From: Nautilus pompilius
Lineage: Eukaryota; Mollusca; Cephalopoda; Nautilida; Nautilidae
Reading direction: 5' to 3'
DNA: 64,000 nucleotides
NCBI GenBank assembly: GCA_018389105.1
Contig: JACATO010002189.1
Location: 583,001 to 647,000 of the forward strand
The notes under the pieces are model-generated. The model did no database searches. It saw nothing but the letters and a program-made list of their open reading frames with translations, and was not told the DNA's origin. How positions within the stretch are numbered: the stretch's first letter is position 1; the number at the start of each line of letters is the position of its first letter. A program made the position numbers and the translations under genes. Below are positions 1 through 64,000 of this stretch, piece by piece.

Positions 1-1146
1 TAGGCTGGTGTTTTGCCATTATCTTAAAACACTTATCAGGAAGAAAGCAGTCAAATTTTCAGAGCTCCCCCCTTTTTTAAATTTTAGTTAACACAGGTGC
101 CAAGTTTTCAAACATCAGTATCAAATCTTAGTAAGGGTATTTCTTTTTCAAGTCAGGTTGTCAATTCATGGAATGCTCTGAAGATTAATTTCTATTTTCA
201 TGAGTAAATGGATGGATCCTTTTTTATTTCTGTTAATGTAGAGCTTGTGTAATCCCATGGATTCTGTGCATTTTGGACTAGTGACTGTGGTCCTTGAAAC
301 ATGCCAATTGATTTTAACATTGATTTTTTTTTTATTTTGAGTTTGGGGCCCTTCATGAAGTGGCACATTGAAAAAGAAAGTAAGCGATGTGATTAAAAGG
401 TAGCTTCCTTCAACTAAGTTTTAGTGGCTTTGGGGATCAGCCAAAAGGTCATGGGAGCTGCGGTAGTGAGCTTCATGCTACAGAGAATCCCAATTTATTA
501 CATTAGTTATACAAAAGTAGATTAATTACTATGGCATGCTTTGCCCTATAGAATTGTTGAGACTGGACAGGCCTTACTTATACTTTCTAGAAACTCCGGT
601 TAGTAGTTGGGTTGAGCTGGCTGTATATTTAGTCAACACATTCATAATGTAAAACTGCAGGTTGGGGATCTGTTGTCACAAAGGGCTACATTAGTGAAGA
701 AGCTATTGCTTATCACAGTCCATGTGGCTCTGCCGGTGCAGAGTAACACAGATTTTGAAGATTTAGTGCAGTAGCATGAAAGGGGTCTTGTTTAAGTGAT
801 AATTCCTGCCCCCCTTTGACTCTAAACTTGAGAAAATATTCATCATTTTATTTATCAAGTGTTTCTTCCAGCTGACCTTTTAAAAGAAATGTCAAACACA
901 ATTTTTCTGTGTTTTGCAATGACGACTGTTGTCTATAAGCTAATTTGATGTGTTCCGTCACATCCCCATCTCTCTCTTATCAGTATTTATTTAATCCTGG
1001 TTGATTAATCACTCTGACTTTATTTTTTTTATTGTTATTTAAAATCTACAATTCTAATCATTGATTTCATTTTCAAATCTAGTGATGCAGATTGACATTG
1101 TGTTGCTTTTGCACAAGCAAGTGGTGACTCTTTTGTATGTTGTTAG
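1..1146 (+). other. ALDH18A1: Intron preceding the last ALDH18A1 exon
   Basis: AT-rich non-coding sequence upstream of the last ALDH18A1 exon, ending in a pyrimidine-rich acceptor with AG at 1145-1146. I searched it for the expected preceding coding segment (the conserved Asp-Gly-Tyr-Arg region of the reductase domain) and did not see it, so earlier exons lie before position 1. No other feature was recognised. Confidence 0.75.
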
Positions 1147-1316
1147 GTGCAGAAGTTGGCATCAGTACGGCCCGCATCCATGCTCGAGGTCCTGTTGGCG
1201 TTGAGGGTTTGCTAACCACAAAATGGCTGCTACGCGGGGAAGGTCAGACTGCTGCAGATTTTTCTGAAGATAGGTGCACATTCATCCATGAATCACTGCC
1301 ACTTGGTGAATCTTGA
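1147..1316 (+). CDS. ALDH18A1: ALDH18A1 (P5C synthase), last coding exon
   Basis: This exon encodes the C-terminus of delta-1-pyrroline-5-carboxylate synthase, the mitochondrial glutamate 5-kinase/gamma-glutamyl phosphate reductase that starts proline and ornithine synthesis. The exon opens in phase 1 (two bases, then GCA at 1149) and encodes 55 complete codons before TGA at 1314-1316. The motif [18 protein letters not shown] followed by [11 protein letters not shown] is the strongly conserved end of the reductase (aldehyde dehydrogenase-like) domain. It is followed by a variable tail containing DFSED and HESLPLGES. The length and ending match the animal bifunctional enzyme as I remember it. 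The kinase domain and the catalytic cysteine region lie outside the window. The gene runs on + and is convergent with receptor gene A. No frame break is visible, so this looks like a functional housekeeping gene. Confidence 0.93.
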
Positions 1317-1860
1317 CTGTTTCTCTCTCGAGCTAATCATTCCTGAGGCAGTGATTTTTGTTTTACGTTTTGTCTGCTTGTGTTTTTCTTAGCAGATCTG
1401 AATGAGTCTTGTTGAATGAGATGGCAGCCAATGATTTCTCCCTCAATCATTCTGCATGTGGTTTTATAGTGGAGTGCAGTAGTAAATATACATTGTTTTG
1501 AGATTACTCTCTCTCCTTGAGTACTAATGGACTAAATTTTGTTTAGAAACTCCTGCTTGTCAGTTAAGGATTTTAAGCAGTTTTCCACTTAACTATCTCC
1601 TGCCCCCCTTTTTTTTTCACCTAAAAGGTTCACACAGTGACCTCTGCCTGTACAGATGATCATCTGTGTGACTTTTAGACGACATGGCCATCCACTGAAG
1701 CAGATTTGAGTTTATCTGCATCTTTTTGTAAACATCAATACTTTGGATTATCTGGGATCTGGGATTTTCCCCAGGCACTTATGAAGAAGAAATGTTTGAA
1801 AGGGGATTAAATATATATTTTTGTCATTTGCTTGTTTAATAAAATCCAGCGAGTTTCATT
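1317..1860 (+). other. ALDH18A1: ALDH18A1 3' UTR with polyadenylation signal
   Basis: Non-coding sequence after the TGA at 1314-1316. A canonical AATAAA at 1838-1843 is the first clear polyadenylation signal, so the transcript probably ends near 1855-1865. The exact cleavage site is inferred. Confidence 0.65.
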
Positions 1861-4800
1861 CCCATCCAAACATTTGTTCTCTATTCCAAATAGTTAGACA
1901 TGCATGGACCTTTTTAATTGAACTCTTAGCATCTAAAAACTTTTTTTTGAAAAATAAATAAAATGTTTGAGAATAGAGATGTGATGCTAGATCCAGGAGT
2001 TCCACCCCTATCTCCCTCCTGCAGTAACAGGAATTTTATTTATTCCAAAATTTCCAATGTTTAAAATTTCTCTGCATTCATATACCCTTTTGCACCTGGT
2101 TGTTAGCCTAGGCTGCAGGGGGGAGGGAGGGAATGGGGGAGCTGTATGATATAAGGAAACTGAGGGCAGCTTGCACAACTGCCTGGTGCACTCTTACATA
2201 ATAAACCTACCAAAAAGCCAGCACTTGTATTTTGTTAAAATTAAGCATCTGATTTTTTTTTTTTTTTTTTAGATTTTCTACCTGCATTTATTTGTAAAAC
2301 AATTCTTTTCTTTAATTTAACTTAATTTTTTTTAAAAAGATCATTTAATTGGAATAAATTTGTAGTTGCAATTTTGATTCCACTTAGCTCGTCTATGAAC
2401 AAATAAAGATAAGGAGGAACAAACTGAGCTTAAGATCATCGGCATCACAGCTCACTGAATTGATTTATTGTAATGAAGGATTTGAGTGTTTATATGCAGT
2501 CGATTTTACATATTTGTTCTTTTCATAAATTATTCAGAAAAAATGAAACTCGTAGTAAGTAATCAAGATTTTATTACCAGCAAATGTTACTCTATTGGCA
2601 GAAATTAACTTTTTTTAAAATTATATTTAAAACTGTAGTTTTCCATTTAACTGAAGTTATTTGCCAATAACAAAACACTACCATATCTTTCTCCTCCTCC
2701 TCAAAAAATAATCTGTTGTGGGAACTTTATCAAAATACAAGTAGCATCAATCATTTCTATCATCAGTTATGTCATCTGAAAATTCTAAGAGTTTTGGCTA
2801 AATTGGTAGTTTTTCTTTTTAGTTTGGTATTCTTACTGACGATTTGTTAGTATATTATATCTAACAAATTGATACATCAGTCTGTCTGTAAGTAAAATTC
2901 TCCAGTTTATTGAAGTTGAGCTAACATATGATTTGCTACCTTCCATTTTTTCCCTTTGTCATTTCAGAAAGGATAGAACTACGTTTCTTCCATGAATTAT
3001 GTTACCAAAATGTTTATCATTATATGCACTTATTTAAAAAAACTTATTCCACACCTATGACAGAAAGAACTTTGATCAACTTAATAAATCAAAAATGTTC
3101 TGGCATCTGCATATATATATTTTTAATTGTTTCATGATAGTTAGCAAATGATATTTTTAAACCAAACCACTCGTGAAAGGTCTAAATGACAGTAGTAATG
3201 CATTTTTGGGGTGATTCTAACATTTCTCAAGCATCCAGTAGCTAAGATGTTTGAAAATACAAGAATATGTAGCTTTATTTATTATAGTGCCTGTCTTTTT
3301 TGACATATATTTATCAAATAATTTGAAATATTGTAGTTACTTAAGTGGAGAGAAAGTCGTCATGGCATACGCAAGGTCCGCCCAGGGAAAGTAAATGTCC
3401 ATTCTGGTTTATGTTGCTCAGCAAGAGTAATTAACGGTTTTAAAACTTTTATTTAATTTTTTTAATATAGCACATGATTTTGCAGACAACCTTGCATTAT
3501 TAGTTAAGTCGACATGCCACAATGGTGGTTTGCACGTGCACAGTTGAAACAAAATTTTGTCGTACTTTTCTATTTACCAAGTTCTTCAAAGATTTTTTAA
3601 AGAAATATTGTATGAACTTAGCCTGATAGTTGTTTTCAACTACTTTTTTTTGTTGTTGGTTTCAACTTCAATCAGAATATATATTTTCTGAATTGTTTCT
3701 GGTTCTGTATGACAGCCAACCTAGTGCTTTTTCAAGCTATCAAGGTTGTCTTTTTTTTTTTTTTTTGAAAGCTGCGAACTTCTCTCCTTTGATTTACACT
3801 GAACATTTTGTTTGCGTTCTGAATCTCAGAAAAAGGGTTGTTAGTTTTGGCCCTTTCTTTCTCCAGACTGAGATCTTGATGTCCTTAATTGTTAATTGTT
3901 CGTAGAAGGCCCAAGTCAGACAAGCATTGTGTCTTTGTCTGTTTGTTTTATTGCGGGATACTCCACGCAGCTTCTGTTGTAGCCAGACACTGTGATCTAG
4001 TCAGGCTTTAGCCAAAAGTGGATGTGCTTCGCTTACAGCTTGGTCAGGGCAAAGAGTTTTATTGACGTAAATTAGAATTGAACGAAACCTAAGAACTTTT
4101 TGTTTTTTGTTAAAGTAAGAAAAAACCAGTCACTGTGGTGGTTATTGCTGTGAAAAAAGCAATTAATGAAATGGCCAAAAAGTATATAAAAATAAATTAT
4201 CAACCCTTTCGAGGAGGGTTTGCCTCATAATTGATGTATCAGTCGGCAAAAACTAATTTTTATTTAGTACATGGACTGATATAAAAAATGTGATATTTTT
4301 TTTAAAGTGTGAGTATTCACTCAGTAACCATACAAATGCTATATTTTTAATGATTAAAATTTCTCAATGCAGATTTTGCGCTGTTGTTATTTAAGTATAA
4401 AAATGTACATAAACTACATTTTTCTTTGTATAAAAATCATGATGTTAAACCGATTTTACAAGACACAGAAAATTCCCTTGCATGCTAATTTTTAATGTCT
4501 GGAAGTCTAAAAAGTTTCAAAAACAATTAATATTTAATTTGTTCGTTTTATATTATCAAATAAGGGAAGGAAGGGTCTCTACTACCCCAAAGATGATCTT
4601 TCCCCATCGCCTTGGCTAGACTTTAGTGTGTGCACAAACTTGTTCATTCCTTTGTCCTGTCCACATTTACTTGTGGATATCACCCACACAAGAGGAGATA
4701 GCCACCCATCACCATGAGTGCTTGTAGCTGCTGCTGCAATGTTGTCCCAGAAACTAATTTATTTTCTATTTGTGGACTGCAGATTGGGATCCCTAAAAAA

Positions 4801-6872
4801 TGTGCGCACGCATGCGCACACAGAGACAGACGGTGGAGGGAGAGAGATGGTGGAGAGAGAGTTACTCGAATATCTGCAAAAATTGGGGTTTGCTTGTTTG
4901 TTTTGTTTTAAGTTTAACTTTCATATAAATATTCACTACTGAAATCCTTGTTAGGACTGCTTTTAACAATAACAGTAGAAATGTGATATTCATAAGGTAG
5001 TCACAAGTACTTGACTGTAAGATGTCGGGTTGACTAAAAGATTCTGGCCAATAACATCATAAATTGAAATCCAGTAAAAAACAAGTTTGATGCTTCATCA
5101 AAGTTAGAGGCTAGTTGAATTTTTGTTTTTTTTTTTAACTCATCCCTCATAAGCCAGGTGGTCACTCTTTACTATGGGATTGTTGACATTCTCTAGGTTG
5201 TAATTGCAGTAGCATCTGAAACAGTGTTATTTGAATGTATTGCATCATGCAGATTTCAAAACGTCTTTCAAAATGAAAAAATTATAGAGGCATTTGAGTT
5301 TTCAGTACTACGCAGTACAGATGTATACTAAAGTATGCAGATATAGTCCCGAGGAAATACAACATTGGGAAGCGGGCAGCACTCGTGATCAATTCTGACT
5401 AACTGCTGTGTGCTTCTGCTTCAGTGAACTGATGAAGTTTTAATCATCGGTAGGAAAACTGCTCATCTGACTGTCTTCCTTGAATGTTACCAGTGCTGAC
5501 GCAGGGCTGATCATGTAATTTGAGGTGGTACTATTGTTTTACTAGACATTATTAATGCTTCGCTGGAGTTTCTGCCTACGAATTTGGGGAAGAGATTTTT
5601 CAATAATTTCTCACTTGAACCCAGAATAAAAGAGAGGCCGGCAAACGGCTCCTTTCCACCCATGGAGATTCTCAAACAAACAAACAAACAAAAACAAAAT
5701 CAATTTTTTCACAATGACCTGGGGTTTTGTACCAGTGAGGAACTAACCACGTGACTCCGTGAGGGGCCTCTTAAATCATTGAATAAAATGCTAGGTCAGC
5801 ATTTTCCTTCATTTAGTCCGAATTATTAGATAAAAACAATCACATTAATAATTTAGTAGGGTAGCACTCAAAATATCTCTATCGAGATCTGTTTATGTAT
5901 GGTATTTAGTTCTTTAAAAGAAAAAAAAGTTAATACAAATGTAAAATCTGATATATTCAGAACAAGCTCGGGTTGAGAGTTCACAACAAATTTTTGTTAA
6001 TTATCTAATGTGATAGGCTGAAAATTTTGGGCTTTATTTTTGAGCCACTGTTAAAAAATTCTGACAATGGCATAATGAAATATTTACAAAGTATCCCTTA
6101 ATAAAATATTTTTGAGCTACTGCTTCTTGGTTACCTATTAAGCTCAGCTCATTACGAAGAAGATGAAAAAAGGATGGCAAAGGTAAAATTGAAGGGGAAG
6201 ATAAATCGTGCATATTATTAAAAGACCAAAATACATGTAATATTACAATGCTTTCAGATAAATGCTTAATGATAACTGCATCTAAAAACTTGTCTTTTTA
6301 GAGCATATAAGACCAAAGTTAGAGAAAAGAATACTTCTTAGCTCTAAGAAATATTACCGACTTAATTTTTCAATGCATATTGCTTGTAGAATTTAAAGAC
6401 AGTTTATTTACAAACTAGTCTCATTTTACAGATACTGTATATATTCTGATGCCTTTAATGATTTAGATGCTAATGTAGAGAGCGAGTGACTTTGAAAGTT
6501 TTACAACTTACTGTAAAAGAATTGACAAATATGATCCACTTATATCTTCTAAACCTGAATTTATAAGAGTTGGTCTATATTAGCACATAAACACCTGGTA
6601 GATGATAAAATACCAAAATCTGAGCATGAATAAAATATGGATTAAATAGCTTATCCTGTTTCTGGAAGCAAAATAATAAAAATTTGAAGAGAGTAATAGG
6701 CATCTGAATATGTTGGTTAATCTTTGTACATAGGATAACAGTAAAAGGAGAAAAAACTTGCACCACTTAGAAGCACAAAAATAAGGAATAAGAGATCTGC
6801 ATGATTTTTTTTGTATTTAAAAAGGTGGGGAAAGCTTATACCTTAATAAATTTATTCTAGTAATCAAATGTA
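1861..6872. other. AT-rich intergenic region, no gene seen
   Basis: Between the ALDH18A1 3' end and the Tc1 element. Open frames are short (91 codons at most) and show no recognisable domain; several consist of translated T-rich or A-rich runs. A short GC-rich inverted repeat (AACCCT/AGGGTT) lies near 4203-4220. Nothing else can be supported. Confidence 0.6.
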
Positions 6873-7074
6873 CAGGTGCATCTCAAAAAATTAGAATATT
6901 GCGGAAGAGTTCAATATTTTTTGTCATTTATTTCAGAAAGTGAAAATCGTATATATTCTAGACTCATTACATGTAAACTAAAATGTTTCAAGCATTTTTT
7001 AATTTTAATTTAGATAATTACGGTCTACAGCTAAAAAAAAATAGAAAAAAGTATCTCAAAATATTAGAATATTC
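6873..7074 (+). repeat. Left terminal inverted repeat of the Tc1 element
   Basis: About 200 bp, matching the right repeat in reverse complement. It holds an outer binding-site-like copy at 6880-6912 and an inner copy at 7052-7074, with a shared spacer containing TTCTAGACTCATTACA. Confidence 0.9.
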
Positions 7075-7158
7075 CATTTCGAGTTTGAGTAAATCACTAT
7101 TTATGCAGTATAAATACCATGAATCTCTCAGTCTGGTTCAGTACACACAACCACAATC

Positions 7159-8160
7159 ATGGGGAAGACTGCTGACTTGACAGTTGTCCAGAAGGCACTC
7201 ATTGACACCCTCCACAAGGAGGGTAAGCCACAGAAGGTCATTGCTGAAAGCTGGCTGTTTGCAGAGTGCTGTGTCAAAGCATATTCATGGAAAGTTGACT
7301 GGAAGGGAAAAGTGTGGTAGGAAAAGGTGCACAAGCAAGAGGGATGACTGTAGCCTTGAGCGGATTGTCAAGCAAAGCTGATTCAAGAACTTGTGGGAGC
7401 TTTACAAGGAGTGGACTGAGGCTTGAGTCAATGCATCAAAAGCCACCATGCACAGACATGTCCAGGAAATGGGCTACAAGTGTCACATTCCTAGTGTCAA
7501 GCCACTCCTGAACCAGAGACAATGTCAGAAGCGTCTTACCTGGACTAAGGAGAAAAAGAACTGGACATTGCTCAGTGGTCCAAAGTCGTCTTTTCATATG
7601 AAAGTAAATTTTGCATTTCATTTGGAAATCAAGGTCCCACAGTCTGGAGGAAGAGTGGAGAGGCACAGAATCCAAGTTGCTTGAAGTCCAGTGTGAAGTT
7701 TCCACAGTCATTGATGATTTGGGGTGCCATGTCATCTGCTGGTGTTGGTCCACTGTGTTTTATCAAGTCCAATGTCAACGCAGCCATCTACCAAGAGATT
7801 TTAGAGCACTTCATGCTTCCGTCTGCTGCCAAGCTTCATGTAGATGCTGATTTCCTGTTCCAGCAGGACTTGGCACCTGCCCACAGTGCCAAAACTACTA
7901 GTAACTGGTTTGCTGACCATGGTATTACTGTGCTTGATTGGCCAGCCAACTCGCCTGACCTGAACCCCATAGAGAATCTATGGGGTATTGTCAAGAGGAA
8001 GATGAGAGACACCAGACCCAACAATACAGACCAGCTGAAGGTTGCTATCAAAGCAACCTGGGCTTCCATAACACCTCAGCAGTGCCACAGGCTGATCGCT
8101 TCTGTGCCATGCTGCATTGATGCAGTGATTCGTGCAAAAGGAGCCCTGACCAAGTATTGA
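7159..8160 (+). pseudogene. Tc1 transposase pseudogene (DD34E)
   Basis: Relic of a roughly 340-residue Tc1/IS630 transposase. It starts at ATG 7159 (MGKTADLTVVQKALI), continues through a helix-turn-helix (QSAVSKHIHGKLTGREKCGR) and a DDE domain with QQDLAPAHSAK and SPDLNPIENLWG, and ends in a KGALTKY C-terminus. Visible lesions are a net 2-bp loss near 7242-7246 (frame 1 to 2), in-frame TGA at 7379-7381 and 7424-7426, and a 1-bp loss near 7568 returning to frame 1. The first catalytic Asp codon also appears changed to Tyr (TAT at 7597-7599, in a Ser-Tyr-Glu-Ser context where Tc1 enzymes have Ser-Asp-Glu-Ser). From 7570 to the stop at 8158-8160 the frame is uninterrupted, including the second Asp and the Glu. 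It cannot encode an active enzyme. Confidence 0.95.
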
Positions 8161-8232
8161 GTGCATAAATGAACATACTTTTCAGAAGTTCGACATTTCT
8201 ATAATATATATCCTCTTTTTTATTGATCTTAT

Positions 8233-8436
8233 GAAATATTCTACTATTTTGAGATAGTGGATTTTTGATTTTCAGGAGCTGTAAGTCGTAATCATCAAAA
8301 TTAAAACAAAAAAAGGCTTGAAATATTTCATTTTATGTGTAATGAGTCTAGAATATATGAAAGTTTCACTGTTTGAATTAAATTAAGGAAAAAAATGAGC
8401 TCTTCCACGATATTCTAATTTTTTGAGATGCCCCTG
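8233..8436 (-). repeat. Right terminal inverted repeat of the Tc1 element
   Basis: Reverse complement of 6873-7074 with scattered differences. The inner copy lies at 8233-8257 and the outer copy ends in GATGCCCCTG before the TA at 8437-8438. Confidence 0.9.
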
Positions 8437-9411
8437 TAATCTTGTTTAGGGTATAAACTAAAGAACAAGCAGAAAATATCTCTAGAATGTATTAAGAGCT
8501 ATAGAAATGATGATCAAATGGAATTTATAAAATCTAGTATCTGATGTATAGAACCTTTTAATAAAAAAATTTTTAAAGTATGAGACCATTGTTATCTCAA
8601 TGATAAATTAAAGATGTACTGAGTGTAATCTACACATTAATTATCCAAATCACATGTAATCTTTCACATTTTATCCAATTATCAGGTCTATATCTCTCAA
8701 AGATGACTTTCAGGTATACCACAAAAATCTGAATACATTTCATTTTAATTTTTACATTCTTTTGAGATTAAAGAGAAGAAATTTAGTTAAGTAGTAGCAT
8801 GACCATTCTAGTGTAGCTGCTAATGAATTAACAACAAAAAAAGATGCTTATGATGAAGTTGATAAAATCTGAGTCTGTGATGCTCTCTTGACACACTGTA
8901 ACACTCAAAAAGTATAATATTAAAACATTAGGCAAGTATAATGATATTACCTAAAATCTGATGTGTTTGAAGAATTGTATAGCAAAAGGCTTATAAATGA
9001 GATCCATGGTCAATTCTTAACAACAAGAAGAAGCTTGGAATATGCATTTATTGATAACTTAAATTTAGACTTCTCAACAGATTGCAATAATATAAGGTAT
9101 AAGATGACAAATCTCTAATGGTTCCATAAAGGCATGCAGTATCTCTAATAATACAAATGTATTGATGTAAGAACTCTCAAAGCATCTAATATAGATATAC
9201 TTTTTTCTCTCACCAATTATAAGATTTCAAACCAGGTTTCTTAAAATTAGATAATCAAGAGTAAGTCAGGTGTGAATTAGAGATTTTTCTTTAATAAGGT
9301 TATATCTACTTAGATGATAATAATCTGGTTTGCCCTTTACCTACAGATAATTGTAGATAGTCTTACCACAGGTAGAGAGCATTATAAAGGTGTAGTTAAG
9401 ATAATCCACTA
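8437..9411. other. AT-rich intergenic sequence
   Basis: No open frame of note on either strand and no repeat structure I can define. It resembles the DNA to the left of the Tc1 insertion. Confidence 0.5.
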
Positions 9412-10926
9412 CAGTTAAACCTCAATTTAATGGATGCTGTCTAGTCTCCAAGCTAAAATCCATGTTGAGCTGAGCGAAAAAGTTTTTGCATGTGCGTATG
9501 TAGATATTGAGATTTAACGGACTCCCAGCATTAACAAACCCCTTCCCTATTAGTCTCTTAAAATTGATGTTTTACCTTGCATTAAGTGGGTTTAGAGCAT
9601 TCAAAGGAGGATGCATTTTCTGTGAACAAATTCTACCTAAATAAGAATGGTTTTCACTGCATTGAAAACCAAATGATAGAAAGTAAAACATGATCTAAGC
9701 AGACTGGTACTAATCTGTTAAATACCCTATAATAAAAACAGCTTTTGTTTTCTATTACAGAAATCTTGAACTTTATTTATCTCTAGGTATGAAGATAAGT
9801 AAAATACATTTAATCAGCTTTGTTGAAGCCATATGTTGAGTTATATACAGACATGAGGACTGATTCTATGGATGATTATGAAAAAGACTGGTTGATGAAT
9901 AAATCTGTGGAATTTTAGGACAACGAAGAGCAGTTGTAAGAGTTTGAACAACTTTAAAAACCTCAGGTTAATAAAATTCACTATTATACTAGAAAGATTT
10001 TTTGATGAAAATTACTCTTGCATGTGAAAAATAAAGTTATTAATTTTAAGAAAACAGTTTACTGGTGTATAATCTAACTTATTTCCAAGTACTGATTCTT
10101 TATATTGTCATATTAGAACAAGTTATTTATGAACTTGCATACAGGTCTGTGTGATACCTCTGCTTAGTAAACTATTCATCAAAAATAGAGAAAGGTGTAA
10201 TAAAAATGTTGGTTGGGAGAATGAAAGATGAGTATATGAAAAAAATAATTAATTTTGTGGACTCAGATCTAAAAAGTATACAATGGATCTTGAATCAAAT
10301 AAGTATATAAAGGAATAAAAACTACAAAATTATCTAGATACTTTATTAATACAGAAAAGATGCATAAAAATATAGATTTAGATTGGGAAAAACACTTTGT
10401 AATTAATCTCACTAAAGTTGCTTTATCTCTCTTGATGTTAAGTTGTGCAGCTGACTCTTGTCAAATGGACTCAGACGGTGCCACCATGTTTTTTTCTAGT
10501 CTAGTTGGTAGTTGGTGACTACGTGATGGAACTTCTGTCAGTTCTTCTTCAAAAACTATTAGTTTTTTGTGCCCTCTCAGCTATTCTAACTGTTAATAAT
10601 GAATGGCCTCTAAGACGAGAGCAGTGAAAAGGAAATCAAATTCCTAAATGCTGTGGAAAAATTGAAGGCTGATGTATAATTGCTGCTATGGTCATGGAGG
10701 AGTTTTGTATAGTGAAACAAACGCTTAACACCTGAAACACCCTCGCAAATAATGGACAGTGGTTCAGGATGACTTGTAAGTACTGAAGTGTAATATTTAA
10801 AATAAAAGTTTGACTGAAATTTTTTTTCCAGTTTTAATTACTAAGTGTACCATGCACTTTTCATTCTCGATCTAACACATCACTCACACCTACCCCTGTA
10901 TAGTCCATTAGCTGGAGGGGCCACTG
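9412..10926. mobile_element. Possible non-autonomous pogo/Tigger-like element
   Basis: The left edge CAGTTAAACCTCAATTTAATGG (9412-9433) follows a TA. The reverse complement of 10903-10926 (CAGTGGCCCCTCCAGCTAATGG) aligns to it with CAGT, CCTC and TAATGG shared. Such ends are typical of pogo/Tigger transposons. The right flank is TC rather than TA, and the interior has no intact frame. A short MASKTRAVKRKSNS-like start near 10600 is interrupted at once. It could instead be two unrelated sequences, so I treat this as tentative. Confidence 0.35.
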
Positions 10927-11728
10927 TCTGTATCTACTGGATAATGAAATATAATAAAGTTAATTTTGTGGACATTTCAATCATCATTAAATGAGTAACA
11001 CCTTTGGTGAGCATGATAGTTTTTTGTAATATCCTACTCATAAAATGATCCTAATGTTTCTTCTTCATCTAAAGCTAATTTATTAAGTCATTTGTCTAAG
11101 GAGCAATGTTATCAATCTTTCCAGTTTAAAATATTTCAGTCCAATTTTTAGTGTCCTTTTTTTCCAAATTGTTTTGTTTTTAACAATGATATACTGATTT
11201 ACCAAATCATCGGTTTTATACTTTTTTCTTTAACTTTGTCTAGTTTACTTTCATCATATTTTTACTCTCTGCTTCAGTGGATTGCTGGTCAGTCTGGTTT
11301 TTTCGTTTGTCATGCCCATTTATTAATTCGTCTAAAACGTTGATTCATTGCTAAGAGCAGAGATTCTTCACCCTACAAAAGGTGGATAACTGAGTATTAA
11401 CAGAATTTTACTTTATCGCTTTTTGTTGTCCTCCATTTTCTTCAATAAACTAATATACTGTAATAACGGCAACAAGTGTACAAACTATCATAGTAGGACA
11501 TTGTAGCTCTCTCTCTCTCATTTAGGTAAACTAACCTGCCTTTAATTTGTCCACATCATGGAATTTCTGTTTTGGTAACTTGACAATAACATCAAGAATG
11601 AATAAAAACTTCATAAAAATGATTTTGCCAAAATTAAACAATTTTGAAGATGAAATTGTTATTTTATGCTTGATACTCATCTACTATAAAAGAGAAGTAA
11701 AACCTTGATAATAGTGTATATGCATATA
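10927..11728. other. AT-rich intergenic sequence
   Basis: No gene, RNA or repeat recognised. Confidence 0.5.
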
Positions 11729-13113
11729 CAGTTGTCCCCCGATATTCGCGGGGGTTATGTCCCTTGAGCACTCGCGAAGAGTGAAAAATCACGAATATTG
11801 GACGCGGTCCATAAAAATGCCTATAAAAGTCAAAATATAACGTAACAAATAATAAAAAAATATAAGTAAATATATAATAATAATTTAATAAAAAATACAG
11901 TAAAATGTACGGGTACTCACCAATAATGAATGATATTGATTGATGATGATGATGAATAAGATGTGCAATATGATGAAGATAACGACTGCACAGCAAAGAA
12001 GAGGATTTAAAGCTCCTTAGGTGGCGCCTCTTCAGGAGGAGTCGTATCTTCGTGCAAGGCTTTCTTGGTGAGCTTGAGCAACATTGTGATGGGAAGTTGC
12101 TGTCACTGTTTCTTCATGGTGGTGAGGAGGGTTTTATATGTCTGCATGGCAGCATCGATGGCATTTTTAAATTGGAGAGACCGAACCATATAGGGATCCC
12201 ATGCCTCAGCCTTCCCTTGCAACTCCTTTGCTGTCCTCATAAGGTCGGACAGACGTTCCAGTGTCAGGCCCTCCTCCTCTTGCTCTGGATCTGTTGCTTC
12301 CTCCTCTTCGCTGGCAGACTTCGTTAACTCCAACAAATCCTCGTCCATCGGGTTCAGAGTATCGATGAGGTTGTTGACCTCGTCTTGCGTGATGTTGTCA
12401 AAACCTTCACCACCAAGTACCTTTGCCACTCTCACTGCCTTGTCGACAGTCTCATGCTGAATTTCTTCAGGTGAGAAGCCCTTGTAGTCATGGACACACT
12501 CTGGCTACACCTTCTTCCAGCATGCATTGAGGGTTTCTTTTTTCATGTCCTTAAGAGCAGCTTGGATGACTGGCAGGCTCGTTGTGATCGTGAAGTTACG
12601 CCAATACCCTTTTAACGTGAAATTCTCATCTGAATCCATTGCATCCACAAGGTGTTGGAGAGAGTTCCGAGTGTAAAGTGCCTTGAAGGCACGGATCATG
12701 CCTTGATCCATAGGCTGGATGAGGGAGGTGGTGTTGGCAGGGAGGAACTCTACCTGGACTGCATCTGCCTGAGACACTGCCTCGTGGGAAGCAGCCAGTC
12801 AGCAGCAAGGAGAAATGAATAACGCTCTCTGATTGGCTACTTTCAAACCTCCAACCAATAGTGTTTATTTCATATTGATATTTTGCTGAATTTACATTAG
12901 TATTTATATTACAAAATTAGTAAATTATATTGTTATTAATAATTTAGTGTTAAAAAGCGTGAAAAAATATATATTGCCACGAAAAAAGCCATAAAAAATC
13001 ACGGAAGATATTTGCAATTCCGCGAATATGCGGGGGTTTCCACGAACAATTATTAGTTAGGTTCTAAGGAAAATTCCGCGAATGCCGAACCGCGATTACA
13101 CGGGGGTCGACTG
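11729..13113 (-). mobile_element. Internally deleted Tigger-like (pogo) transposon
   Basis: The element is 1385 bp and flanked by TA (11727-11728 and 13114-13115). The ends are inverted repeats: CAGTTGTCCCCCGATATTCG on the left and, in reverse complement, CAGTCGACCCCCGTGTAATCG on the right. A secondary inverted GCGGGGG/CCCCCGC element lies just inside each end. The interior on - encodes only the second half of a DDE transposase (12103-12777). The N-terminal CENP-B-type helix-turn-helix and first catalytic Asp are absent, so the copy is non-autonomous. Full-length Tigger elements are about 2.4 kb. Confidence 0.88.
12103..12777 (-). pseudogene. Tigger/Jerky DDE transposase, C-terminal half
   Basis: Read on -, the segment carries LPANTTSLIQPMDQGMI. 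This is the hallmark of the DDE_1 superfamily of CENP-B-related (Tigger/Jerky) transposases, around the second or third catalytic acidic residue. It continues through HLVDAMDSDENFTLKGYWRNF to an acidic C-terminal region (SASEEEEATDPEQEEEG). The frame is constant from 12777 to 12103 except for one TAG at 12505-12507, where the family has Trp. The protein resumes in the same frame as PECVHDYKGFSPEEIQ. There is no DNA-binding N-terminus. The opposite-strand open frame here is a shadow. Confidence 0.88.
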
Positions 13114-14693
13114 TATATATACAGCAGACCTTTTTTGATAACTTGATGCAGCAAGCCTGTCTGCCTCATTATAAAAACTATGGCTAACTAAAACTTGCCC
13201 TAAGTAGAAAAGTTTGATAGATTGTGATATTTTTTTAGTCCCCTAATGTGCAATTACACGTTAACTTATCTTTATAACTCAGTCTGTCAGTTGACATTGG
13301 ATGATTGGTTTGGATTGCAATTTTCCGAAGCTGTTTCTTAAGAAACTAAATTCCTTTTCATAAATCATTGGTCATCGGTGATGCTAATTTACCAATTTAT
13401 TGCCAAGTAATGAACCAAATAGCGCCAATAGACCAAAGATGCTTACCTGAACATTGGAAATGAGAACAATAAAAACCAATAACTTAAGATTTCACAAAGT
13501 CAACTTCTGATGTTGAATTTGGGATAACTCAAAGTGTTTTGAGGGTCCCTATGACTGAATTTTTGGGGGTGTGTGCTGTGTGTATGTATTAAGGGATTTC
13601 TAATGAAACTCAGCTGGAATAGCACAACCATAAAAGTATCTATCTGCCCCTCCCCCATGACTTCATTTGAACAGCATCCTCAGTAAATCATCTTTTTAAT
13701 GGTCATTTTTTTGTATTTAAATGCAGAAACGATTTCAAACCAAAATTCTTGAGCTGTGCATAATGCCACTCGAGCAGATTTCTTTCAATTATTCTGAATT
13801 TATGCAAAATAATAATTTAGAAATTTTTTTTAAAAAAAGAAGAAAAGCCAATTGTGAATTTACACAATTTTAATCTGTTAATAGACAATGGTTGTGGAAT
13901 AAAACAGAAAAGGTTAAAGGCCTTTAGATAACTTGTCACCTAGAATCACCAGCTAACTAGTTATGACAAAAGCCTGGATGGCAGAGGGGGTAGGTCAGTA
14001 CTCGTCATGGCAGCATGATGGAAAGTCTCCTGAGCTGTTGCATCCTTTGGCCTGAAAAGGTTAGCTGCCTCCAGACTGATTTTCAGACCAGAGGGGTTGA
14101 GGCTTTTTTCCTGCAGGGTTTTTCGGCTGGAGAAGCAATCACTCTAACGATGGAGCTCTGCTCCATTAGAGGTTTCGACTTCCCTACCCACTCCCTTCTC
14201 TTCGGAGACACATACATGAACTTTACACCACACCACACCACACATTGCAAGCATCACCCCAAAAAAACATAAATCACCAATTAGTCTCCATATATAATCA
14301 ACATACACAGAAGAACTAAGTAATCCGATGATACTAAGATAGCAAATCCAGACTGCATGATATAAGTGGAGTGTATTTTAAAAGGAGGGTTTCCATAAGG
14401 CGATCGGCCAGAAGATTAAGCAGCTGCTTCATCTATGTTTTCATGACTCATTCCTCTCTCCAGGCTCTTCCGCCTTTCAGTAAGTGGACGCTGTAATGCG
14501 ATAACTTACGACCAGGTGATTTTTTTACCTGGAAAATAATCTAGATGTTATCAGTAATATGCTGACATAGACAAAGGTGCTCAAATAAGAATTTGTTAGC
14601 TTTTGGATAAATCAGAAAATTCTACTACCTAAGTAACTTTAAAAAGATTGATAGTTTTTACATTGATGCATATTTTTTCAATACAATTTAGTT
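13114..14693. other. Intergenic region left of receptor gene A
   Basis: No gene recognised. A moderately GC-rich patch at 13970-14270 holds a perfect 7-bp stem (ATGGAGC TCT GCTCCAT, near 14150-14167) and could be an old short interspersed repeat. I could not define tRNA-like A and B boxes. Confidence 0.45.
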
Positions 14694-14790
14694 ACCATGA
14701 GAAGACAAGAATCAGTTATGGCTTATAAAGTGCACCATCCTTTGGGACAGATGGTGGGATATGAATTTGATTTTTCACAAACATCAGTAA
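14694..14790. repeat. Fragment similar to the Jerky-like element end
   Basis: Positions 14697-14729 match 16768-16800 at about 24 of 33 ungapped positions (both run ATGAG.AAG ... GAATC ... TTATGG.TTATA). The next part (CACCATCCTTTGGGACAGATGG) has the self-complementary form common near pogo/Jerky transposon termini. It is probably a relic of the same family as 16098-16811. Confidence 0.4.
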
Positions 14791-15026
14791 TTTTTTCTCT
14801 TTCATTTCTGCTAAAAAGGTATTTTTCTAATGTCAGGCTAGGCTGGTGTTTTTTGCGTAATGTAAAATTGAATAAAATCACATCATTGTTCAGTAAAGAT
14901 TTAATCATATTGTTCTGTTTTGTGTGTGCATTTGCTGAGATTGTGTTAAATAAAGGATGACATTTCTTGCATGCACACAACACAGGAAGGAATTTATCAT
15001 ATGGCTGTGAGAAAACCCTCTAATTT

Positions 15027-15691
15027 TTAATTATACAAACTGATCTTTTTTTCCTTTTTGTGATGACAGCAGCCGCTTATATTATGAATCAGTCCCCTGA
15101 ATTCCCTAAGTAGGATACCAAGATCCATTATGAAAATTCCACCAAAAACACTGCAGAGAATCACTATTCCCACATAGCCTATGTACTTAGCCAAAGGTCG
15201 TTCATCTGGTGCACTGGTCTTTTTCCGTCTGTCCGCACTAGTTGACTTCTTGTCCACGGTTAGCTCCTTCACCAGTTCCTGTAGTTGCTTGCTATGCTGA
15301 CTTTTAGTCAGGGTTTCTCTGGTTGGTGGCAGTGATGTAATTGTGTTTGAACATTTACAGTAGCATTTTGATGAAGATTTTACTGAAGACTGCGTGGAAG
15401 AAATTGGAAATTCAGAAATGCTGGAACTTCTTGCGTCAATGATCATTTCTTTTCCCGATGTTACATTCCATTCTTTTGTTCCTGATGTCACGTTCCATTC
15501 TTTTGACCCCGGTGTCACATTCCATTCTTTCGTTTCCAATGTCACGTTCCATTCTTTTGACCCCGGTGTCACATTCCATTCTTTCGTTTCCAATGTCACG
15601 TTCCATTCTTTTGTTTCCAATGTCACATTCCATTCTTCTGTTTCCAATGTCACATTCCATTCTTTTGTTTCCAGTGTCACATCCCATCTTT
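15027..15691 (-). CDS. Gene A exon 5: glyco-repeat stalk, TM helix and tail
   Basis: The acceptor is TTTCAAATTCCAG (AG at 15693-15692), phase 1, and the frame is open to the stop at 15027-15029. The first part encodes nine copies of a 9-residue unit (W-N/D-V-T-x-x-x-K/E-E). Next come a Ser-rich segment, a CYCKC motif, a charged region ([15 protein letters not shown]), the family motif [19 protein letters not shown], and a hydrophobic helix ([18 protein letters not shown]). The tail is [21 protein letters not shown] with SLYN at the end. Two adjacent cysteines in the tail could be palmitoylated. Overlapping + strand frames made of FHS repeats are shadows. Confidence 0.88.
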
Positions 15692-18600
15692 CTGGAATTT
15701 GAAATAAAAATTAAAAGTATATAATAATTAATAATAATAAAAGCAGCAAGCAAAGAACATTGAAATATGATAGATTATAAATTATTCTACCATCTTACTA
15801 AATTTGTGGAGATATGATTGTTTATCCAGCATCTTATTAATCGTAAAGTTCTTTTAACTGGTATTTCAAAAAGGTATTACAGTACAGTACAGAACCATAT
15901 TTTGATAACCATCATCCAGATCAATGCTATCTCACATAGGCCAAAAGCTCCACGGACAAAATATTTACTGGGTGTAATTGGGGGCACTGTCAGTTGTCAG
16001 TGGTGTTACCATTGTCCTTTTCTGCAAGTGCCATGGTGTCTGTTTATAGTAAAAGTTGTTGCATATTTTTCGTGGATTATCACCCCACTCATTCAACATG
16101 GCATCAAATAAACTATCAACAGGGTGAAAAGAGGAAGAGGTGGTTCTACCAATAAAACAGAAGACGAACATATGCAAGAGACTTGTGAAAGGTGAAAATA
16201 GGAATGATTTTATGAGAGAATTCAGTGTTGGCGGCTCTGCCATCTACAACATTAAGGAGCAAAAAGATAAGTTAACAGGGTTTTATGCAAGTTCGGAAGC
16301 TGAGAAACCCATGGAACTGTGCTGTATTCTTTGTAAACTTAAGCCTGAACAACTTGATACTGTTCTCTACAAATAGTTTGCACTGAAATGTTCTGAGAAT
16401 CTCTGGCCCCATGTTCATTGAAAAGGTGAAAGACTTTTACAAGCAAATTTAACTCACTGAACTGTGTGCCTTTTCTGATAGGTGGGTCTCCTGTTTTAAG
16501 CTGCATCATGAAATAAGACATCCTGATGTATTGGATGAACAGAAATCTGCTGAAAAGTACTGCGAGTTCTTCTCTAAGTTGTAGATCATGGTTTGTTGCC
16601 AGATAAAATATACAATGCTGACGAAACCAACCCACTCTGGCGCTGTTTGCCTGCTTCCAGATTTAAGTAAAATAAAGACTGATTGACTGGATAACTCCTG
16701 ATTAACTGGCACCTTTCAGGTCCCAAAGATGTGGAATAACAAAGCTTTTACTGTTGCTCATTTTAGCTACTATGAGGAAGTAGGAATCCATTATGGTTTA
16801 TACAATTGCCCAGAAGAACAACAAGAAAACTTGATTTAATTTTTTAATGTTTACAAATACTTCAACAACTACCACTGGTAATTTATTTCATCCATTTACA
16901 ACTCTATTCCTAAAAGAAATTGTTTTTGTTTTGCATTTTTTTCCTGAATCAAGCGAAGCTGATGTCAAATGAGAATTATGGCCCTTGGTAGTTTTAAATT
17001 TAGATGGCCAAAAGAATCTGTTTTGTCCTGTTGCTTTAAAATCCTTAATTAGTTTAAAAACCTCTCTTGATATATTCCTGAAAATATCTAATAACTAAAA
17101 ATAAGATTTTAAACTGTTAAATATAACTAAATATTTAAATTCCAATAACAACAATCATTTACGCTTTGCTTCTTAAACTTTTACCATTTCTGTATACCAG
17201 TCAATGCATTTAAGAACACATTAGATGGTTGGAAGGCACAAGGGAATTCACATAAGTTGAGATTCTTTCTTCCACTTTGTAAGTAAATATAAGTGTTCCT
17301 CCAACACCGCAGAAAACCTTTTTTTGATTTTAGCTACTGCAAAAATAGACAGTGATGTGCGACTCAAAATTGCATGAGCTGGGATGTCCTGGCTGCTGAG
17401 TTTTTAAAGTAACATCACTTCACTACCTACTGATCCACTTTACTTAGAGAGAGAGACTCTCTCTCGGAAGCTTGATGGTTCTTAAATCGGCATGAGCCTG
17501 GCAAAAACAGCAGAATATCTCTGAAGAGTTGTACAGTGTAGAATTATTGTGCAAGTTGCAAAGATTATTTGCTCATATTTTAATGATGACGACGACAAAA
17601 GCTAAATATATGCAATTGGAAAAATTGTTGGAATACATGAGGAATGTTGCAAGAAGGCTCTATCACAATAGTTTCTTGTGCAGAGAATCTGTGCAATTCT
17701 TAGACCAAGTAGACAGTACAATGATCAAAGTATCGAGGATCTGCTTCGCATCAGTTATCCAAAATCATGGCCAATTTTTTACAAAGTATGTGATGGCTTT
17801 TCTTTTTAATTCATTCCTATGAAAAACTATCCACTGGTGTAAAACAAAATGTATGAATTCAAGGAATATGTTTGAAGAATGGTTTCTAACTACATTATCT
17901 CTACTACACCTTTATCTTTCATTTATACAACTTTTTTTCTCTCTTATAAAAAAAAAATGTATAAAATAAGTCGCTTATCTTTCCCAATAACTTCAGTAGG
18001 TGAAGAGTTAACAAATCAAATATAACTGACATACCTGAGCACTCGTTTTCAGCACTTGTATCTGCTACATTGTATCTTTTGCCTGAAATGCGAAAGCTAA
18101 TGTTTGTTAATTATTCATTGTTATTTTTCTACCTTTAAAAAAAGTGAAAGAACTGAATTCTAATACTGCTTTTAATGCAAAAAAAAATAATATGTAACAA
18201 AAACACATGGCATTACCAAATACTGGGGGTTACTGCAGAAAGAGGGGGGGGGGAATACTTTCCTAAATGCCAGAAAGTTTAAAGAATTCAAATAATAAAT
18301 AGCCATATATACATCTATCAATTGGCAGGTAAAAGCTTGTTCTGATACTTTTGATAGATTCTATTGTCTTTCAACCATGAAAATTGTCCCTAGATGTATG
18401 CCACTTTTATTGCATCCCTAGTTGTCACTTTAATATATTAACCCTATCACAAAATGGTTGTTTTCATCAATTCAAAAAAAAAAATATTAATATTAGTATC
18501 AGTAGATGGATTAAATAATGAATATTGAACGCATTCACCGTTTTCACAAACTGTGACAGGTGATATTTAAAACCTGTTTCAAGGGTTAAGCATGAAAATT

Positions 18601-21600
18601 TCTTATATTTGTGATTAATAACTTCATCAGCGAAACCAGGTAGTCATAATATGTGGAAACAATGCGCATATTTTAGCGGTAGGTGTTAGTTGTGGTTTCT
18701 TGACAGGTTCTCTCTCTTTTTTTTAACATAACGATGCAGTACTACTCGGGTTTAGTAGCTAGCAGCCCCTCATCTGTGAGTAGAGGCTGAACATCCAGTC
18801 TAACCCACTTAGCCTTGCCAAAATTGTAACTGGTTATGGAATCAAAACCTGACTCCGCTCCCCTCCCCAATTCTGTGCACTGAGAAACAAAGAAGAATGC
18901 GGGTTACCAGAACGCACTTTAAAAGTTTAAATTGTTAAATTTTTTCCCGTATTAGAAATAAATAAATGATTATACTAATTACAGTATCAATGCTCTCTCT
19001 CTATACTCAACCTCCTATACCCCATTAAGCAAGTTCTAGGTTGGCCAGTCCACAGGTTACTCTACTGTCTTTCAGCTTGGTCACCAAGGCTAACCACACA
19101 CCTTTCCCCCTCCAGCTCCCTTCTGCAAGATATCCTCAGACTTAAAAAGTCAAGGGCAGTGGTTTGACAAAAAAGAAACAAAGTAAAATCAGTCATTGGA
19201 GGTAAACAGATTTTGGGCTGAGAGAAATGATGGGTCGGCTGGATCCAAGCCAAAAAGTAAATTAGGATCTCTCTCTGGAGCTGGAGATATTTCCAACAGG
19301 CTGGCTCCTGATTACTGAGACAGTGATGACCAATAGCCATTAGGGTAAGGTTGAGACAAAAGGAGAAAAAAAAACAAAGAAAGGCAAAGAATGATCATTT
19401 GGGGTAATGGCCAAAACTAGCAGGCCAACAACAAGATGAGTTTGTGCTGGTGTTAGGGTACTAAGAGATGCTTCCATCCAAGAACTGTGGATTGGGAGAA
19501 CTCTTACAACAACCTTACTTCCACCAGCAAGCCAGAGATATCACATGAATCCATAGTTGATCCATCAGTGCTGTTGCTTCCTGTCATCAGCAGTGATATG
19601 CACAAAACTCAGAGAGGATCTAGGAGGCTGAAGCTGACAAAGTAGAGAGAGAGAAAGAAAGAAAATTGGAGAAATCTACATCAGATAGAGAAGCAGAAGT
19701 GAGAAAGAAAGTTAATGGTAATTGAGATGGCTATAGCTGATAGAGAAGCTGACAGAAAGAAAGCTTATAAAGCAGGCTAAAACTGACAGAGGAAGATGAA
19801 ACAAAGTTGTTGTGGAAACAGAATGAGAGGTTGTAGAGGGGGTTGGGCAGTGGCGTAACTGGGGGGGGCAGAGGGGGCACGTGCCCCCGGGCGCTGTTTT
19901 GAGGGGGCGCAAAATTGACCAAGCTCATCGGGATAAACTATCATGAATGGTGAGATATGTCGACATTGACTTCAACAAAAGGACTGTTCATGTCTGAGAG
20001 TCCTTTCTTGGGTCCACCCTACTTGAAAAGAAAGATGCAGCCAGTATTGTCGACATAATTTTGAAGAAATTGGAAGATGATGGCCTTGCACTGAGTGATT
20101 GCAAGGCACAATGTTACAACAATGCTGCGGTCATGGCCGGACACACCAGTGGAGTTCAGCAACGCATAGCGGACTTGAACAAAAAGGTGATATTTGTGAA
20201 TGCCGGCAACCATTCGCTCAACCTTGTTGGTTTAAGCGCAGCAAAGAGCAGTTTTAAGATTATTTCATTTTTCAACGTCATTGATTCCCTGTTTGCGTTC
20301 TTTTCGTGATCAACACGGCATTGGGAAAAGTTGAAGCAAGCCATCCCTTTTGTTCTCAAATCTTCATCGGACACCAGAGCAGATGCTGTGAAACATCTTG
20401 CAACATTCCTAAACAAAATTCTAAACCTTCTGCAAAATTTGGTAGATGATAATGATGAGACATCCGACACACACTGTAATGCTGACCATCTTTTAAGCCA
20501 AATGCTGGTCTTCTATTTCTTTGCATTGCTTGGATTTTGGAACAGGATTCTCGCTCGAATCGACCGGATTCAGAAACGGCTACAAGATCCAACGATGAAC
20601 TTCCGGGATGCTGCAGATGATATCAAATCCCTTCAGCAGCATTTCTTGGATAATGGAAATGGTCTTGTCCACCAATCTCTAAATGAAGGCATTGAGCTTA
20701 GTCAACACTGGAACGTTTACATCAACAAACGTCGCGGAAGACCAAAACGACGGCCTTCTGATAATTCCAAAGATGAAACATCAGCACCAACCAATGAGAT
20801 AGAACAAATCATGAAGACTGTTCTTCATCATCTTCAATCCGAAATGCAGCATAGATTCGCCCGTTTACACGATATTGACGCAAAGTTTTGTTTCCTCCTT
20901 GATGTTCGTACTCTATGTTATCCCTCACTTCCAGACGATGTTGCACTTTGATCAAAATGCGCTTCGTTGGCTAATCATTACAGTGGTGACATTGACGGCG
21001 AGGAACTCTTCGAAGAAATCATTGACTGCTGGGCGTTGTTGTCCACTCGTGCCAAAGTTTCAATATCAAGAGCAGAACATTTCAAATTTATTGTTCAATA
21101 TGGAGATAACAGCATCAGTCTTCAGGTTATGTTAACAATAGCGGTTTCAATTGCAAGCTGTGAAAGGTCATTCAGCAAACTCCAAGCTAATTTTGTCATA
21201 TTTGCGGACATCAATGTCTCAAAGCCGCCTGCGTGACCTTGCCCTCCTCAGCATCGAAAGCGAAGAAACAAACACAACCGATTTTGAAGACATAATCGAT
21301 CAATTTGCATCAATGAAAGCTAGAAAGATCCCTTTGTAAATACTTTCTGTTACTCTTTTGTTCCATTTCAATTCATAAGAGTATTTTTAGATTATACATT
21401 CATGGTATTTTCAATAGTTAGTACTTGGGATAAAGTTAACTTTAAAAAATCCTTAAAGGGGTTAAATCGGACAACTGTCTAAGAATTCTTAGTTCATAGA
21501 TTTTTGAAGTAACTAACCTAACCCATTTAGCTCTAGAGGGCTTAAAGTTAGGAATATCCGTACTTCATTTTAGCAGATAAACGAAATTTGACAAGAATAA

Positions 21601-24600
21601 TTTCTTTGCTCAACAGGCACATGACAGTATAAGCATTTTTATATGATACTTGCAAGAACGACTCATTTGTTCATTGCTTTTTACGGTATGTCCTATAAAA
21701 AGGACAGTTTGGAATTAGTGGGTTGAATATTACGGAGCAGTAATAATATTGGGAAAAATTAGAAAAATAAAATGAAATGATTTAGTTACTTATAACTCAT
21801 AAGTAATAAATAATAGGTCGATTTTTTACTTGGGGGGGTGCAAATTTCGAGCTTGCCCCCGGGTGCCATTTACCCTAGATACGCCACTGGAGTTGGGAGA
21901 CAGAGAAAGCTGCTGGAGATGCAGGTATGGAGATAGCTAAAACTGAGAGAGACACCATTACTAATTTTAATCTTTTTTCTTTAAAAAAATTATTAGTTAA
22001 TCTCAAATGGCTAAAATTATTTTTTGAGTTGGTGTATTAACAAAATGAAAGGTAAAAACATTAATGAAAAGCAATAATAAAAGTGGGTCTCAAAGGAAAT
22101 TATAGTACATTTGAAACAAAGAATTTTTAAAGCAGAGTACTAACCCAAATCTACAGCTTTACTAACAATAATGTATTTGCATAACATAATTAATAGTGTG
22201 CACACTCTAATTGCATACACAAATAACTTGTTTCATTAAATGGCAAAACAACAGCATTGTAAGAATTAAAAGAGAAAAATTAATACTTTGTAAAGAGTTA
22301 TTAACAAAAGCATATGGTATTATCTAAACTGTTAAAAGTATAGCTGTGTATACTTTTGTTTGTCATATTATTTCCAAGAATTAAATACCAATAATCAGTG
22401 AATATAATCTGAGTATTCCAATATAGAGCATTAACTGTCATCGTGATCCTTAAAAGTCCTACCCACTGGTATGACCACCACACAAGGAATTATCTAAAAG
22501 TAAAATGATAACTTTACTAAATAAAGACTTCAAATATGTTTTTTTTTAATGTAACAAATTTATATAATTAAAGTTTCTTTTGTTATGCAAGTAAAAATGT
22601 CTATTAGTGAGCTGCCTTTATCTTAATGTATGCAGGCACAATATTTTTAGAAATTGAATACCACTAAAGATGTTCTGTCCAGATGTCAAGAGGTCAGGTT
22701 TGACCAACCCTCTCTTGAAAATGGTTGAAGACAGTTTCATTTTACAGCAGCCTCGTAAACTGGCAGTTAATAGCTATGCATTTAACTTGTGCATGATTTG
22801 AAGCATACATACTTGTAGAACTTGAACATATGAAATATTGTAGTTCACTGCAGTTATTCTGGTTACATGCGTTTTTGTCGATCTTCAGTCCACAGTTACA
22901 GGTTTGACTGACACAATCGACCTTTGAAACAATGCTGTTGTTTGGACATCCTTGACTTGTATTAGTAACGTCGTATGATTTTGGGATTTGTAAATCAAAC
23001 CAATAAGTTTGTGGAGACCTGTCAAAAAAATAAATAAATAAAATGGATTAATAAATCTGTCATTTCTCAAATCTTTTCAGGGTAGTAACATTTTTTAAAA
23101 AGAAGACATCATTGAAGTACAACTAGATGAGATTCCATATTTACTGTATTGGTAAAGGTAAGTAATGTGCATTTTTAAATGATACTTACTCTTCAAGATG
23201 GACTTTTTGGCACATTAAATGTCATGATTTTGTTCATTATTTTGCAAAAAAAAAAATTAAAGTAAGGAATACTTAGATTAAGATGGATAACTAAACAGAG
23301 GTGAATAAAATGCACCTTAGCTGATGTATTATGCTATTCCAGAGTTTTCTAAGCTATTGGCAGAAGAAAACCTTATTTCAGATTCTAAACACTTCCTTTA
23401 CATGCTGGTGGAAAAAATTTCGGACTTGAAAATGAAGAGATAATTTTGATGAAGAATTTCAGTATGATTAATTCCAACATTTAATGTAACACATTTTGTT
23501 GTGCATATATTTTCTAACAGTCATTTGCTAATACACATCTAATTTCATGCACTAATAATTTAAGTATAAAATATGAAATATTTTATTGGTTAATCCGCAA
23601 TGTTTTATGTATGCTAATCTGACATTGTCTTATACATTTAGTAGCAGTATATTGTTTACACATCTCTGTGATAATAATAACAATACTTACAATGATTGCT
23701 GTGGCATAATTAAGATATCATCAATGGTAAAAAGATTCATATTTATCAGTTCACAGTAAACTTTTGCCTCGTACCATGTGAGCTGTGTCTTGAATTGGTA
23801 GTATTCCTGTCTGGCAAGTACATGTACAAGGGCAACTGAAAAAATAAGGCTAAATGATAAAAATTGTAGCTTTCTGTGGAGTTTGGCAGTTTGAATTATT
23901 AGGTTGTTATTAAAGTTTTGTTGGTTTTTTTACCGCAACAATGAGACTTCATATCGTTGCTGAACGTGAAGTTTATTAATCAGAATAAGTTCCATTACAA
24001 TCAACACACTTCTGCCAATGAGTTACAAGCACATTTATACCATTTTGAAAAATATCTGGATTTCTGGAGTTGATAAACTGTTGGAAGGCAGTTTCAATTG
24101 CTGCTTGGTTAGAGAAAGATTTCGTAAGAAGGAAGCTGTCCAGGTATTTGAAAAGGTGATAATCTGTGGGAGAAAGGTCTGGTGAATAGGCTGGGTGAGG
24201 GAGAACTTGGTACCCCAACGTGTTCAGTTTCTGTAGAGTCCCTTTTGCAACATAAGGACGACAATTTTAGTGGAGCAGGATTTGGTCTCTTCGATTCACC
24301 AGTGCCGGCTGTCGTTGGGAGAGTTTCTGATGAACAACATTTAATTCATGTCAGTACCTTTCAGCTGTGATGGTATTTGTTTCTGATGACAAGCGAAGAG
24401 CAGATCTCCAATCGATGATTTTGTTGTTACTCATTCAACTTGTGAGACACCCATTTCTCAAGCTTTTACACTTTTCCAATTGCATCAAGATGCCGGAAAA
24501 CAGTTGCAGTGCTTACGTCAAGCTCTCCAGCAAATTCTCACACTCTTTTTCTTGGATCAGCTTCCACTGAAACTTTGAGACAGTCTTCATCATAGCTGGA

Positions 24601-27240
24601 AGGAGGTCTGCTACATTCCTTATCTTCGAGGCTCACATTTCCTGATCAAAACTTTGCAAACCATTGTTTGTACTATGCACTAATTTGCTGGGTCCCTGGC
24701 CCCATGGTTGCTTAATGTTACGAGTTGTCTTGCTCACTTTGTGGCCTGGTTTGAACTCGTGAAGCAAAATGGCACAAAAACTTTTCTATGCATGCTTCAC
24801 TCAGAACCCTGAAACAAATATCCATTTTATGATTTTTAAAAAGGTAGGTTTTGCATAATATATATATACCAAAGCACACATTGCAAAACAACATACAACT
24901 TATCTACATACATCTTCACAAGCCTGCAAAAAATGAATCCCAAATTAACATGATATAAAAACCGACAAAATTTTTGTAATGACTGAATAGAAATACAGAA
25001 TTTTATTTGCAAGGAATATTTTGTTTATTGTGTGGTTAAATCATTTCCATGTTCAGCCATTGTCTACTGATGTCAGGCTAGGTCAGAACCTATGAATAAT
25101 GTGTGAGATTATAATGTAGCTAGCCAGCCAGCTCCTTCCAAATGTCAATTAAGGTGGGATTATCTAGGTTTTTGCCTCACAAAAAGCATTTACTCTAAGT
25201 ATTGGGGAATGATACATTATTGTGATATGATGCATTTAAGTATCCATCATTAACTCTGACAGTCTTATCATTTGATAGATTGGTGTATATAATCAATAAA
25301 TTTAACAAGAGTTAACAGTTCCTAATTTAACTTAGATTAGGCATACAATAGCTGGCCACATAGGTTTTCTCCAAGTTTTTCAAATGCCTCCCACATCTAA
25401 AAATGAATGGTTCTAGTAGGGACATGAGATAGCTCTGGGAGCCTGCCACATCATTAATAATCTGTTTAAATCAAATGGAGTATAGAAGATGGCAATATTC
25501 TTATGTTCCTAGTGCATTGTAACCATCACAAGAAATGGCTAAAGGTTTCAGTACTTTAGACAAAGGAAACTTTTCAAATCACGGGCTTAGTAATAATGTC
25601 TATAAGTGTATCTGGAGGTAACAATTTATCATTAACTATGTTAACTTTCCATATAAGAAAAACAGAGTCTGAATTTCTATAATTTTGTCCAATTTGTAAA
25701 CTTGGTGGATTATGGCATGTGAAAGGATATTTGATGTGATATATATATATATACAACTTGTAAAATTGTAAATTTAAAGTTATTATTCTCAGCCTCCCAT
25801 ATATCAAGTATCATGAAAACAGGCATATTTTCTGAAAGGATATTTTGTTTTGAAAGTAAAATTGAAGTTTTATTGACAACTTTCATCATCTTTTGTTTGG
25901 TGCATTACTAAGATTTATTATTCACAGCAAACTGTTAGCAACTCTGGCATACACAATGTTTTTACATTTCCCTAGGACTTGTTATAATTGATCAATAAAA
26001 CCAGGTGTCAGCAAATTACATTTTATAGATTTATATGCCCAATTGACATCGTTGTTGTTGGTTTGTCCAAATGAAACTAAATTTTTAATTGCCCCTTTAT
26101 TTTGCTCTTTTTAATGATAATCAGAGTGAGGTTGCCAAATTTTAAGGGGTCAGTCTCATCAACTATGCTGTAACAGACACCACCTGTGTAAGTTAAGCAC
26201 CACCTGATTTCCCTTTATATACTAGTGATAAAGCAGGTCAAGGACCTTCTGGAGCTGTCCTCATCTCTAAGGTTTCCAGATTGACACCAATCCTAAATGT
26301 CAGCAGTTAGCAGCAAAAAGGTTTATCAGCCCGTTGATCTCTGTTTTGGTGATCACCTGCTTGCTACTAGAGACTAGACCAATATTTATAAATGAAAATG
26401 GCATTTCTCACCATGCATTTGCATTGGTGGAATATCAGGAAATATGACTACATCTCTTGAGCCCCAATTTTAATTCATTGGAACATCTTTACAAATTGGA
26501 TGTAATGCAAAGAGAGGGGAATTTTCGTGTTTAGGATATCACTGAAAAAGTTCAGGCTTTGCATGAGGGAGGGCAGAGAATACCATAGATACACATTCAA
26601 TATCTTGTGAGCAGCATAATGAGGTAGGAGGAAATCATCTGCACAAAGAGAGATTTTACTTGATACCAACATTAAAGATCACGATCAAGCTTCTGGAATG
26701 TTAAGTGACGTTCTCATTGCAAAATATTTATGATGCATCTAACAACAGGTGCTTTACAGCTGTTTTTAATGGTCAGTTTCTACTTTTCTTAGCTATATTA
26801 CAAAGTTCTTTATAATACCAAAAATCAATTGAACATTCTTTTTCAAAATATCATTACTTTGGACAGCTTTTTAGTCAGAAATGCATTTTAGATTATACAG
26901 TAATTCTGTAGGAAATCTGTTCTAAGAAAATCCACTGGTGTTTAACTTATGTCAAGGTATATAATGAATTATATTAATTTCAGCAATTATTGTTTTCATT
27001 TAAAAATATATGAATCTATAAAGATTCTGTATTTCAGATTATTAACCATCAGCCAATCTGAATAAGTTTAAATAGAAAACAATATAACACCAGTTGCCAT
27101 GAACTTCATAAAATTTATAAATCAACTTCTTGTATCTGCATCAATCTTGACTGTGACTGGAATGAGCAAACATCTTAAATTCATTTTTCATTTATAGTGG
27201 AAATCTAATTTGCTAAATAATGATGATAATAATAATAATA

Positions 27241-27295
<55 letters not shown>

Positions 27296-27381
27296 CCTAG
27301 AAAGAAAGAAAAATGTTTCTTACAGAAAATTGCACAACAAGCAATCATTGCCCTCCTGCTGGTCCAACATAGATACTCCAT
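15027..27381 (-). CDS. Receptor gene A: CTLD, glyco-repeat stalk, TM protein (5 exons)
   Basis: Gene model assembled from GT-AG exons: 27381-27324, 23835-23691, 23018-22813, 18082-18035 and 15691-15027, with intron phases 1, 2, 1, 1. The total is 1122 nt, 373 aa. The predicted product is a type I membrane protein: signal peptide (about residues 1-27), C-type lectin-like domain (about 28-136), 16-residue linker, nine 9-residue repeats with eight NVT sequons, a CYCKC element, basic juxtamembrane motif, TM helix and short basic tail. Domain and exon order parallel gene B, which supports the model. No PAN exon was found here, but a missed phase-1 exon in the 7 kb between 15692 and 22812 cannot be excluded. 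The introns hold a Jerky relic, a hAT element and a mariner. Function is unknown; surface recognition is an inference from the CTLD. Confidence 0.72.
15455..15691. repeat. 27-bp coding minisatellite in gene A
   Basis: About nine tandem 27-bp units, each coding for 9 residues. A 54-bp higher-order duplication is visible: the LETKE/PGSKE pair occurs twice, almost base for base (about 15508-15561 and 15562-15615 on +). Unit length is a multiple of three, so expansion or contraction would keep the frame. Confidence 0.9.
16098..16665 (+). pseudogene. Jerky-like (pogo superfamily) transposase relic
   Basis: It starts at ATG 16098 (MASNKLSTG, then TGA at 16125-16127). It continues in the same frame with [20 protein letters not shown] and [19 protein letters not shown], the CENP-B-type psq helix-turn-helix of Jerky/Tigger transposases. 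Frameshifted later pieces are still recognisable up to [17 protein letters not shown] near 16600-16660, matching the first catalytic Asp region (YNADET). The rest of the DDE domain is missing. It lies in an intron of gene A, antisense to it. Confidence 0.8.
16666..16811. repeat. Terminal region of the Jerky-like element
   Basis: The sequence GGATAACTCCTGATTAACTG then GCACCTTTCAGGTCCCAAAG (16689-16730) has the form typical of Jerky/Tigger transposon ends. A 33-bp segment beyond it is shared with 14697-14729. Exact ends and target duplication could not be fixed. Confidence 0.4.
16812..18034 (-). other. Gene A intron 4, right part
   Basis: AT-rich. The one 97-codon + strand frame at 17529-17822 has no family resemblance I can name. 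No minus-strand exon with phase-1 ends was recognised. Confidence 0.5.
18035..18082 (-). CDS. Gene A exon 4: 16-residue linker
   Basis: A 48-nt exon, phase 1 at both ends, between acceptor CGCATTTCAG (AG at 18084-18083) and donor GTATGT (18034-18029). It encodes [15 protein letters not shown] plus split codons. Small symmetric linker exons of this kind also occur in genes B and C. Confidence 0.6.
18083..19847 (-). other. Gene A intron 3, left part
   Basis: Non-coding. It includes a G-run near 18244-18253, the TTAA-flanked inverted repeat at 18438-18589, and purine-rich sequence before the hAT insertion. No CTLD- or PAN-like exon was seen on -. Confidence 0.5.
18438..18589. repeat. Possible piggyBac-type MITE
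   Basis: 152 bp bounded by TTAACCCT at the left and AGGGTTAA at the right, i.e. TTAA sites with short inverted ends, as in piggyBac-derived MITEs. The internal ends diverge quickly and no transposase is present. Chance is possible. Confidence 0.25.
19848..21889 (+). mobile_element. hAT transposon, N-terminally deleted
   Basis: 2042 bp. The inverted ends CAGTGGCGTAACTGG and (reverse complement) CAGTGGCGTATCTAGG are flanked by 8-bp duplications with one mismatch (GGGTTGGG at 19840-19847, GAGTTGGG at 21890-21897). CAGTGGCGTA ends and 8-bp duplications are characteristic of hAT elements. A subterminal 16-bp palindrome lies at 19873-19888 and a partly matching G/C run near the other end. The interior holds the C-terminal two thirds of a hAT (ZMYM1-like) transposase with stops. 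The element lies in an intron of gene A. Confidence 0.92.
19990..21339 (+). pseudogene. hAT (ZMYM1-like) transposase relic
   Basis: It begins mid-protein ([18 protein letters not shown]), then [20 protein letters not shown] and [12 protein letters not shown], typical of the hAT RNase H-like core. The C-terminal dimerisation region SCERSFSKL is followed, after a shift, by [20 protein letters not shown]. In-frame TGA codons occur at 20307-20309 and 20949-20951, and a 1-bp insertion near 21182 moves the end into frame 1. The TTF-type zinc finger and first catalytic region are missing. Confidence 0.88.
21890..22812 (-). other. Gene A intron 3, right part
   Basis: AT-rich intronic sequence between the hAT element and the exon 3 donor. 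No feature was recognised. Confidence 0.5.
22813..23018 (-). CDS. Gene A exon 3: second half of the CTLD
   Basis: 206 nt, the same length and phases (2 in, 1 out) as the corresponding exon of gene B. The acceptor is TTTTTTTGACAG and the donor GTATGT (22812-22807). It encodes [20 protein letters not shown] in place of the usual W-I-G-L segment, then several cysteines ([17 protein letters not shown]) and the closing ELQYFIC. The fold is recognisable by position rather than strong identity. EPN/QPD and WND calcium and sugar motifs are absent. Confidence 0.75.
23691..23835 (-). CDS. Gene A exon 2: first half of the CTLD
   Basis: 145 nt between a TTTTTTCAG acceptor (AG at 23837-23836) and a perfect GTAAGT donor (23690-23685). 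It enters in phase 1 and leaves in phase 2, exactly as gene B exon 2 does. It encodes the end of the signal peptide and [20 protein letters not shown], the W-x-x-A-x-x-x-C start typical of C-type lectin-like domains, then [11 protein letters not shown]. Confidence 0.8.
23899..24988 (-). mobile_element. mariner transposon relic
   Basis: The left end TTAGGTTGTTATTAAAGTTT (23899-23918) is mariner-like. A partial inverted match (ACAAAATTTTTGTAATGACTG, about 24965-24985) marks a probable right end. The enclosed - strand sequence encodes a broken mariner transposase. It is about 1.1 kb, slightly short of the usual 1.3 kb, and sits 63 bp from gene A exon 2 in intron 1. Confidence 0.8.
23976..24830 (-). 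pseudogene. mariner transposase pseudogene
   Basis: Recognisable N-to-C on -: MGPGTQQIS then [42 protein letters not shown] (one stop within), [14 protein letters not shown], and [18 protein letters not shown], which carries the closing acidic residue of the mariner DD34D triad. Several stops interrupt the frame, including one where the second catalytic Asp of H-D-N-A-R-P-H is expected. It is inactive. Confidence 0.9.
24989..27220 (-). other. Gene A intron 1
   Basis: AT-rich. Minus-strand fragments around 25360-26700 have a faint coding texture, as in an old retroelement, but I could not assign a family. A TA run lies near 25738-25754. Confidence 0.4.
27221..27294. repeat. (AAT)n microsatellite
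   Basis: About 70 bp of AAT/ATA repeats inside intron 1 of gene A, 30 bp from the exon 1 splice donor. Confidence 0.95.
27324..27381 (-). CDS. Gene A exon 1: signal peptide
   Basis: Starts at ATG 27381-27379 and ends in phase 1 before GTAAGA (27323-27318). The 19 codons plus one base read [19 protein letters not shown]. Joined to the next exon, they complete a hydrophobic signal peptide ending ALVHVLA, with cleavage expected before Arg-Gln. The ATG was chosen because it is in frame with the donor and gives a basic n-region followed by a hydrophobic core. The AAT microsatellite at 27221-27294 lies just inside the following intron. Confidence 0.65.
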
Positions 27382-27801
27382 CACTGTTTAGCAAATGCCA
27401 CAGAATGCATCACATGCGAATATTACCTGGAAGTAAATTATAATAATGCTAAAGTAGATTTAAATAATTAGTTTTCGATTTTTAATTTGTAAATCTCATG
27501 TCTTCTTCAAACCCATGTACCAATGCCCATCAATGAAAACCAAACAAGGTGCAGACTGCTGTCCCCCTGTCTAACTCCCTACTAAAACCCTCAGCTGTGT
27601 AGGGGGTGGGGGTGGGCGTTAACAGCAAGCTGAGCCAATTCCGACTCGAGCTCTTAACCTTAACAATCTAGCAAGTGCTATATAAAACCCTTTTACAATA
27701 AAAAGTGAACTAGATGGGGGGCAGACGTTTTTGAGCATTTGGAAAGGGAGCATATTTTTTCCTTTGTCTATTCAGAGTTTCTGATACTAGGGGGTCATAA
27801 T
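27382..27801 (-). promoter_or_regulatory. Upstream region of gene A
   Basis: 420 bp between the gene A start codon and the hAT insertion, so the 5' UTR and proximal promoter should lie here if transcription starts nearby. No TATA box on the - strand was recognised. A TATATAAAA at about 27679-27687 is on + and points the other way. Confidence 0.3.
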
Positions 27802-28120
27802 CAGGGGTGTAGCCAGGTTATAAAGTTAGGGGGAGTGAGCACATAACGAAGACGCCATGATGCATACCAAATAATTTTAAATTCATTATGCATTTTTATT
27901 TTTAACATCAAAACACAAGGAAGATACAGTTTTAAAGGAAGCACATAATTGTTATTTTGTATTTAAAATCAAAACACAATAAACAGTTTTACAGTAAGCT
28001 CATAAATCTATATTATATTTAAAATCAAAACATAATAAAAACAAGTGTGTTGTTAATTATTTTACATTTTAAATGTAAAATGAAAACAAAACAAAGCAAT
28101 ATGCAAAATGTATGAAGCAA

Positions 28121-30453
28121 CTACAACAGCCTCTTTTGTCTAGGATTCATTCTATCAAAGTTATCTATTACTTTATTATTATAATCTACCTCAGTAGCCA
28201 ACTGTCTTTCAGTAGAGATCAAAGCTAACCCAGACAGTCTATCCTCGCCCATTGTACAACGAAGGTAGGACTTTACGTGTTTGAGCCGCCTAAAGGGTCG
28301 TTCTGCAACTGTGCTAGTTATCGGTAAGGTCAGAAAAATGTGGTACAATGTGGACAGGTTAGGATAAATGGAACACACGTATTGGCGATCATGAATTTTG
28401 GTGCATTGTTGATGGTCAGTTTCTCAACACTTGAATTTGCCTTACTGCTAGTGCTCATCATCTCTTTGTAGATGTCTTTGAATGAAAGAAACTCTTGTAC
28501 GAGTTAAGTTTGACTGTCGATGATGTCTGAGTATGTGTCTGCTAAAAATTCTAATTTGTTCACATTATCTGCATTGTCAAAATGCTTTGGATCTAAACCG
28601 CTAAGTTTGGAAGCCACATTTTTAAAATGCTCAAATCTTTTACTTGTGCTTTTTATAACAGAATCTAAGGATTCAACTATAAATTTCTTTCAGGCATCAA
28701 ATGCATGTTTTTCATATCTTTTTCAAAAAGCTGAATCAAATGAGTAGCCGTTACCAGATCTAGACTACTTTTCTGTAAATATATGGATAAATTGAAAGCC
28801 TTGTCCAGTACTTTACTCAAGAATATAAGAACAACTAAGAAATCGTAAGTACTAAGTGTTTCCAGTTAACCCTTTGCCTCAGTGAGCTGTTTAGGAGCAC
28901 AGTTTTTTATCTCACCATCCACAATTCTTTGCAGAGCAGCTACTAGTGCTGATAAGTTCTGCAAGACTGCCTCTACTGCTGACTTTCTGGATGCTTGCTT
29001 TCAATATTGGAGCTTACTGCATTAATTAGAACCAGATTTAAATTATCTGCACAGCAGTGCGTAAAGAGTGCATTTGGAGCAACTTCCCTAATCTTTGTTT
29101 TGAGACCAGATATTTCACTCGACATGGTGCTTGCTCCATTGTAAGACTGACTGTAGCACACAGTTATTGACAGCTCTAAGTTTTTGATTGCTGGAAGAAG
29201 AATGTTGAAAATCCTTCAGTCCTTGCTCCAGGTAATTCACTAAATTGTGTAAATCGTTCCACTGCCACGTATCGCAAGGATAAAGAGAATTGATATCAAT
29301 AGTAGAGCCAACAATTATTGCAAAGTACTTAGCCACCTTGATTTCAGCTATTATCTTTGACAGAACCTGGGCTGATAAGGACCCTATCAGATCATTTTGT
29401 ATGTCGGGGCTGAGATATGTTGCATTTCGATCGCTCAGTGATAGTTGTTGCTTCAGTAATGTATCATTTTTGGCAAACACCTTAATAAGTTCCAAAAAAT
29501 TTCCTTCATTTGTACTTGGGGAACCTAAACCTTGATACTCGCAATGACCATGGAATGCTAATCCCTGTTTTCCAAAACAAAGAACCACATCTATAATACA
29601 GGTTAAAATTATCCTACTTTTCTCTATCTCTTTCCTTTCCGCTGTTACAAGGCCGCCAGCCAATGAACAAACGAAATTTGGTAAGGAAAAGATTTTTCTC
29701 CGCTTTTTTGACTTTCACTTTTTTCATGTTCTTCAATTTTGTGTGTACCTTTAACAAAACCTTGCAGCCAGTTTTTGGATCACTTCAACCATCCGACCGA
29801 TTTGCAAAAAGCCAACAAGTAAAACAAAGCATAGTGTTTGCTCTTGGTGAGTAAACAAGACAGTGCCTATCCATTTCACAACCACTTTTAACTTGTTTCA
29901 CGTACCAAGTTGCACTGAAATGACATCCAGCTTCATGTTTTGGAAAACTGTCAAAATTATCTTTAAGACCTGTCTGACAAGGGCCTAACTCAAGAAGAGC
30001 ACGTACTAGATCAGGTGTTACAGGTGTTTCACGAAACAGGTGTGGATCTGTTGGGTATTCTGTGTGTGTGCCAATGATTGCGCATAGTCTTACTGTGTCA
30101 TCTTCGTCCTCTGGACGATAGTCTGTTGAAGTGGTCACATCTTCTAAGGGCTCCAGTTCCACCACTTGTGCAGCTGCAGCAGCCCCTAGGCCAAAAGTAG
30201 CTACTAGCAAGTCTTTAGAGGGTTCCACCTCAGGTGCAACCAAAACGTCCTGGGCACCATCTCCATATCCTGGGTTGATGGTAGGTAGCAAGTCTTCTGA
30301 GGGTTCCACCTTTGGCACAGTGGACATCGTGTGCTTGTTAAATGAAAAGCAGGCATCCAATCCCTGACATTTTGACGATTCTTTTTCTCGATTTGCAACT
30401 TCTTTCATCATCTTTCTGTCCCATCCAGATATTTTCTTCTTCTTAGTGTTCAT
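28121..30453 (-). pseudogene. hAT transposase with TTF-type zinc finger, broken
   Basis: On - the protein runs from about 30453. It has a lysine-rich start, an acidic/alanine-rich region, then a TTF-type zinc finger (FPKHEAGCHFSATWYVKQVK followed by CLVYSPRANTMLCFTCWLF). An in-frame TGA follows SDG and a frameshift near 29740 leads to GFVKGTHKIEEHEKSES. A core segment at 29663-29115 carries LSPDIQNDLIGSLSAQVLSK and IIVGSTIDINSLYP-like sequence. A further broken segment follows, then the C-terminal dimerisation domain at 28378-28121 (AERPFRRLKHVKSYLRCTMG). Multiple breaks mean it is inactive. Confidence 0.9.
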
Positions 30454-32031
30454 GGCATTCCTTATCAGGAAAAGAACAATCTATGATAGTTTTTCTAGTC
30501 AATCTTAACAACAGACATATAGCACCCTCCCAATAAAACGAAAAAGCAACTTAAACTTACCTTTGCAATATTTATGCCGTATATTAAATTGAACAACCAA
30601 AAATGAATTATAGATAAAGTAACAGTAAGAAAGCCGGAGTAATTCGAGTGCACAGTTTATCTAAAACATCTATAGCGGAATTATCAAAGAAATGTTTTTT
30701 AAGCGTCGTCTACTTGTTTTTGAGCGACACCTTCCCATTGGCTGCTATGGTTACGGGCACGAAACTGAAGGAAGTGAACACTTCAAAGACGGGGCTAACT
30801 GGCTATGCTTGACCGCCTTCCTTATAGAGTTCTAAACTATCTAAGGATCGTTAAAAGGAGAGAGCCTACTATCTAAACCTATATTTTGAGAGCTGTTCAT
30901 AGCAAATCTACAGTACCTAAATGCATTATATTTCCATGCAAGTAGATTTAAACTAAAACCTTGCTCTCTGCAGATTTATGGCTTATTTATCTACAGAAAA
31001 ACAAATTACTCAGACTGTTGATTTAGCCAGGACTAGTATGACTACACTACCAAAAGTCAGGGGCATGAGGATGGCACCCATGATAGGAGAGCAGGGAAAG
31101 TGCATTGGCTAGGCTACGGGTGCCGGGGTGTTTTGGCTTGTAAACAACACAAAATTCGCGGATAGCCTGGCTATAATTTGATGTTCTGTCCACTCTTCCA
31201 ACGTTATATTATTTTTATCGCAGCTTTTATCACTAACTTATTATACTTTTGAAAGCCAAGGAGAAAGTACCTTCGGAGATATTCCACCCAAAAATGCTCA
31301 ACATTCCTACAAACCCCTAAGATATTAGGCTATATCATGTATTTACGAACGTGTAGCTGGCCCGTGATCAGGTAACGGCACAGACAGAGGTAAATTTTCA
31401 GTTTTACACAAATTCTCTGACATCAAAAATATGCTTTTCCGATAGTTTAGAGTCTAAGACACTTTTCTTCTATGGCGTTTTCGAATTATAGCCAGTTTTA
31501 TATACGAGAACCCCATAGAAATTATAATGGACAGTAGCCTACTACTAGACGGTCGTAAATTCCATGCAGGGGTTTTATGAGGTGGCTGTATCAGCGTGTG
31601 ACAAGAATGTATTATAATATTTTGATTTGGAGCAATGATCCTTGGTTCATCCTTGACTTTCGGTTATCAACAAACGAGTTGCGTAAACTCTCGCTCATTT
31701 CTCTTACATTACGCGAAATATTTCATTACCTAGCTATAATATACATAACTGTATTCTACATTCATTAATTTCATGTCTCAGTAATAGTCATTTTGTATGA
31801 AACGTAAATATATCTGGAGTTGTGACATGAAAAAGATGAAGTTCCACGGGATGATCCAGTGTCAGAGAGAAGGTGGTGACATCACAGTTTGTTTTGATTC
31901 CCCAGATGCCAGCGGCCAGCAGCGCATCACGGGAGACTGAGCGCAGTTCAAGACACCGGGAGGTTGGTCGAATAAAGTAATGAAGCCAGAAAGTTCTTCC
32001 AAGGTCATGCGATAAAGTAAAAAAAAATATA

Positions 32032-32297
32032 CAGTGGGGTATTTTTGTACTAGTTTATTATTTTTAATTAACAGGTGCTGTATACAGCAGTTAAATAATT
32101 TAATTTTCTATTATGTTTACATTTACATCTATGGTTTTATATTATATTTTTCGTGTTTAAGTGGTTGTGTTGGGTGGCAACTTTGGTCTTGGCGGATTAC
32201 CCCTAAATACATGTATTTCAATGCATGCAAGAAAGAACGAATGCTATTATGAACGAGGTTCTAGAACCAATTACGTTCGTTCTAGCATATCCCACTG
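32032..32297. mobile_element. TA-flanked MITE nested in the hAT element
   Basis: 266 bp flanked by TA (32030-32031 and 32298-32299). The inverted ends are CAGTGGGGTAT and (reverse complement) CAGTGGGATATGCTAG. Just inside the right end is a palindromic segment around GGTTCTAGAACC. There is no coding capacity. The ends and target site fit the Tc1/mariner/pogo superfamily. Confidence 0.65.
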
Positions 32298-32447
32298 TAC
32301 CAATCAAAAAAATGAGGTTTGACTTTTATCACACAAGGGAACTAAAGAGTTAAATAATTGTTGAAAAGGCACCATTTTTGAAGAATGTGCTCAGGGGGAG
32401 CAACTGCTCTCCCTTCTCCCCCCACTAACTACGCCACTGGTCATAAT

Positions 32448-34200
32448 TACAAAATTAGATGCGATTCCGGCACGATTATATATCATAAAATATTGGTATG
32501 GGTGGGGGTAGCAGTAGAATTGTTAATTAGTGGAATAAATTATCGGCAAGTGAAGTAATAGTGATAGCGTAAATCAACTTAAAGATCGTATTGGATGATT
32601 TCTCTTCCATGTTGCGCACGCAAGCCTCTACCTTGTAACAACTAAATCTTCACAATATATAAGAAATAAGCAAATTAATTGATTAATAAAATAACTCGTA
32701 TCGATACTTAGAGCACAGCTATCTTGCCTCTCGAGAATTAAGTGACATCAGAAACCATAACTTCAAACAACACACCATCTTGCACAACTATGACGACGTA
32801 CACGAAGTTGCTTGTGGTCTTCGTGACAGGAGAGCTCTAGCTATGGCATTGTCTACACTTTTGAAAAGTATCGAAAGTTTATATTTGCTCAGATTTGTCA
32901 TACAGGTGATTTATTAGAAAGATGTTCTCGGGTACTAATAGTATTTTAAGCCTCAACCGGTCTGAATTTCGATCTTCAAGTAATAATATCGGTGCACGGC
33001 TTTTAGTATTGTAGGCAGTTTTCAATATCGAAATGCAGGTAGATCCGGGACGACAGCTTAGTATGAGCAGCTGAACGTCCTGAAATGTACGCAATGCATT
33101 CAGATATTGCGAATAGCCAGTATCGTATGCCTTCAGTTCATCGATAGCGTCAGTTTATGTTACTTCAACAAGACTTATAATTGATTTTGCCTTGATATAT
33201 GAGCGTTATTATTTGTTACTGGGAGGGAGGTATGAACATTACTTCCTTCACCCGTCCATGCTGGTGGAAGCACACGAAAAAGCAGAAATTATGTAAATAA
33301 CTAATCAATTATTTATCAGATAAGATGTCCCACAGCATTGGGCTGTATTGTACAACAACTGGCTTTCTTTGCAGAATCGATCTGCCTTTAAGTACAGTTT
33401 GTCATGCTGATGCGTCCGTGACGATTCATTTTTAGCAGAGAGCCGCATCTTCTGTTGATTATAAATCACATCGTACGTCTTTAGTACGGCCTATCTAATA
33501 ATAGTAATCCAAGACAATCTCGCCACCATTTTTTTTCCTTTCGTAATTCAAACTTGAAAAATTAGTACCACATTTGAAGAATTTTGCGACTTTTATTATT
33601 AATATTTGAATATAATAAGCAGTGTTCAACAATGTAAAAATGTATTGTTAAAAGGAGATCTGCATAAATGATATTAAGATTAAACACGGGCAGACTTAAA
33701 ACCAACCCAAACAGATGCTCTAATCATTTACTCCATTGGGCACTCGTATGAAAGGCTCCGTCCACACGCTATTGTTTTGGTAACTGCTTGGTTGGTACTT
33801 CCGTCTTGTCGACCCCTCAGTGACCGAGGTCAAACAGACCCTGGTTATTGAAGGCGAACGAAGAGATTTTCCAAATTTTAGGTTACCTGAAACTTCTCTG
33901 TCATTCGTAACTAACAACTTAAACCGACAACACCTCCTAAAAACCAGCTCCGGCCCGGATTTTCGCCGATCCGTAGACTAACGGCATTTAACTCTACTGA
34001 TTATCTACCTGGGAAAAAACTCCAGATGTCAGTAAAATTGGCCAAACATCCAAGAAGAAATTTTTTTCGGTAATGAATTTATTTTTATCATTCTTTTAAA
34101 GATGAAGTTTATGATCATAGATAAAATAAGTGCTTATATGCTTGTCTTTTTCTTATACTTTAGATAATAGGCCACTGGAACTGGCACAACTTCTAACGTG
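32448..34200. other. Intergenic region right of the hAT element
   Basis: No gene, RNA or repeat recognised. The longest open frames (about 70 codons) have no domain signature. Confidence 0.5.
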
Positions 34201-34489
34201 TCTAAGGTGGCGTAACATCGCTCTCTGTGATCTACACTGGGCACCGGGCACGGGACGGTCATGTGCTTCTATCACGTGGTTTAGTTTGTAATCTCTCAAA
34301 TAGTTTTGATGGAACTAGTTACGGAGTGCGAACGTGGGTAGCCGACTTCGTGGTGTCTCAGTACCTAGAAACGGTGGGATGGAATGAGCCTCAATGATTA
34401 AAACCGATGTTTGTAAATAATCCAGCGACCATGAGAGCGGTAATGGGTTTTCTGCCAATTTCGTTATGCGGCACTTTGCTACCATTGCC

Positions 34490-34690
34490 ATTTTTGAGTT
34501 TAAAAGGCTGTAGAAAGTCTTCGGAACGGGCCGAGCTCGGCCTGGAATTAATGAAAGTAAAAGAGCCAGACCTGACACGGGTTTTAAATTTTTAAAAAAA
34601 GATTCGGGCCAGGTTTGGCTTTGGTAAATGTAAGCGGACACGGGCCGGGATTGGGACTTAGAAAGGGGCCCGTGCGGGTTTTCTAATATA
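34490..34690. repeat. R-x-R-coding GC-rich interspersed repeat fragment
   Basis: Recurrent GGGCC(G/A)GG/CCGAGCTCGG and CGGGCC-type words in otherwise AT-rich DNA, e.g. CGGGCCGAGCTCGGCC, CGGGCCAGG and CGGGCCGGG. Such segments usually belong to dispersed repeats and generate false open frames rich in R and P. The family was not identified. Confidence 0.35.
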
Positions 34691-34789
34691 TACATTCGTA
34701 TTTACAGATTTTGACATTTTTCTACATAATCGTGAAATGAGAGATATGGCGATATATATTGGAACTGACAATAGATATAGAATTTTACC

Positions 34790-34844
34790 CCCATCCGCGG
34801 ACCCCCAGAACCCCTTGAGAAAATCCTGGCTACGCCACTGAGCT
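34790..34844. mobile_element. Solo hAT end
   Basis: The reverse complement of 34844 leftward reads CAGTGGCGTAGCCAGGATTT, a canonical hAT terminus followed by G-rich subterminal sequence. No partner end with a matching 8-bp duplication was found. The GGTGGCGTAAC at 34206 is similar, but its flanks do not match. It is a truncated copy. Confidence 0.6.
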
Positions 34845-35345
34845 AGAGGAATGTCGCCACACGGGCGAGAACTAGCAGAATCAAAGCGTTAACGTTACCG
34901 AGCACCCGGGGCACGTTCATCGTTTCAGTCCACTCACCTGGCTGCAGGTGGCTCGATCGTCCGCTCCTGTCGCGGTGCTGCGGAGAGCGACTTTGTCTGT
35001 CTGGCCAGCCACAAAAACATGGCTGATCAGGTTTGACGCCAGCTGGGCCCGTGAAGAGCGGACGTCGGGTCGAGTCCTCGTCGCGGTACAACATAAAGGT
35101 AATACTGCCTTCTGTGGGGAGGCCACGAGCAGACTGCTATCCCCACCCCTTCCTGGGCACCGCCCTTTACACCCTAAGGCTGCTGCCACTAAATCTGTCG
35201 CGCCTTTTGGCGAAGCATTCGGAGAACCGATCTGATGAAGGGTAAACCCAGATTCTACCATCAGCAGACAACCGAGTCCACTGGTCGCACCCCAAAGCTG
35301 AGTCGACGACAGGAAAGAATACTGAGCTGTCACGTGATTATCGCC
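34845..35345 (-). other. CpG-rich patch, possible promoter or first exon
   Basis: Clearly richer in G+C and CpG than its surroundings, with two short - strand features. One is an ATG at about 35017-35019 reading MFLWLARQTKSLSAAPRQER into a good donor (GCCAG|GTGAGT near 34938). The other is an ATG at about 34917-34919 reading MNVPRVLGNVNALILLVLAR, signal-peptide-like, ending 5 codons later against the solo hAT end. Neither can be tied to a gene. Confidence 0.3.
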
Positions 35346-38300
35346 GCTAACAATGTCTTTTAAAATATATATATATATATATTTGTTTCACTTCACGGTC
35401 ACTGGAGCACATCAGTAAACAATAAACTTAGGGATTAATTACTACTTATGCAAATTTTCCACGCGGCCGCGATCGATTCGAAAACCGTTTTTCTTCATTA
35501 AAAGCCCAGCCCTACCTATCACCCGACCGCAACAATCCCGAAACGAGAGAAGAGTTTTAAGGCTTCGTCCTGATTTGAATAATCAATGAGCTGCCAACAA
35601 AGCTTTTCACTTAATTAAACTGCTTTGCGCCTTTCCCCCCTTTGAGAAGAAAGAAATTCGCGAAAAACCGGCCGACTACTTATCCATTGTTTAAGGAGAA
35701 GGCGAAACTTCATTTGGTTCTGAGTTCGAACGTTCTAGAGAAAAGGGTTTTCCTGTCTTATTTGTTAACTGCATAACACGTTTCTGGGATATCTTGTAAG
35801 GAAAACCAATAAGTTAAAGGAAGCAGCAATCGATTCACACACGGTGGCGTTCAAAAGTATGAGCCACCATACAAAAACACACCGTTGTCTGCCTTCTTGG
35901 AAATATGGTTTCGTAAGGAAGGTCCATTCCTGTTTGTTCGTTGCCTCATAGCTGACTGGCAATGAATGGTTGTGCCTTTTCACCTTGATTATACGATCTA
36001 TTTCATACCACAGTTTCATTTGGGGGGGTCAGATATGGAGATTTGGGGGCCCTTTAATCCAACCGTTCTTCTAACTTACTTTCGCCGTTTAAAACCAGGT
36101 ATTTCAAAATTTGCTATCATCCGACCGCCAGACGTCGCGCTGTTGCTGCAAGTTCTGACGTCATTGCCAAAGGTTCCCGCCATTCAGTCAGGCCCTGATT
36201 AACTGTCTTTTTGCGAAGATGCTGACTGTTGCAAATAGATTGTGCTCAGCAATTAGTTAGCTGCCTATCAATAAAGAGTTTCCGCAAGAACCTGCCACCT
36301 ATCTTCTTCCGTAGTTTTTCTTTCTCTATTTTTTTTCTTTTTCTGGCCCCTTAAGTTTATGGACCTTTATTCTATAAGCGGATGTTCGAACACCACCCGA
36401 CGTAGCTACTCCGGGATGTTCCTGTGGGTGTCAGCCATAGATGGGGAATAATGGGCGATAGTCTTTGTTTCATACGGAATCTATACCTTTTAGCTGGCAT
36501 TTCCACCTGCCAAACAAAAAGCTAGCAGTAACTATTAATGTGGTCCATTAACGTTTATACAAAATGCATAGAATGAGCTAACGGTTGTTCAAATTAGTGC
36601 TGGGAAATTGTACTGGGAGGAATCTGATGCCGTCGTGTTTTCGGTATGAATTAAATTTTACATTCATGGGAATAAGCTCTTCCGGGTCCATATTTATGCG
36701 GAAAGCTTGAGGCGATAGCAATGTGATGATTACTTTGTTTGTTTGATATTTGGCTTATCGGGATTCTAATGTTTGGGGGAGAGTGGTAATGCATTCTCAT
36801 TAACGATAAAGCGATGTAAAGTCAGGTAGTGACGTGCTAGTGCGTCTGCAAAATCCATCATTATGGCGACCTTAAGCAGGTGGGGAAAGGCTTGACTTTA
36901 GAAGGATGGATGCGGTGTGTTCCTGTCGATGAATGGAGCAGTCAGACGGACGACAGCAGGCCTGGGCTTGGTTCTGTCTGTGCCTTTCGCATTTTTACAA
37001 GACCCGCAGAACATGCTATTTCCTCCGCCTGGAGATCGGCTACAACCATCGCATCCAGTGGAATTCTGCTGGACTCGGCTCGCTTAACTACCACCGAGTG
37101 CCCATCGCGGGTTGACATCCCGTGGAGTGATGAAAGCTTATTCGAGCTAGATGGACACCTGGACAAACGCTAGTAGGCTTCATCAGTGAGCGGCGCCATT
37201 GTCGGTCCGATTTGCCTCGAGAACAGGTTCACGGGTGAGTTGTGCCTTGGTCCGAAAACGGCTAGATGAAAAGTTTCTTCAGAGCGATGGTTCGGCAGAC
37301 ACAGTTTCATCGAGCGGCCTCCGAGATCTTGTAACCTGAAACCCTTTCAAACGTTTACTGGTGGGGAAATCGTGAAGGAAAGAATATGCCTGTTGGCACA
37401 CCGTCTCCTCATGCTTGACACGAGACGTCTTGTCGTACCGTCAGGTATTGCTGGGTTTTAAAAGGGGATGCCTGAACCTTCCCGTCCACAAGAGATGCTC
37501 CGTGGGAGAAAGATCTGGGCTGTGGCTAGCCATTATTGTAGCAATACTATTGGTCATCCCTCTGATCGGTTCATTACGATCTCCACCGGCCCTGCATTGA
37601 CGGCACCGCTCTGGAGATGGCGTGTATACGGCTGAGAGACGTCAGAATAGGCAGCTATGTCTATACGACTTCTGACTGGAGCCATTTTGCAACTGACCTA
37701 CCGCAAAGATTCTCTGGTCACGTGACTTGGGGTTACCAACTGGGCAAGGCAGGGTGCCGATCGAGCCATCTAATCAACCAACCATTTTGGTTTTGGAATA
37801 TGTGAACCGTCGTTCAAATTCTTTGTTCCCCGCTGTCGTGACGCTTTCCTCAGCTGTGACCGGATCATTTAAACTTTTATCCCTAACCAGGTGGGGGGAC
37901 CCGGCCAAAGGCCAAACCGCGGCTGAGTGCTTTAACCACATTAAACTCGAAGTCTGAGCAACTGATCTCTGCGAAGAAACGGGTGGATTAGATCCAAGGC
38001 CTCTCGAGGGATTCTCCGCCCAGCCTACAGTAGAACAGGCTGGCTACCTAAAACGAATCAGAAACTTTCTTCTATTTTTACAGACCTCGGGGGGGGGGGA
38101 GAGGCTGGAAGTGTTGCGACAAGGGTAAGGGTACCGCCCCATCTGGCCGAGATCACATGACGTATATGCATCGAGTTGGTTTTTTTTATTTCAAATCATG
38201 ATCATATCTCCTCCGGACATTCGACACTGAGCGAGCTTTGCTAATACACGCGAGGTGCGACATTTAAGTTCCAGAACTTATTATTGTTATTTGTTAATCG

Positions 38301-38855
38301 GACACTTTATTAATACAGGGACTACTTTTTGTCTCTTTGCGAAGAAATGGGTGTATATCCCAGCGCTACTTTAACTGCCGGAAACTGGATGTCTTCAGTG
38401 TCTGCTGTTACCTTTCAGAACAATTTTCACCTTTGGGGAGGAAGAAGAATACGCAGAGGGCGGCGGCTGTTGAGGACCTTATCCTCGCGCTTGGCCAAGA
38501 AATTCTGTACACTCGCTGCTGTGTGAACGAAACATATTAAAGAACCCAATTCCAAGATTCCAAGGAGGCGGCTCTTTGGCGACCAATTCTTTGGCATTGT
38601 AAGACATCTCTCTAGAAATTCCGGTTAAACGTTTGACCTTCGGGTGAAAATTCGTGATGAACCGAATTTCCATTGTCGAAGAAAAGCGATCAGTCAGCCC
38701 GACCTTCGATTGGAGCACGCGGACTGTTTACGGTAGTAATCCCTCCCACCTATGTAAATAATCTAGTTCTTCAATTGTCCTACCTCGTCCTGTATATTGC
38801 TGCTGTAACAAAGATCAAGACTTTCTTCTGGTCTTTATTTAAAATGCCAATTTAG

Positions 38856-38857
<2 letters not shown>
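35346..38857. other. Intergenic region, no gene recognised
   Basis: Mixed composition with a TA repeat near 35365-35381. A + frame at 37415-37600 has a hydrophobic stretch (LAIIVAILLVIPLIGSL) and one at 36880-37173 contains SDESLFELDG, faintly Tc1-like. Neither has supporting context. Confidence 0.45.

Positions 38858-38910
<53 letters not shown>
38858..38910. repeat. (AAT)n microsatellite
   Basis: About 17 uninterrupted AAT units. Confidence 0.95.
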
Positions 38911-41411
38911 TAGTTGTTGTTGTAGTAGGTGTAGTAACGCTATCATTATCATTTAGCATTAGCGGAAATTTTAAATGATTTCTAAAGTCATTAGAAATAT
39001 TATTTCCATCCCGATTTGAGCAAAACGCTAATGGAAAGTATAACAGTGGCCGCGATCCAGCAGCTAAGACCAGTCATCCATTAAATCTACTGGAAATAGA
39101 AGCAGAGGCAACTGGACTACTGAGGCGTTCTGAAAAGCCCATTTACTTGATTGCCTCTGTAGTTTGGACCGACCGACCGACCGACCGAGGGGTGGCGCTC
39201 CAGTGTGGCTAGGTGACGAAAGTTGTACAGCACAACGGAGGCCATTAGTGGACGATGCGACATGGATTGGAGGTGGAGGAGGTTGTTGGGTGGAATCAGA
39301 ATCATCCAGCAAACAAAAATGGGTCGAGGGAGAGAGAATGGGGAGGGGGGGGGGGGTTACGACAAACCCAGTTAGTTTAAAATATTAAGGGGCTGGGTGA
39401 AGGTACGCGAGCTGCTATTGTACACGAGGCACAAACGTGTCTGGAGAGTTGAAATCTCTCTCCCAACAAACTGCAGCAGCGCTGCCGTGTTGCGCACAGA
39501 TGGAGAAAGATGTTTTTGTCTCCCTGGTACCGTGGGTTGGATGCACCGGAGTAGGGATGCATATGCGTGGAATCGGATAAGTTTCTCCGCCTCAGTAGTT
39601 TTTTTTTTAGAAAACAAAACGTTTTCAATATGCAATGGTGTGAAAGCGAGGAAAGAGAAGATCGATCGTACTGGCAGCGTCTAGTAGGGTTATTATTACA
39701 CTTCCGTGTTCGTTTTATTGCTAACTATTCCAGTTGTTGTGATCTGCTGTTGGCTTCCATAGCAATGCATTGTCGGAAACCCTCCCTCCCAACCACAGTA
39801 ATTACTGGCCAAGAAATTAGCATCTGAATACACCATTTCTATCCCGCTTTAATACAGTCGTCGTGAAATTGAAAGTAGACTTTTAATAGCAAACGAATAA
39901 ATTTTTACCGAATAAAAGATCTTTCGATTTATCTTTTTAATGGTTAACCAATGAATATATATGTTTTACTAGGTATCTGGGCATCCGCCGATGGAAAACG
40001 ATGGCATTTTTACGCATAAATGCATTTCCAAAATACAACTCTTTTCACCACTGGCACATAAATTATATATACTGTACTAATATTTTAAAGAACTCGTTGA
40101 GGTGCTGTTATTGGTGACTTATTGAACGGGTGACGTGTTCGATTTCTGAACAATACCCTTTTTTAAAACTCTATACGATTGCTAGCCTCCTTATCCGAAG
40201 GGTCAAACACATTCAAGAAAGAAACAGTGACATACTTATGGATACCACCATATCCACAACGATAAAAACTGATTATTTTTGCATATTCTTGAATATTATT
40301 TTCTCTTTGAGCACTTTCCTCCTCTAAATGATGTCAGTACCCTACCTTAAACTGTTTCTTGTTCATAAATCAAAGCAAATGCAGACAGAACAACCTGTCA
40401 TTGAGGCCTTTGTCGCCTTTCAATGTTCGTGATACAAATCGTTGATGCCCTGAAAGTTCTGGCAATGTATCCGCCTGATAAGTACTTGCCTGTAATTCTT
40501 AGTCGGTTTATTGCGAATTCCGATTAGATTTTCGATCTCATTTTTTATGCCTAATTAATCCTTGACTATTACGCCCCGCGCTTGGCTGATGGTGTGATAA
40601 AGGCATCCGTTTTCAGACTTTCCCCGCTTACAAACTGTTTGTTTGCTTTCGGAAATTTTTACAATTTTCCTGAATAACGTCCACTCTTCCCTACTGGCCA
40701 AGCCTTCAGCTGCCGACCTGTCGATGCTTGTTTCCCGTCAGGAGGTGCATGCCAGCTTTACCCTGCTCGGGAAAGGATGCCGAAGACCGGCGAAACGGTG
40801 GTGGGTGGTCACCTGAAAGAGGGGTCAGTGCGTCGTGCGGCATTGAGCCCGCCACGAGGCTGAAGTCAAGTTCGGATAGTTTGTTTCGTTTCGCTGTCTG
40901 GAGTAAAAGATGAGATCTACGACAGTAGCGCAGCCTTAGAAATTGAATTAAAGAAGAAAGAAGCAACAAACAGAAACGTTTGGAGCTACGGAAGTACTCC
41001 ACAGTTACGCACGAGGTTTTCTGACCCCACCTCCTCTTTTGGTTAATTTGGGGGTCTGTCATAATCTATAATTTACATTGCGACGATACAGGTGAATAAA
41101 GATGCCCGAGATCGCTTTTCACCAAATGAATCAATAATCTGTATTATTTGCACCCACTCTGTTATCCAAGTTAAATATTCAACAGATAATGTTTCTTTAA
41201 ATATTTTATTGGGAAACAACAACGGACGTGTGCGATATAAGTATTTATCCTATTAATACCATCTCAGCCGTGTGGAAAATAAATCTATTCCGCTCAGTAC
41301 TGCTCAATACTCTTCAGCATAAATCCACAAAAATCCTCAAGCAGGGTGATTATACGATAAAGCGGGTTGGAGATGAGTGTTATTTGTAACAATACAATTT
41401 GTCAACCAGCC
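38911..41411. other. Intergenic region with simple repeats
   Basis: It contains a (GACC)5 run at 39167-39187 and G-runs around 39342-39356. GC-rich open frames at 39064-39684 overlap on both strands and look like shadows of composition. No gene was recognised. Confidence 0.5.
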
Positions 41412-41520
41412 TATTCTGGAATTTTCCACTATATTCTAGATAATTCTTAAACTTTCTGTTATGTTCTAGAAACTGTCAGAACTTTCCTTTTAATCTAGAA
41501 AATTCAGAAGAATTCCGGAA
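41412..41520. promoter_or_regulatory. Heat-shock-element-like array
   Basis: Dense alternating TTC and GAA triplets spaced by two bases. Examples are TTCTGGAATTTTC at 41414-41426, a TTCTAGAA at about 41464-41471, and a run around GAAAATTCAGAAGAATTCCG near 41498-41517 continuing to GAATATTTTC. The form matches inverted nGAAn units bound by heat-shock factor. It lies about 110 bp upstream of a Tc1 transposase relic and may equally be the transposon's own terminal repeat. Confidence 0.35.
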
Positions 41521-41627
41521 TATTTTCATGACCTTTTCACGTTTAGAAACAGACATCCATGCGTCAGCATCTTCAATTGTTGGAGTAATTTTTCAGCAAA
41601 TATATATATTAATTTTTAATTGTGAAA

Positions 41628-42445
41628 ATGTCCCCGGAAGTGAGTGTTCGCGATAGACTGCAGATTGCTACAAATATCGAAAGAACCAGACAAGTTCAGA
41701 AATTGTTGAAAATTCTGGTCTACCAATAAAAGACTTGACAGGTTAATGGAATGATTAAGATTGGATGCTTTTCTACTAAGAAAAAAATGGATCAACAAAA
41801 TCATGCTACCAAGAAAAGGACAGATTTTTGGCAAGACTTCAGGTCAGGAGAAAGATGAAGGATTAAAAGAAAGTATTGCCAAAAAAATATGGAATAAATA
41901 TTTGATAAGATAGGCTTCGAATAACACATCCCGGTGGATAAAACTAGGGTTTTCTGCCATACCAAGAAAAAAATAACGACTTAATTTTTTTTAAAGAAAT
42001 GCCAAAATTTTTAGGTAGAAGATTGGAGCATGGCGTTATCTTCAGATGAAAGTTCACTTAATCTTTTTGGCAACGGTGATGAAGTCAAAGGAAAATAAGG
42101 TAAAAAATTTAAATAAAAATGTATTTTACCACCATCCAGAAGTGTTCACATCTGTGCTTGCTTTTCTTCTAATGACAAAGGCCCTTTGTCACACAGTGAG
42201 GAAAACCCTCTCTTGGTTGAAGAACAGTAACATTTAATGGTTTGAAGATTAGCCTGGGAGTTCTCCTCATTGAAACCCAAATAAGAACAAATTGGCAATA
42301 TTTGGAAAAAAGTCATCCAAAGGATAGAAAAGAATTGGCAAAAATCGTTAGAAGGCTTTGGAAAATATTTAATCATACCAGATATTATCTGGAACGCTGC
42401 CAGGTAGAATTGAAAGCAGTCATTCAGAGCAAAGCTTACTGGTAG
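41628..42445 (+). pseudogene. Degraded Tc1-like transposase
   Basis: It starts at ATG 41628 (MSPEVSVRDRLQIATNIERT). Interrupted pieces on + include VEDWSMALSSDESSLNLFGN, which contains the Ser-Asp-Glu-Ser first catalytic motif. The C-terminal end is ELAKIVRRLWKIFNHTRYYL then ELKAVIQSKAYW, matching the usual Tc1 ending (R-x-x-A-V-I-x-x-K-G). Many stops and shifts are present, and the second catalytic region is not clear. Confidence 0.75.
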
Positions 42446-43046
42446 AAATATTAACAAATAACATGAGGTTTGTAGTTGCAACTCATGTTTTATAATTTCA
42501 GTATGTTTTTATTTTGGTAATTTTTAAAATCAGGTAATACTTCATGAAACCAGAAGACTTTTACGTTGCTCTAAGCATCCACAAAATACTAAAGATTAGG
42601 GAGTGGGCCAGGTTGACCGGCCACGATCATAGAACCAGATCTATTCTGTTGATTTTTGTAGATTTGCTATATAAAAAGTAAACACATGAAGTAAATTGTA
42701 TTTAAAAACCGGACGAGATAATCTTTGGACTGGAAAAAGAAAAGCAGCAGCCACCTTGTTTCGAACGGAATGGAGACAACAACTCGCCGGAATTCTTGAT
42801 CAGTGATTGGTTAACCGGAAGTCCGCTGGACCGAGAAAACCGCAGGCCCTTTTCGTCTAGGGTTACAGGTCTTGGTTCTAGTATTGTTTTCTATTCGTCG
42901 TGCTGTCGTATCAGACTGCGGGCCTGGGAGCTGCTCCGAGGTTTCTTCCCGTCCGTTTCCGTTTCTTTGTGTAAGAAATTTTCCAATCTGAATTTTTCAA
43001 CCCAAGAACCGAACGAAATCCGGCGCCATTGAGAAAGCTTCGCGAA

Positions 43047-43047
<1 letters not shown>
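42446..43047. other. Intergenic sequence
   Basis: No feature recognised before the ATT repeat. Confidence 0.5.
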
Positions 43048-43116
<69 letters not shown>

Positions 43117-43131
43117 TAATTAATTAATTTA
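43048..43131. repeat. (ATT)n then (TAAT)n microsatellite
   Basis: About 22 ATT units followed by TTAA/TAAT units. Confidence 0.95.
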
Positions 43132-44416
43132 TTGTCTACACGGCATTTTGCGATATCCACCGACGATAGCGGGAGCTGATGACCTACAACCATTTACCGG
43201 TTAAAAATTTTTTCGGGAATCCGCCTCGTCTCGTTCTTGCTTTTATTAACACCCGCTGAAATTCGTCACGTGACTTGAACAGTGCGCCTGTAGCTTCCGT
43301 TCGGGAGCATCTATCTATTCTAGACGTCTAAGTCTGCCGGAGTTGCACTCAGCGCCTTTCACAGTGCTACACAGGCAAATAAACGATAACTGCTGGATGG
43401 GGGAGGGAGGGGTAAAGAAAATCTTAAAAAAGAAAAGTGTAAATAAATAAATATTTGTCGAAACTTCAAAAAGGAAAGTGGCTTATATTGAATCTTAGTC
43501 ATATTGATTTTCTTTTGCTGATAATCCAGAGATAAAAGAAGGTGGACGGGAGAGGGGGAGGGGGCTACAGCAAAGACGAAATGAATATTTTCCGCAGGTT
43601 TTCTTCTAAACCGCTCGATGTAGCGTTAAAGGTAAATATCGACTTTCTGTCTAATTTCATATTCAAGAAATGGATCCGGACCGAGGCACGTGGAGGGGTC
43701 ATCGTTATGTTTTCACGAGGAGAGTTTCCCGCCCTTCTAAGGCGGCGAACAAATGGGTTATTTATTGGTAAGCTTCTGCGCATAAACAACGGACATTTTT
43801 TCTAGCATATGGCAGTCCAGCGCACGCGCCTCTCCGACTTCCTTAATTTATTCACCCTACCTGCAAATAATTACATATTTGGTATTTTAAACAGGCAGTT
43901 CGTGCAATTACCAAAAAAAACAAAAATATTTACTAACAAATAAAACTTTGGAAAGTAGGCACCTTGGGCAAATCTCCCCAGCCATAAGTTTGTTCGTGAT
44001 CAGTGCTTTAAACGATGACATCAGTTCTTTAATTATAGAACAGGACGACCCTGGCTACCTCTCCCCTCCCATCTAGACAGTCTCTTCTCTGGCAGAGTGA
44101 CGTTAGGGTTCCACCGAAACTCGTCGCCAGGTGGAGCAGGCCAGACTCTGTTCTGCGCGCGGTTTTGTTTCAAAGTTTAATTTAATTTATTTTCAGATAT
44201 GTAACCTTGCGCAAAGTTGAGAGGAAGATCAAACAAAAATCAAATACTCGTCATTAGACTTCAATGTTAAAGCTGCGCCATCATCGGCGGAAATGAAAAT
44301 AATCTCCAAACCTTGTGCAAGATTATATTTGTATGTTTCGAGACAGATCCGATCAGCTTTTATCTCTGAAAGCTAAGCCAGCTTGCCTCGCGATGTAGCG
44401 TGAAGAGCAGATGATG

Positions 44417-44419
<3 letters not shown>
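43132..44419. other. Intergenic sequence
   Basis: No recognisable gene. The 87-codon frame at 43542-43805 is mirrored by a frame on the other strand and has no domain features. Confidence 0.5.

Positions 44420-44457
<38 letters not shown>
44420..44457. repeat. (GA)n microsatellite
   Basis: About 19 GA units. Confidence 0.95.
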
Positions 44458-44459
<2 letters not shown>

Positions 44460-44679
44460 CTGTAGAAGAATAACGTTATGAAATCACGTGAAGGGGTTAA
44501 TTTCATCAGCGTGACACATGATATTTCAGAAAAAGTAGAACGCATAAAAACATATTTGATAGGTAAAAGAACGACGGCACATGATATTTTTTTTTTTAAA
44601 AATTAAACTTTCGTACTAATTTGTTTCTTTTCTTTTAGTTTTTTTTTTTTTTAATTTAAAAATCAGCAACAGTTTAGAT

Positions 44680-44719
44680 TCTCTCTCTCTCTCTCTCCAT
44701 CTCTCCATCTCTCTCTCTC

Positions 44720-44768
<49 letters not shown>

Positions 44769-44769
44769 A

Positions 44770-44810
<41 letters not shown>

Positions 44811-44811
44811 A

Positions 44812-44851
<40 letters not shown>

Positions 44852-44852
44852 A
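44680..44852. repeat. (CT)n compound microsatellite
   Basis: About 170 bp of CT repeats broken by CCAT and CACTCACTCCAT interruptions that recur, ending in GTGTGTG. Confidence 0.95.
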
Positions 44853-45785
44853 CAATATATAGTATTTACTTACTGTGTGCAATTTAATTATATACCTCAT
44901 TTTACTTAAAACTAAAAGACAATTACACTTTTAAAAAACGAATTTGAAAATATCTAGTTCTATTGGAGTAAATATAAGAGACGTCTTTGTTTTTGAATTC
45001 ATTACCCCCCCCTTAAATATCTGTTATCCCCCCTTTTAATTGATCTGCCCCCACTGCGGATCCCCGTGTTTGTCTTGACCGTGAGGCGACGTTCTGCGGC
45101 GCGATTCTGTAACACGAGCGGACGCCAGATGATGATCGATCCTCCTCAGACGGCCAGGAAGCACTTTCTGTTTGCCTTCATGATGCGTCTTCGAGAACAG
45201 CAGCGCGCACACGGCTTTCCTTAACTCTCTGAAGCAGCAGCAGAGCGGACGGACAGGATCGGTCTCTGAGTACTCTGCGTGGTGACCAACTCGTACGTAA
45301 TATCCTGACAAACTCTAGTGCCTTTTTAACGCACCAAGTCATCCCTCAAGATGCATTAGGAAATATGTTTATTTTTAAAACCTAGTTAAGTGCTCGTTAA
45401 AGTTAACTCTCTGGATAAAACGATGTACCTGGCTTCGAGCATCTTTAGAATTCCAAGTAATAACTCTGGTGATTAAGCGTGTAGGCATGGTTGGGGGCTC
45501 TTGAGCGGTTGTCAAGGTGCAGGGTTACTCGCGGAACCTTCAGCATTTGTACCCGGAAAACCCGAATAGAACCCTTCAAATTTAAAAGGGACGGGTCGCT
45601 GCTGACTGGGATAGGAGGAGAGGAGCGAGAAAGCCGACGCATCAATCGCTGGATTTGATCTAGGGCCTCTTCGACCTTAGAAGTCCACACTGGACCACCC
45701 GTCTTGCGAATGTCTTAAAAAACACTTCATCATACACCAAACCGTAATGGCAATGTAATGCAGTTTTCTTTTGTTTGTTTCTCAG
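44853..45785 (+). other. Upstream region and 5' UTR intron of gene B
   Basis: The first coding exon of gene B begins at a strong acceptor (TTTTGTTTGTTTCTCAG, AG at 45784-45785), so a non-coding 5' exon should lie upstream. The GC-rich, CpG-containing block at 45040-45310 is the likeliest place for it and the promoter. No TATA box was identified. Confidence 0.35.
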
Positions 45786-45822
45786 GTCAAAATGGCGACG
45801 CTGGTTTTTATCTGTTACATTG
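45786..45822 (+). CDS. Gene B exon 1: start codon and signal peptide start
   Basis: The start ATG at 45792-45794 lies in a good context (AAAATGG), six bases after a strong acceptor. It encodes MATLVFICYI and ends in phase 1 before GTAAGT (45823-45828). Confidence 0.85.
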
Positions 45823-48800
45823 GTAAGTTAGTTTTATAATCATAACTCGTTTTCCGCCAAAGAAAAGAAAGAAATCACTAAGGAGACAAATGGAAATCCA
45901 CGACACAGGTGTTCTGGCAACGTGTCGACTTCAAAAGACGCCCGCTATAAAGAACCTTCCAGGTGGCGCAGACTTCAGATACTTCGTGTGATTTAAAGAA
46001 GAAACAGTGCCCCCGTTTTTAATGTGATATTTCCCCCTATTTAAGTACAGGTGTGGTTGTCGTAAAGATCACGTGTGTATGCGTACCTGATTTAGAATTA
46101 CAACACCTTGAGACTTGTAAAGCAGCGCTCTTACGCATGCGCTAAAAAAGGTAACTGATTTTGTTTACTTCCTAGTCTTGTGGCTGGGCTTGGCCAAATC
46201 TATGCAGCTGTACACAGCCTTTAACCGTCCGAAAACGTGGGTCGACGCTGAGAGTGTTTGCAAGCAGTTCGGAGGACGCCTGCTGAAAATGGAAAGTAAG
46301 GAAAAGATGGCGGCATTGAAAAGTCTAAAGCCTCCATTCCAGGGATCTGAAAATTTGTGAGTATTGTCTGTGGTTTCGAATTTAATCTTTGTAAAAGCAG
46401 TTCCTAGCTCAAAACAAAGAAGGAAAAAGGGGCAGGTAAAGTTATCTGATTGATAAACATTAAAACTGATAGGAATATCGACATCACTGTATTTTCTCAG
46501 CTGCTGTAGATTTTAATCAGAACTTGGTGAAGCCAGGTAAGATCGCACGAGATCGGCTCTACTGGTTTTCTATCTATGTCTACACTACCACGTTACAGCT
46601 GCTGCAGGCGGGTAGGCCCCTTGGCCCCTGCATACTTTATTGTGCAGGCTAGATTGTGATAAAATTCCTCCCGTGATTTTTGAAGAGGTAATTTTACAAT
46701 TTTCAAGCTTCCTACTTTCGGTTTACGCCGCCCCGAAATACAGTAGTTCTTATTTAGCATCGGAGTGCGTTAAGGAGGCGGCGGTTGTTACCACGATACA
46801 ACTAACGACTCGGCCACGTTGTAGTACAATCTAATAACACCCTTCCTTGTCGAAAAGCTCCCTCCCATCTTTTACACTTTAAGATGATAAACAAACTATA
46901 TATACCCTGATTGAGTCCTCAGCTTCACAGTCTTGGCGCAGCCACTCACTCCGAACTGTAACCATTAATGACACGAAATTTTACCTTATACATACATATA
47001 CCAAGCATGTTTATAGTGTTCTTTTTGGCAAACCCTCCCGCGGTGCCAGCCAATCAGAAGTTACCCGCCGAGCTTCCTCCACTTGCAGCTCGATTAATCT
47101 CACATTGACTCCCGCGCTCATTGAGAGTCTACAAGTGATTCGGTTTGCGGTCACCAGCCAGCAAACAAGATTAGCTCACTACCGCGGATAATGGAGTAGT
47201 TTTTATTCTGATCGGATACTCTCCTGCCAACATTATTAACTAGGCAATTATCCAAAGGAAACGTAGCACAAAACGAGTGGGTGACTCTGAAAAATCGTTT
47301 AATGGGTTCGAGAAGATAATAAAAACTTAGAGGTAAATAAATTGTCCACAATTTCTCATCAAGATCTCTTTCAGCCCTTTGCGCAGCACGACCGTTTGCA
47401 GTTTACGGGATGACTAAATAGAAACATTAGCGATTGTCAGTACCATCAAGGATTATAATATAGTCACAGCTTTGGGTCAGACAAAATGAGATATTGTTTT
47501 TCGATACCGGTTTTCCGAAATTAGATTTACTAAAGGAAATATACTGTATTATATTATAGCAGAAATTAGAACACGGATCACAGATGTAACAAAAGCTATC
47601 TCGTTCGGGCAGAGTGAGCAGAGTTTGACGAATAATTATGATAGACTGAAACAAATACGACGAATATGCAGCTGCAGTACCTTGTGTAGCAAATACTTGG
47701 ATCGAATCATGCGCCTTATGACTTCGGACATTTTGTTTGCTTCCTAGTTATCTATCTTTCTGTTTCCCGCTTCTTTTTATGAGGTTTCTGATTGAAATTT
47801 TAATTGTATTCATAAAATGTTGATAGCAATAATCGTTATCATTCCTATAATGTGTTTTCTTAATTTAAGCACAATTTTACTATGACTGAAATAGTTTATT
47901 TTAAAAAGCCATGAGCTGTATGTAGCGTTGGTCATCTCCATCACGCAGAGTCTGTCTCTAGAAGGAAATGCCATTTTACGGGTCGCTAAACACAGCAACG
48001 CTAAATAAATAAACGATAGAAGAGATCTAGTTGGCATAGCACCTGTAAGCCAAAACAGATGACGACACAGATTATAGGCTCATCTATACGTTTAATTGGT
48101 AACAAATTAACCCTGCGACGAGTAAACCAGGTGTCTGTCCTACAACGTATAACAAAAGTTCAGGAACACCAGTATCGCACATGCAAGATAAGATGGGCAG
48201 CCAATAATAGGAAATTAGAATGGTGGAAGAGAAAGTCAAAAGCTACCTGGTAACCTTTTAGAACAATTGTTTACGGGCAAGGCTGGTTGTTGTTCATCCC
48301 CTCCAATGTCCATCAATGCGGCGCTTCGTTAGTAACCACGAGGAACTGGTCGTACAAACTTTTCGCGAGCCGCCTTTAGTTCGGCTTCAGCTTTGTTCCC
48401 CCCTTTAATTGAGACTTTAACTGGGTGTCTTAAAAAGGTGAAATATTTCTATTTATTTTTAATTTGTTACTCACTATTAAGCGATTTTTTAAGCTTTCGT
48501 CGTTACATTTTCAATGAGGTAAGCGACAGATCAAAACGAGAGCTTTCGTTAATGGAAGCCGTTTGGGGTAAAAATCTGTTGTCTTTTTTCCTTTGTTTTT
48601 GTCGCGCAGGAAGTAATTTTGAAAATCGGGTTCGTCAATTCTTGGGGACCCTATTTTTCGGGACGGGATGAAAATTCGGAGTGTGGTCGAAAGTCCTTGG
48701 GTTGTGGAACGAACTGTAGGGAAGATCCTGCTTCATATTCGAGCTGCCTCTGTCTGCTTCCTTTTCAGCACCAGTGCATTGTGGATAGGTGGGCACGCGC

Positions 48801-50716
48801 CGTGCCCGGGGAAACCGAAACATTTCTACTGGACCGACTGCGACGCCATCACCTGGAGTCTTTGGGCGCGCGGGGCGGCAGCCAAGAATGGTTGCGTGGC
48901 ACTTTCTGTTCAGAGTATTTTGTGGGATTCGTACAACTGCAGAAGGAAGATGTCTTTTGTTTGTGAAAAGCCAGGTATCTGTAGGTTTAGGGGGGGGAAT
49001 GGTGCGTTTGAATAGAACAGTTTTAAACGACCAGCAACGATAGAACTCTTCCCAGAGATCTACAATTACTGCTGGTGGACGGCAGATGTCGCTGTAAGTA
49101 CGAACAGGGGTCAGGTGACCGGATGCACGTTGTAGCCCTGCCAAACACCGTTTTTTTTTTTTTTTAAATATGGTGTAGATGGTAGGAAATGTTTTGTCCG
49201 GATACATCTGCTTTACTCAAAAGCGACCCAGCCAGGTCAGTACCATCGACACTAAGGCCCCCTATCCCCGTGACAGCCAGAGATGGGGGGGGGAGGGGAA
49301 ACTGTACCGTTATCCGCTGTTCTTTAAGAAAGTAAATATCAAATTATCGTACCGCTTCCTCCACCCGTACACGGCCATCGCTGAACAGCAGCCCCAACCC
49401 TGGCTTGCTGGAGAAAACCGGTCGTGTCAGCTGACAGACGTAACGCACAGCAACCAGGATGACGTCGACGGTGCACAGCGTAAAAGTTGCCCCTTGTAGC
49501 TGAGTGTCGATGGTCCTGTCCGGTCAAGTACTCTGTGACCTTTCTCTAAATGGTTCCTTCTTCGGAGACCGCCTGCTTACCAGCCACTGTCAGCCGCCGA
49601 GTATCTGAACAACTCGACCGCTGGGGCAAACACCACTGCGATCAGAAGATGGCGAAATTTTCAGTTAATCCTTAACATATAAGTAAAAATTGAATTGATT
49701 TCCAACGAGACGGGCAGACGCTCAGATGTGCGCTAAAAATCCTAGGATCACTTTAGAATTGGTCTTTGCGTGGCGTGGGTGGAAATTGGTACTATGGTAG
49801 AGACTCGACCAGAAGATGACGGTTGTTGGTATGTTCAGTTACGATCTGACATCCAGTGGTGCTAATCTACACCTGTTCACTTCGAGACAGAATGTTTTGC
49901 ATAGCATCGCATATTTTATTATGGTATGATAAGATTTAAAATATCATGGTATAGTTAGAATAGCGTAGTAGAGTATTGTTAGCTATGGTGTTGTGCAATA
50001 TAGTATATTCTATAGGATAGTGTAGAATTTACACTGTAAAGCAAAGTTCATTATGCTGTGCGATAGTACGAAATATTATCGTAGCAATTATATTATACTA
50101 CATTTTCGCTAATTTTGCAACCGGTTAGAAAGTCAAAATGTTCCTATTTTTAAAAGTTTTTCTATTGATATATATATATATAATTTAAACTCCCTTCATT
50201 TACGATTTCTATTAATTAATTAACTTTTTCTCTCGTATACCGATGCTTTCACGGAACACAACCCTGTTGAGAGGAAGCATGTGGTTCTGATTTCGGCGGA
50301 ACTAATTCATATTGAATCACTTGATGGTCTTACGTATTAAACCTATCGTCTGCATCTTTAAGCGCCACTGTTGATGGTTTTTCTTCTTTTCAAAACGATT
50401 AAAATAAAGGGAAGGAGTGAATGAAATGTAAAGTTAGTTTCTCCCCACCAATCGTTAAGTACCGTTCTCACTAAAGGATAGGTCCCCGGGCAATGACATG
50501 TCGCGTGCAGTACCCGACGACGAGATGCTGCTAGGAGATATTATTTGCATTACGTTCTATTAAATATTAACAGGGATCGAGCGGTTGTGTTCCCTTCTAC
50601 CAACGATTTCACGTTAGTTATTATTGTCTGTTGTTTTTTTATAAATAGTAAAATAACCCGACATTTTGTGCGAGTATTCTCGTAACACCGGTTAGCATTA
50701 ACTACAGCGATATTGA

Positions 50717-50759
<43 letters not shown>

Positions 50760-51650
50760 GGAGATGAGAGAGAGAGAGAGATGGAGAGAGAGAGAGAGAT
50801 GGGGAGATGAGAGAGAGAGATACAAACACAGTAGCTGAAATTTTTGACTTTTTTTTTATAAGCATCCGTTATTTTACATTTCGTTTATTCGCTATTTTCT
50901 CTCCTCCCCCCTCCCAGTTCCATACAGCTGTCGATACGACTGCTACAGGAACCGAACAATTTTAAGCCATACTCACAGCTCTCCGCACGAATTCGCCGTC
51001 AGGTCGATGAAAGAATGCCAAGAGAAATGCTCGGCGCTTCTGACGATCAGCCGGGACGCATGCGCGGGCGTGAATTACGTCACTTCTAGAAAAACCTGCA
51101 CATTGATTCGTCCGCGTGGAGACGGCAGCACCTTGAGTACAACCGTTGAGCCATACACGCGATCCTGTCTCCTCAAAGAATGCAATCCCGGTGAGAACGT
51201 TACAGCAGATACGCATCAATAATGTATACACTTTAGTGAAACATTGAACCAGGCTATTCAATTACTTTTATTGTTGTTATTAACACTGTTTCTTTTGTAT
51301 GTCGCTTTTTTTCCCACCCAATCAGCAGAATCCGCACCGAAGCAAACACAAAATCGTTCAGTTTAATTTATTTCTGTCATTTACTTTAAATAACAAAGAA
51401 ATTTCTTTTTAGTTGTGTATATATCACTGTTACGTGACTCGTTAGCGTCTTTCGTGTGGCTTTTTAATTGCGTAGGCATAGGATTAATATTTATTAATCT
51501 GCCAGGAATATATGGAGCTTTGAAAACATCGCCAACTGAAGCCTGCTGTCTTCTGATTGATGGCGCTCAGCTAAAGGAGATCGATGGTTCTGGTTCACCC
51601 TCCCTCTTGCCAACAGATGATGAAACCGAGTGGTGCTAAACGTATAGTAG

Positions 51651-51682
<32 letters not shown>

Positions 51683-54489
51683 CAGTTTATTATCTAGGAA
51701 CGATAACTCTTCACATCAACTTGTTTCAGACGATCTCATCTCACAGGTCAGCAGGCGCAGACATTAGTTAATGCTGATGTGAGCAGTATATGATGCATTT
51801 TTAAAATAACTTTATATATATAAGGTGATGTAAGTTGCCCCTGTTAACTCTCTACTTTCTGAGAATGACACATCAGTAACTTTCTGCTCTGAACCTCTTT
51901 TACGTCCGTCTGATTACAACATAACTCCTAGGGGTTTAAAGGAAAGTTACAAAATTAAAAGAAAAAGTTAAGTATACTTCATAAACTACTGATGTGACTG
52001 CATTGATTTTTTTTAACGGTAGAAAAACTAATAATTAAATAGTGAGATGTATTTAGATTTGAATTTTTAACAATTTTTTTTTTTTGTAATCTGCCATAGA
52101 TCATTTAGGAACCTGGTTGGTGTTTTACCACACCCTAACTAGCTCCTAGGGGTTAAAAGGTTTTGCTTTAGATTCCACCCACCAATCATAATATAAAAAT
52201 ACTGAAAATTGAACGTTTTTAAATTCCTGCTTTAATTACATGTAATCGGCTAATAAATTTGAAGTAAACTTATCCATCTCTTCAAACTTGAAATTAAAAT
52301 TTAATTTTTCTTCTCATTTTGTTAATATTTACAGTTTTGTTTTTGTGTGGAAATCGATTTATTTTTTATTTTTTTTTGCAGAGAAAATTGAAATCAATAA
52401 AGAAGCCTTAAATATACAAACAAAACTAGAAGTTACCGTCACAGAAACTAACAAAGCTCGATTTTACATATAGTCGACTTTTCAGCCAAACTCGATATCG
52501 TGAAGTCCTCCTTCTACTGAAGATTTTAATAATGTACGGTCCCGGTGAAATAATTTACGGAAATTCTCTCTATATTACACGAATGAATCAGTTTAAACAT
52601 TTTGTTGTCTGGTTACTGTTCTTTTCTAAATTCTGCAATGAATAAACTGGAGTTTCCTTATAATAGCTTGTTGTGCCACAGAGGCTGCAGGGGAAAGCTA
52701 CATTTTCCTTTTCTTTTGTTGTACGTGTAGAATTTCTAGTAAACTCGACTGAGCAGCCTGTCGAAAGCACATCCGAGAGTCCGAGTGAAAAATGCTGTCT
52801 TTCCGGGTATAAGGATTCGGATACTGTAATCGAAACCGCAACGTCCACAGAGTCCTTGGACCAAACTACAACTTCAGGTGCGTACAAAGAGCTGTCAACC
52901 ACCCCACACCACCTCCCACAAACATCTTCATACTCTTCGCCAAACTGTTAGAAGTTTCAGCCAGTTCCGGCGGAACTGCGTTCGTATGCTAAGGCGGTGA
53001 TCGCCCGACACCGGTGAGATGATGGAGACAAGAAGATGCGGTTACACCCCATTGCTACCTTCTCAAGGATGTCGAGCCGTTATGAGATATCGTAAAACTA
53101 AAAAAAAAAATAAAGCAGCGAAGAACAGATGATTATAATTTTGCGATTATGAATATTTCATTCCTTAACAGATTAACAATAACACCTTCTATTGTCGGTA
53201 GTGTACGTAGGTTTTTCCCGGTGTGGGGAAGAGAAGCCACGTTTTGTGTGCGCCATCTTTGTATTCGAAAATAAAATTCAGGCATTGTGGCATCTTTACT
53301 GTCATCAAATGAGACCCACCGCGATCTTCGAATGCTGGCCAGTTAGCACCAGTAGGTCGCTGCAGAGTCAGGGATGGATACACAGCTACCAAGACCCACC
53401 GCGGTGATAAAGGATACGTTTCTCAGATAGCCGGGGCAATGACGTGGCGCCGGGGTGAGGACGATTGTCCTGCAGTTTAAAATAACAATGGCAATAGTTT
53501 TGTGCTAAGTTAGTTTTATATATTTTTAGAGTTCCCAACAGCAGTAAATTCCGTAAGATTTAACCACTAATCCATCCCTCCCTCAGATAATTCAGGGCCC
53601 GTGAACGTAAGAACAAAGAAGGTAAATTAAAATGTCTGTTCAGAGAGAGAGTCATCTTTATAAGCATTAAAAAAGAATAATACATAAATAATGAACTTAT
53701 AATAATTATATTAGTTATTATTTATGTTTGTATTTAGAACAAAAAAAAAACAAACACACAGAGAAGTTATAATAATAACAATACGTCCTACAGAAAGACA
53801 AAGTACGTCCCTTATGTGATGCGAAAGGTTGCTAGGCGACCGGATGGCATCACAAGATGTCACGTCAGGTACAGATGGAAATGACAACGCCACAGCTGTA
53901 CTCTTCATTTAAAATCGTTTCGGTTATTGGTACCACCGCTCTGACACTGTTTTTCTTTCCAGTTAGCGGAACAGAAAGCGTACGGGCTCCGTTGCGGCCA
54001 GGTGCTGACATCTCGAGCGGGGGTTCCTCGAAGCAAGGTATTTACCTACCTCAGTCGACGACCGGAATTACACCAAACACAGCGCACTTGAGCTTTCATT
54101 TTTCGACTAAATTCTCTCCGTTTCTCTTTCAAGGTGCGACACAAACGGAGCCCTTAGACCAACAACCACCATCCTTCGGTTATTCGAAGCAGTCGCAGTG
54201 CTCGTGCGAACCGAGTACCCCGAGACCGACCGAGCTCTCGGAGGAGGGGGGCCTGGAAAAGATGGTCGGAGAAATGAGAGTGGACAGGAGAAAGACGTCG
54301 GCGAACAGGCGCAAGCTGACGAGCGCTCAGGACGACCGGCCGTCCGCCAAAGGGCTGGGCTACCTCGGCGTGGTTGTTCTCCTCATCGTCGTCGGCAGCC
54401 TAGTGCTGCTTGACCTGTCGGCCCTGGGGCGTGACGGAAGGACGTTCGTCCATCACGCGAGACACTGTCTGAAGAAGCGCGGGAGGTGA
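45786..54489 (+). CDS. Receptor gene B: CTLD, PAN, Thr/Ser stalk, TM protein (7 exons)
   Basis: Exons 45786-45822 (coding from 45792), 46176-46356, 48769-48974, 50918-51190, 52731-52877, 53963-54037 and 54134-54489. Intron phases are 1, 2, 1, 1, 1, 1. The coding total is exactly 423 codons, 422 aa. Predicted order: signal peptide MATLVFICYIVLWLGLAKS, C-type lectin-like domain, 8-cysteine PAN/apple-like domain, Thr/Ser-rich stalk, CSC motif, basic juxtamembrane motif, TM helix and a basic 22-residue tail. It should be a single-pass surface protein with a recognition ectodomain; no enzymatic motif and no ITIM/ITAM is visible. It is divergent from gene A and convergent with gene C. The frame is uninterrupted across all seven exons, which strongly supports the model. 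Function and ligand are unknown. Confidence 0.85.
46176..46356 (+). CDS. Gene B exon 2: signal peptide end and first half of the CTLD
   Basis: 181 nt, phase 1 in and phase 2 out (donor GTGAGT at 46357). It completes the hydrophobic signal (VLWLGLAKS). It then encodes LYTAFNRPKTWVDAESVCKQ and FGGRLLKMESKEKMAAL, the W-x-x-A-x-x-x-C and G-G-x-L opening of C-type lectin-like domains. Confidence 0.9.
46357..48768 (+). other. Gene B intron 2
   Basis: 2.4 kb phase-2 intron that splits the CTLD. No repeat or coding feature was recognised within it. Confidence 0.7.
48769..48974 (+). CDS. Gene B exon 3: second half of the CTLD
   Basis: 206 nt, acceptor CTTCCTTTTCAG, donor GTATCT (48975). It encodes ALWIGG, FYWTDCDAITWSLWARG, GCVALSVQSILWDSYNC and RRKMSFVCEKP: the WIG motif, central WxLW, and the closing W-x-x-x-x-C and F-V-C-E signature. 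The canonical EPN/QPD and WND calcium/sugar-binding triplets are absent, so binding is probably not classical carbohydrate recognition. Confidence 0.93.
48975..50917 (+). other. Gene B intron 3
   Basis: 1.9 kb, phase 1. It contains a run of variations on TATTATGGTATGATA near 49915-50100 and a GA repeat at 50714-50820, about 100 bp before the PAN exon. Confidence 0.7.
50714..50820. repeat. (GA)n compound microsatellite
   Basis: GA repeats with recurring GATGGGGAGAT interruptions in gene B intron 3. Confidence 0.95.
50918..51190 (+). CDS. Gene B exon 4: 8-cysteine PAN/apple-like domain
   Basis: 273 nt, phase 1 at both ends, acceptor CTCCCAG, donor GTGAGA (51191). It encodes SCRYDCYRNRT, SMKECQEKCSALL, RDACAGVNYVTSRKTCTLIR and SCLLKECNP. 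The C-x3-C, C-x10-C, C-x11-C pattern and the C-x-G-V-N-Y segment are those of PAN/apple modules, which bind proteins or glycans. The spacing matches the exon at 62236-62502. Confidence 0.82.
51653..51681. repeat. (GA)n microsatellite
   Basis: About 14 GA units in gene B intron 4. Confidence 0.95.
52382..52473 (+). CDS. Gene B possible alternative terminal exon (secreted form)
   Basis: A very T-rich acceptor ending TTTTTTTTGCAG (AG at 52380-52381) precedes a phase-1-compatible open stretch: KIEINKEALNIQTKLEVTVT and ETNKARFYI, then TAG at 52471-52473. No usable donor follows. An AATAAA lies at 52641-52646, before the next constitutive acceptor. If used after exon 4, it would give a 260-residue secreted CTLD-PAN protein without a TM helix. 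This is inference only. Confidence 0.35.
52731..52877 (+). CDS. Gene B exon 5: Thr/Ser-rich stalk
   Basis: 147 nt, phase 1 at both ends, donor GTGCGT (52878). It encodes VNSTEQPVESTSESPSE, CCLSGYKDSDTVIETATSTE and SLDQTTTS: a hydrophilic Thr/Ser stalk with one N-S-T sequon and two adjacent cysteines. O-glycosylation is likely. Confidence 0.75.
53963..54037 (+). CDS. Gene B exon 6: short linker
   Basis: 75 nt, phase 1 at both ends, acceptor TTTTTCTTTCCAG, donor GTATTT (54038). It encodes SGTESVRAPLRPGADISSGG SSKQ-type linker sequence. Confidence 0.72.
54134..54489 (+). CDS. Gene B exon 7: CSC motif, juxtamembrane motif, TM helix, tail
   Basis: The acceptor is TTTCTCTTTCAAG (AG at 54132-54133), phase 1; the stop TGA is at 54487-54489. 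It encodes a Pro/Gln-rich start, QCSCEPS, GEMRVDRRKTSAN, the family motif RRKLTSAQDDRPSAKGLGY, a helix LGVVVLLIVVGSLVLLDL, and the tail GRDGRTFVHHARHCLKKRGR. The preceding intron (54038-54133) is 96 nt, divisible by three and free of stops. Confidence 0.88.
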
Positions 54490-54576
54490 TGACCACACTA
54501 AACCGGCTTCTGGCATTTAACGAGGAAGTCAAAAAAGGTAATTAAATTAATTAACAACAACAGCAAACACCTGCTG

Positions 54577-54582
54577 AATAAA
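54577..54582 (+). terminator. Polyadenylation signal of gene B
   Basis: Canonical AATAAA 88 nt after the stop codon. Confidence 0.7.
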
Positions 54583-55013
54583 GCAAATCGACACAAGGTT
54601 TCTGTTTGTTTAATTCGATAACCAAACACGTCTGGGTAACACCGCCATGTCTATCTTCTCAAGACAATAGGGAAGATCTCTGCGGGGTGGGACCAGCGCG
54701 GATATTTTCAACAATATCCCCACCCCACCCCCCCCAACACACACACAGTACTGCACATCTACTTCAGACATCCACAAAACAATTATTTTCCTAAAACTAA
54801 CGTGGACCTCGTGCCAGCCCTACCGAGGCTCCACGTGGATTTTACCGCGAAGGCCGCTGACGTCATCGTTGCCAGTACTATTTGTTGGTAATTAGAGCAC
54901 TTCTGATGGCGTAGTAATCCTACAGCGATCCAAAGTGACTTTGAAAGCCTGACGCCCTTCCGGAGAAATACGACTTGGGGCGGACGGCCGCTGTATCTTT
55001 GATGTCACAAATG

Positions 55014-55349
55014 CTGTCAGTCATAAGACCTAAAGCTGCTGGCCGACCGAGACAAGTACCGGCTGCGTGTTATCCACGGAACCGCAATCCATTTACTGTC
55101 AGTCAATAAGACCTAAAGCTGCTGGCCGACCGAGACAAGTACCGGCTGCGTGTTATCCACGGAACCGCAATCCATTTACTGTCAGTCAATAAGACCTAAA
55201 GCTGCTGGCCGACCGAGACAAGTACCGGCTGCGTGTTATCCACGGAACCGCAATCCATTTACTGTCAGTCAATAAGACCTAAAGCTGCTGGCCGACCGAG
55301 ACAAGCACCGGCTGCGTGTTATCCACGGAACCGCAATCCATTTACTGTC
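55014..55349. repeat. 83-bp tandem repeat, about four copies
   Basis: Unit beginning CTGTCAGTCAATAAGACC repeats at 55014 (one base short), 55096, 55179 and 55262, with a partial start at 55345. Copies are nearly identical, with one visible T/C difference (AAGTACCGG versus AAGCACCGG) and the missing base in the first copy. It has no coding sense. Confidence 0.95.
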
Positions 55350-55629
55350 CAGTGGCATAATAGTGACAGAACGGCATGGTCGATGTGGAGACTAGATACG
55401 CCTAAGATGGTTACTGTTTATGACTGCGTGACGATCCGAACGGTGTATCATCTATATATTTTTAAAATCTGTCCGGACGAATAAATCGCTAAAGATGACG
55501 AAAGAAGATGCTAGTTAAGATCTAGTACACTTATTACCTCTAATTTTGGAAAGTTGGGTGCCGTTTTTGTTAGAAAGGACAGAGTTAATTTTTATCATTA
55601 AAGCTGGAAAAAACCCTTAGTGATTATTA

Positions 55630-56118
55630 CAGGGGATTCCCGTTATACGATCCAAAAACGTTGGACTATAGCGGAACTACCTCCCATAAGAATTGATGTA
55701 GTAAGGGGGATACGTTCTGTCGATTACTTCAGGTCCACTATTAAACTGAAAGCGAGACATTTTATCTCATGAGGATCAGTGGGATAAGGGTTAGGGTTAT
55801 AGGTTCTGCGTCCTTCCCATACCTCAGTATAGCAGCACTCGACAAAGACAAGTGGTCTTACCTTGAACAGTTGGTTGGCTGGTCCAATCCAAGATATCAT
55901 CAGCTCTCCTCGGGATAGCACGTCGGCCAACGGAAATGGCGAGCGATGTCAGCTGGCCGTCCACCGCTCATATTAACGACGTCCGGCTATCACATCATCA
56001 AGCTTCACGCTACAGGCAGACTGGGAAGAGGGCGTGAACGCGTGGCGAAGGAATGGACACGTTCCTTAATAACTTATGGACTTATATGCGAAACGACGCA
56101 TAGCAGGGACCCCCCCTG
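55630..56118. mobile_element. TA-flanked Tigger-like MITE
   Basis: 489 bp between TA dinucleotides (55628-55629 and 56119-56120). The ends are CAGGGGATTCCCGTTATACG and (reverse complement) CAGGGGGGGTCCCTGCTATG. There is no transposase. The end sequence fits pogo/Tigger-type elements. Confidence 0.5.
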
Positions 56119-56588
56119 TATATGTTGAGAGGATCTAGGCAGAAGAAACCCACTTAGAAAAAAAAAAAGTTTCAGAAAATCTAAATTATAAAAATCTCCT
56201 TTTGATAATTAGATTTTTTTTTTACAAAATATATCGGAGAAATTTTAAAGCTTAAGTCGGAAACAATACGAAAAGAAATTACGACCATCTGTTTATCCGT
56301 CTGAGATAATTGTCTCTCCGTACACGTGTCATTTTAAGCTGATCGTATTGGCCAGTCGACCGAAACTGTACCAGCTGACTACCCTCGCAGTTACTCGCTA
56401 GAGGGCGGCTTAAGCACGTGCTCGGTCAACACCCTATTCCCCGGTCTGCTGGAAAATAGTTAAAGCGACTAGATACATTACTGACCCCCCCTTTTTAAAA
56501 AAAAGGTTTAGAGTGTGCTGAAACAGTTTTTTCATCTTCTTGTCTTCGAGGTTCTGAGGGACATCTCACAAAAAAGGGAAGGTGCCGG

Positions 56589-56620
<32 letters not shown>
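56589..56620. repeat. (GT)n(GA)n microsatellite
   Basis: Short GT then GA run. Confidence 0.9.
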
Positions 56621-57862
56621 GCTCCGGTGATAAGGCGAGTTAGGGTCGGTGGTCGAGGTGCGCCTGCTAAGAGTTACCCGCGGATCTCCCATCCCACGTA
56701 CCCGGAAAAACCTTACTGAGAACTCTGTTTCTTTTTGTAAGTCCGAGGAAATCCGCGCGGCCGGGCTGCTGAGGAGGAACGAGAAGAAACGATGCTACCA
56801 GGGTGGTAGGTTCACCCAAATTCAACCATGACAGCTCAGATACGTTTTTAATATCTACATGATCCCCCTTATAAATAATCGATTGTTCTTTTTTTACATA
56901 TACACTCTACATGCAGTTTAACTGGTCAGTATACACCACAAGATAGAGACGAGCTCGCCATAATTATCGGCAGTTTTAGGACGTGTGTCCGCTCTCCGAT
57001 AGAAAGGGACGACGTTGAGCTTCTTACATGAGAAACAGTAACACGGGAGATAACCTTTACCAGAACTTCTGTAACGACCTTCGATTTTTCGCTAATGTTC
57101 TCCACATATTTCTCCGCAACATCGCCTTGGCTACAGCATCTCAAGGTGGGGGGGGGAGGTCTACATGAAAGAAAAACTATTATTGTTATTATATTTCTAA
57201 ACACAAGATAAACTTCTTTCAATGCGGGTTATTCGCACAACATAGCAGCATTGTAGCACACAGCCCTAAGATAGATTTGTAGAAATTTTCCCACTGTTTA
57301 TCGCATAGAATTACGGAATTAGCTTCGCGTGGACGGCTATAATGGCAATCCTTCCTTACAGCACCATTCAAGGGGAGGCAGTAAGGGAGATGAATCGAAC
57401 AAACCCTGAAAAACAGCTAAAGCTGTGGCTTAAGGCTGCGTCTGCCCCGATGGCGATCAGAGATGCGACTGCTGGTCCGAGATTCACTGTACCATGTAGG
57501 CTCGCTTGCCCTTTTATAGAGTGTCTGAACAGTTTCCAAAATTGGCCTTTCCCCAACTCGGAAAGACAGAACTACACATATACACACATAGAGTTGGTTC
57601 TTTATATTTTGAATGATACATTTATTGAGATTTTACAAATCTTTCATGGACGCTAGAGGGCGTGACCAAGGTATATAAACACATCTCTTCGCAGTCACGT
57701 GCAGCACGTCTTTCTGCCGCTCGTGGTGTTCTAACTTTGCGAAGGTGTCCCCTTAACCCTATTTAAGAAGAGTAAACAAAGGTTTTTTGGTTGTTGTTGT
57801 TGTTGTTGACGCGCTATTGGTCTAAGCGCCTTCAGGGGGTAAGCTGTAAGGACGGACGGGTC

Positions 57863-58203
57863 TTACCGCTGCCTGGGCTCGGCCTTCCGGTTGTGCGGCC
57901 GGAACAAATGCCCCACGTTGTGGCGGAGACCTCTGCAGTCCCTCTTCAGCGCGGCAGCGTCCAGAAGAACGATCCCCAACACCACGCTGACCAGGACTGC
58001 CGTGGCCACGTAGCCGAGGCCGCGCGCCGACGGCCGATCGTCCGGGGCGCTGGCCTTCCTCCGCCTCGCCGAGGACGTGTTTGATTTCCGTACTCGGATG
58101 TCGCGGACGATCGTCTCGATCTCGGTCGGGCGGGAAGACGTCGCCGTCGATTTCTCCGTGTTCGGGTCGCAGGAGCAGGCGCACGTCCAGGAAGTGTTGG
58201 GTC
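57863..58203 (-). CDS. Gene C last exon: CACSC motif, juxtamembrane motif, TM helix, tail
   Basis: The acceptor is CTGCTCTACTTTTAG (AG at 58205-58204), phase 1, and the stop lies at 57863-57865. It encodes PNTSWTCACSCDPNTEK, a Thr/Ser segment, VRDIRVRKSNTSSA, the motif RRRKASAPDDRPSARGLGY, a helix VATAVLVSVVLGIVLLDA, and a tail ALKRDCRGLRHNVGHLFRP continuing with basic residues. It aligns residue for residue with genes A and B from the Cys-x-Cys motif through the helix. Confidence 0.88.
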
Positions 58204-61200
58204 CTAAAAGTAGAGCAGACCATTGTGACGTACGTCCGCCAAGACGGGCTTTACGTGCGTGTGGCATTCGTTAAATCTGAAGTAAAGATAACTTTTCCGT
58301 TTTGTTTACATAGGTTCCCGCACAGTTTTCCTATCAGAGAAATGTGCTTACATATCGTAGTAAAATATAACCCATATTTTATATACGATCAACAAAACAA
58401 CATGGAGATATACAAACCTGCATGATTAATCACGGTCGCCCTGGCCGCTGCACGAAGTGTCATGTGATCTTCCGGTTGTTTGCCAACAAAAGGCTTGAGT
58501 CATGTGAAAGTTCTGCCTCTCAATGGAGTGTGTCCATAACATTTACACCGCTATCGGGTGTTTTTATATTTCCATAACATTGGTCAGGTGGGGTATAAAA
58601 CCTGTCACAAATGTTCGCATAATGGGATTAGCGAGCATTGAGGACATGGCGGTTCGACAACGGTTTACCGATGAGCTGTCACAGATAGCCGTAGTTAGGC
58701 TACGTACCGGAAGCAGACAGAGAAATGTTGCCTCTGAACATGTGTAAGACAGGGTGCTGTCAGCCGACAAGGGAGAGGTACAGAGAAAGACCGGAAAATT
58801 TGACAGGGAAAGCCACAGCACTGCCGACCACGTGACAGTCTAGTGTAACCGCACCGAGTCGGCAGGTTCTTGCGACCTGCATTCCCGGCTAAACTGTACA
58901 AAGCCGGAGCTTCCCAGCCCAGCGCAGGACGAGATTAGATTGGGCTAGAACTCATTTGCGCTGAACCGTGGTCGACTGGAGCCAGGTTTTCTTCTCTGAT
59001 ACGCGTAATTCACTTTACTGATGGCCGGTTACATGTTTGACGGGAACCAAATAACGGCAATGCTGACCGTATAGTGTTCGCGAGACTTTTAGAGATGGCG
59101 GTGTTCTAGTCTCGGGCTGTCTGTCACGTGATCACAAAGGCGCGCATCGTGCAAGAATAGTCGTAAACCACCTTCAAGTGGGAAAATATCCAACGCCTTC
59201 AATGGTTTGCTTGTTTCCCAGATCTAATTCCCGTAGAACATATCTTTGTTGAGCTTTCTGCGCATGCGCACACTAGACACCGACCACGTGCTCCTGGGAC
59301 CATTCGGGAACTGCATCGTCAAGCCCTGAGGGAAGCTGCCACAAGACTGAGTTTGATGAACAGGATGCATCGCAGGTGCAGCACTGAAGTGTAAGCCAAA
59401 GGTGGCCGTACACGCTACCAGTGCTGTGACTTTAGAATGTCTGGGTATTGACTGTTCAGTACCATTATGATGCCACTAAGTGCATCAAACGATGTCCAGA
59501 TATTGCGCAAAATGATTAATTTTAAGCGTCAAAATTATGGTTAATTTTCAAGTGGGTGCAAATATTCTATCCCCAATACATTCATGCAATTCATATCACA
59601 ATATACAGGGTGTTTCAAAAGTCTGTCACATTTTAAGAACTCTTATATCATGAACTACAAACGGTAGCATGATTGAACTGGTACTATTTAAAAGCTAAAA
59701 GTGTCAAGTTTTCTTCTGTTAATTTAATTTTAATTTAATTTAATGTTCCATTTTGAATTGGCATGCAAAATTTAAGGAGGAGGGGGTGTTTGTGCCCGGC
59801 AAAGAGAACAGGACGCCTCTCAACTTCAGATGATACGGTTGAACAAGTTCGGCAAGCCTTCCAGCGCAGCCCCCAGAAATCAGTCAGAATAGCCAGTCGA
59901 GAACTTCAGCTCCCATCAACAACTTAAGGAGACGCAAGAATTGGATTATCGTTTGGATGCGTGTCGTGTAGCCCGCGGCGCTCACATTGAACACCTGTAA
60001 AAACCTGTATAGAAACTTGTAAATATTAGCTTTCAGGTAATATAAATTGTGTATTGATATCCTCAATAGTTATTACGATATACAGTGTCGTAATGTGACA
60101 TAGACTTTTGAAACACCCTGTATAATACGTTGTTTTGATCAGTGTGTAATCAAAATCTCAGTATGCAATAAAACTAAAACATTATGTATGCAGATCGCCA
60201 TAAGCAAGCGAGACTTTGACCAATAGACGTTCTCGATAGAATTTTGGGATACAGCAGAGGGAAGATTGTCCGATGAAAGTCGGTTTCTCCTGCGCTGTTA
60301 ATGTTCGAACGAGAGCTTGGCGACGCAGGGGAGACGTATAAACAAGGAAACTGCTGGGGCTGTTTTTACGGTGGTAAATCCTTCGTGGTCTGAACATGAG
60401 CATCTTATGACTGAAGCTACATGTTAATACTGTGTCTGAAGGACGGACCTAAGGGGGCTGTTCCTTATTTTGACGTACAATCCAGACCTCGCAGTGCGGC
60501 TGCAGCGATGCAGTTTTTCCATGGTACGGTGATTAACTCCCTTGATTAGCTCACCATAAGCCCGGATTAAAACCCGGTAAATCACCTTTGGGGTCAAATC
60601 GACTGCATTATGAAGAACTCTCTGCTCCTATTCGGAGTATTAATGAACTGGCGCAGTTTTTGCACGAGATGTGAGGAAATCATCCATAAAAAGGGAGTTT
60701 AAGCTCAATATTGACATCACGATCAAGCTTCTCTGATATCAGAAAGAAACAATGTTATTACAATAATCACGGATACGAGGTTAGGGATAATAAACGAATT
60801 AGCAGCATCGATGACAAAACTGGAAATCAAATGTTTAGTAATGACAATGGTAATGAAGGAAAGAGAAAAAAATTACGAGCTGTGCTGTAGAAACACAAAA
60901 CAAAGAATACCAACGACAGTAATTAATGTACATGCTAAAAAGTCCCTAATTACGGTCGAATACAAGTTTTGATCTTATCAGCAGGTAGTTCCCCTTTCAA
61001 GTTGCTTTTATCAGGTCTTTCTCTGAAACTAACCTTCTTCACACATTATTATCGAATGTGTATCCACTTTGCCACTCCACACACCTGTAAGCAGGTGTAG
61101 CATCTGCAAAAGCGAGTCATAAAACTTGGTTGGCCTCTAGCATTACCTCTACAACTATTCCTTTTCTTCCCATTTAAGATCGGTCATTGAAATTACACCC

Positions 61201-62502
61201 CAAGAATAATCATCGACATAACGGACATTTCCAAATATACAGAACCAAAATTAACAATATAAGGTGTTCGTAAAAGAACTAACATAAGAAAACTTTCTCC
61301 CTCTTTTGGAAGTGGGAGATGAAGTATTCACACAACGGATCCAGGAACCAACACATATTACTTTAATCAAAGAACAAATCTGAATTATTTTAACTTATTG
61401 TCGGCGCGGTGAGGATTGCAGTAAACCAAATACCTGTTGGCAAAGTTGTCTCAGGATTTTCGCTTTCGTTGAAGCAGGGACTTAATGGCGCTGTAGCATC
61501 ACCTGTAAAGGCCGGTTCTTCTTTGACAACTTTAGCTGCAAAAGTAAACAATAGTTTCGAGTCCAGAGACAAGACGAAGTCGGTATAGTGTTTTTAGGTG
61601 TTTATCTTTAGATTTCAGTAATAGATTTTTAATTTAGCCCATATTAAAGACAAATTGGACGGCAAAAGAGTAACGAAAACCATTAACGAAAGTGACAGCA
61701 GGAAAACCATCAAACGTTTTAAACGTATTTTAGGAATAAAATCTACAGACATTTCCAATTTCTCTCCGGTGTAATAAACATCCGATCATAGAAGTCGATG
61801 CACTAAAGCAAAGAAAATATAGTTCTTCATCTATGTTTCAGACATTAAATAAGAAACGTAATTAGTTATGTTAATTAGCAAAGATATCCAATAGAATATA
61901 ATAATCTAGTTCTGCCTACTGAGGTATACTCACAGATTGGAGTGGAAAGGGTCTAAAACTGGAATATGTTACGTGTATTTCCTCAATCGCAGCCGTCATA
62001 TCCTCATAATGAAGGCTACACGCCAGTAACCTCTGACCTGGTCTATTTTTTAAAAAAAGGATTATAATTTCCGACTAAATACTATCTCTGACAAATGAGG
62101 TTGGGGCCGTCTTTAACATCACGGTCCGAAATAATCCAGATTGCAGCTTCTTCTTTCTTTTTTGTTTTTTTTAAGTGAACAAAAGAAATCTCGGTTTTCG
62201 AAACCAGTACAGAGACAAGTTCGAGTGTGACTTACACCTCATACACAGCAGCCAGGTGGCGCTGACGTTGGAACACGGAGAAAGAACTTTGGTTTCTATT
62301 TCCGCGCGTCTGTCGATCTCCGCCATGTGAATACCACACTGCTCGCTGGAGAAGTTATACTGATAAGCGTGGCAAATCTGCTCTTCCATCATGGCATGCT
62401 GGCAAATCAACTGGCAACCGCTCATGTTAACCTTTTCTTCAAAGGTCAGTCTCCCGCCCGGGTCCATGCACGTGTTTATGCTGCTTCTCTTAATGCAGCT
62501 CC
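57863..62502 (-). CDS. Receptor gene C: PAN, linker, TM protein (3' part, 3 exons)
   Basis: Exons 62502-62236, 61535-61434 and 58203-57863, all with phase-1 boundaries and an open frame of 235 complete residues to the stop at 57863-57865. Predicted order: 8-cysteine PAN/apple-like domain, acidic linker, CACSC motif, basic juxtamembrane motif, TM helix and a basic tail. By analogy with A and B, a signal peptide and perhaps a CTLD should precede the PAN exon. I did not find them in 62503-64000, so they lie beyond the window or the gene lacks them. Its introns carry two dead Tc1 copies and a deleted transposon. Codons are GC-rich, as in gene B and unlike gene A. Confidence 0.78.
58600..59400 (+). 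pseudogene. Degraded Tc1-like transposase (copy 1 in gene C intron)
   Basis: Order on +: a possible N-terminus MAVRQRFTDELSQIAVVRLR, then WARTHLR..TVVDWSQVFFSD with the first catalytic Asp. It ends with LQWFACFPDLIPVEHIFVEL (Asp-Leu...Glu, third acidic residue) and MNRMHRRCSTEV. Stops and shifts separate the pieces. It lies antisense within gene C's intron. Confidence 0.75.
59606..60120 (+). mobile_element. Internally deleted TA-flanked transposon
   Basis: 515 bp between TA sites. The ends are CAGGGTGTTTCAAAAGTCTG and (reverse complement) CAGGGTGTTTCAAAAGTCTA, extending about 30 bp. The interior encodes an N-terminal helix-turn-helix-like piece (VRQAFQRSPQKSVRIASREL) joined, with its middle deleted, to a C-terminal ELDYRLDACRVARGAHIEHL and stop. 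Both ends of the original transposase survive, so this is a deletion derivative. The family is Tc1/mariner-like; I recall similar proteins from arthropods. Confidence 0.8.
60190..60700 (+). pseudogene. Degraded Tc1-like transposase (copy 2 in gene C intron)
   Basis: Pieces on + are FWDTAEGRLSDESRFLLRC (first Asp), NVRTRAWRRRGDV, and SPD.NPVNHLWGQID, where the usual third catalytic Glu is Asn and a stop interrupts. It is clearly non-functional, and no terminal repeats were recognised. Confidence 0.72.
60701..61433 (-). other. Gene C intron, right part
   Basis: Non-coding sequence between the dead Tc1 copy and the linker exon. Nothing was recognised. Confidence 0.55.
61434..61535 (-). CDS. Gene C linker exon
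   Basis: 102 nt, phase 1 at both ends, acceptor TTTACTTTTGCAG (AG at 61537-61536), donor GTATTT (61433). It encodes KVVKEEPAFTGDATAPLSPC and FNESENPETTLPT. It is hydrophilic, with one cysteine and an N-E-S sequon. Confidence 0.68.
61536..62235 (-). other. Gene C intron between the PAN and linker exons
   Basis: 700 bp, phase 1. No feature was recognised. Confidence 0.65.
62236..62502 (-). CDS. Gene C PAN/apple-like exon
   Basis: 267 nt, phase 1 at both ends. The acceptor is ATATATAACCAG (AG at 62504-62503) and the donor a perfect GTAAGT (62235-62230). It encodes LTFEEKVNMSGCQLICQHAM, ICHAYQYNFSSEQCGIHMAE and SPCSNVSATWLLCMR. Eight cysteines are spaced like those of gene B exon 4, including C-x3-C and C-x11-C. 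NFS and NVS sequons are present. Confidence 0.8.
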
Positions 62503-64000
62503 CTGGTTATATATAATACATCAATAAAATTATAACGTGGAAAAAATCAATATAAAACAATGCGAGCCTAGAATGGTCCGACATTATATATACACGAGTT
62601 GATTACTACTCTCAGAATCTATAAAAATAAGGCATAAGGATTTCGCTAGTGGGTGATGTATGGAAATTGAAAACGAAAAGGTTCCTCTTGGAGAAACTTA
62701 ACGATTTGAAAGTGACAAGTTTCAATTCCACTATTTAGATTCAGTTTAATATGGATTACGCGTCTTTGGCACCGCGTTGGTGATAAATGATTACAGAGAA
62801 ATCAATAATTTTCGACATTCTTTAGTGATAAATACTGTGATAAAATGCAATCAAGTGGTCGCAGCTGATTGTTGCATCTTCTTTTACTGTTGGTTCCCGT
62901 TAATTGTATGCAGGTCCTTGGCATAATAATAATTCGAGCAGGATAGATTTTCGAAACTGCAGCTCATGCTGCGTAAACTTGAAGCATGAAGACTGTCAGA
63001 TTGTCGGTTGTGAACCCGTTTAGATTTTCCCACAGAATTTGCAATTGTTTCGTTAGTTGCCGCTGCGAAACTAGCCTTGGTCTTTGTCTGTATCTTGCCT
63101 TCCAAAGATGCTTCCATTCCGCAATATTACAAGCTGCAGCGGTTCCGGATGACCGACGTGTTTGAAGATATGGTCATTACGTAGATCTAATTCAGGCAGA
63201 GAAGTGTACTCTGAAGGATGGATATGTAACCGACGAAATTTACTGCCCGTCAATGATTCCAAAATCCGTTTCAACTTTACAGAAAATACTCGCTTACACC
63301 ATTGCCTCGTGGACACCGTGCTGTGAGTCCAGAGAATGTACACTGATGAAGTTTTATACTTCCCAAATCAAATCGAATCCAATCACTATTTGCAGAAGTG
63401 AATGTTTTAGATCGATGTTTTAACCATATTCACACATTATTTGGGAAAAGTGTTTGCAGTATGAAACGTTTCTTGTATCACTTGACATTCTGAAAATCTG
63501 CATCTGACTCGAGATCATTCGATCCACGTAGCGACGAAGAGATGCGTTTGATATTCTATCATGATTTTATGTGTCCGCGCGATTCGCAAGAGCGCCCGGT
63601 CCATTGCTGGGTCTTTGTTGCATAACAACCTAAGACGTCGTTTCTCTAAATAGTTTAGCTCCCGTCCCACAACAGAGAAGGGACTCACTCACACCCTTAA
63701 CTCCCTCTTGTGACCTATTTCCCACTTTCAAACAGAATGACAAACAGTATAAATGTACAAATTATGTTTGCTGATAAGCCGAATAAATACATAAAATATC
63801 AAATACAAATGTATTTTTTTTTTTAAAAAAGGAAACAAACAAATTGCAGGATTTTAGAAACGCAGGCCCGAGGTTCCATATTTGTTGGAGACGATCATTT
63901 TAAGATTCTCCGGGGATCCCCGAGACGGCTGAGCTCGACAGAGGCGGGTCACAATCACACTGGATGCTAATTCAACAGGAAACGGAGGGAGAACATGTCT
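62503..64000 (-). other. Upstream part of gene C, no exon identified
   Basis: Minus-strand frames at 62884-63117 and 63071-63343 overlap in different frames. The latter has LPELDLRNDHIFKHVGHPEP, faintly leucine-rich, but no domain or splice structure supports it. CTLD or signal-peptide exons were sought and not found. Confidence 0.45.

Follow-up and report, generated by a model that had tools for sequence, protein, structure and literature searches.

We analysed a window of 64,000 nucleotides of the Nautilus pompilius genome (contig JACATO010002189.1, positions 583,001 to 647,000 of the forward strand), in which three genes, referred to here as A, B and C, terminate in related last exons with stops at 15027 (-), 54489 (+) and 57863 (-), the positions and strands that had been given in the initial annotation. 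A 66-residue module that comprises a juxtamembrane stretch and a transmembrane (TM) helix is common to all three last exons. The exons and modules, in window coordinates unless marked otherwise, are as follows.

15027..15691 (-), gene A last exon: stalk with a glycosylation-site repeat, CxCxC, module, tail and stop; phase-1 acceptor set by hand
15078-15275 (-), gene A module
15452..15691 (-), gene A stalk: in-frame 27-bp tandem repeat with eight N-V-T sequons
18035..18082 (-), gene A short linker exon, phase 1-1; weak, from splice signals only
22813..23018 (-), gene A exon with the C-terminal half of a degenerate C-type lectin domain, phase 2 in/1 out
23691..23835 (-), gene A exon with the end of a signal-like stretch and the lectin N-terminal half, phase 1 in/2 out
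45792..45822 (+), gene B first coding exon (MATLVFICYI), which opens a signal-peptide-like stretch
46176..46356 (+), gene B exon with the lectin N-terminal half, phase 1 in/2 out
48769..48974 (+), gene B exon with the lectin C-terminal half, phase 2 in/1 out
50918..51190 (+), gene B PAN exon, phase 1-1
52731..52877 (+), gene B stalk exon, phase 1-1
53963..54037 (+), gene B stalk exon, phase 1-1
54134..54489 (+), gene B last exon: CxC, module, tail and stop; phase-1 acceptor
54262-54459 (+), gene B module
57863..58203 (-), gene C last exon: CxCxC, module, tail and stop; phase-1 acceptor
57914-58111 (-), gene C module
61434..61535 (-), gene C stalk exon, phase 1-1
62236..62502 (-), gene C PAN-like exon, phase 1-1
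C2087:650049-650257 and 652440-652623, gene C lectin exons, past the window end

All three genes encode a C-type lectin domain that is split at the same intron positions. The joined domain of gene B scored 43.4 bits and the C-terminal half of that of gene C 31.9 bits against Pfam Lectin_C (cut-off 22.6), while gene A, in which the first exon was not found, stayed below the cut-off at 19.3 bits and shares the intron positions of B and C. The PAN exon of gene B reached 25.7 bits against PAN_1 on its own and 20.3 bits within the whole protein (cut-off 21.4), the PAN-like exon of gene C remained under the same cut-off (17.7 and 16.1 bits), and no PAN domain was found in gene A by pattern. The ectodomains are of the type that is known from C-type lectin-like membrane proteins (Lectin_C PF00059, PAN/Apple PF00024), and the closest solved chains were LY75 and Reg3-type lectins. 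In contrast to those proteins, A and B have no EPN/QPD or WND motif, and no solved chain matches the C-terminal module. The EPN/QPD and WND motifs bind calcium and sugar and mark only the sugar-binding members of the C-type lectins. The proposal that the ectodomains differ between the three genes did not hold, since each has the split lectin; it is borne out, by position only, among other copies of the module in the genome.

The likeness of the three modules, which the initial annotation had pointed out, is well beyond chance. Pairwise identities were 31/66, 31/66 and 33/66 (47-50%), with 17-20 of 34 residues identical in the juxtamembrane part, and the alignment scores of 185-197 compare with a maximum of 61 in 2000 full shuffles. 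When the segments before the TM helix, the helix and the tail were shuffled separately (n=2000), the maximum was 73; because these scores are far lower than those observed, common hydrophobicity is not the cause of the likeness, and a composition artefact is ruled out. A profile built from the three modules found only A, B and C in the window, the next candidate having an E-value of 0.91. Recent gene conversion or other DNA exchange between the modules is excluded by the few third codon positions that agree (14/66 for A/B, 13/66 for A/C and 27/66 for B/C) and by the mostly different codons behind identical residues (24/31, 26/31 and 21/33 in the three pairs). Together with the B/C comparison (dN 0.44, dS 1.23), these divergent third positions support protein-level constraint on the module, in line with the selection suggested earlier. 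The Cys-x-Cys element with which the similarity was said to begin is present in all three exons, in gene B as CxC only and in genes A and C as CxCxC.

The module is not confined to this locus. A search of the 728-Mb genome of the same species with two queries gave 46 places on 34 contigs, a count defined by E-values (<=1e-3) alone, and 30 of these loci were read and aligned. Conservation and fixed spacing are directly visible in this alignment: the block is free of gaps in 30/30 loci, the Asp and Arg of the DxRP motif are invariant in all 30, and an Asp of the TM helix lies exactly 27 residues after the DxRP Asp in 29. There was also an excess of phase-1 entry, with a phase-1 acceptor of the last exon in 21 of the 28 loci that have a phase call. 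Varied domains are encoded upstream on the same strand, and Lectin_C, Kringle, SRCR, PLAT and WSC domains scored over their Pfam cut-offs upstream of six other modules and of that of gene C, the pairing being one of position (same strand, within 10 kb) and not of transcript joins. An antisense control gave no match at E<1e-3. No ectodomain was found in 6 of the 20 stretches examined upstream of modules. The module tree has weak deep forks and so does not establish that the module became attached to new ectodomains. The tail had been described as a conserved part of the module; its R-[ED]-x-R pattern occurs in 3/30 loci, namely A, B and C only, and so does not belong to the general module. Some tails extend only about 10 residues beyond the TM Asp, a basic tail residue is absent in two of the 30 loci, and the TM Asp precedes the first basic tail residue by 5-6 positions in just 15/30.

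Searches of Pfam, NCBIfam and PDB with the module gave no credible match, with curated families and PDB chains at chance level, so the earlier view that it corresponds to no named domain stands. None of the 30 module members reached the cut-off range in Pfam; among the matches listed were seven families with one member each at E 0.018 or worse, the best (E 0.018) being that of one member, and the NCBIfam matches of the A, B and C modules were likewise at chance level. Podoplanin, a plant-virus protein, DUF6133, SecE, CcmD and three designed ankyrin chains appeared as matches and were taken as chance, being below curated cut-offs or having no individually significant stretch. No relatives were found in viral_contigs and genome_contigs (prokaryotes), neither of which is meant for animals or addresses the phylogenetic range. 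In a literature search, the motif strings of the module matched none of the papers in the library covered, and among the titles and abstract openings listed none named such a module. Uncharacterised molluscan gene models presumably have C-termini with similar basic-x-TSA, DxRPSA and TM-LD endings.

The recurrence of the module at dozens of genomic places, apparently behind ectodomains of quite different kinds, points to a single partner or handling route that a large family of receptors would share. Judging from the sequences, there is about an even chance that the module is a last-exon membrane anchor that gives varied single-pass type I receptors one common partner. Such a receptor would begin with a signal peptide, followed by the ectodomain exons (lectin or other), a stalk, the CxC element, a block of some 34 extracellular residues, the TM helix and a short tail, where the block would comprise two basic-x-TSA copies followed by DxRPSA, and the helix would carry the fixed Asp near its inner end. 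A phase-1 last exon could splice to any ectodomain exon of phase 1-1, and docking on the common partner may rest on the fixed block together with the TM Asp; candidates for this partner are a co-receptor or adaptor whose TM helix bears a basic residue, or an acidic face next to the membrane. With tails in A, B and C of only 21-28 residues, which are basic and lack an ITAM/ITIM-type tyrosine motif, the signalling or sorting would fall to the partner. Should the module serve as a docking unit, a single pull-down could expose the signalling or sorting partner that dozens of uncharacterised receptors have in common. Even as a mere anchor, its signature (basic-x-TSA, DxRPSA and the TM Asp 27 residues after the first Asp) would identify such genes by their last exon and would unite membrane proteins with lectin, kringle, SRCR, PLAT and WSC domains, which are currently annotated separately.

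Vertebrate activating immunoreceptors pair with adaptors such as DAP12 via charged TM residues, and their ligand chains carry Lys or Arg in the TM helix. The genes described here likewise combine a ligand-type ectodomain, a short tail without ITAM/ITIM motifs and a fixed charged residue in the TM region; however, that residue is an acidic Asp near the inner edge, and the adaptor is only postulated. It is conceivable, if rather doubtful, that this is an undescribed common invertebrate receptor chassis, in which one last exon, dispersed through the genome, is spliced onto lectin, kringle, SRCR, PLAT and WSC ectodomains and recruits a single signalling subunit via the intramembrane Asp and the extracellular DxRP block, and which evolved independently of the vertebrate adaptor-receptor system. 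A counterpoint to docking is that a TM helix can tolerate charge at its inner edge without a partner.

It is quite possible that the module is a plain inherited anchor, spread by ordinary duplication and kept because insertion, trafficking or stop-transfer requires it, without any special partner. In agreement with this explanation, the relationship of A, B and C extends over their full length, with identical lectin exon structure; the shortest tails agree with it as well, as does the module tree, which does not firmly show swaps between module and ectodomain. However, about 34 extracellular residues without a gap in every aligned locus exceed the needs of anchoring, while the lectin domains of A and B share just 25/107 residues, and at least five domain classes lie upstream of the modules; both points argue against a plain anchor.

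Two further explanations concern the basic stretch itself. The initial annotation had placed it outside the cell, where, given the signal-peptide-like start of the gene B model as judged by eye, it should indeed be. A role as a shedding site, cut to release the ectodomain, would fit the long stalks and the dibasic pairs near the membrane (at least two in each of the three genes, but one pair in the first copy of C). A furin-type version of the shedding that had been put forward is contradicted by the pattern R-x-[KR]-R, which is missing near the membrane in A, B and C and occurs in 1/30 loci (L009), and the conservation continues through DxRPSA and the TM Asp, beyond what a protease site requires; we regard shedding as improbable. 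It is more improbable still that the topology is reversed and that the basic-x-TSA copies are cytosolic targets of basophilic kinases. This would agree with [RK][RK]x[ST] being present in the juxtamembrane stretch of 27/30 loci, with the 8-residue internal repeat of that stretch, whose score was equalled or surpassed in 23/2000 column shuffles, and with the similar charge on either side of the TM helix in A-C. Such motifs, however, are frequent in any basic Ser/Thr-rich stretch, and the stretch is placed outside by the signal-peptide-like start of gene B and by its lectin and PAN domains, which are rich in cysteine and precede the TM helix.

Additionally, short motifs were looked for in the tails. 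A tyrosine motif of the ITAM/ITIM type (YxxL/I/V) was absent from the tails of A, B and C (0/3) and occurred in 2/30 loci. The YxxPhi motif was counted on the alignment in 2/30 tails, and one match to [DE]xxxL[LI] was found in tail A; based on these two motifs, some of the receptors may have their own sorting signals.

The last exons of the three lectin-type receptor genes in the window, A, B and C, end in a common module of 66 residues, which runs from a juxtamembrane part with basic-x-TSA copies and DxRP into a transmembrane (TM) helix with an Asp and has CxC ahead of it. The three terminal exons lie where the initial annotation had placed them. The gene models were built from splice signals and reading frame, without a transcript; all of the joins used AG/GT and kept the frame:

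Last exon stopping at 15027, minus strand: gene A, four exons, model without a start
Last exon stopping at 54489, plus strand: gene B, seven exons, 422 residues, N-terminus MATLVFICYIVLWLGLAKS, signal-peptide-like by eye
Last exon stopping at 57863, minus strand: gene C, three exons inside the window and two past its end, model without a start

The gene pairs share 31, 31 and 33 of the 66 aligned residues, with the juxtamembrane part contributing 17-20/34 per pair, and their alignment scores were 185-197 compared to maxima of 61 and 73 in 2000 full and 2000 segment-wise shuffles per pair, respectively. Third codon positions agreed at only 14, 13 and 27 of 66 (A/B, A/C and B/C), dN was 0.52, 0.53 and 0.44, and dS, which was computable for B/C only, was 1.23. 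The likeness reflects constraint on the protein, as had been proposed, and not recent DNA copying. A profile built from A, B and C found no fourth copy in the window.

The proposal that the ectodomains differ was wrong in kind, as all three genes share a lectin domain that is split at identical phases (1 in, 2 between, 1 out), with second lectin exons of 206, 206 and 209 bp in A, B and C. The Lectin_C scores were 43.4 bits for B, 31.9 for the C-terminal half of C and 19.3 for A, the last being below the cut-off of 22.6. The PAN exon of gene B scored 25.7 bits alone and 20.3 within the whole protein (cut-off 21.4), the PAN-like exon of gene C stayed under this cut-off in both settings (17.7 and 16.1, respectively), and a pattern search found no PAN exon in gene A. 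The ectodomains are the same in kind yet far diverged: the lectin domains of A and B share 25/107 residues, with a local score that was reached by 30/2000 shuffles, and the PAN score of B against C did not exceed shuffles (664/2000 reached it). Classical sugar binding by A and B is unlikely, because a motif scan found neither EPN/QPD nor WND in them. The stalk of gene A consists of 27-bp units repeated in frame and carries eight NVT sequons; it is a minisatellite within a coding exon (15452-15691, minus strand) in which each repeat adds one N-glycosylation site, and stalk length and glycan number could therefore differ among individuals. The linkers of B and C consist of 39% Ser, Thr and Pro.

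The window corresponds to C2087:583001-647000 in the genome assembly. In this 728 Mb genome (2558 contigs), two module queries (E<=1e-3) gave at least 41 and at least 40 matches, together at least 46 places on 34 contigs, from which 30 loci were read out. The stretch from the juxtamembrane part to the TM Asp was gap-free in 30/30 loci, and D and R of DxRP were likewise retained in 30/30; the TM Asp was present in 29/30, the exception being L021, a locus with a prematurely ending frame. Of the 30 loci, 25 had CxC or CxxC and 27 had [RK][RK]x[ST]. The tail pattern of the initial annotation holds for A, B and C and for none of the other loci. No credible match to a named domain was found in Pfam (30 members, best E 0.018), PDB chains (module profile, none at E<=1) or NCBIfam (A-C modules, chance-level matches), in line with the earlier suggestion, and twelve motif strings were absent from the literature searched, a body with few subscription journals. 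Similar C-termini are presumably present in molluscan gene models. The sharp signature of the module marks a large receptor family that is as yet unnamed.

Among the matches from the two queries, three are on contigs of small size and have an internal TGA or copies nearby. Six matches (on contigs C945, C1671, C2287, C848, C1497 and C1292, the match on the last containing a TGA) have near-equal E-values, extent and identity (38-41%) and are perhaps a recently amplified subfamily. The modules of loci L012 and L013 are almost identical; L012, which lacks CxC and has another upstream frame, may be a copy that has decayed or is spliced in another way. The L019 module ends a 1746-residue open frame on the minus strand of the stretch L041 (C1815:663000-672900), where a Pro-, Arg- and Cys-rich unit is repeated upstream of it.

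Twenty upstream stretches were analysed, about 10 kb for each of 19 modules other than A-C plus that of gene C past the window. A splice-and-cysteine filter left 110 candidate exons, and those that were domain-like by eye, from ten stretches, were scanned with Pfam. The cut-off was reached in seven of the ten:

L031, L045 and L050: Lectin_C, above cut-off
L033: Kringle, above cut-off (7.8e-20)
L046: SRCR, above cut-off (5.1e-29)
L038: PLAT, above cut-off
L043: WSC, above cut-off
L032, L049 and L034: WSC, PLAT and Lectin_C, respectively, below cut-off

Searching all 20 stretches with these domains (phmmer) added one at E<1e-3, L036 (lectin), and weakly L042, L047 and L048 (E 0.01-0.05); no ectodomain was found in 6/20. 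Sense strands gave 20 hits at E<1e-3 and 23 at E<0.1, or 5 and 8 after removing 15 self-matches, compared to 0 and 1 in the antisense control. Of the 28/30 loci with a callable last-exon acceptor, 21 had a best acceptor of phase 1, five of phase 0 and two of phase 2; for gene A, the automated choice was phase 0 and the manual one phase 1. In a maximum-likelihood module tree (29 modules, 61 columns, L021 excluded), lectin genes were placed next to A-C and again as the starred pair L025/L027, the lectin label of L027 being weak, amid PLAT and SRCR genes. Exon shuffling through phase-1 introns would be plausible at most, since the deep forks of this tree are weak (5/26 inner branches starred, 12 open).

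A gap-free block that leads from the outside into the membrane, a fixed TM Asp and short tails (21-28 residues in A-C, net charge +4 to +7) would suit docking on a common, putative partner. Were the module a plain membrane anchor, these features would be somewhat less well accommodated. Shedding by furin-type cleavage, a role that had also been considered, fits them clearly less well than docking, and the furin pattern occurs in only 1/30 loci. That a single signalling subunit receives varied ectodomains through this one last-exon module is a tentative and rather improbable extension of docking, its odds slightly lowered by the variable spacing between the TM Asp and the first basic tail residue (5-6 residues in 15/30 loci). 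As for signals in the tails themselves, YxxPhi was found in 2/30 and YxxL/I/V in none of A, B and C; [DE]xxxL[LI] had one match, in tail A.

Between genes B and C lies an 83-bp tandem repeat (55014-55349; four copies, 99% matches). The G+C content shifts near 34 kb, from mostly 0.30-0.40 (1-34000) to mostly 0.38-0.49 (34000-64000), and GC3 of the coding sequence is 0.38 for gene A, 0.62 for B and 0.71 for C. Four reading frames resemble, by eye, transposases of putative Tc1/mariner, Tigger and hAT kinds:

7549-8157, plus strand: transposase-like frame
12106-12798, minus strand: transposase-like frame
19998-21233, plus strand: transposase-like frame
23979-24266, minus strand: transposase-like frame
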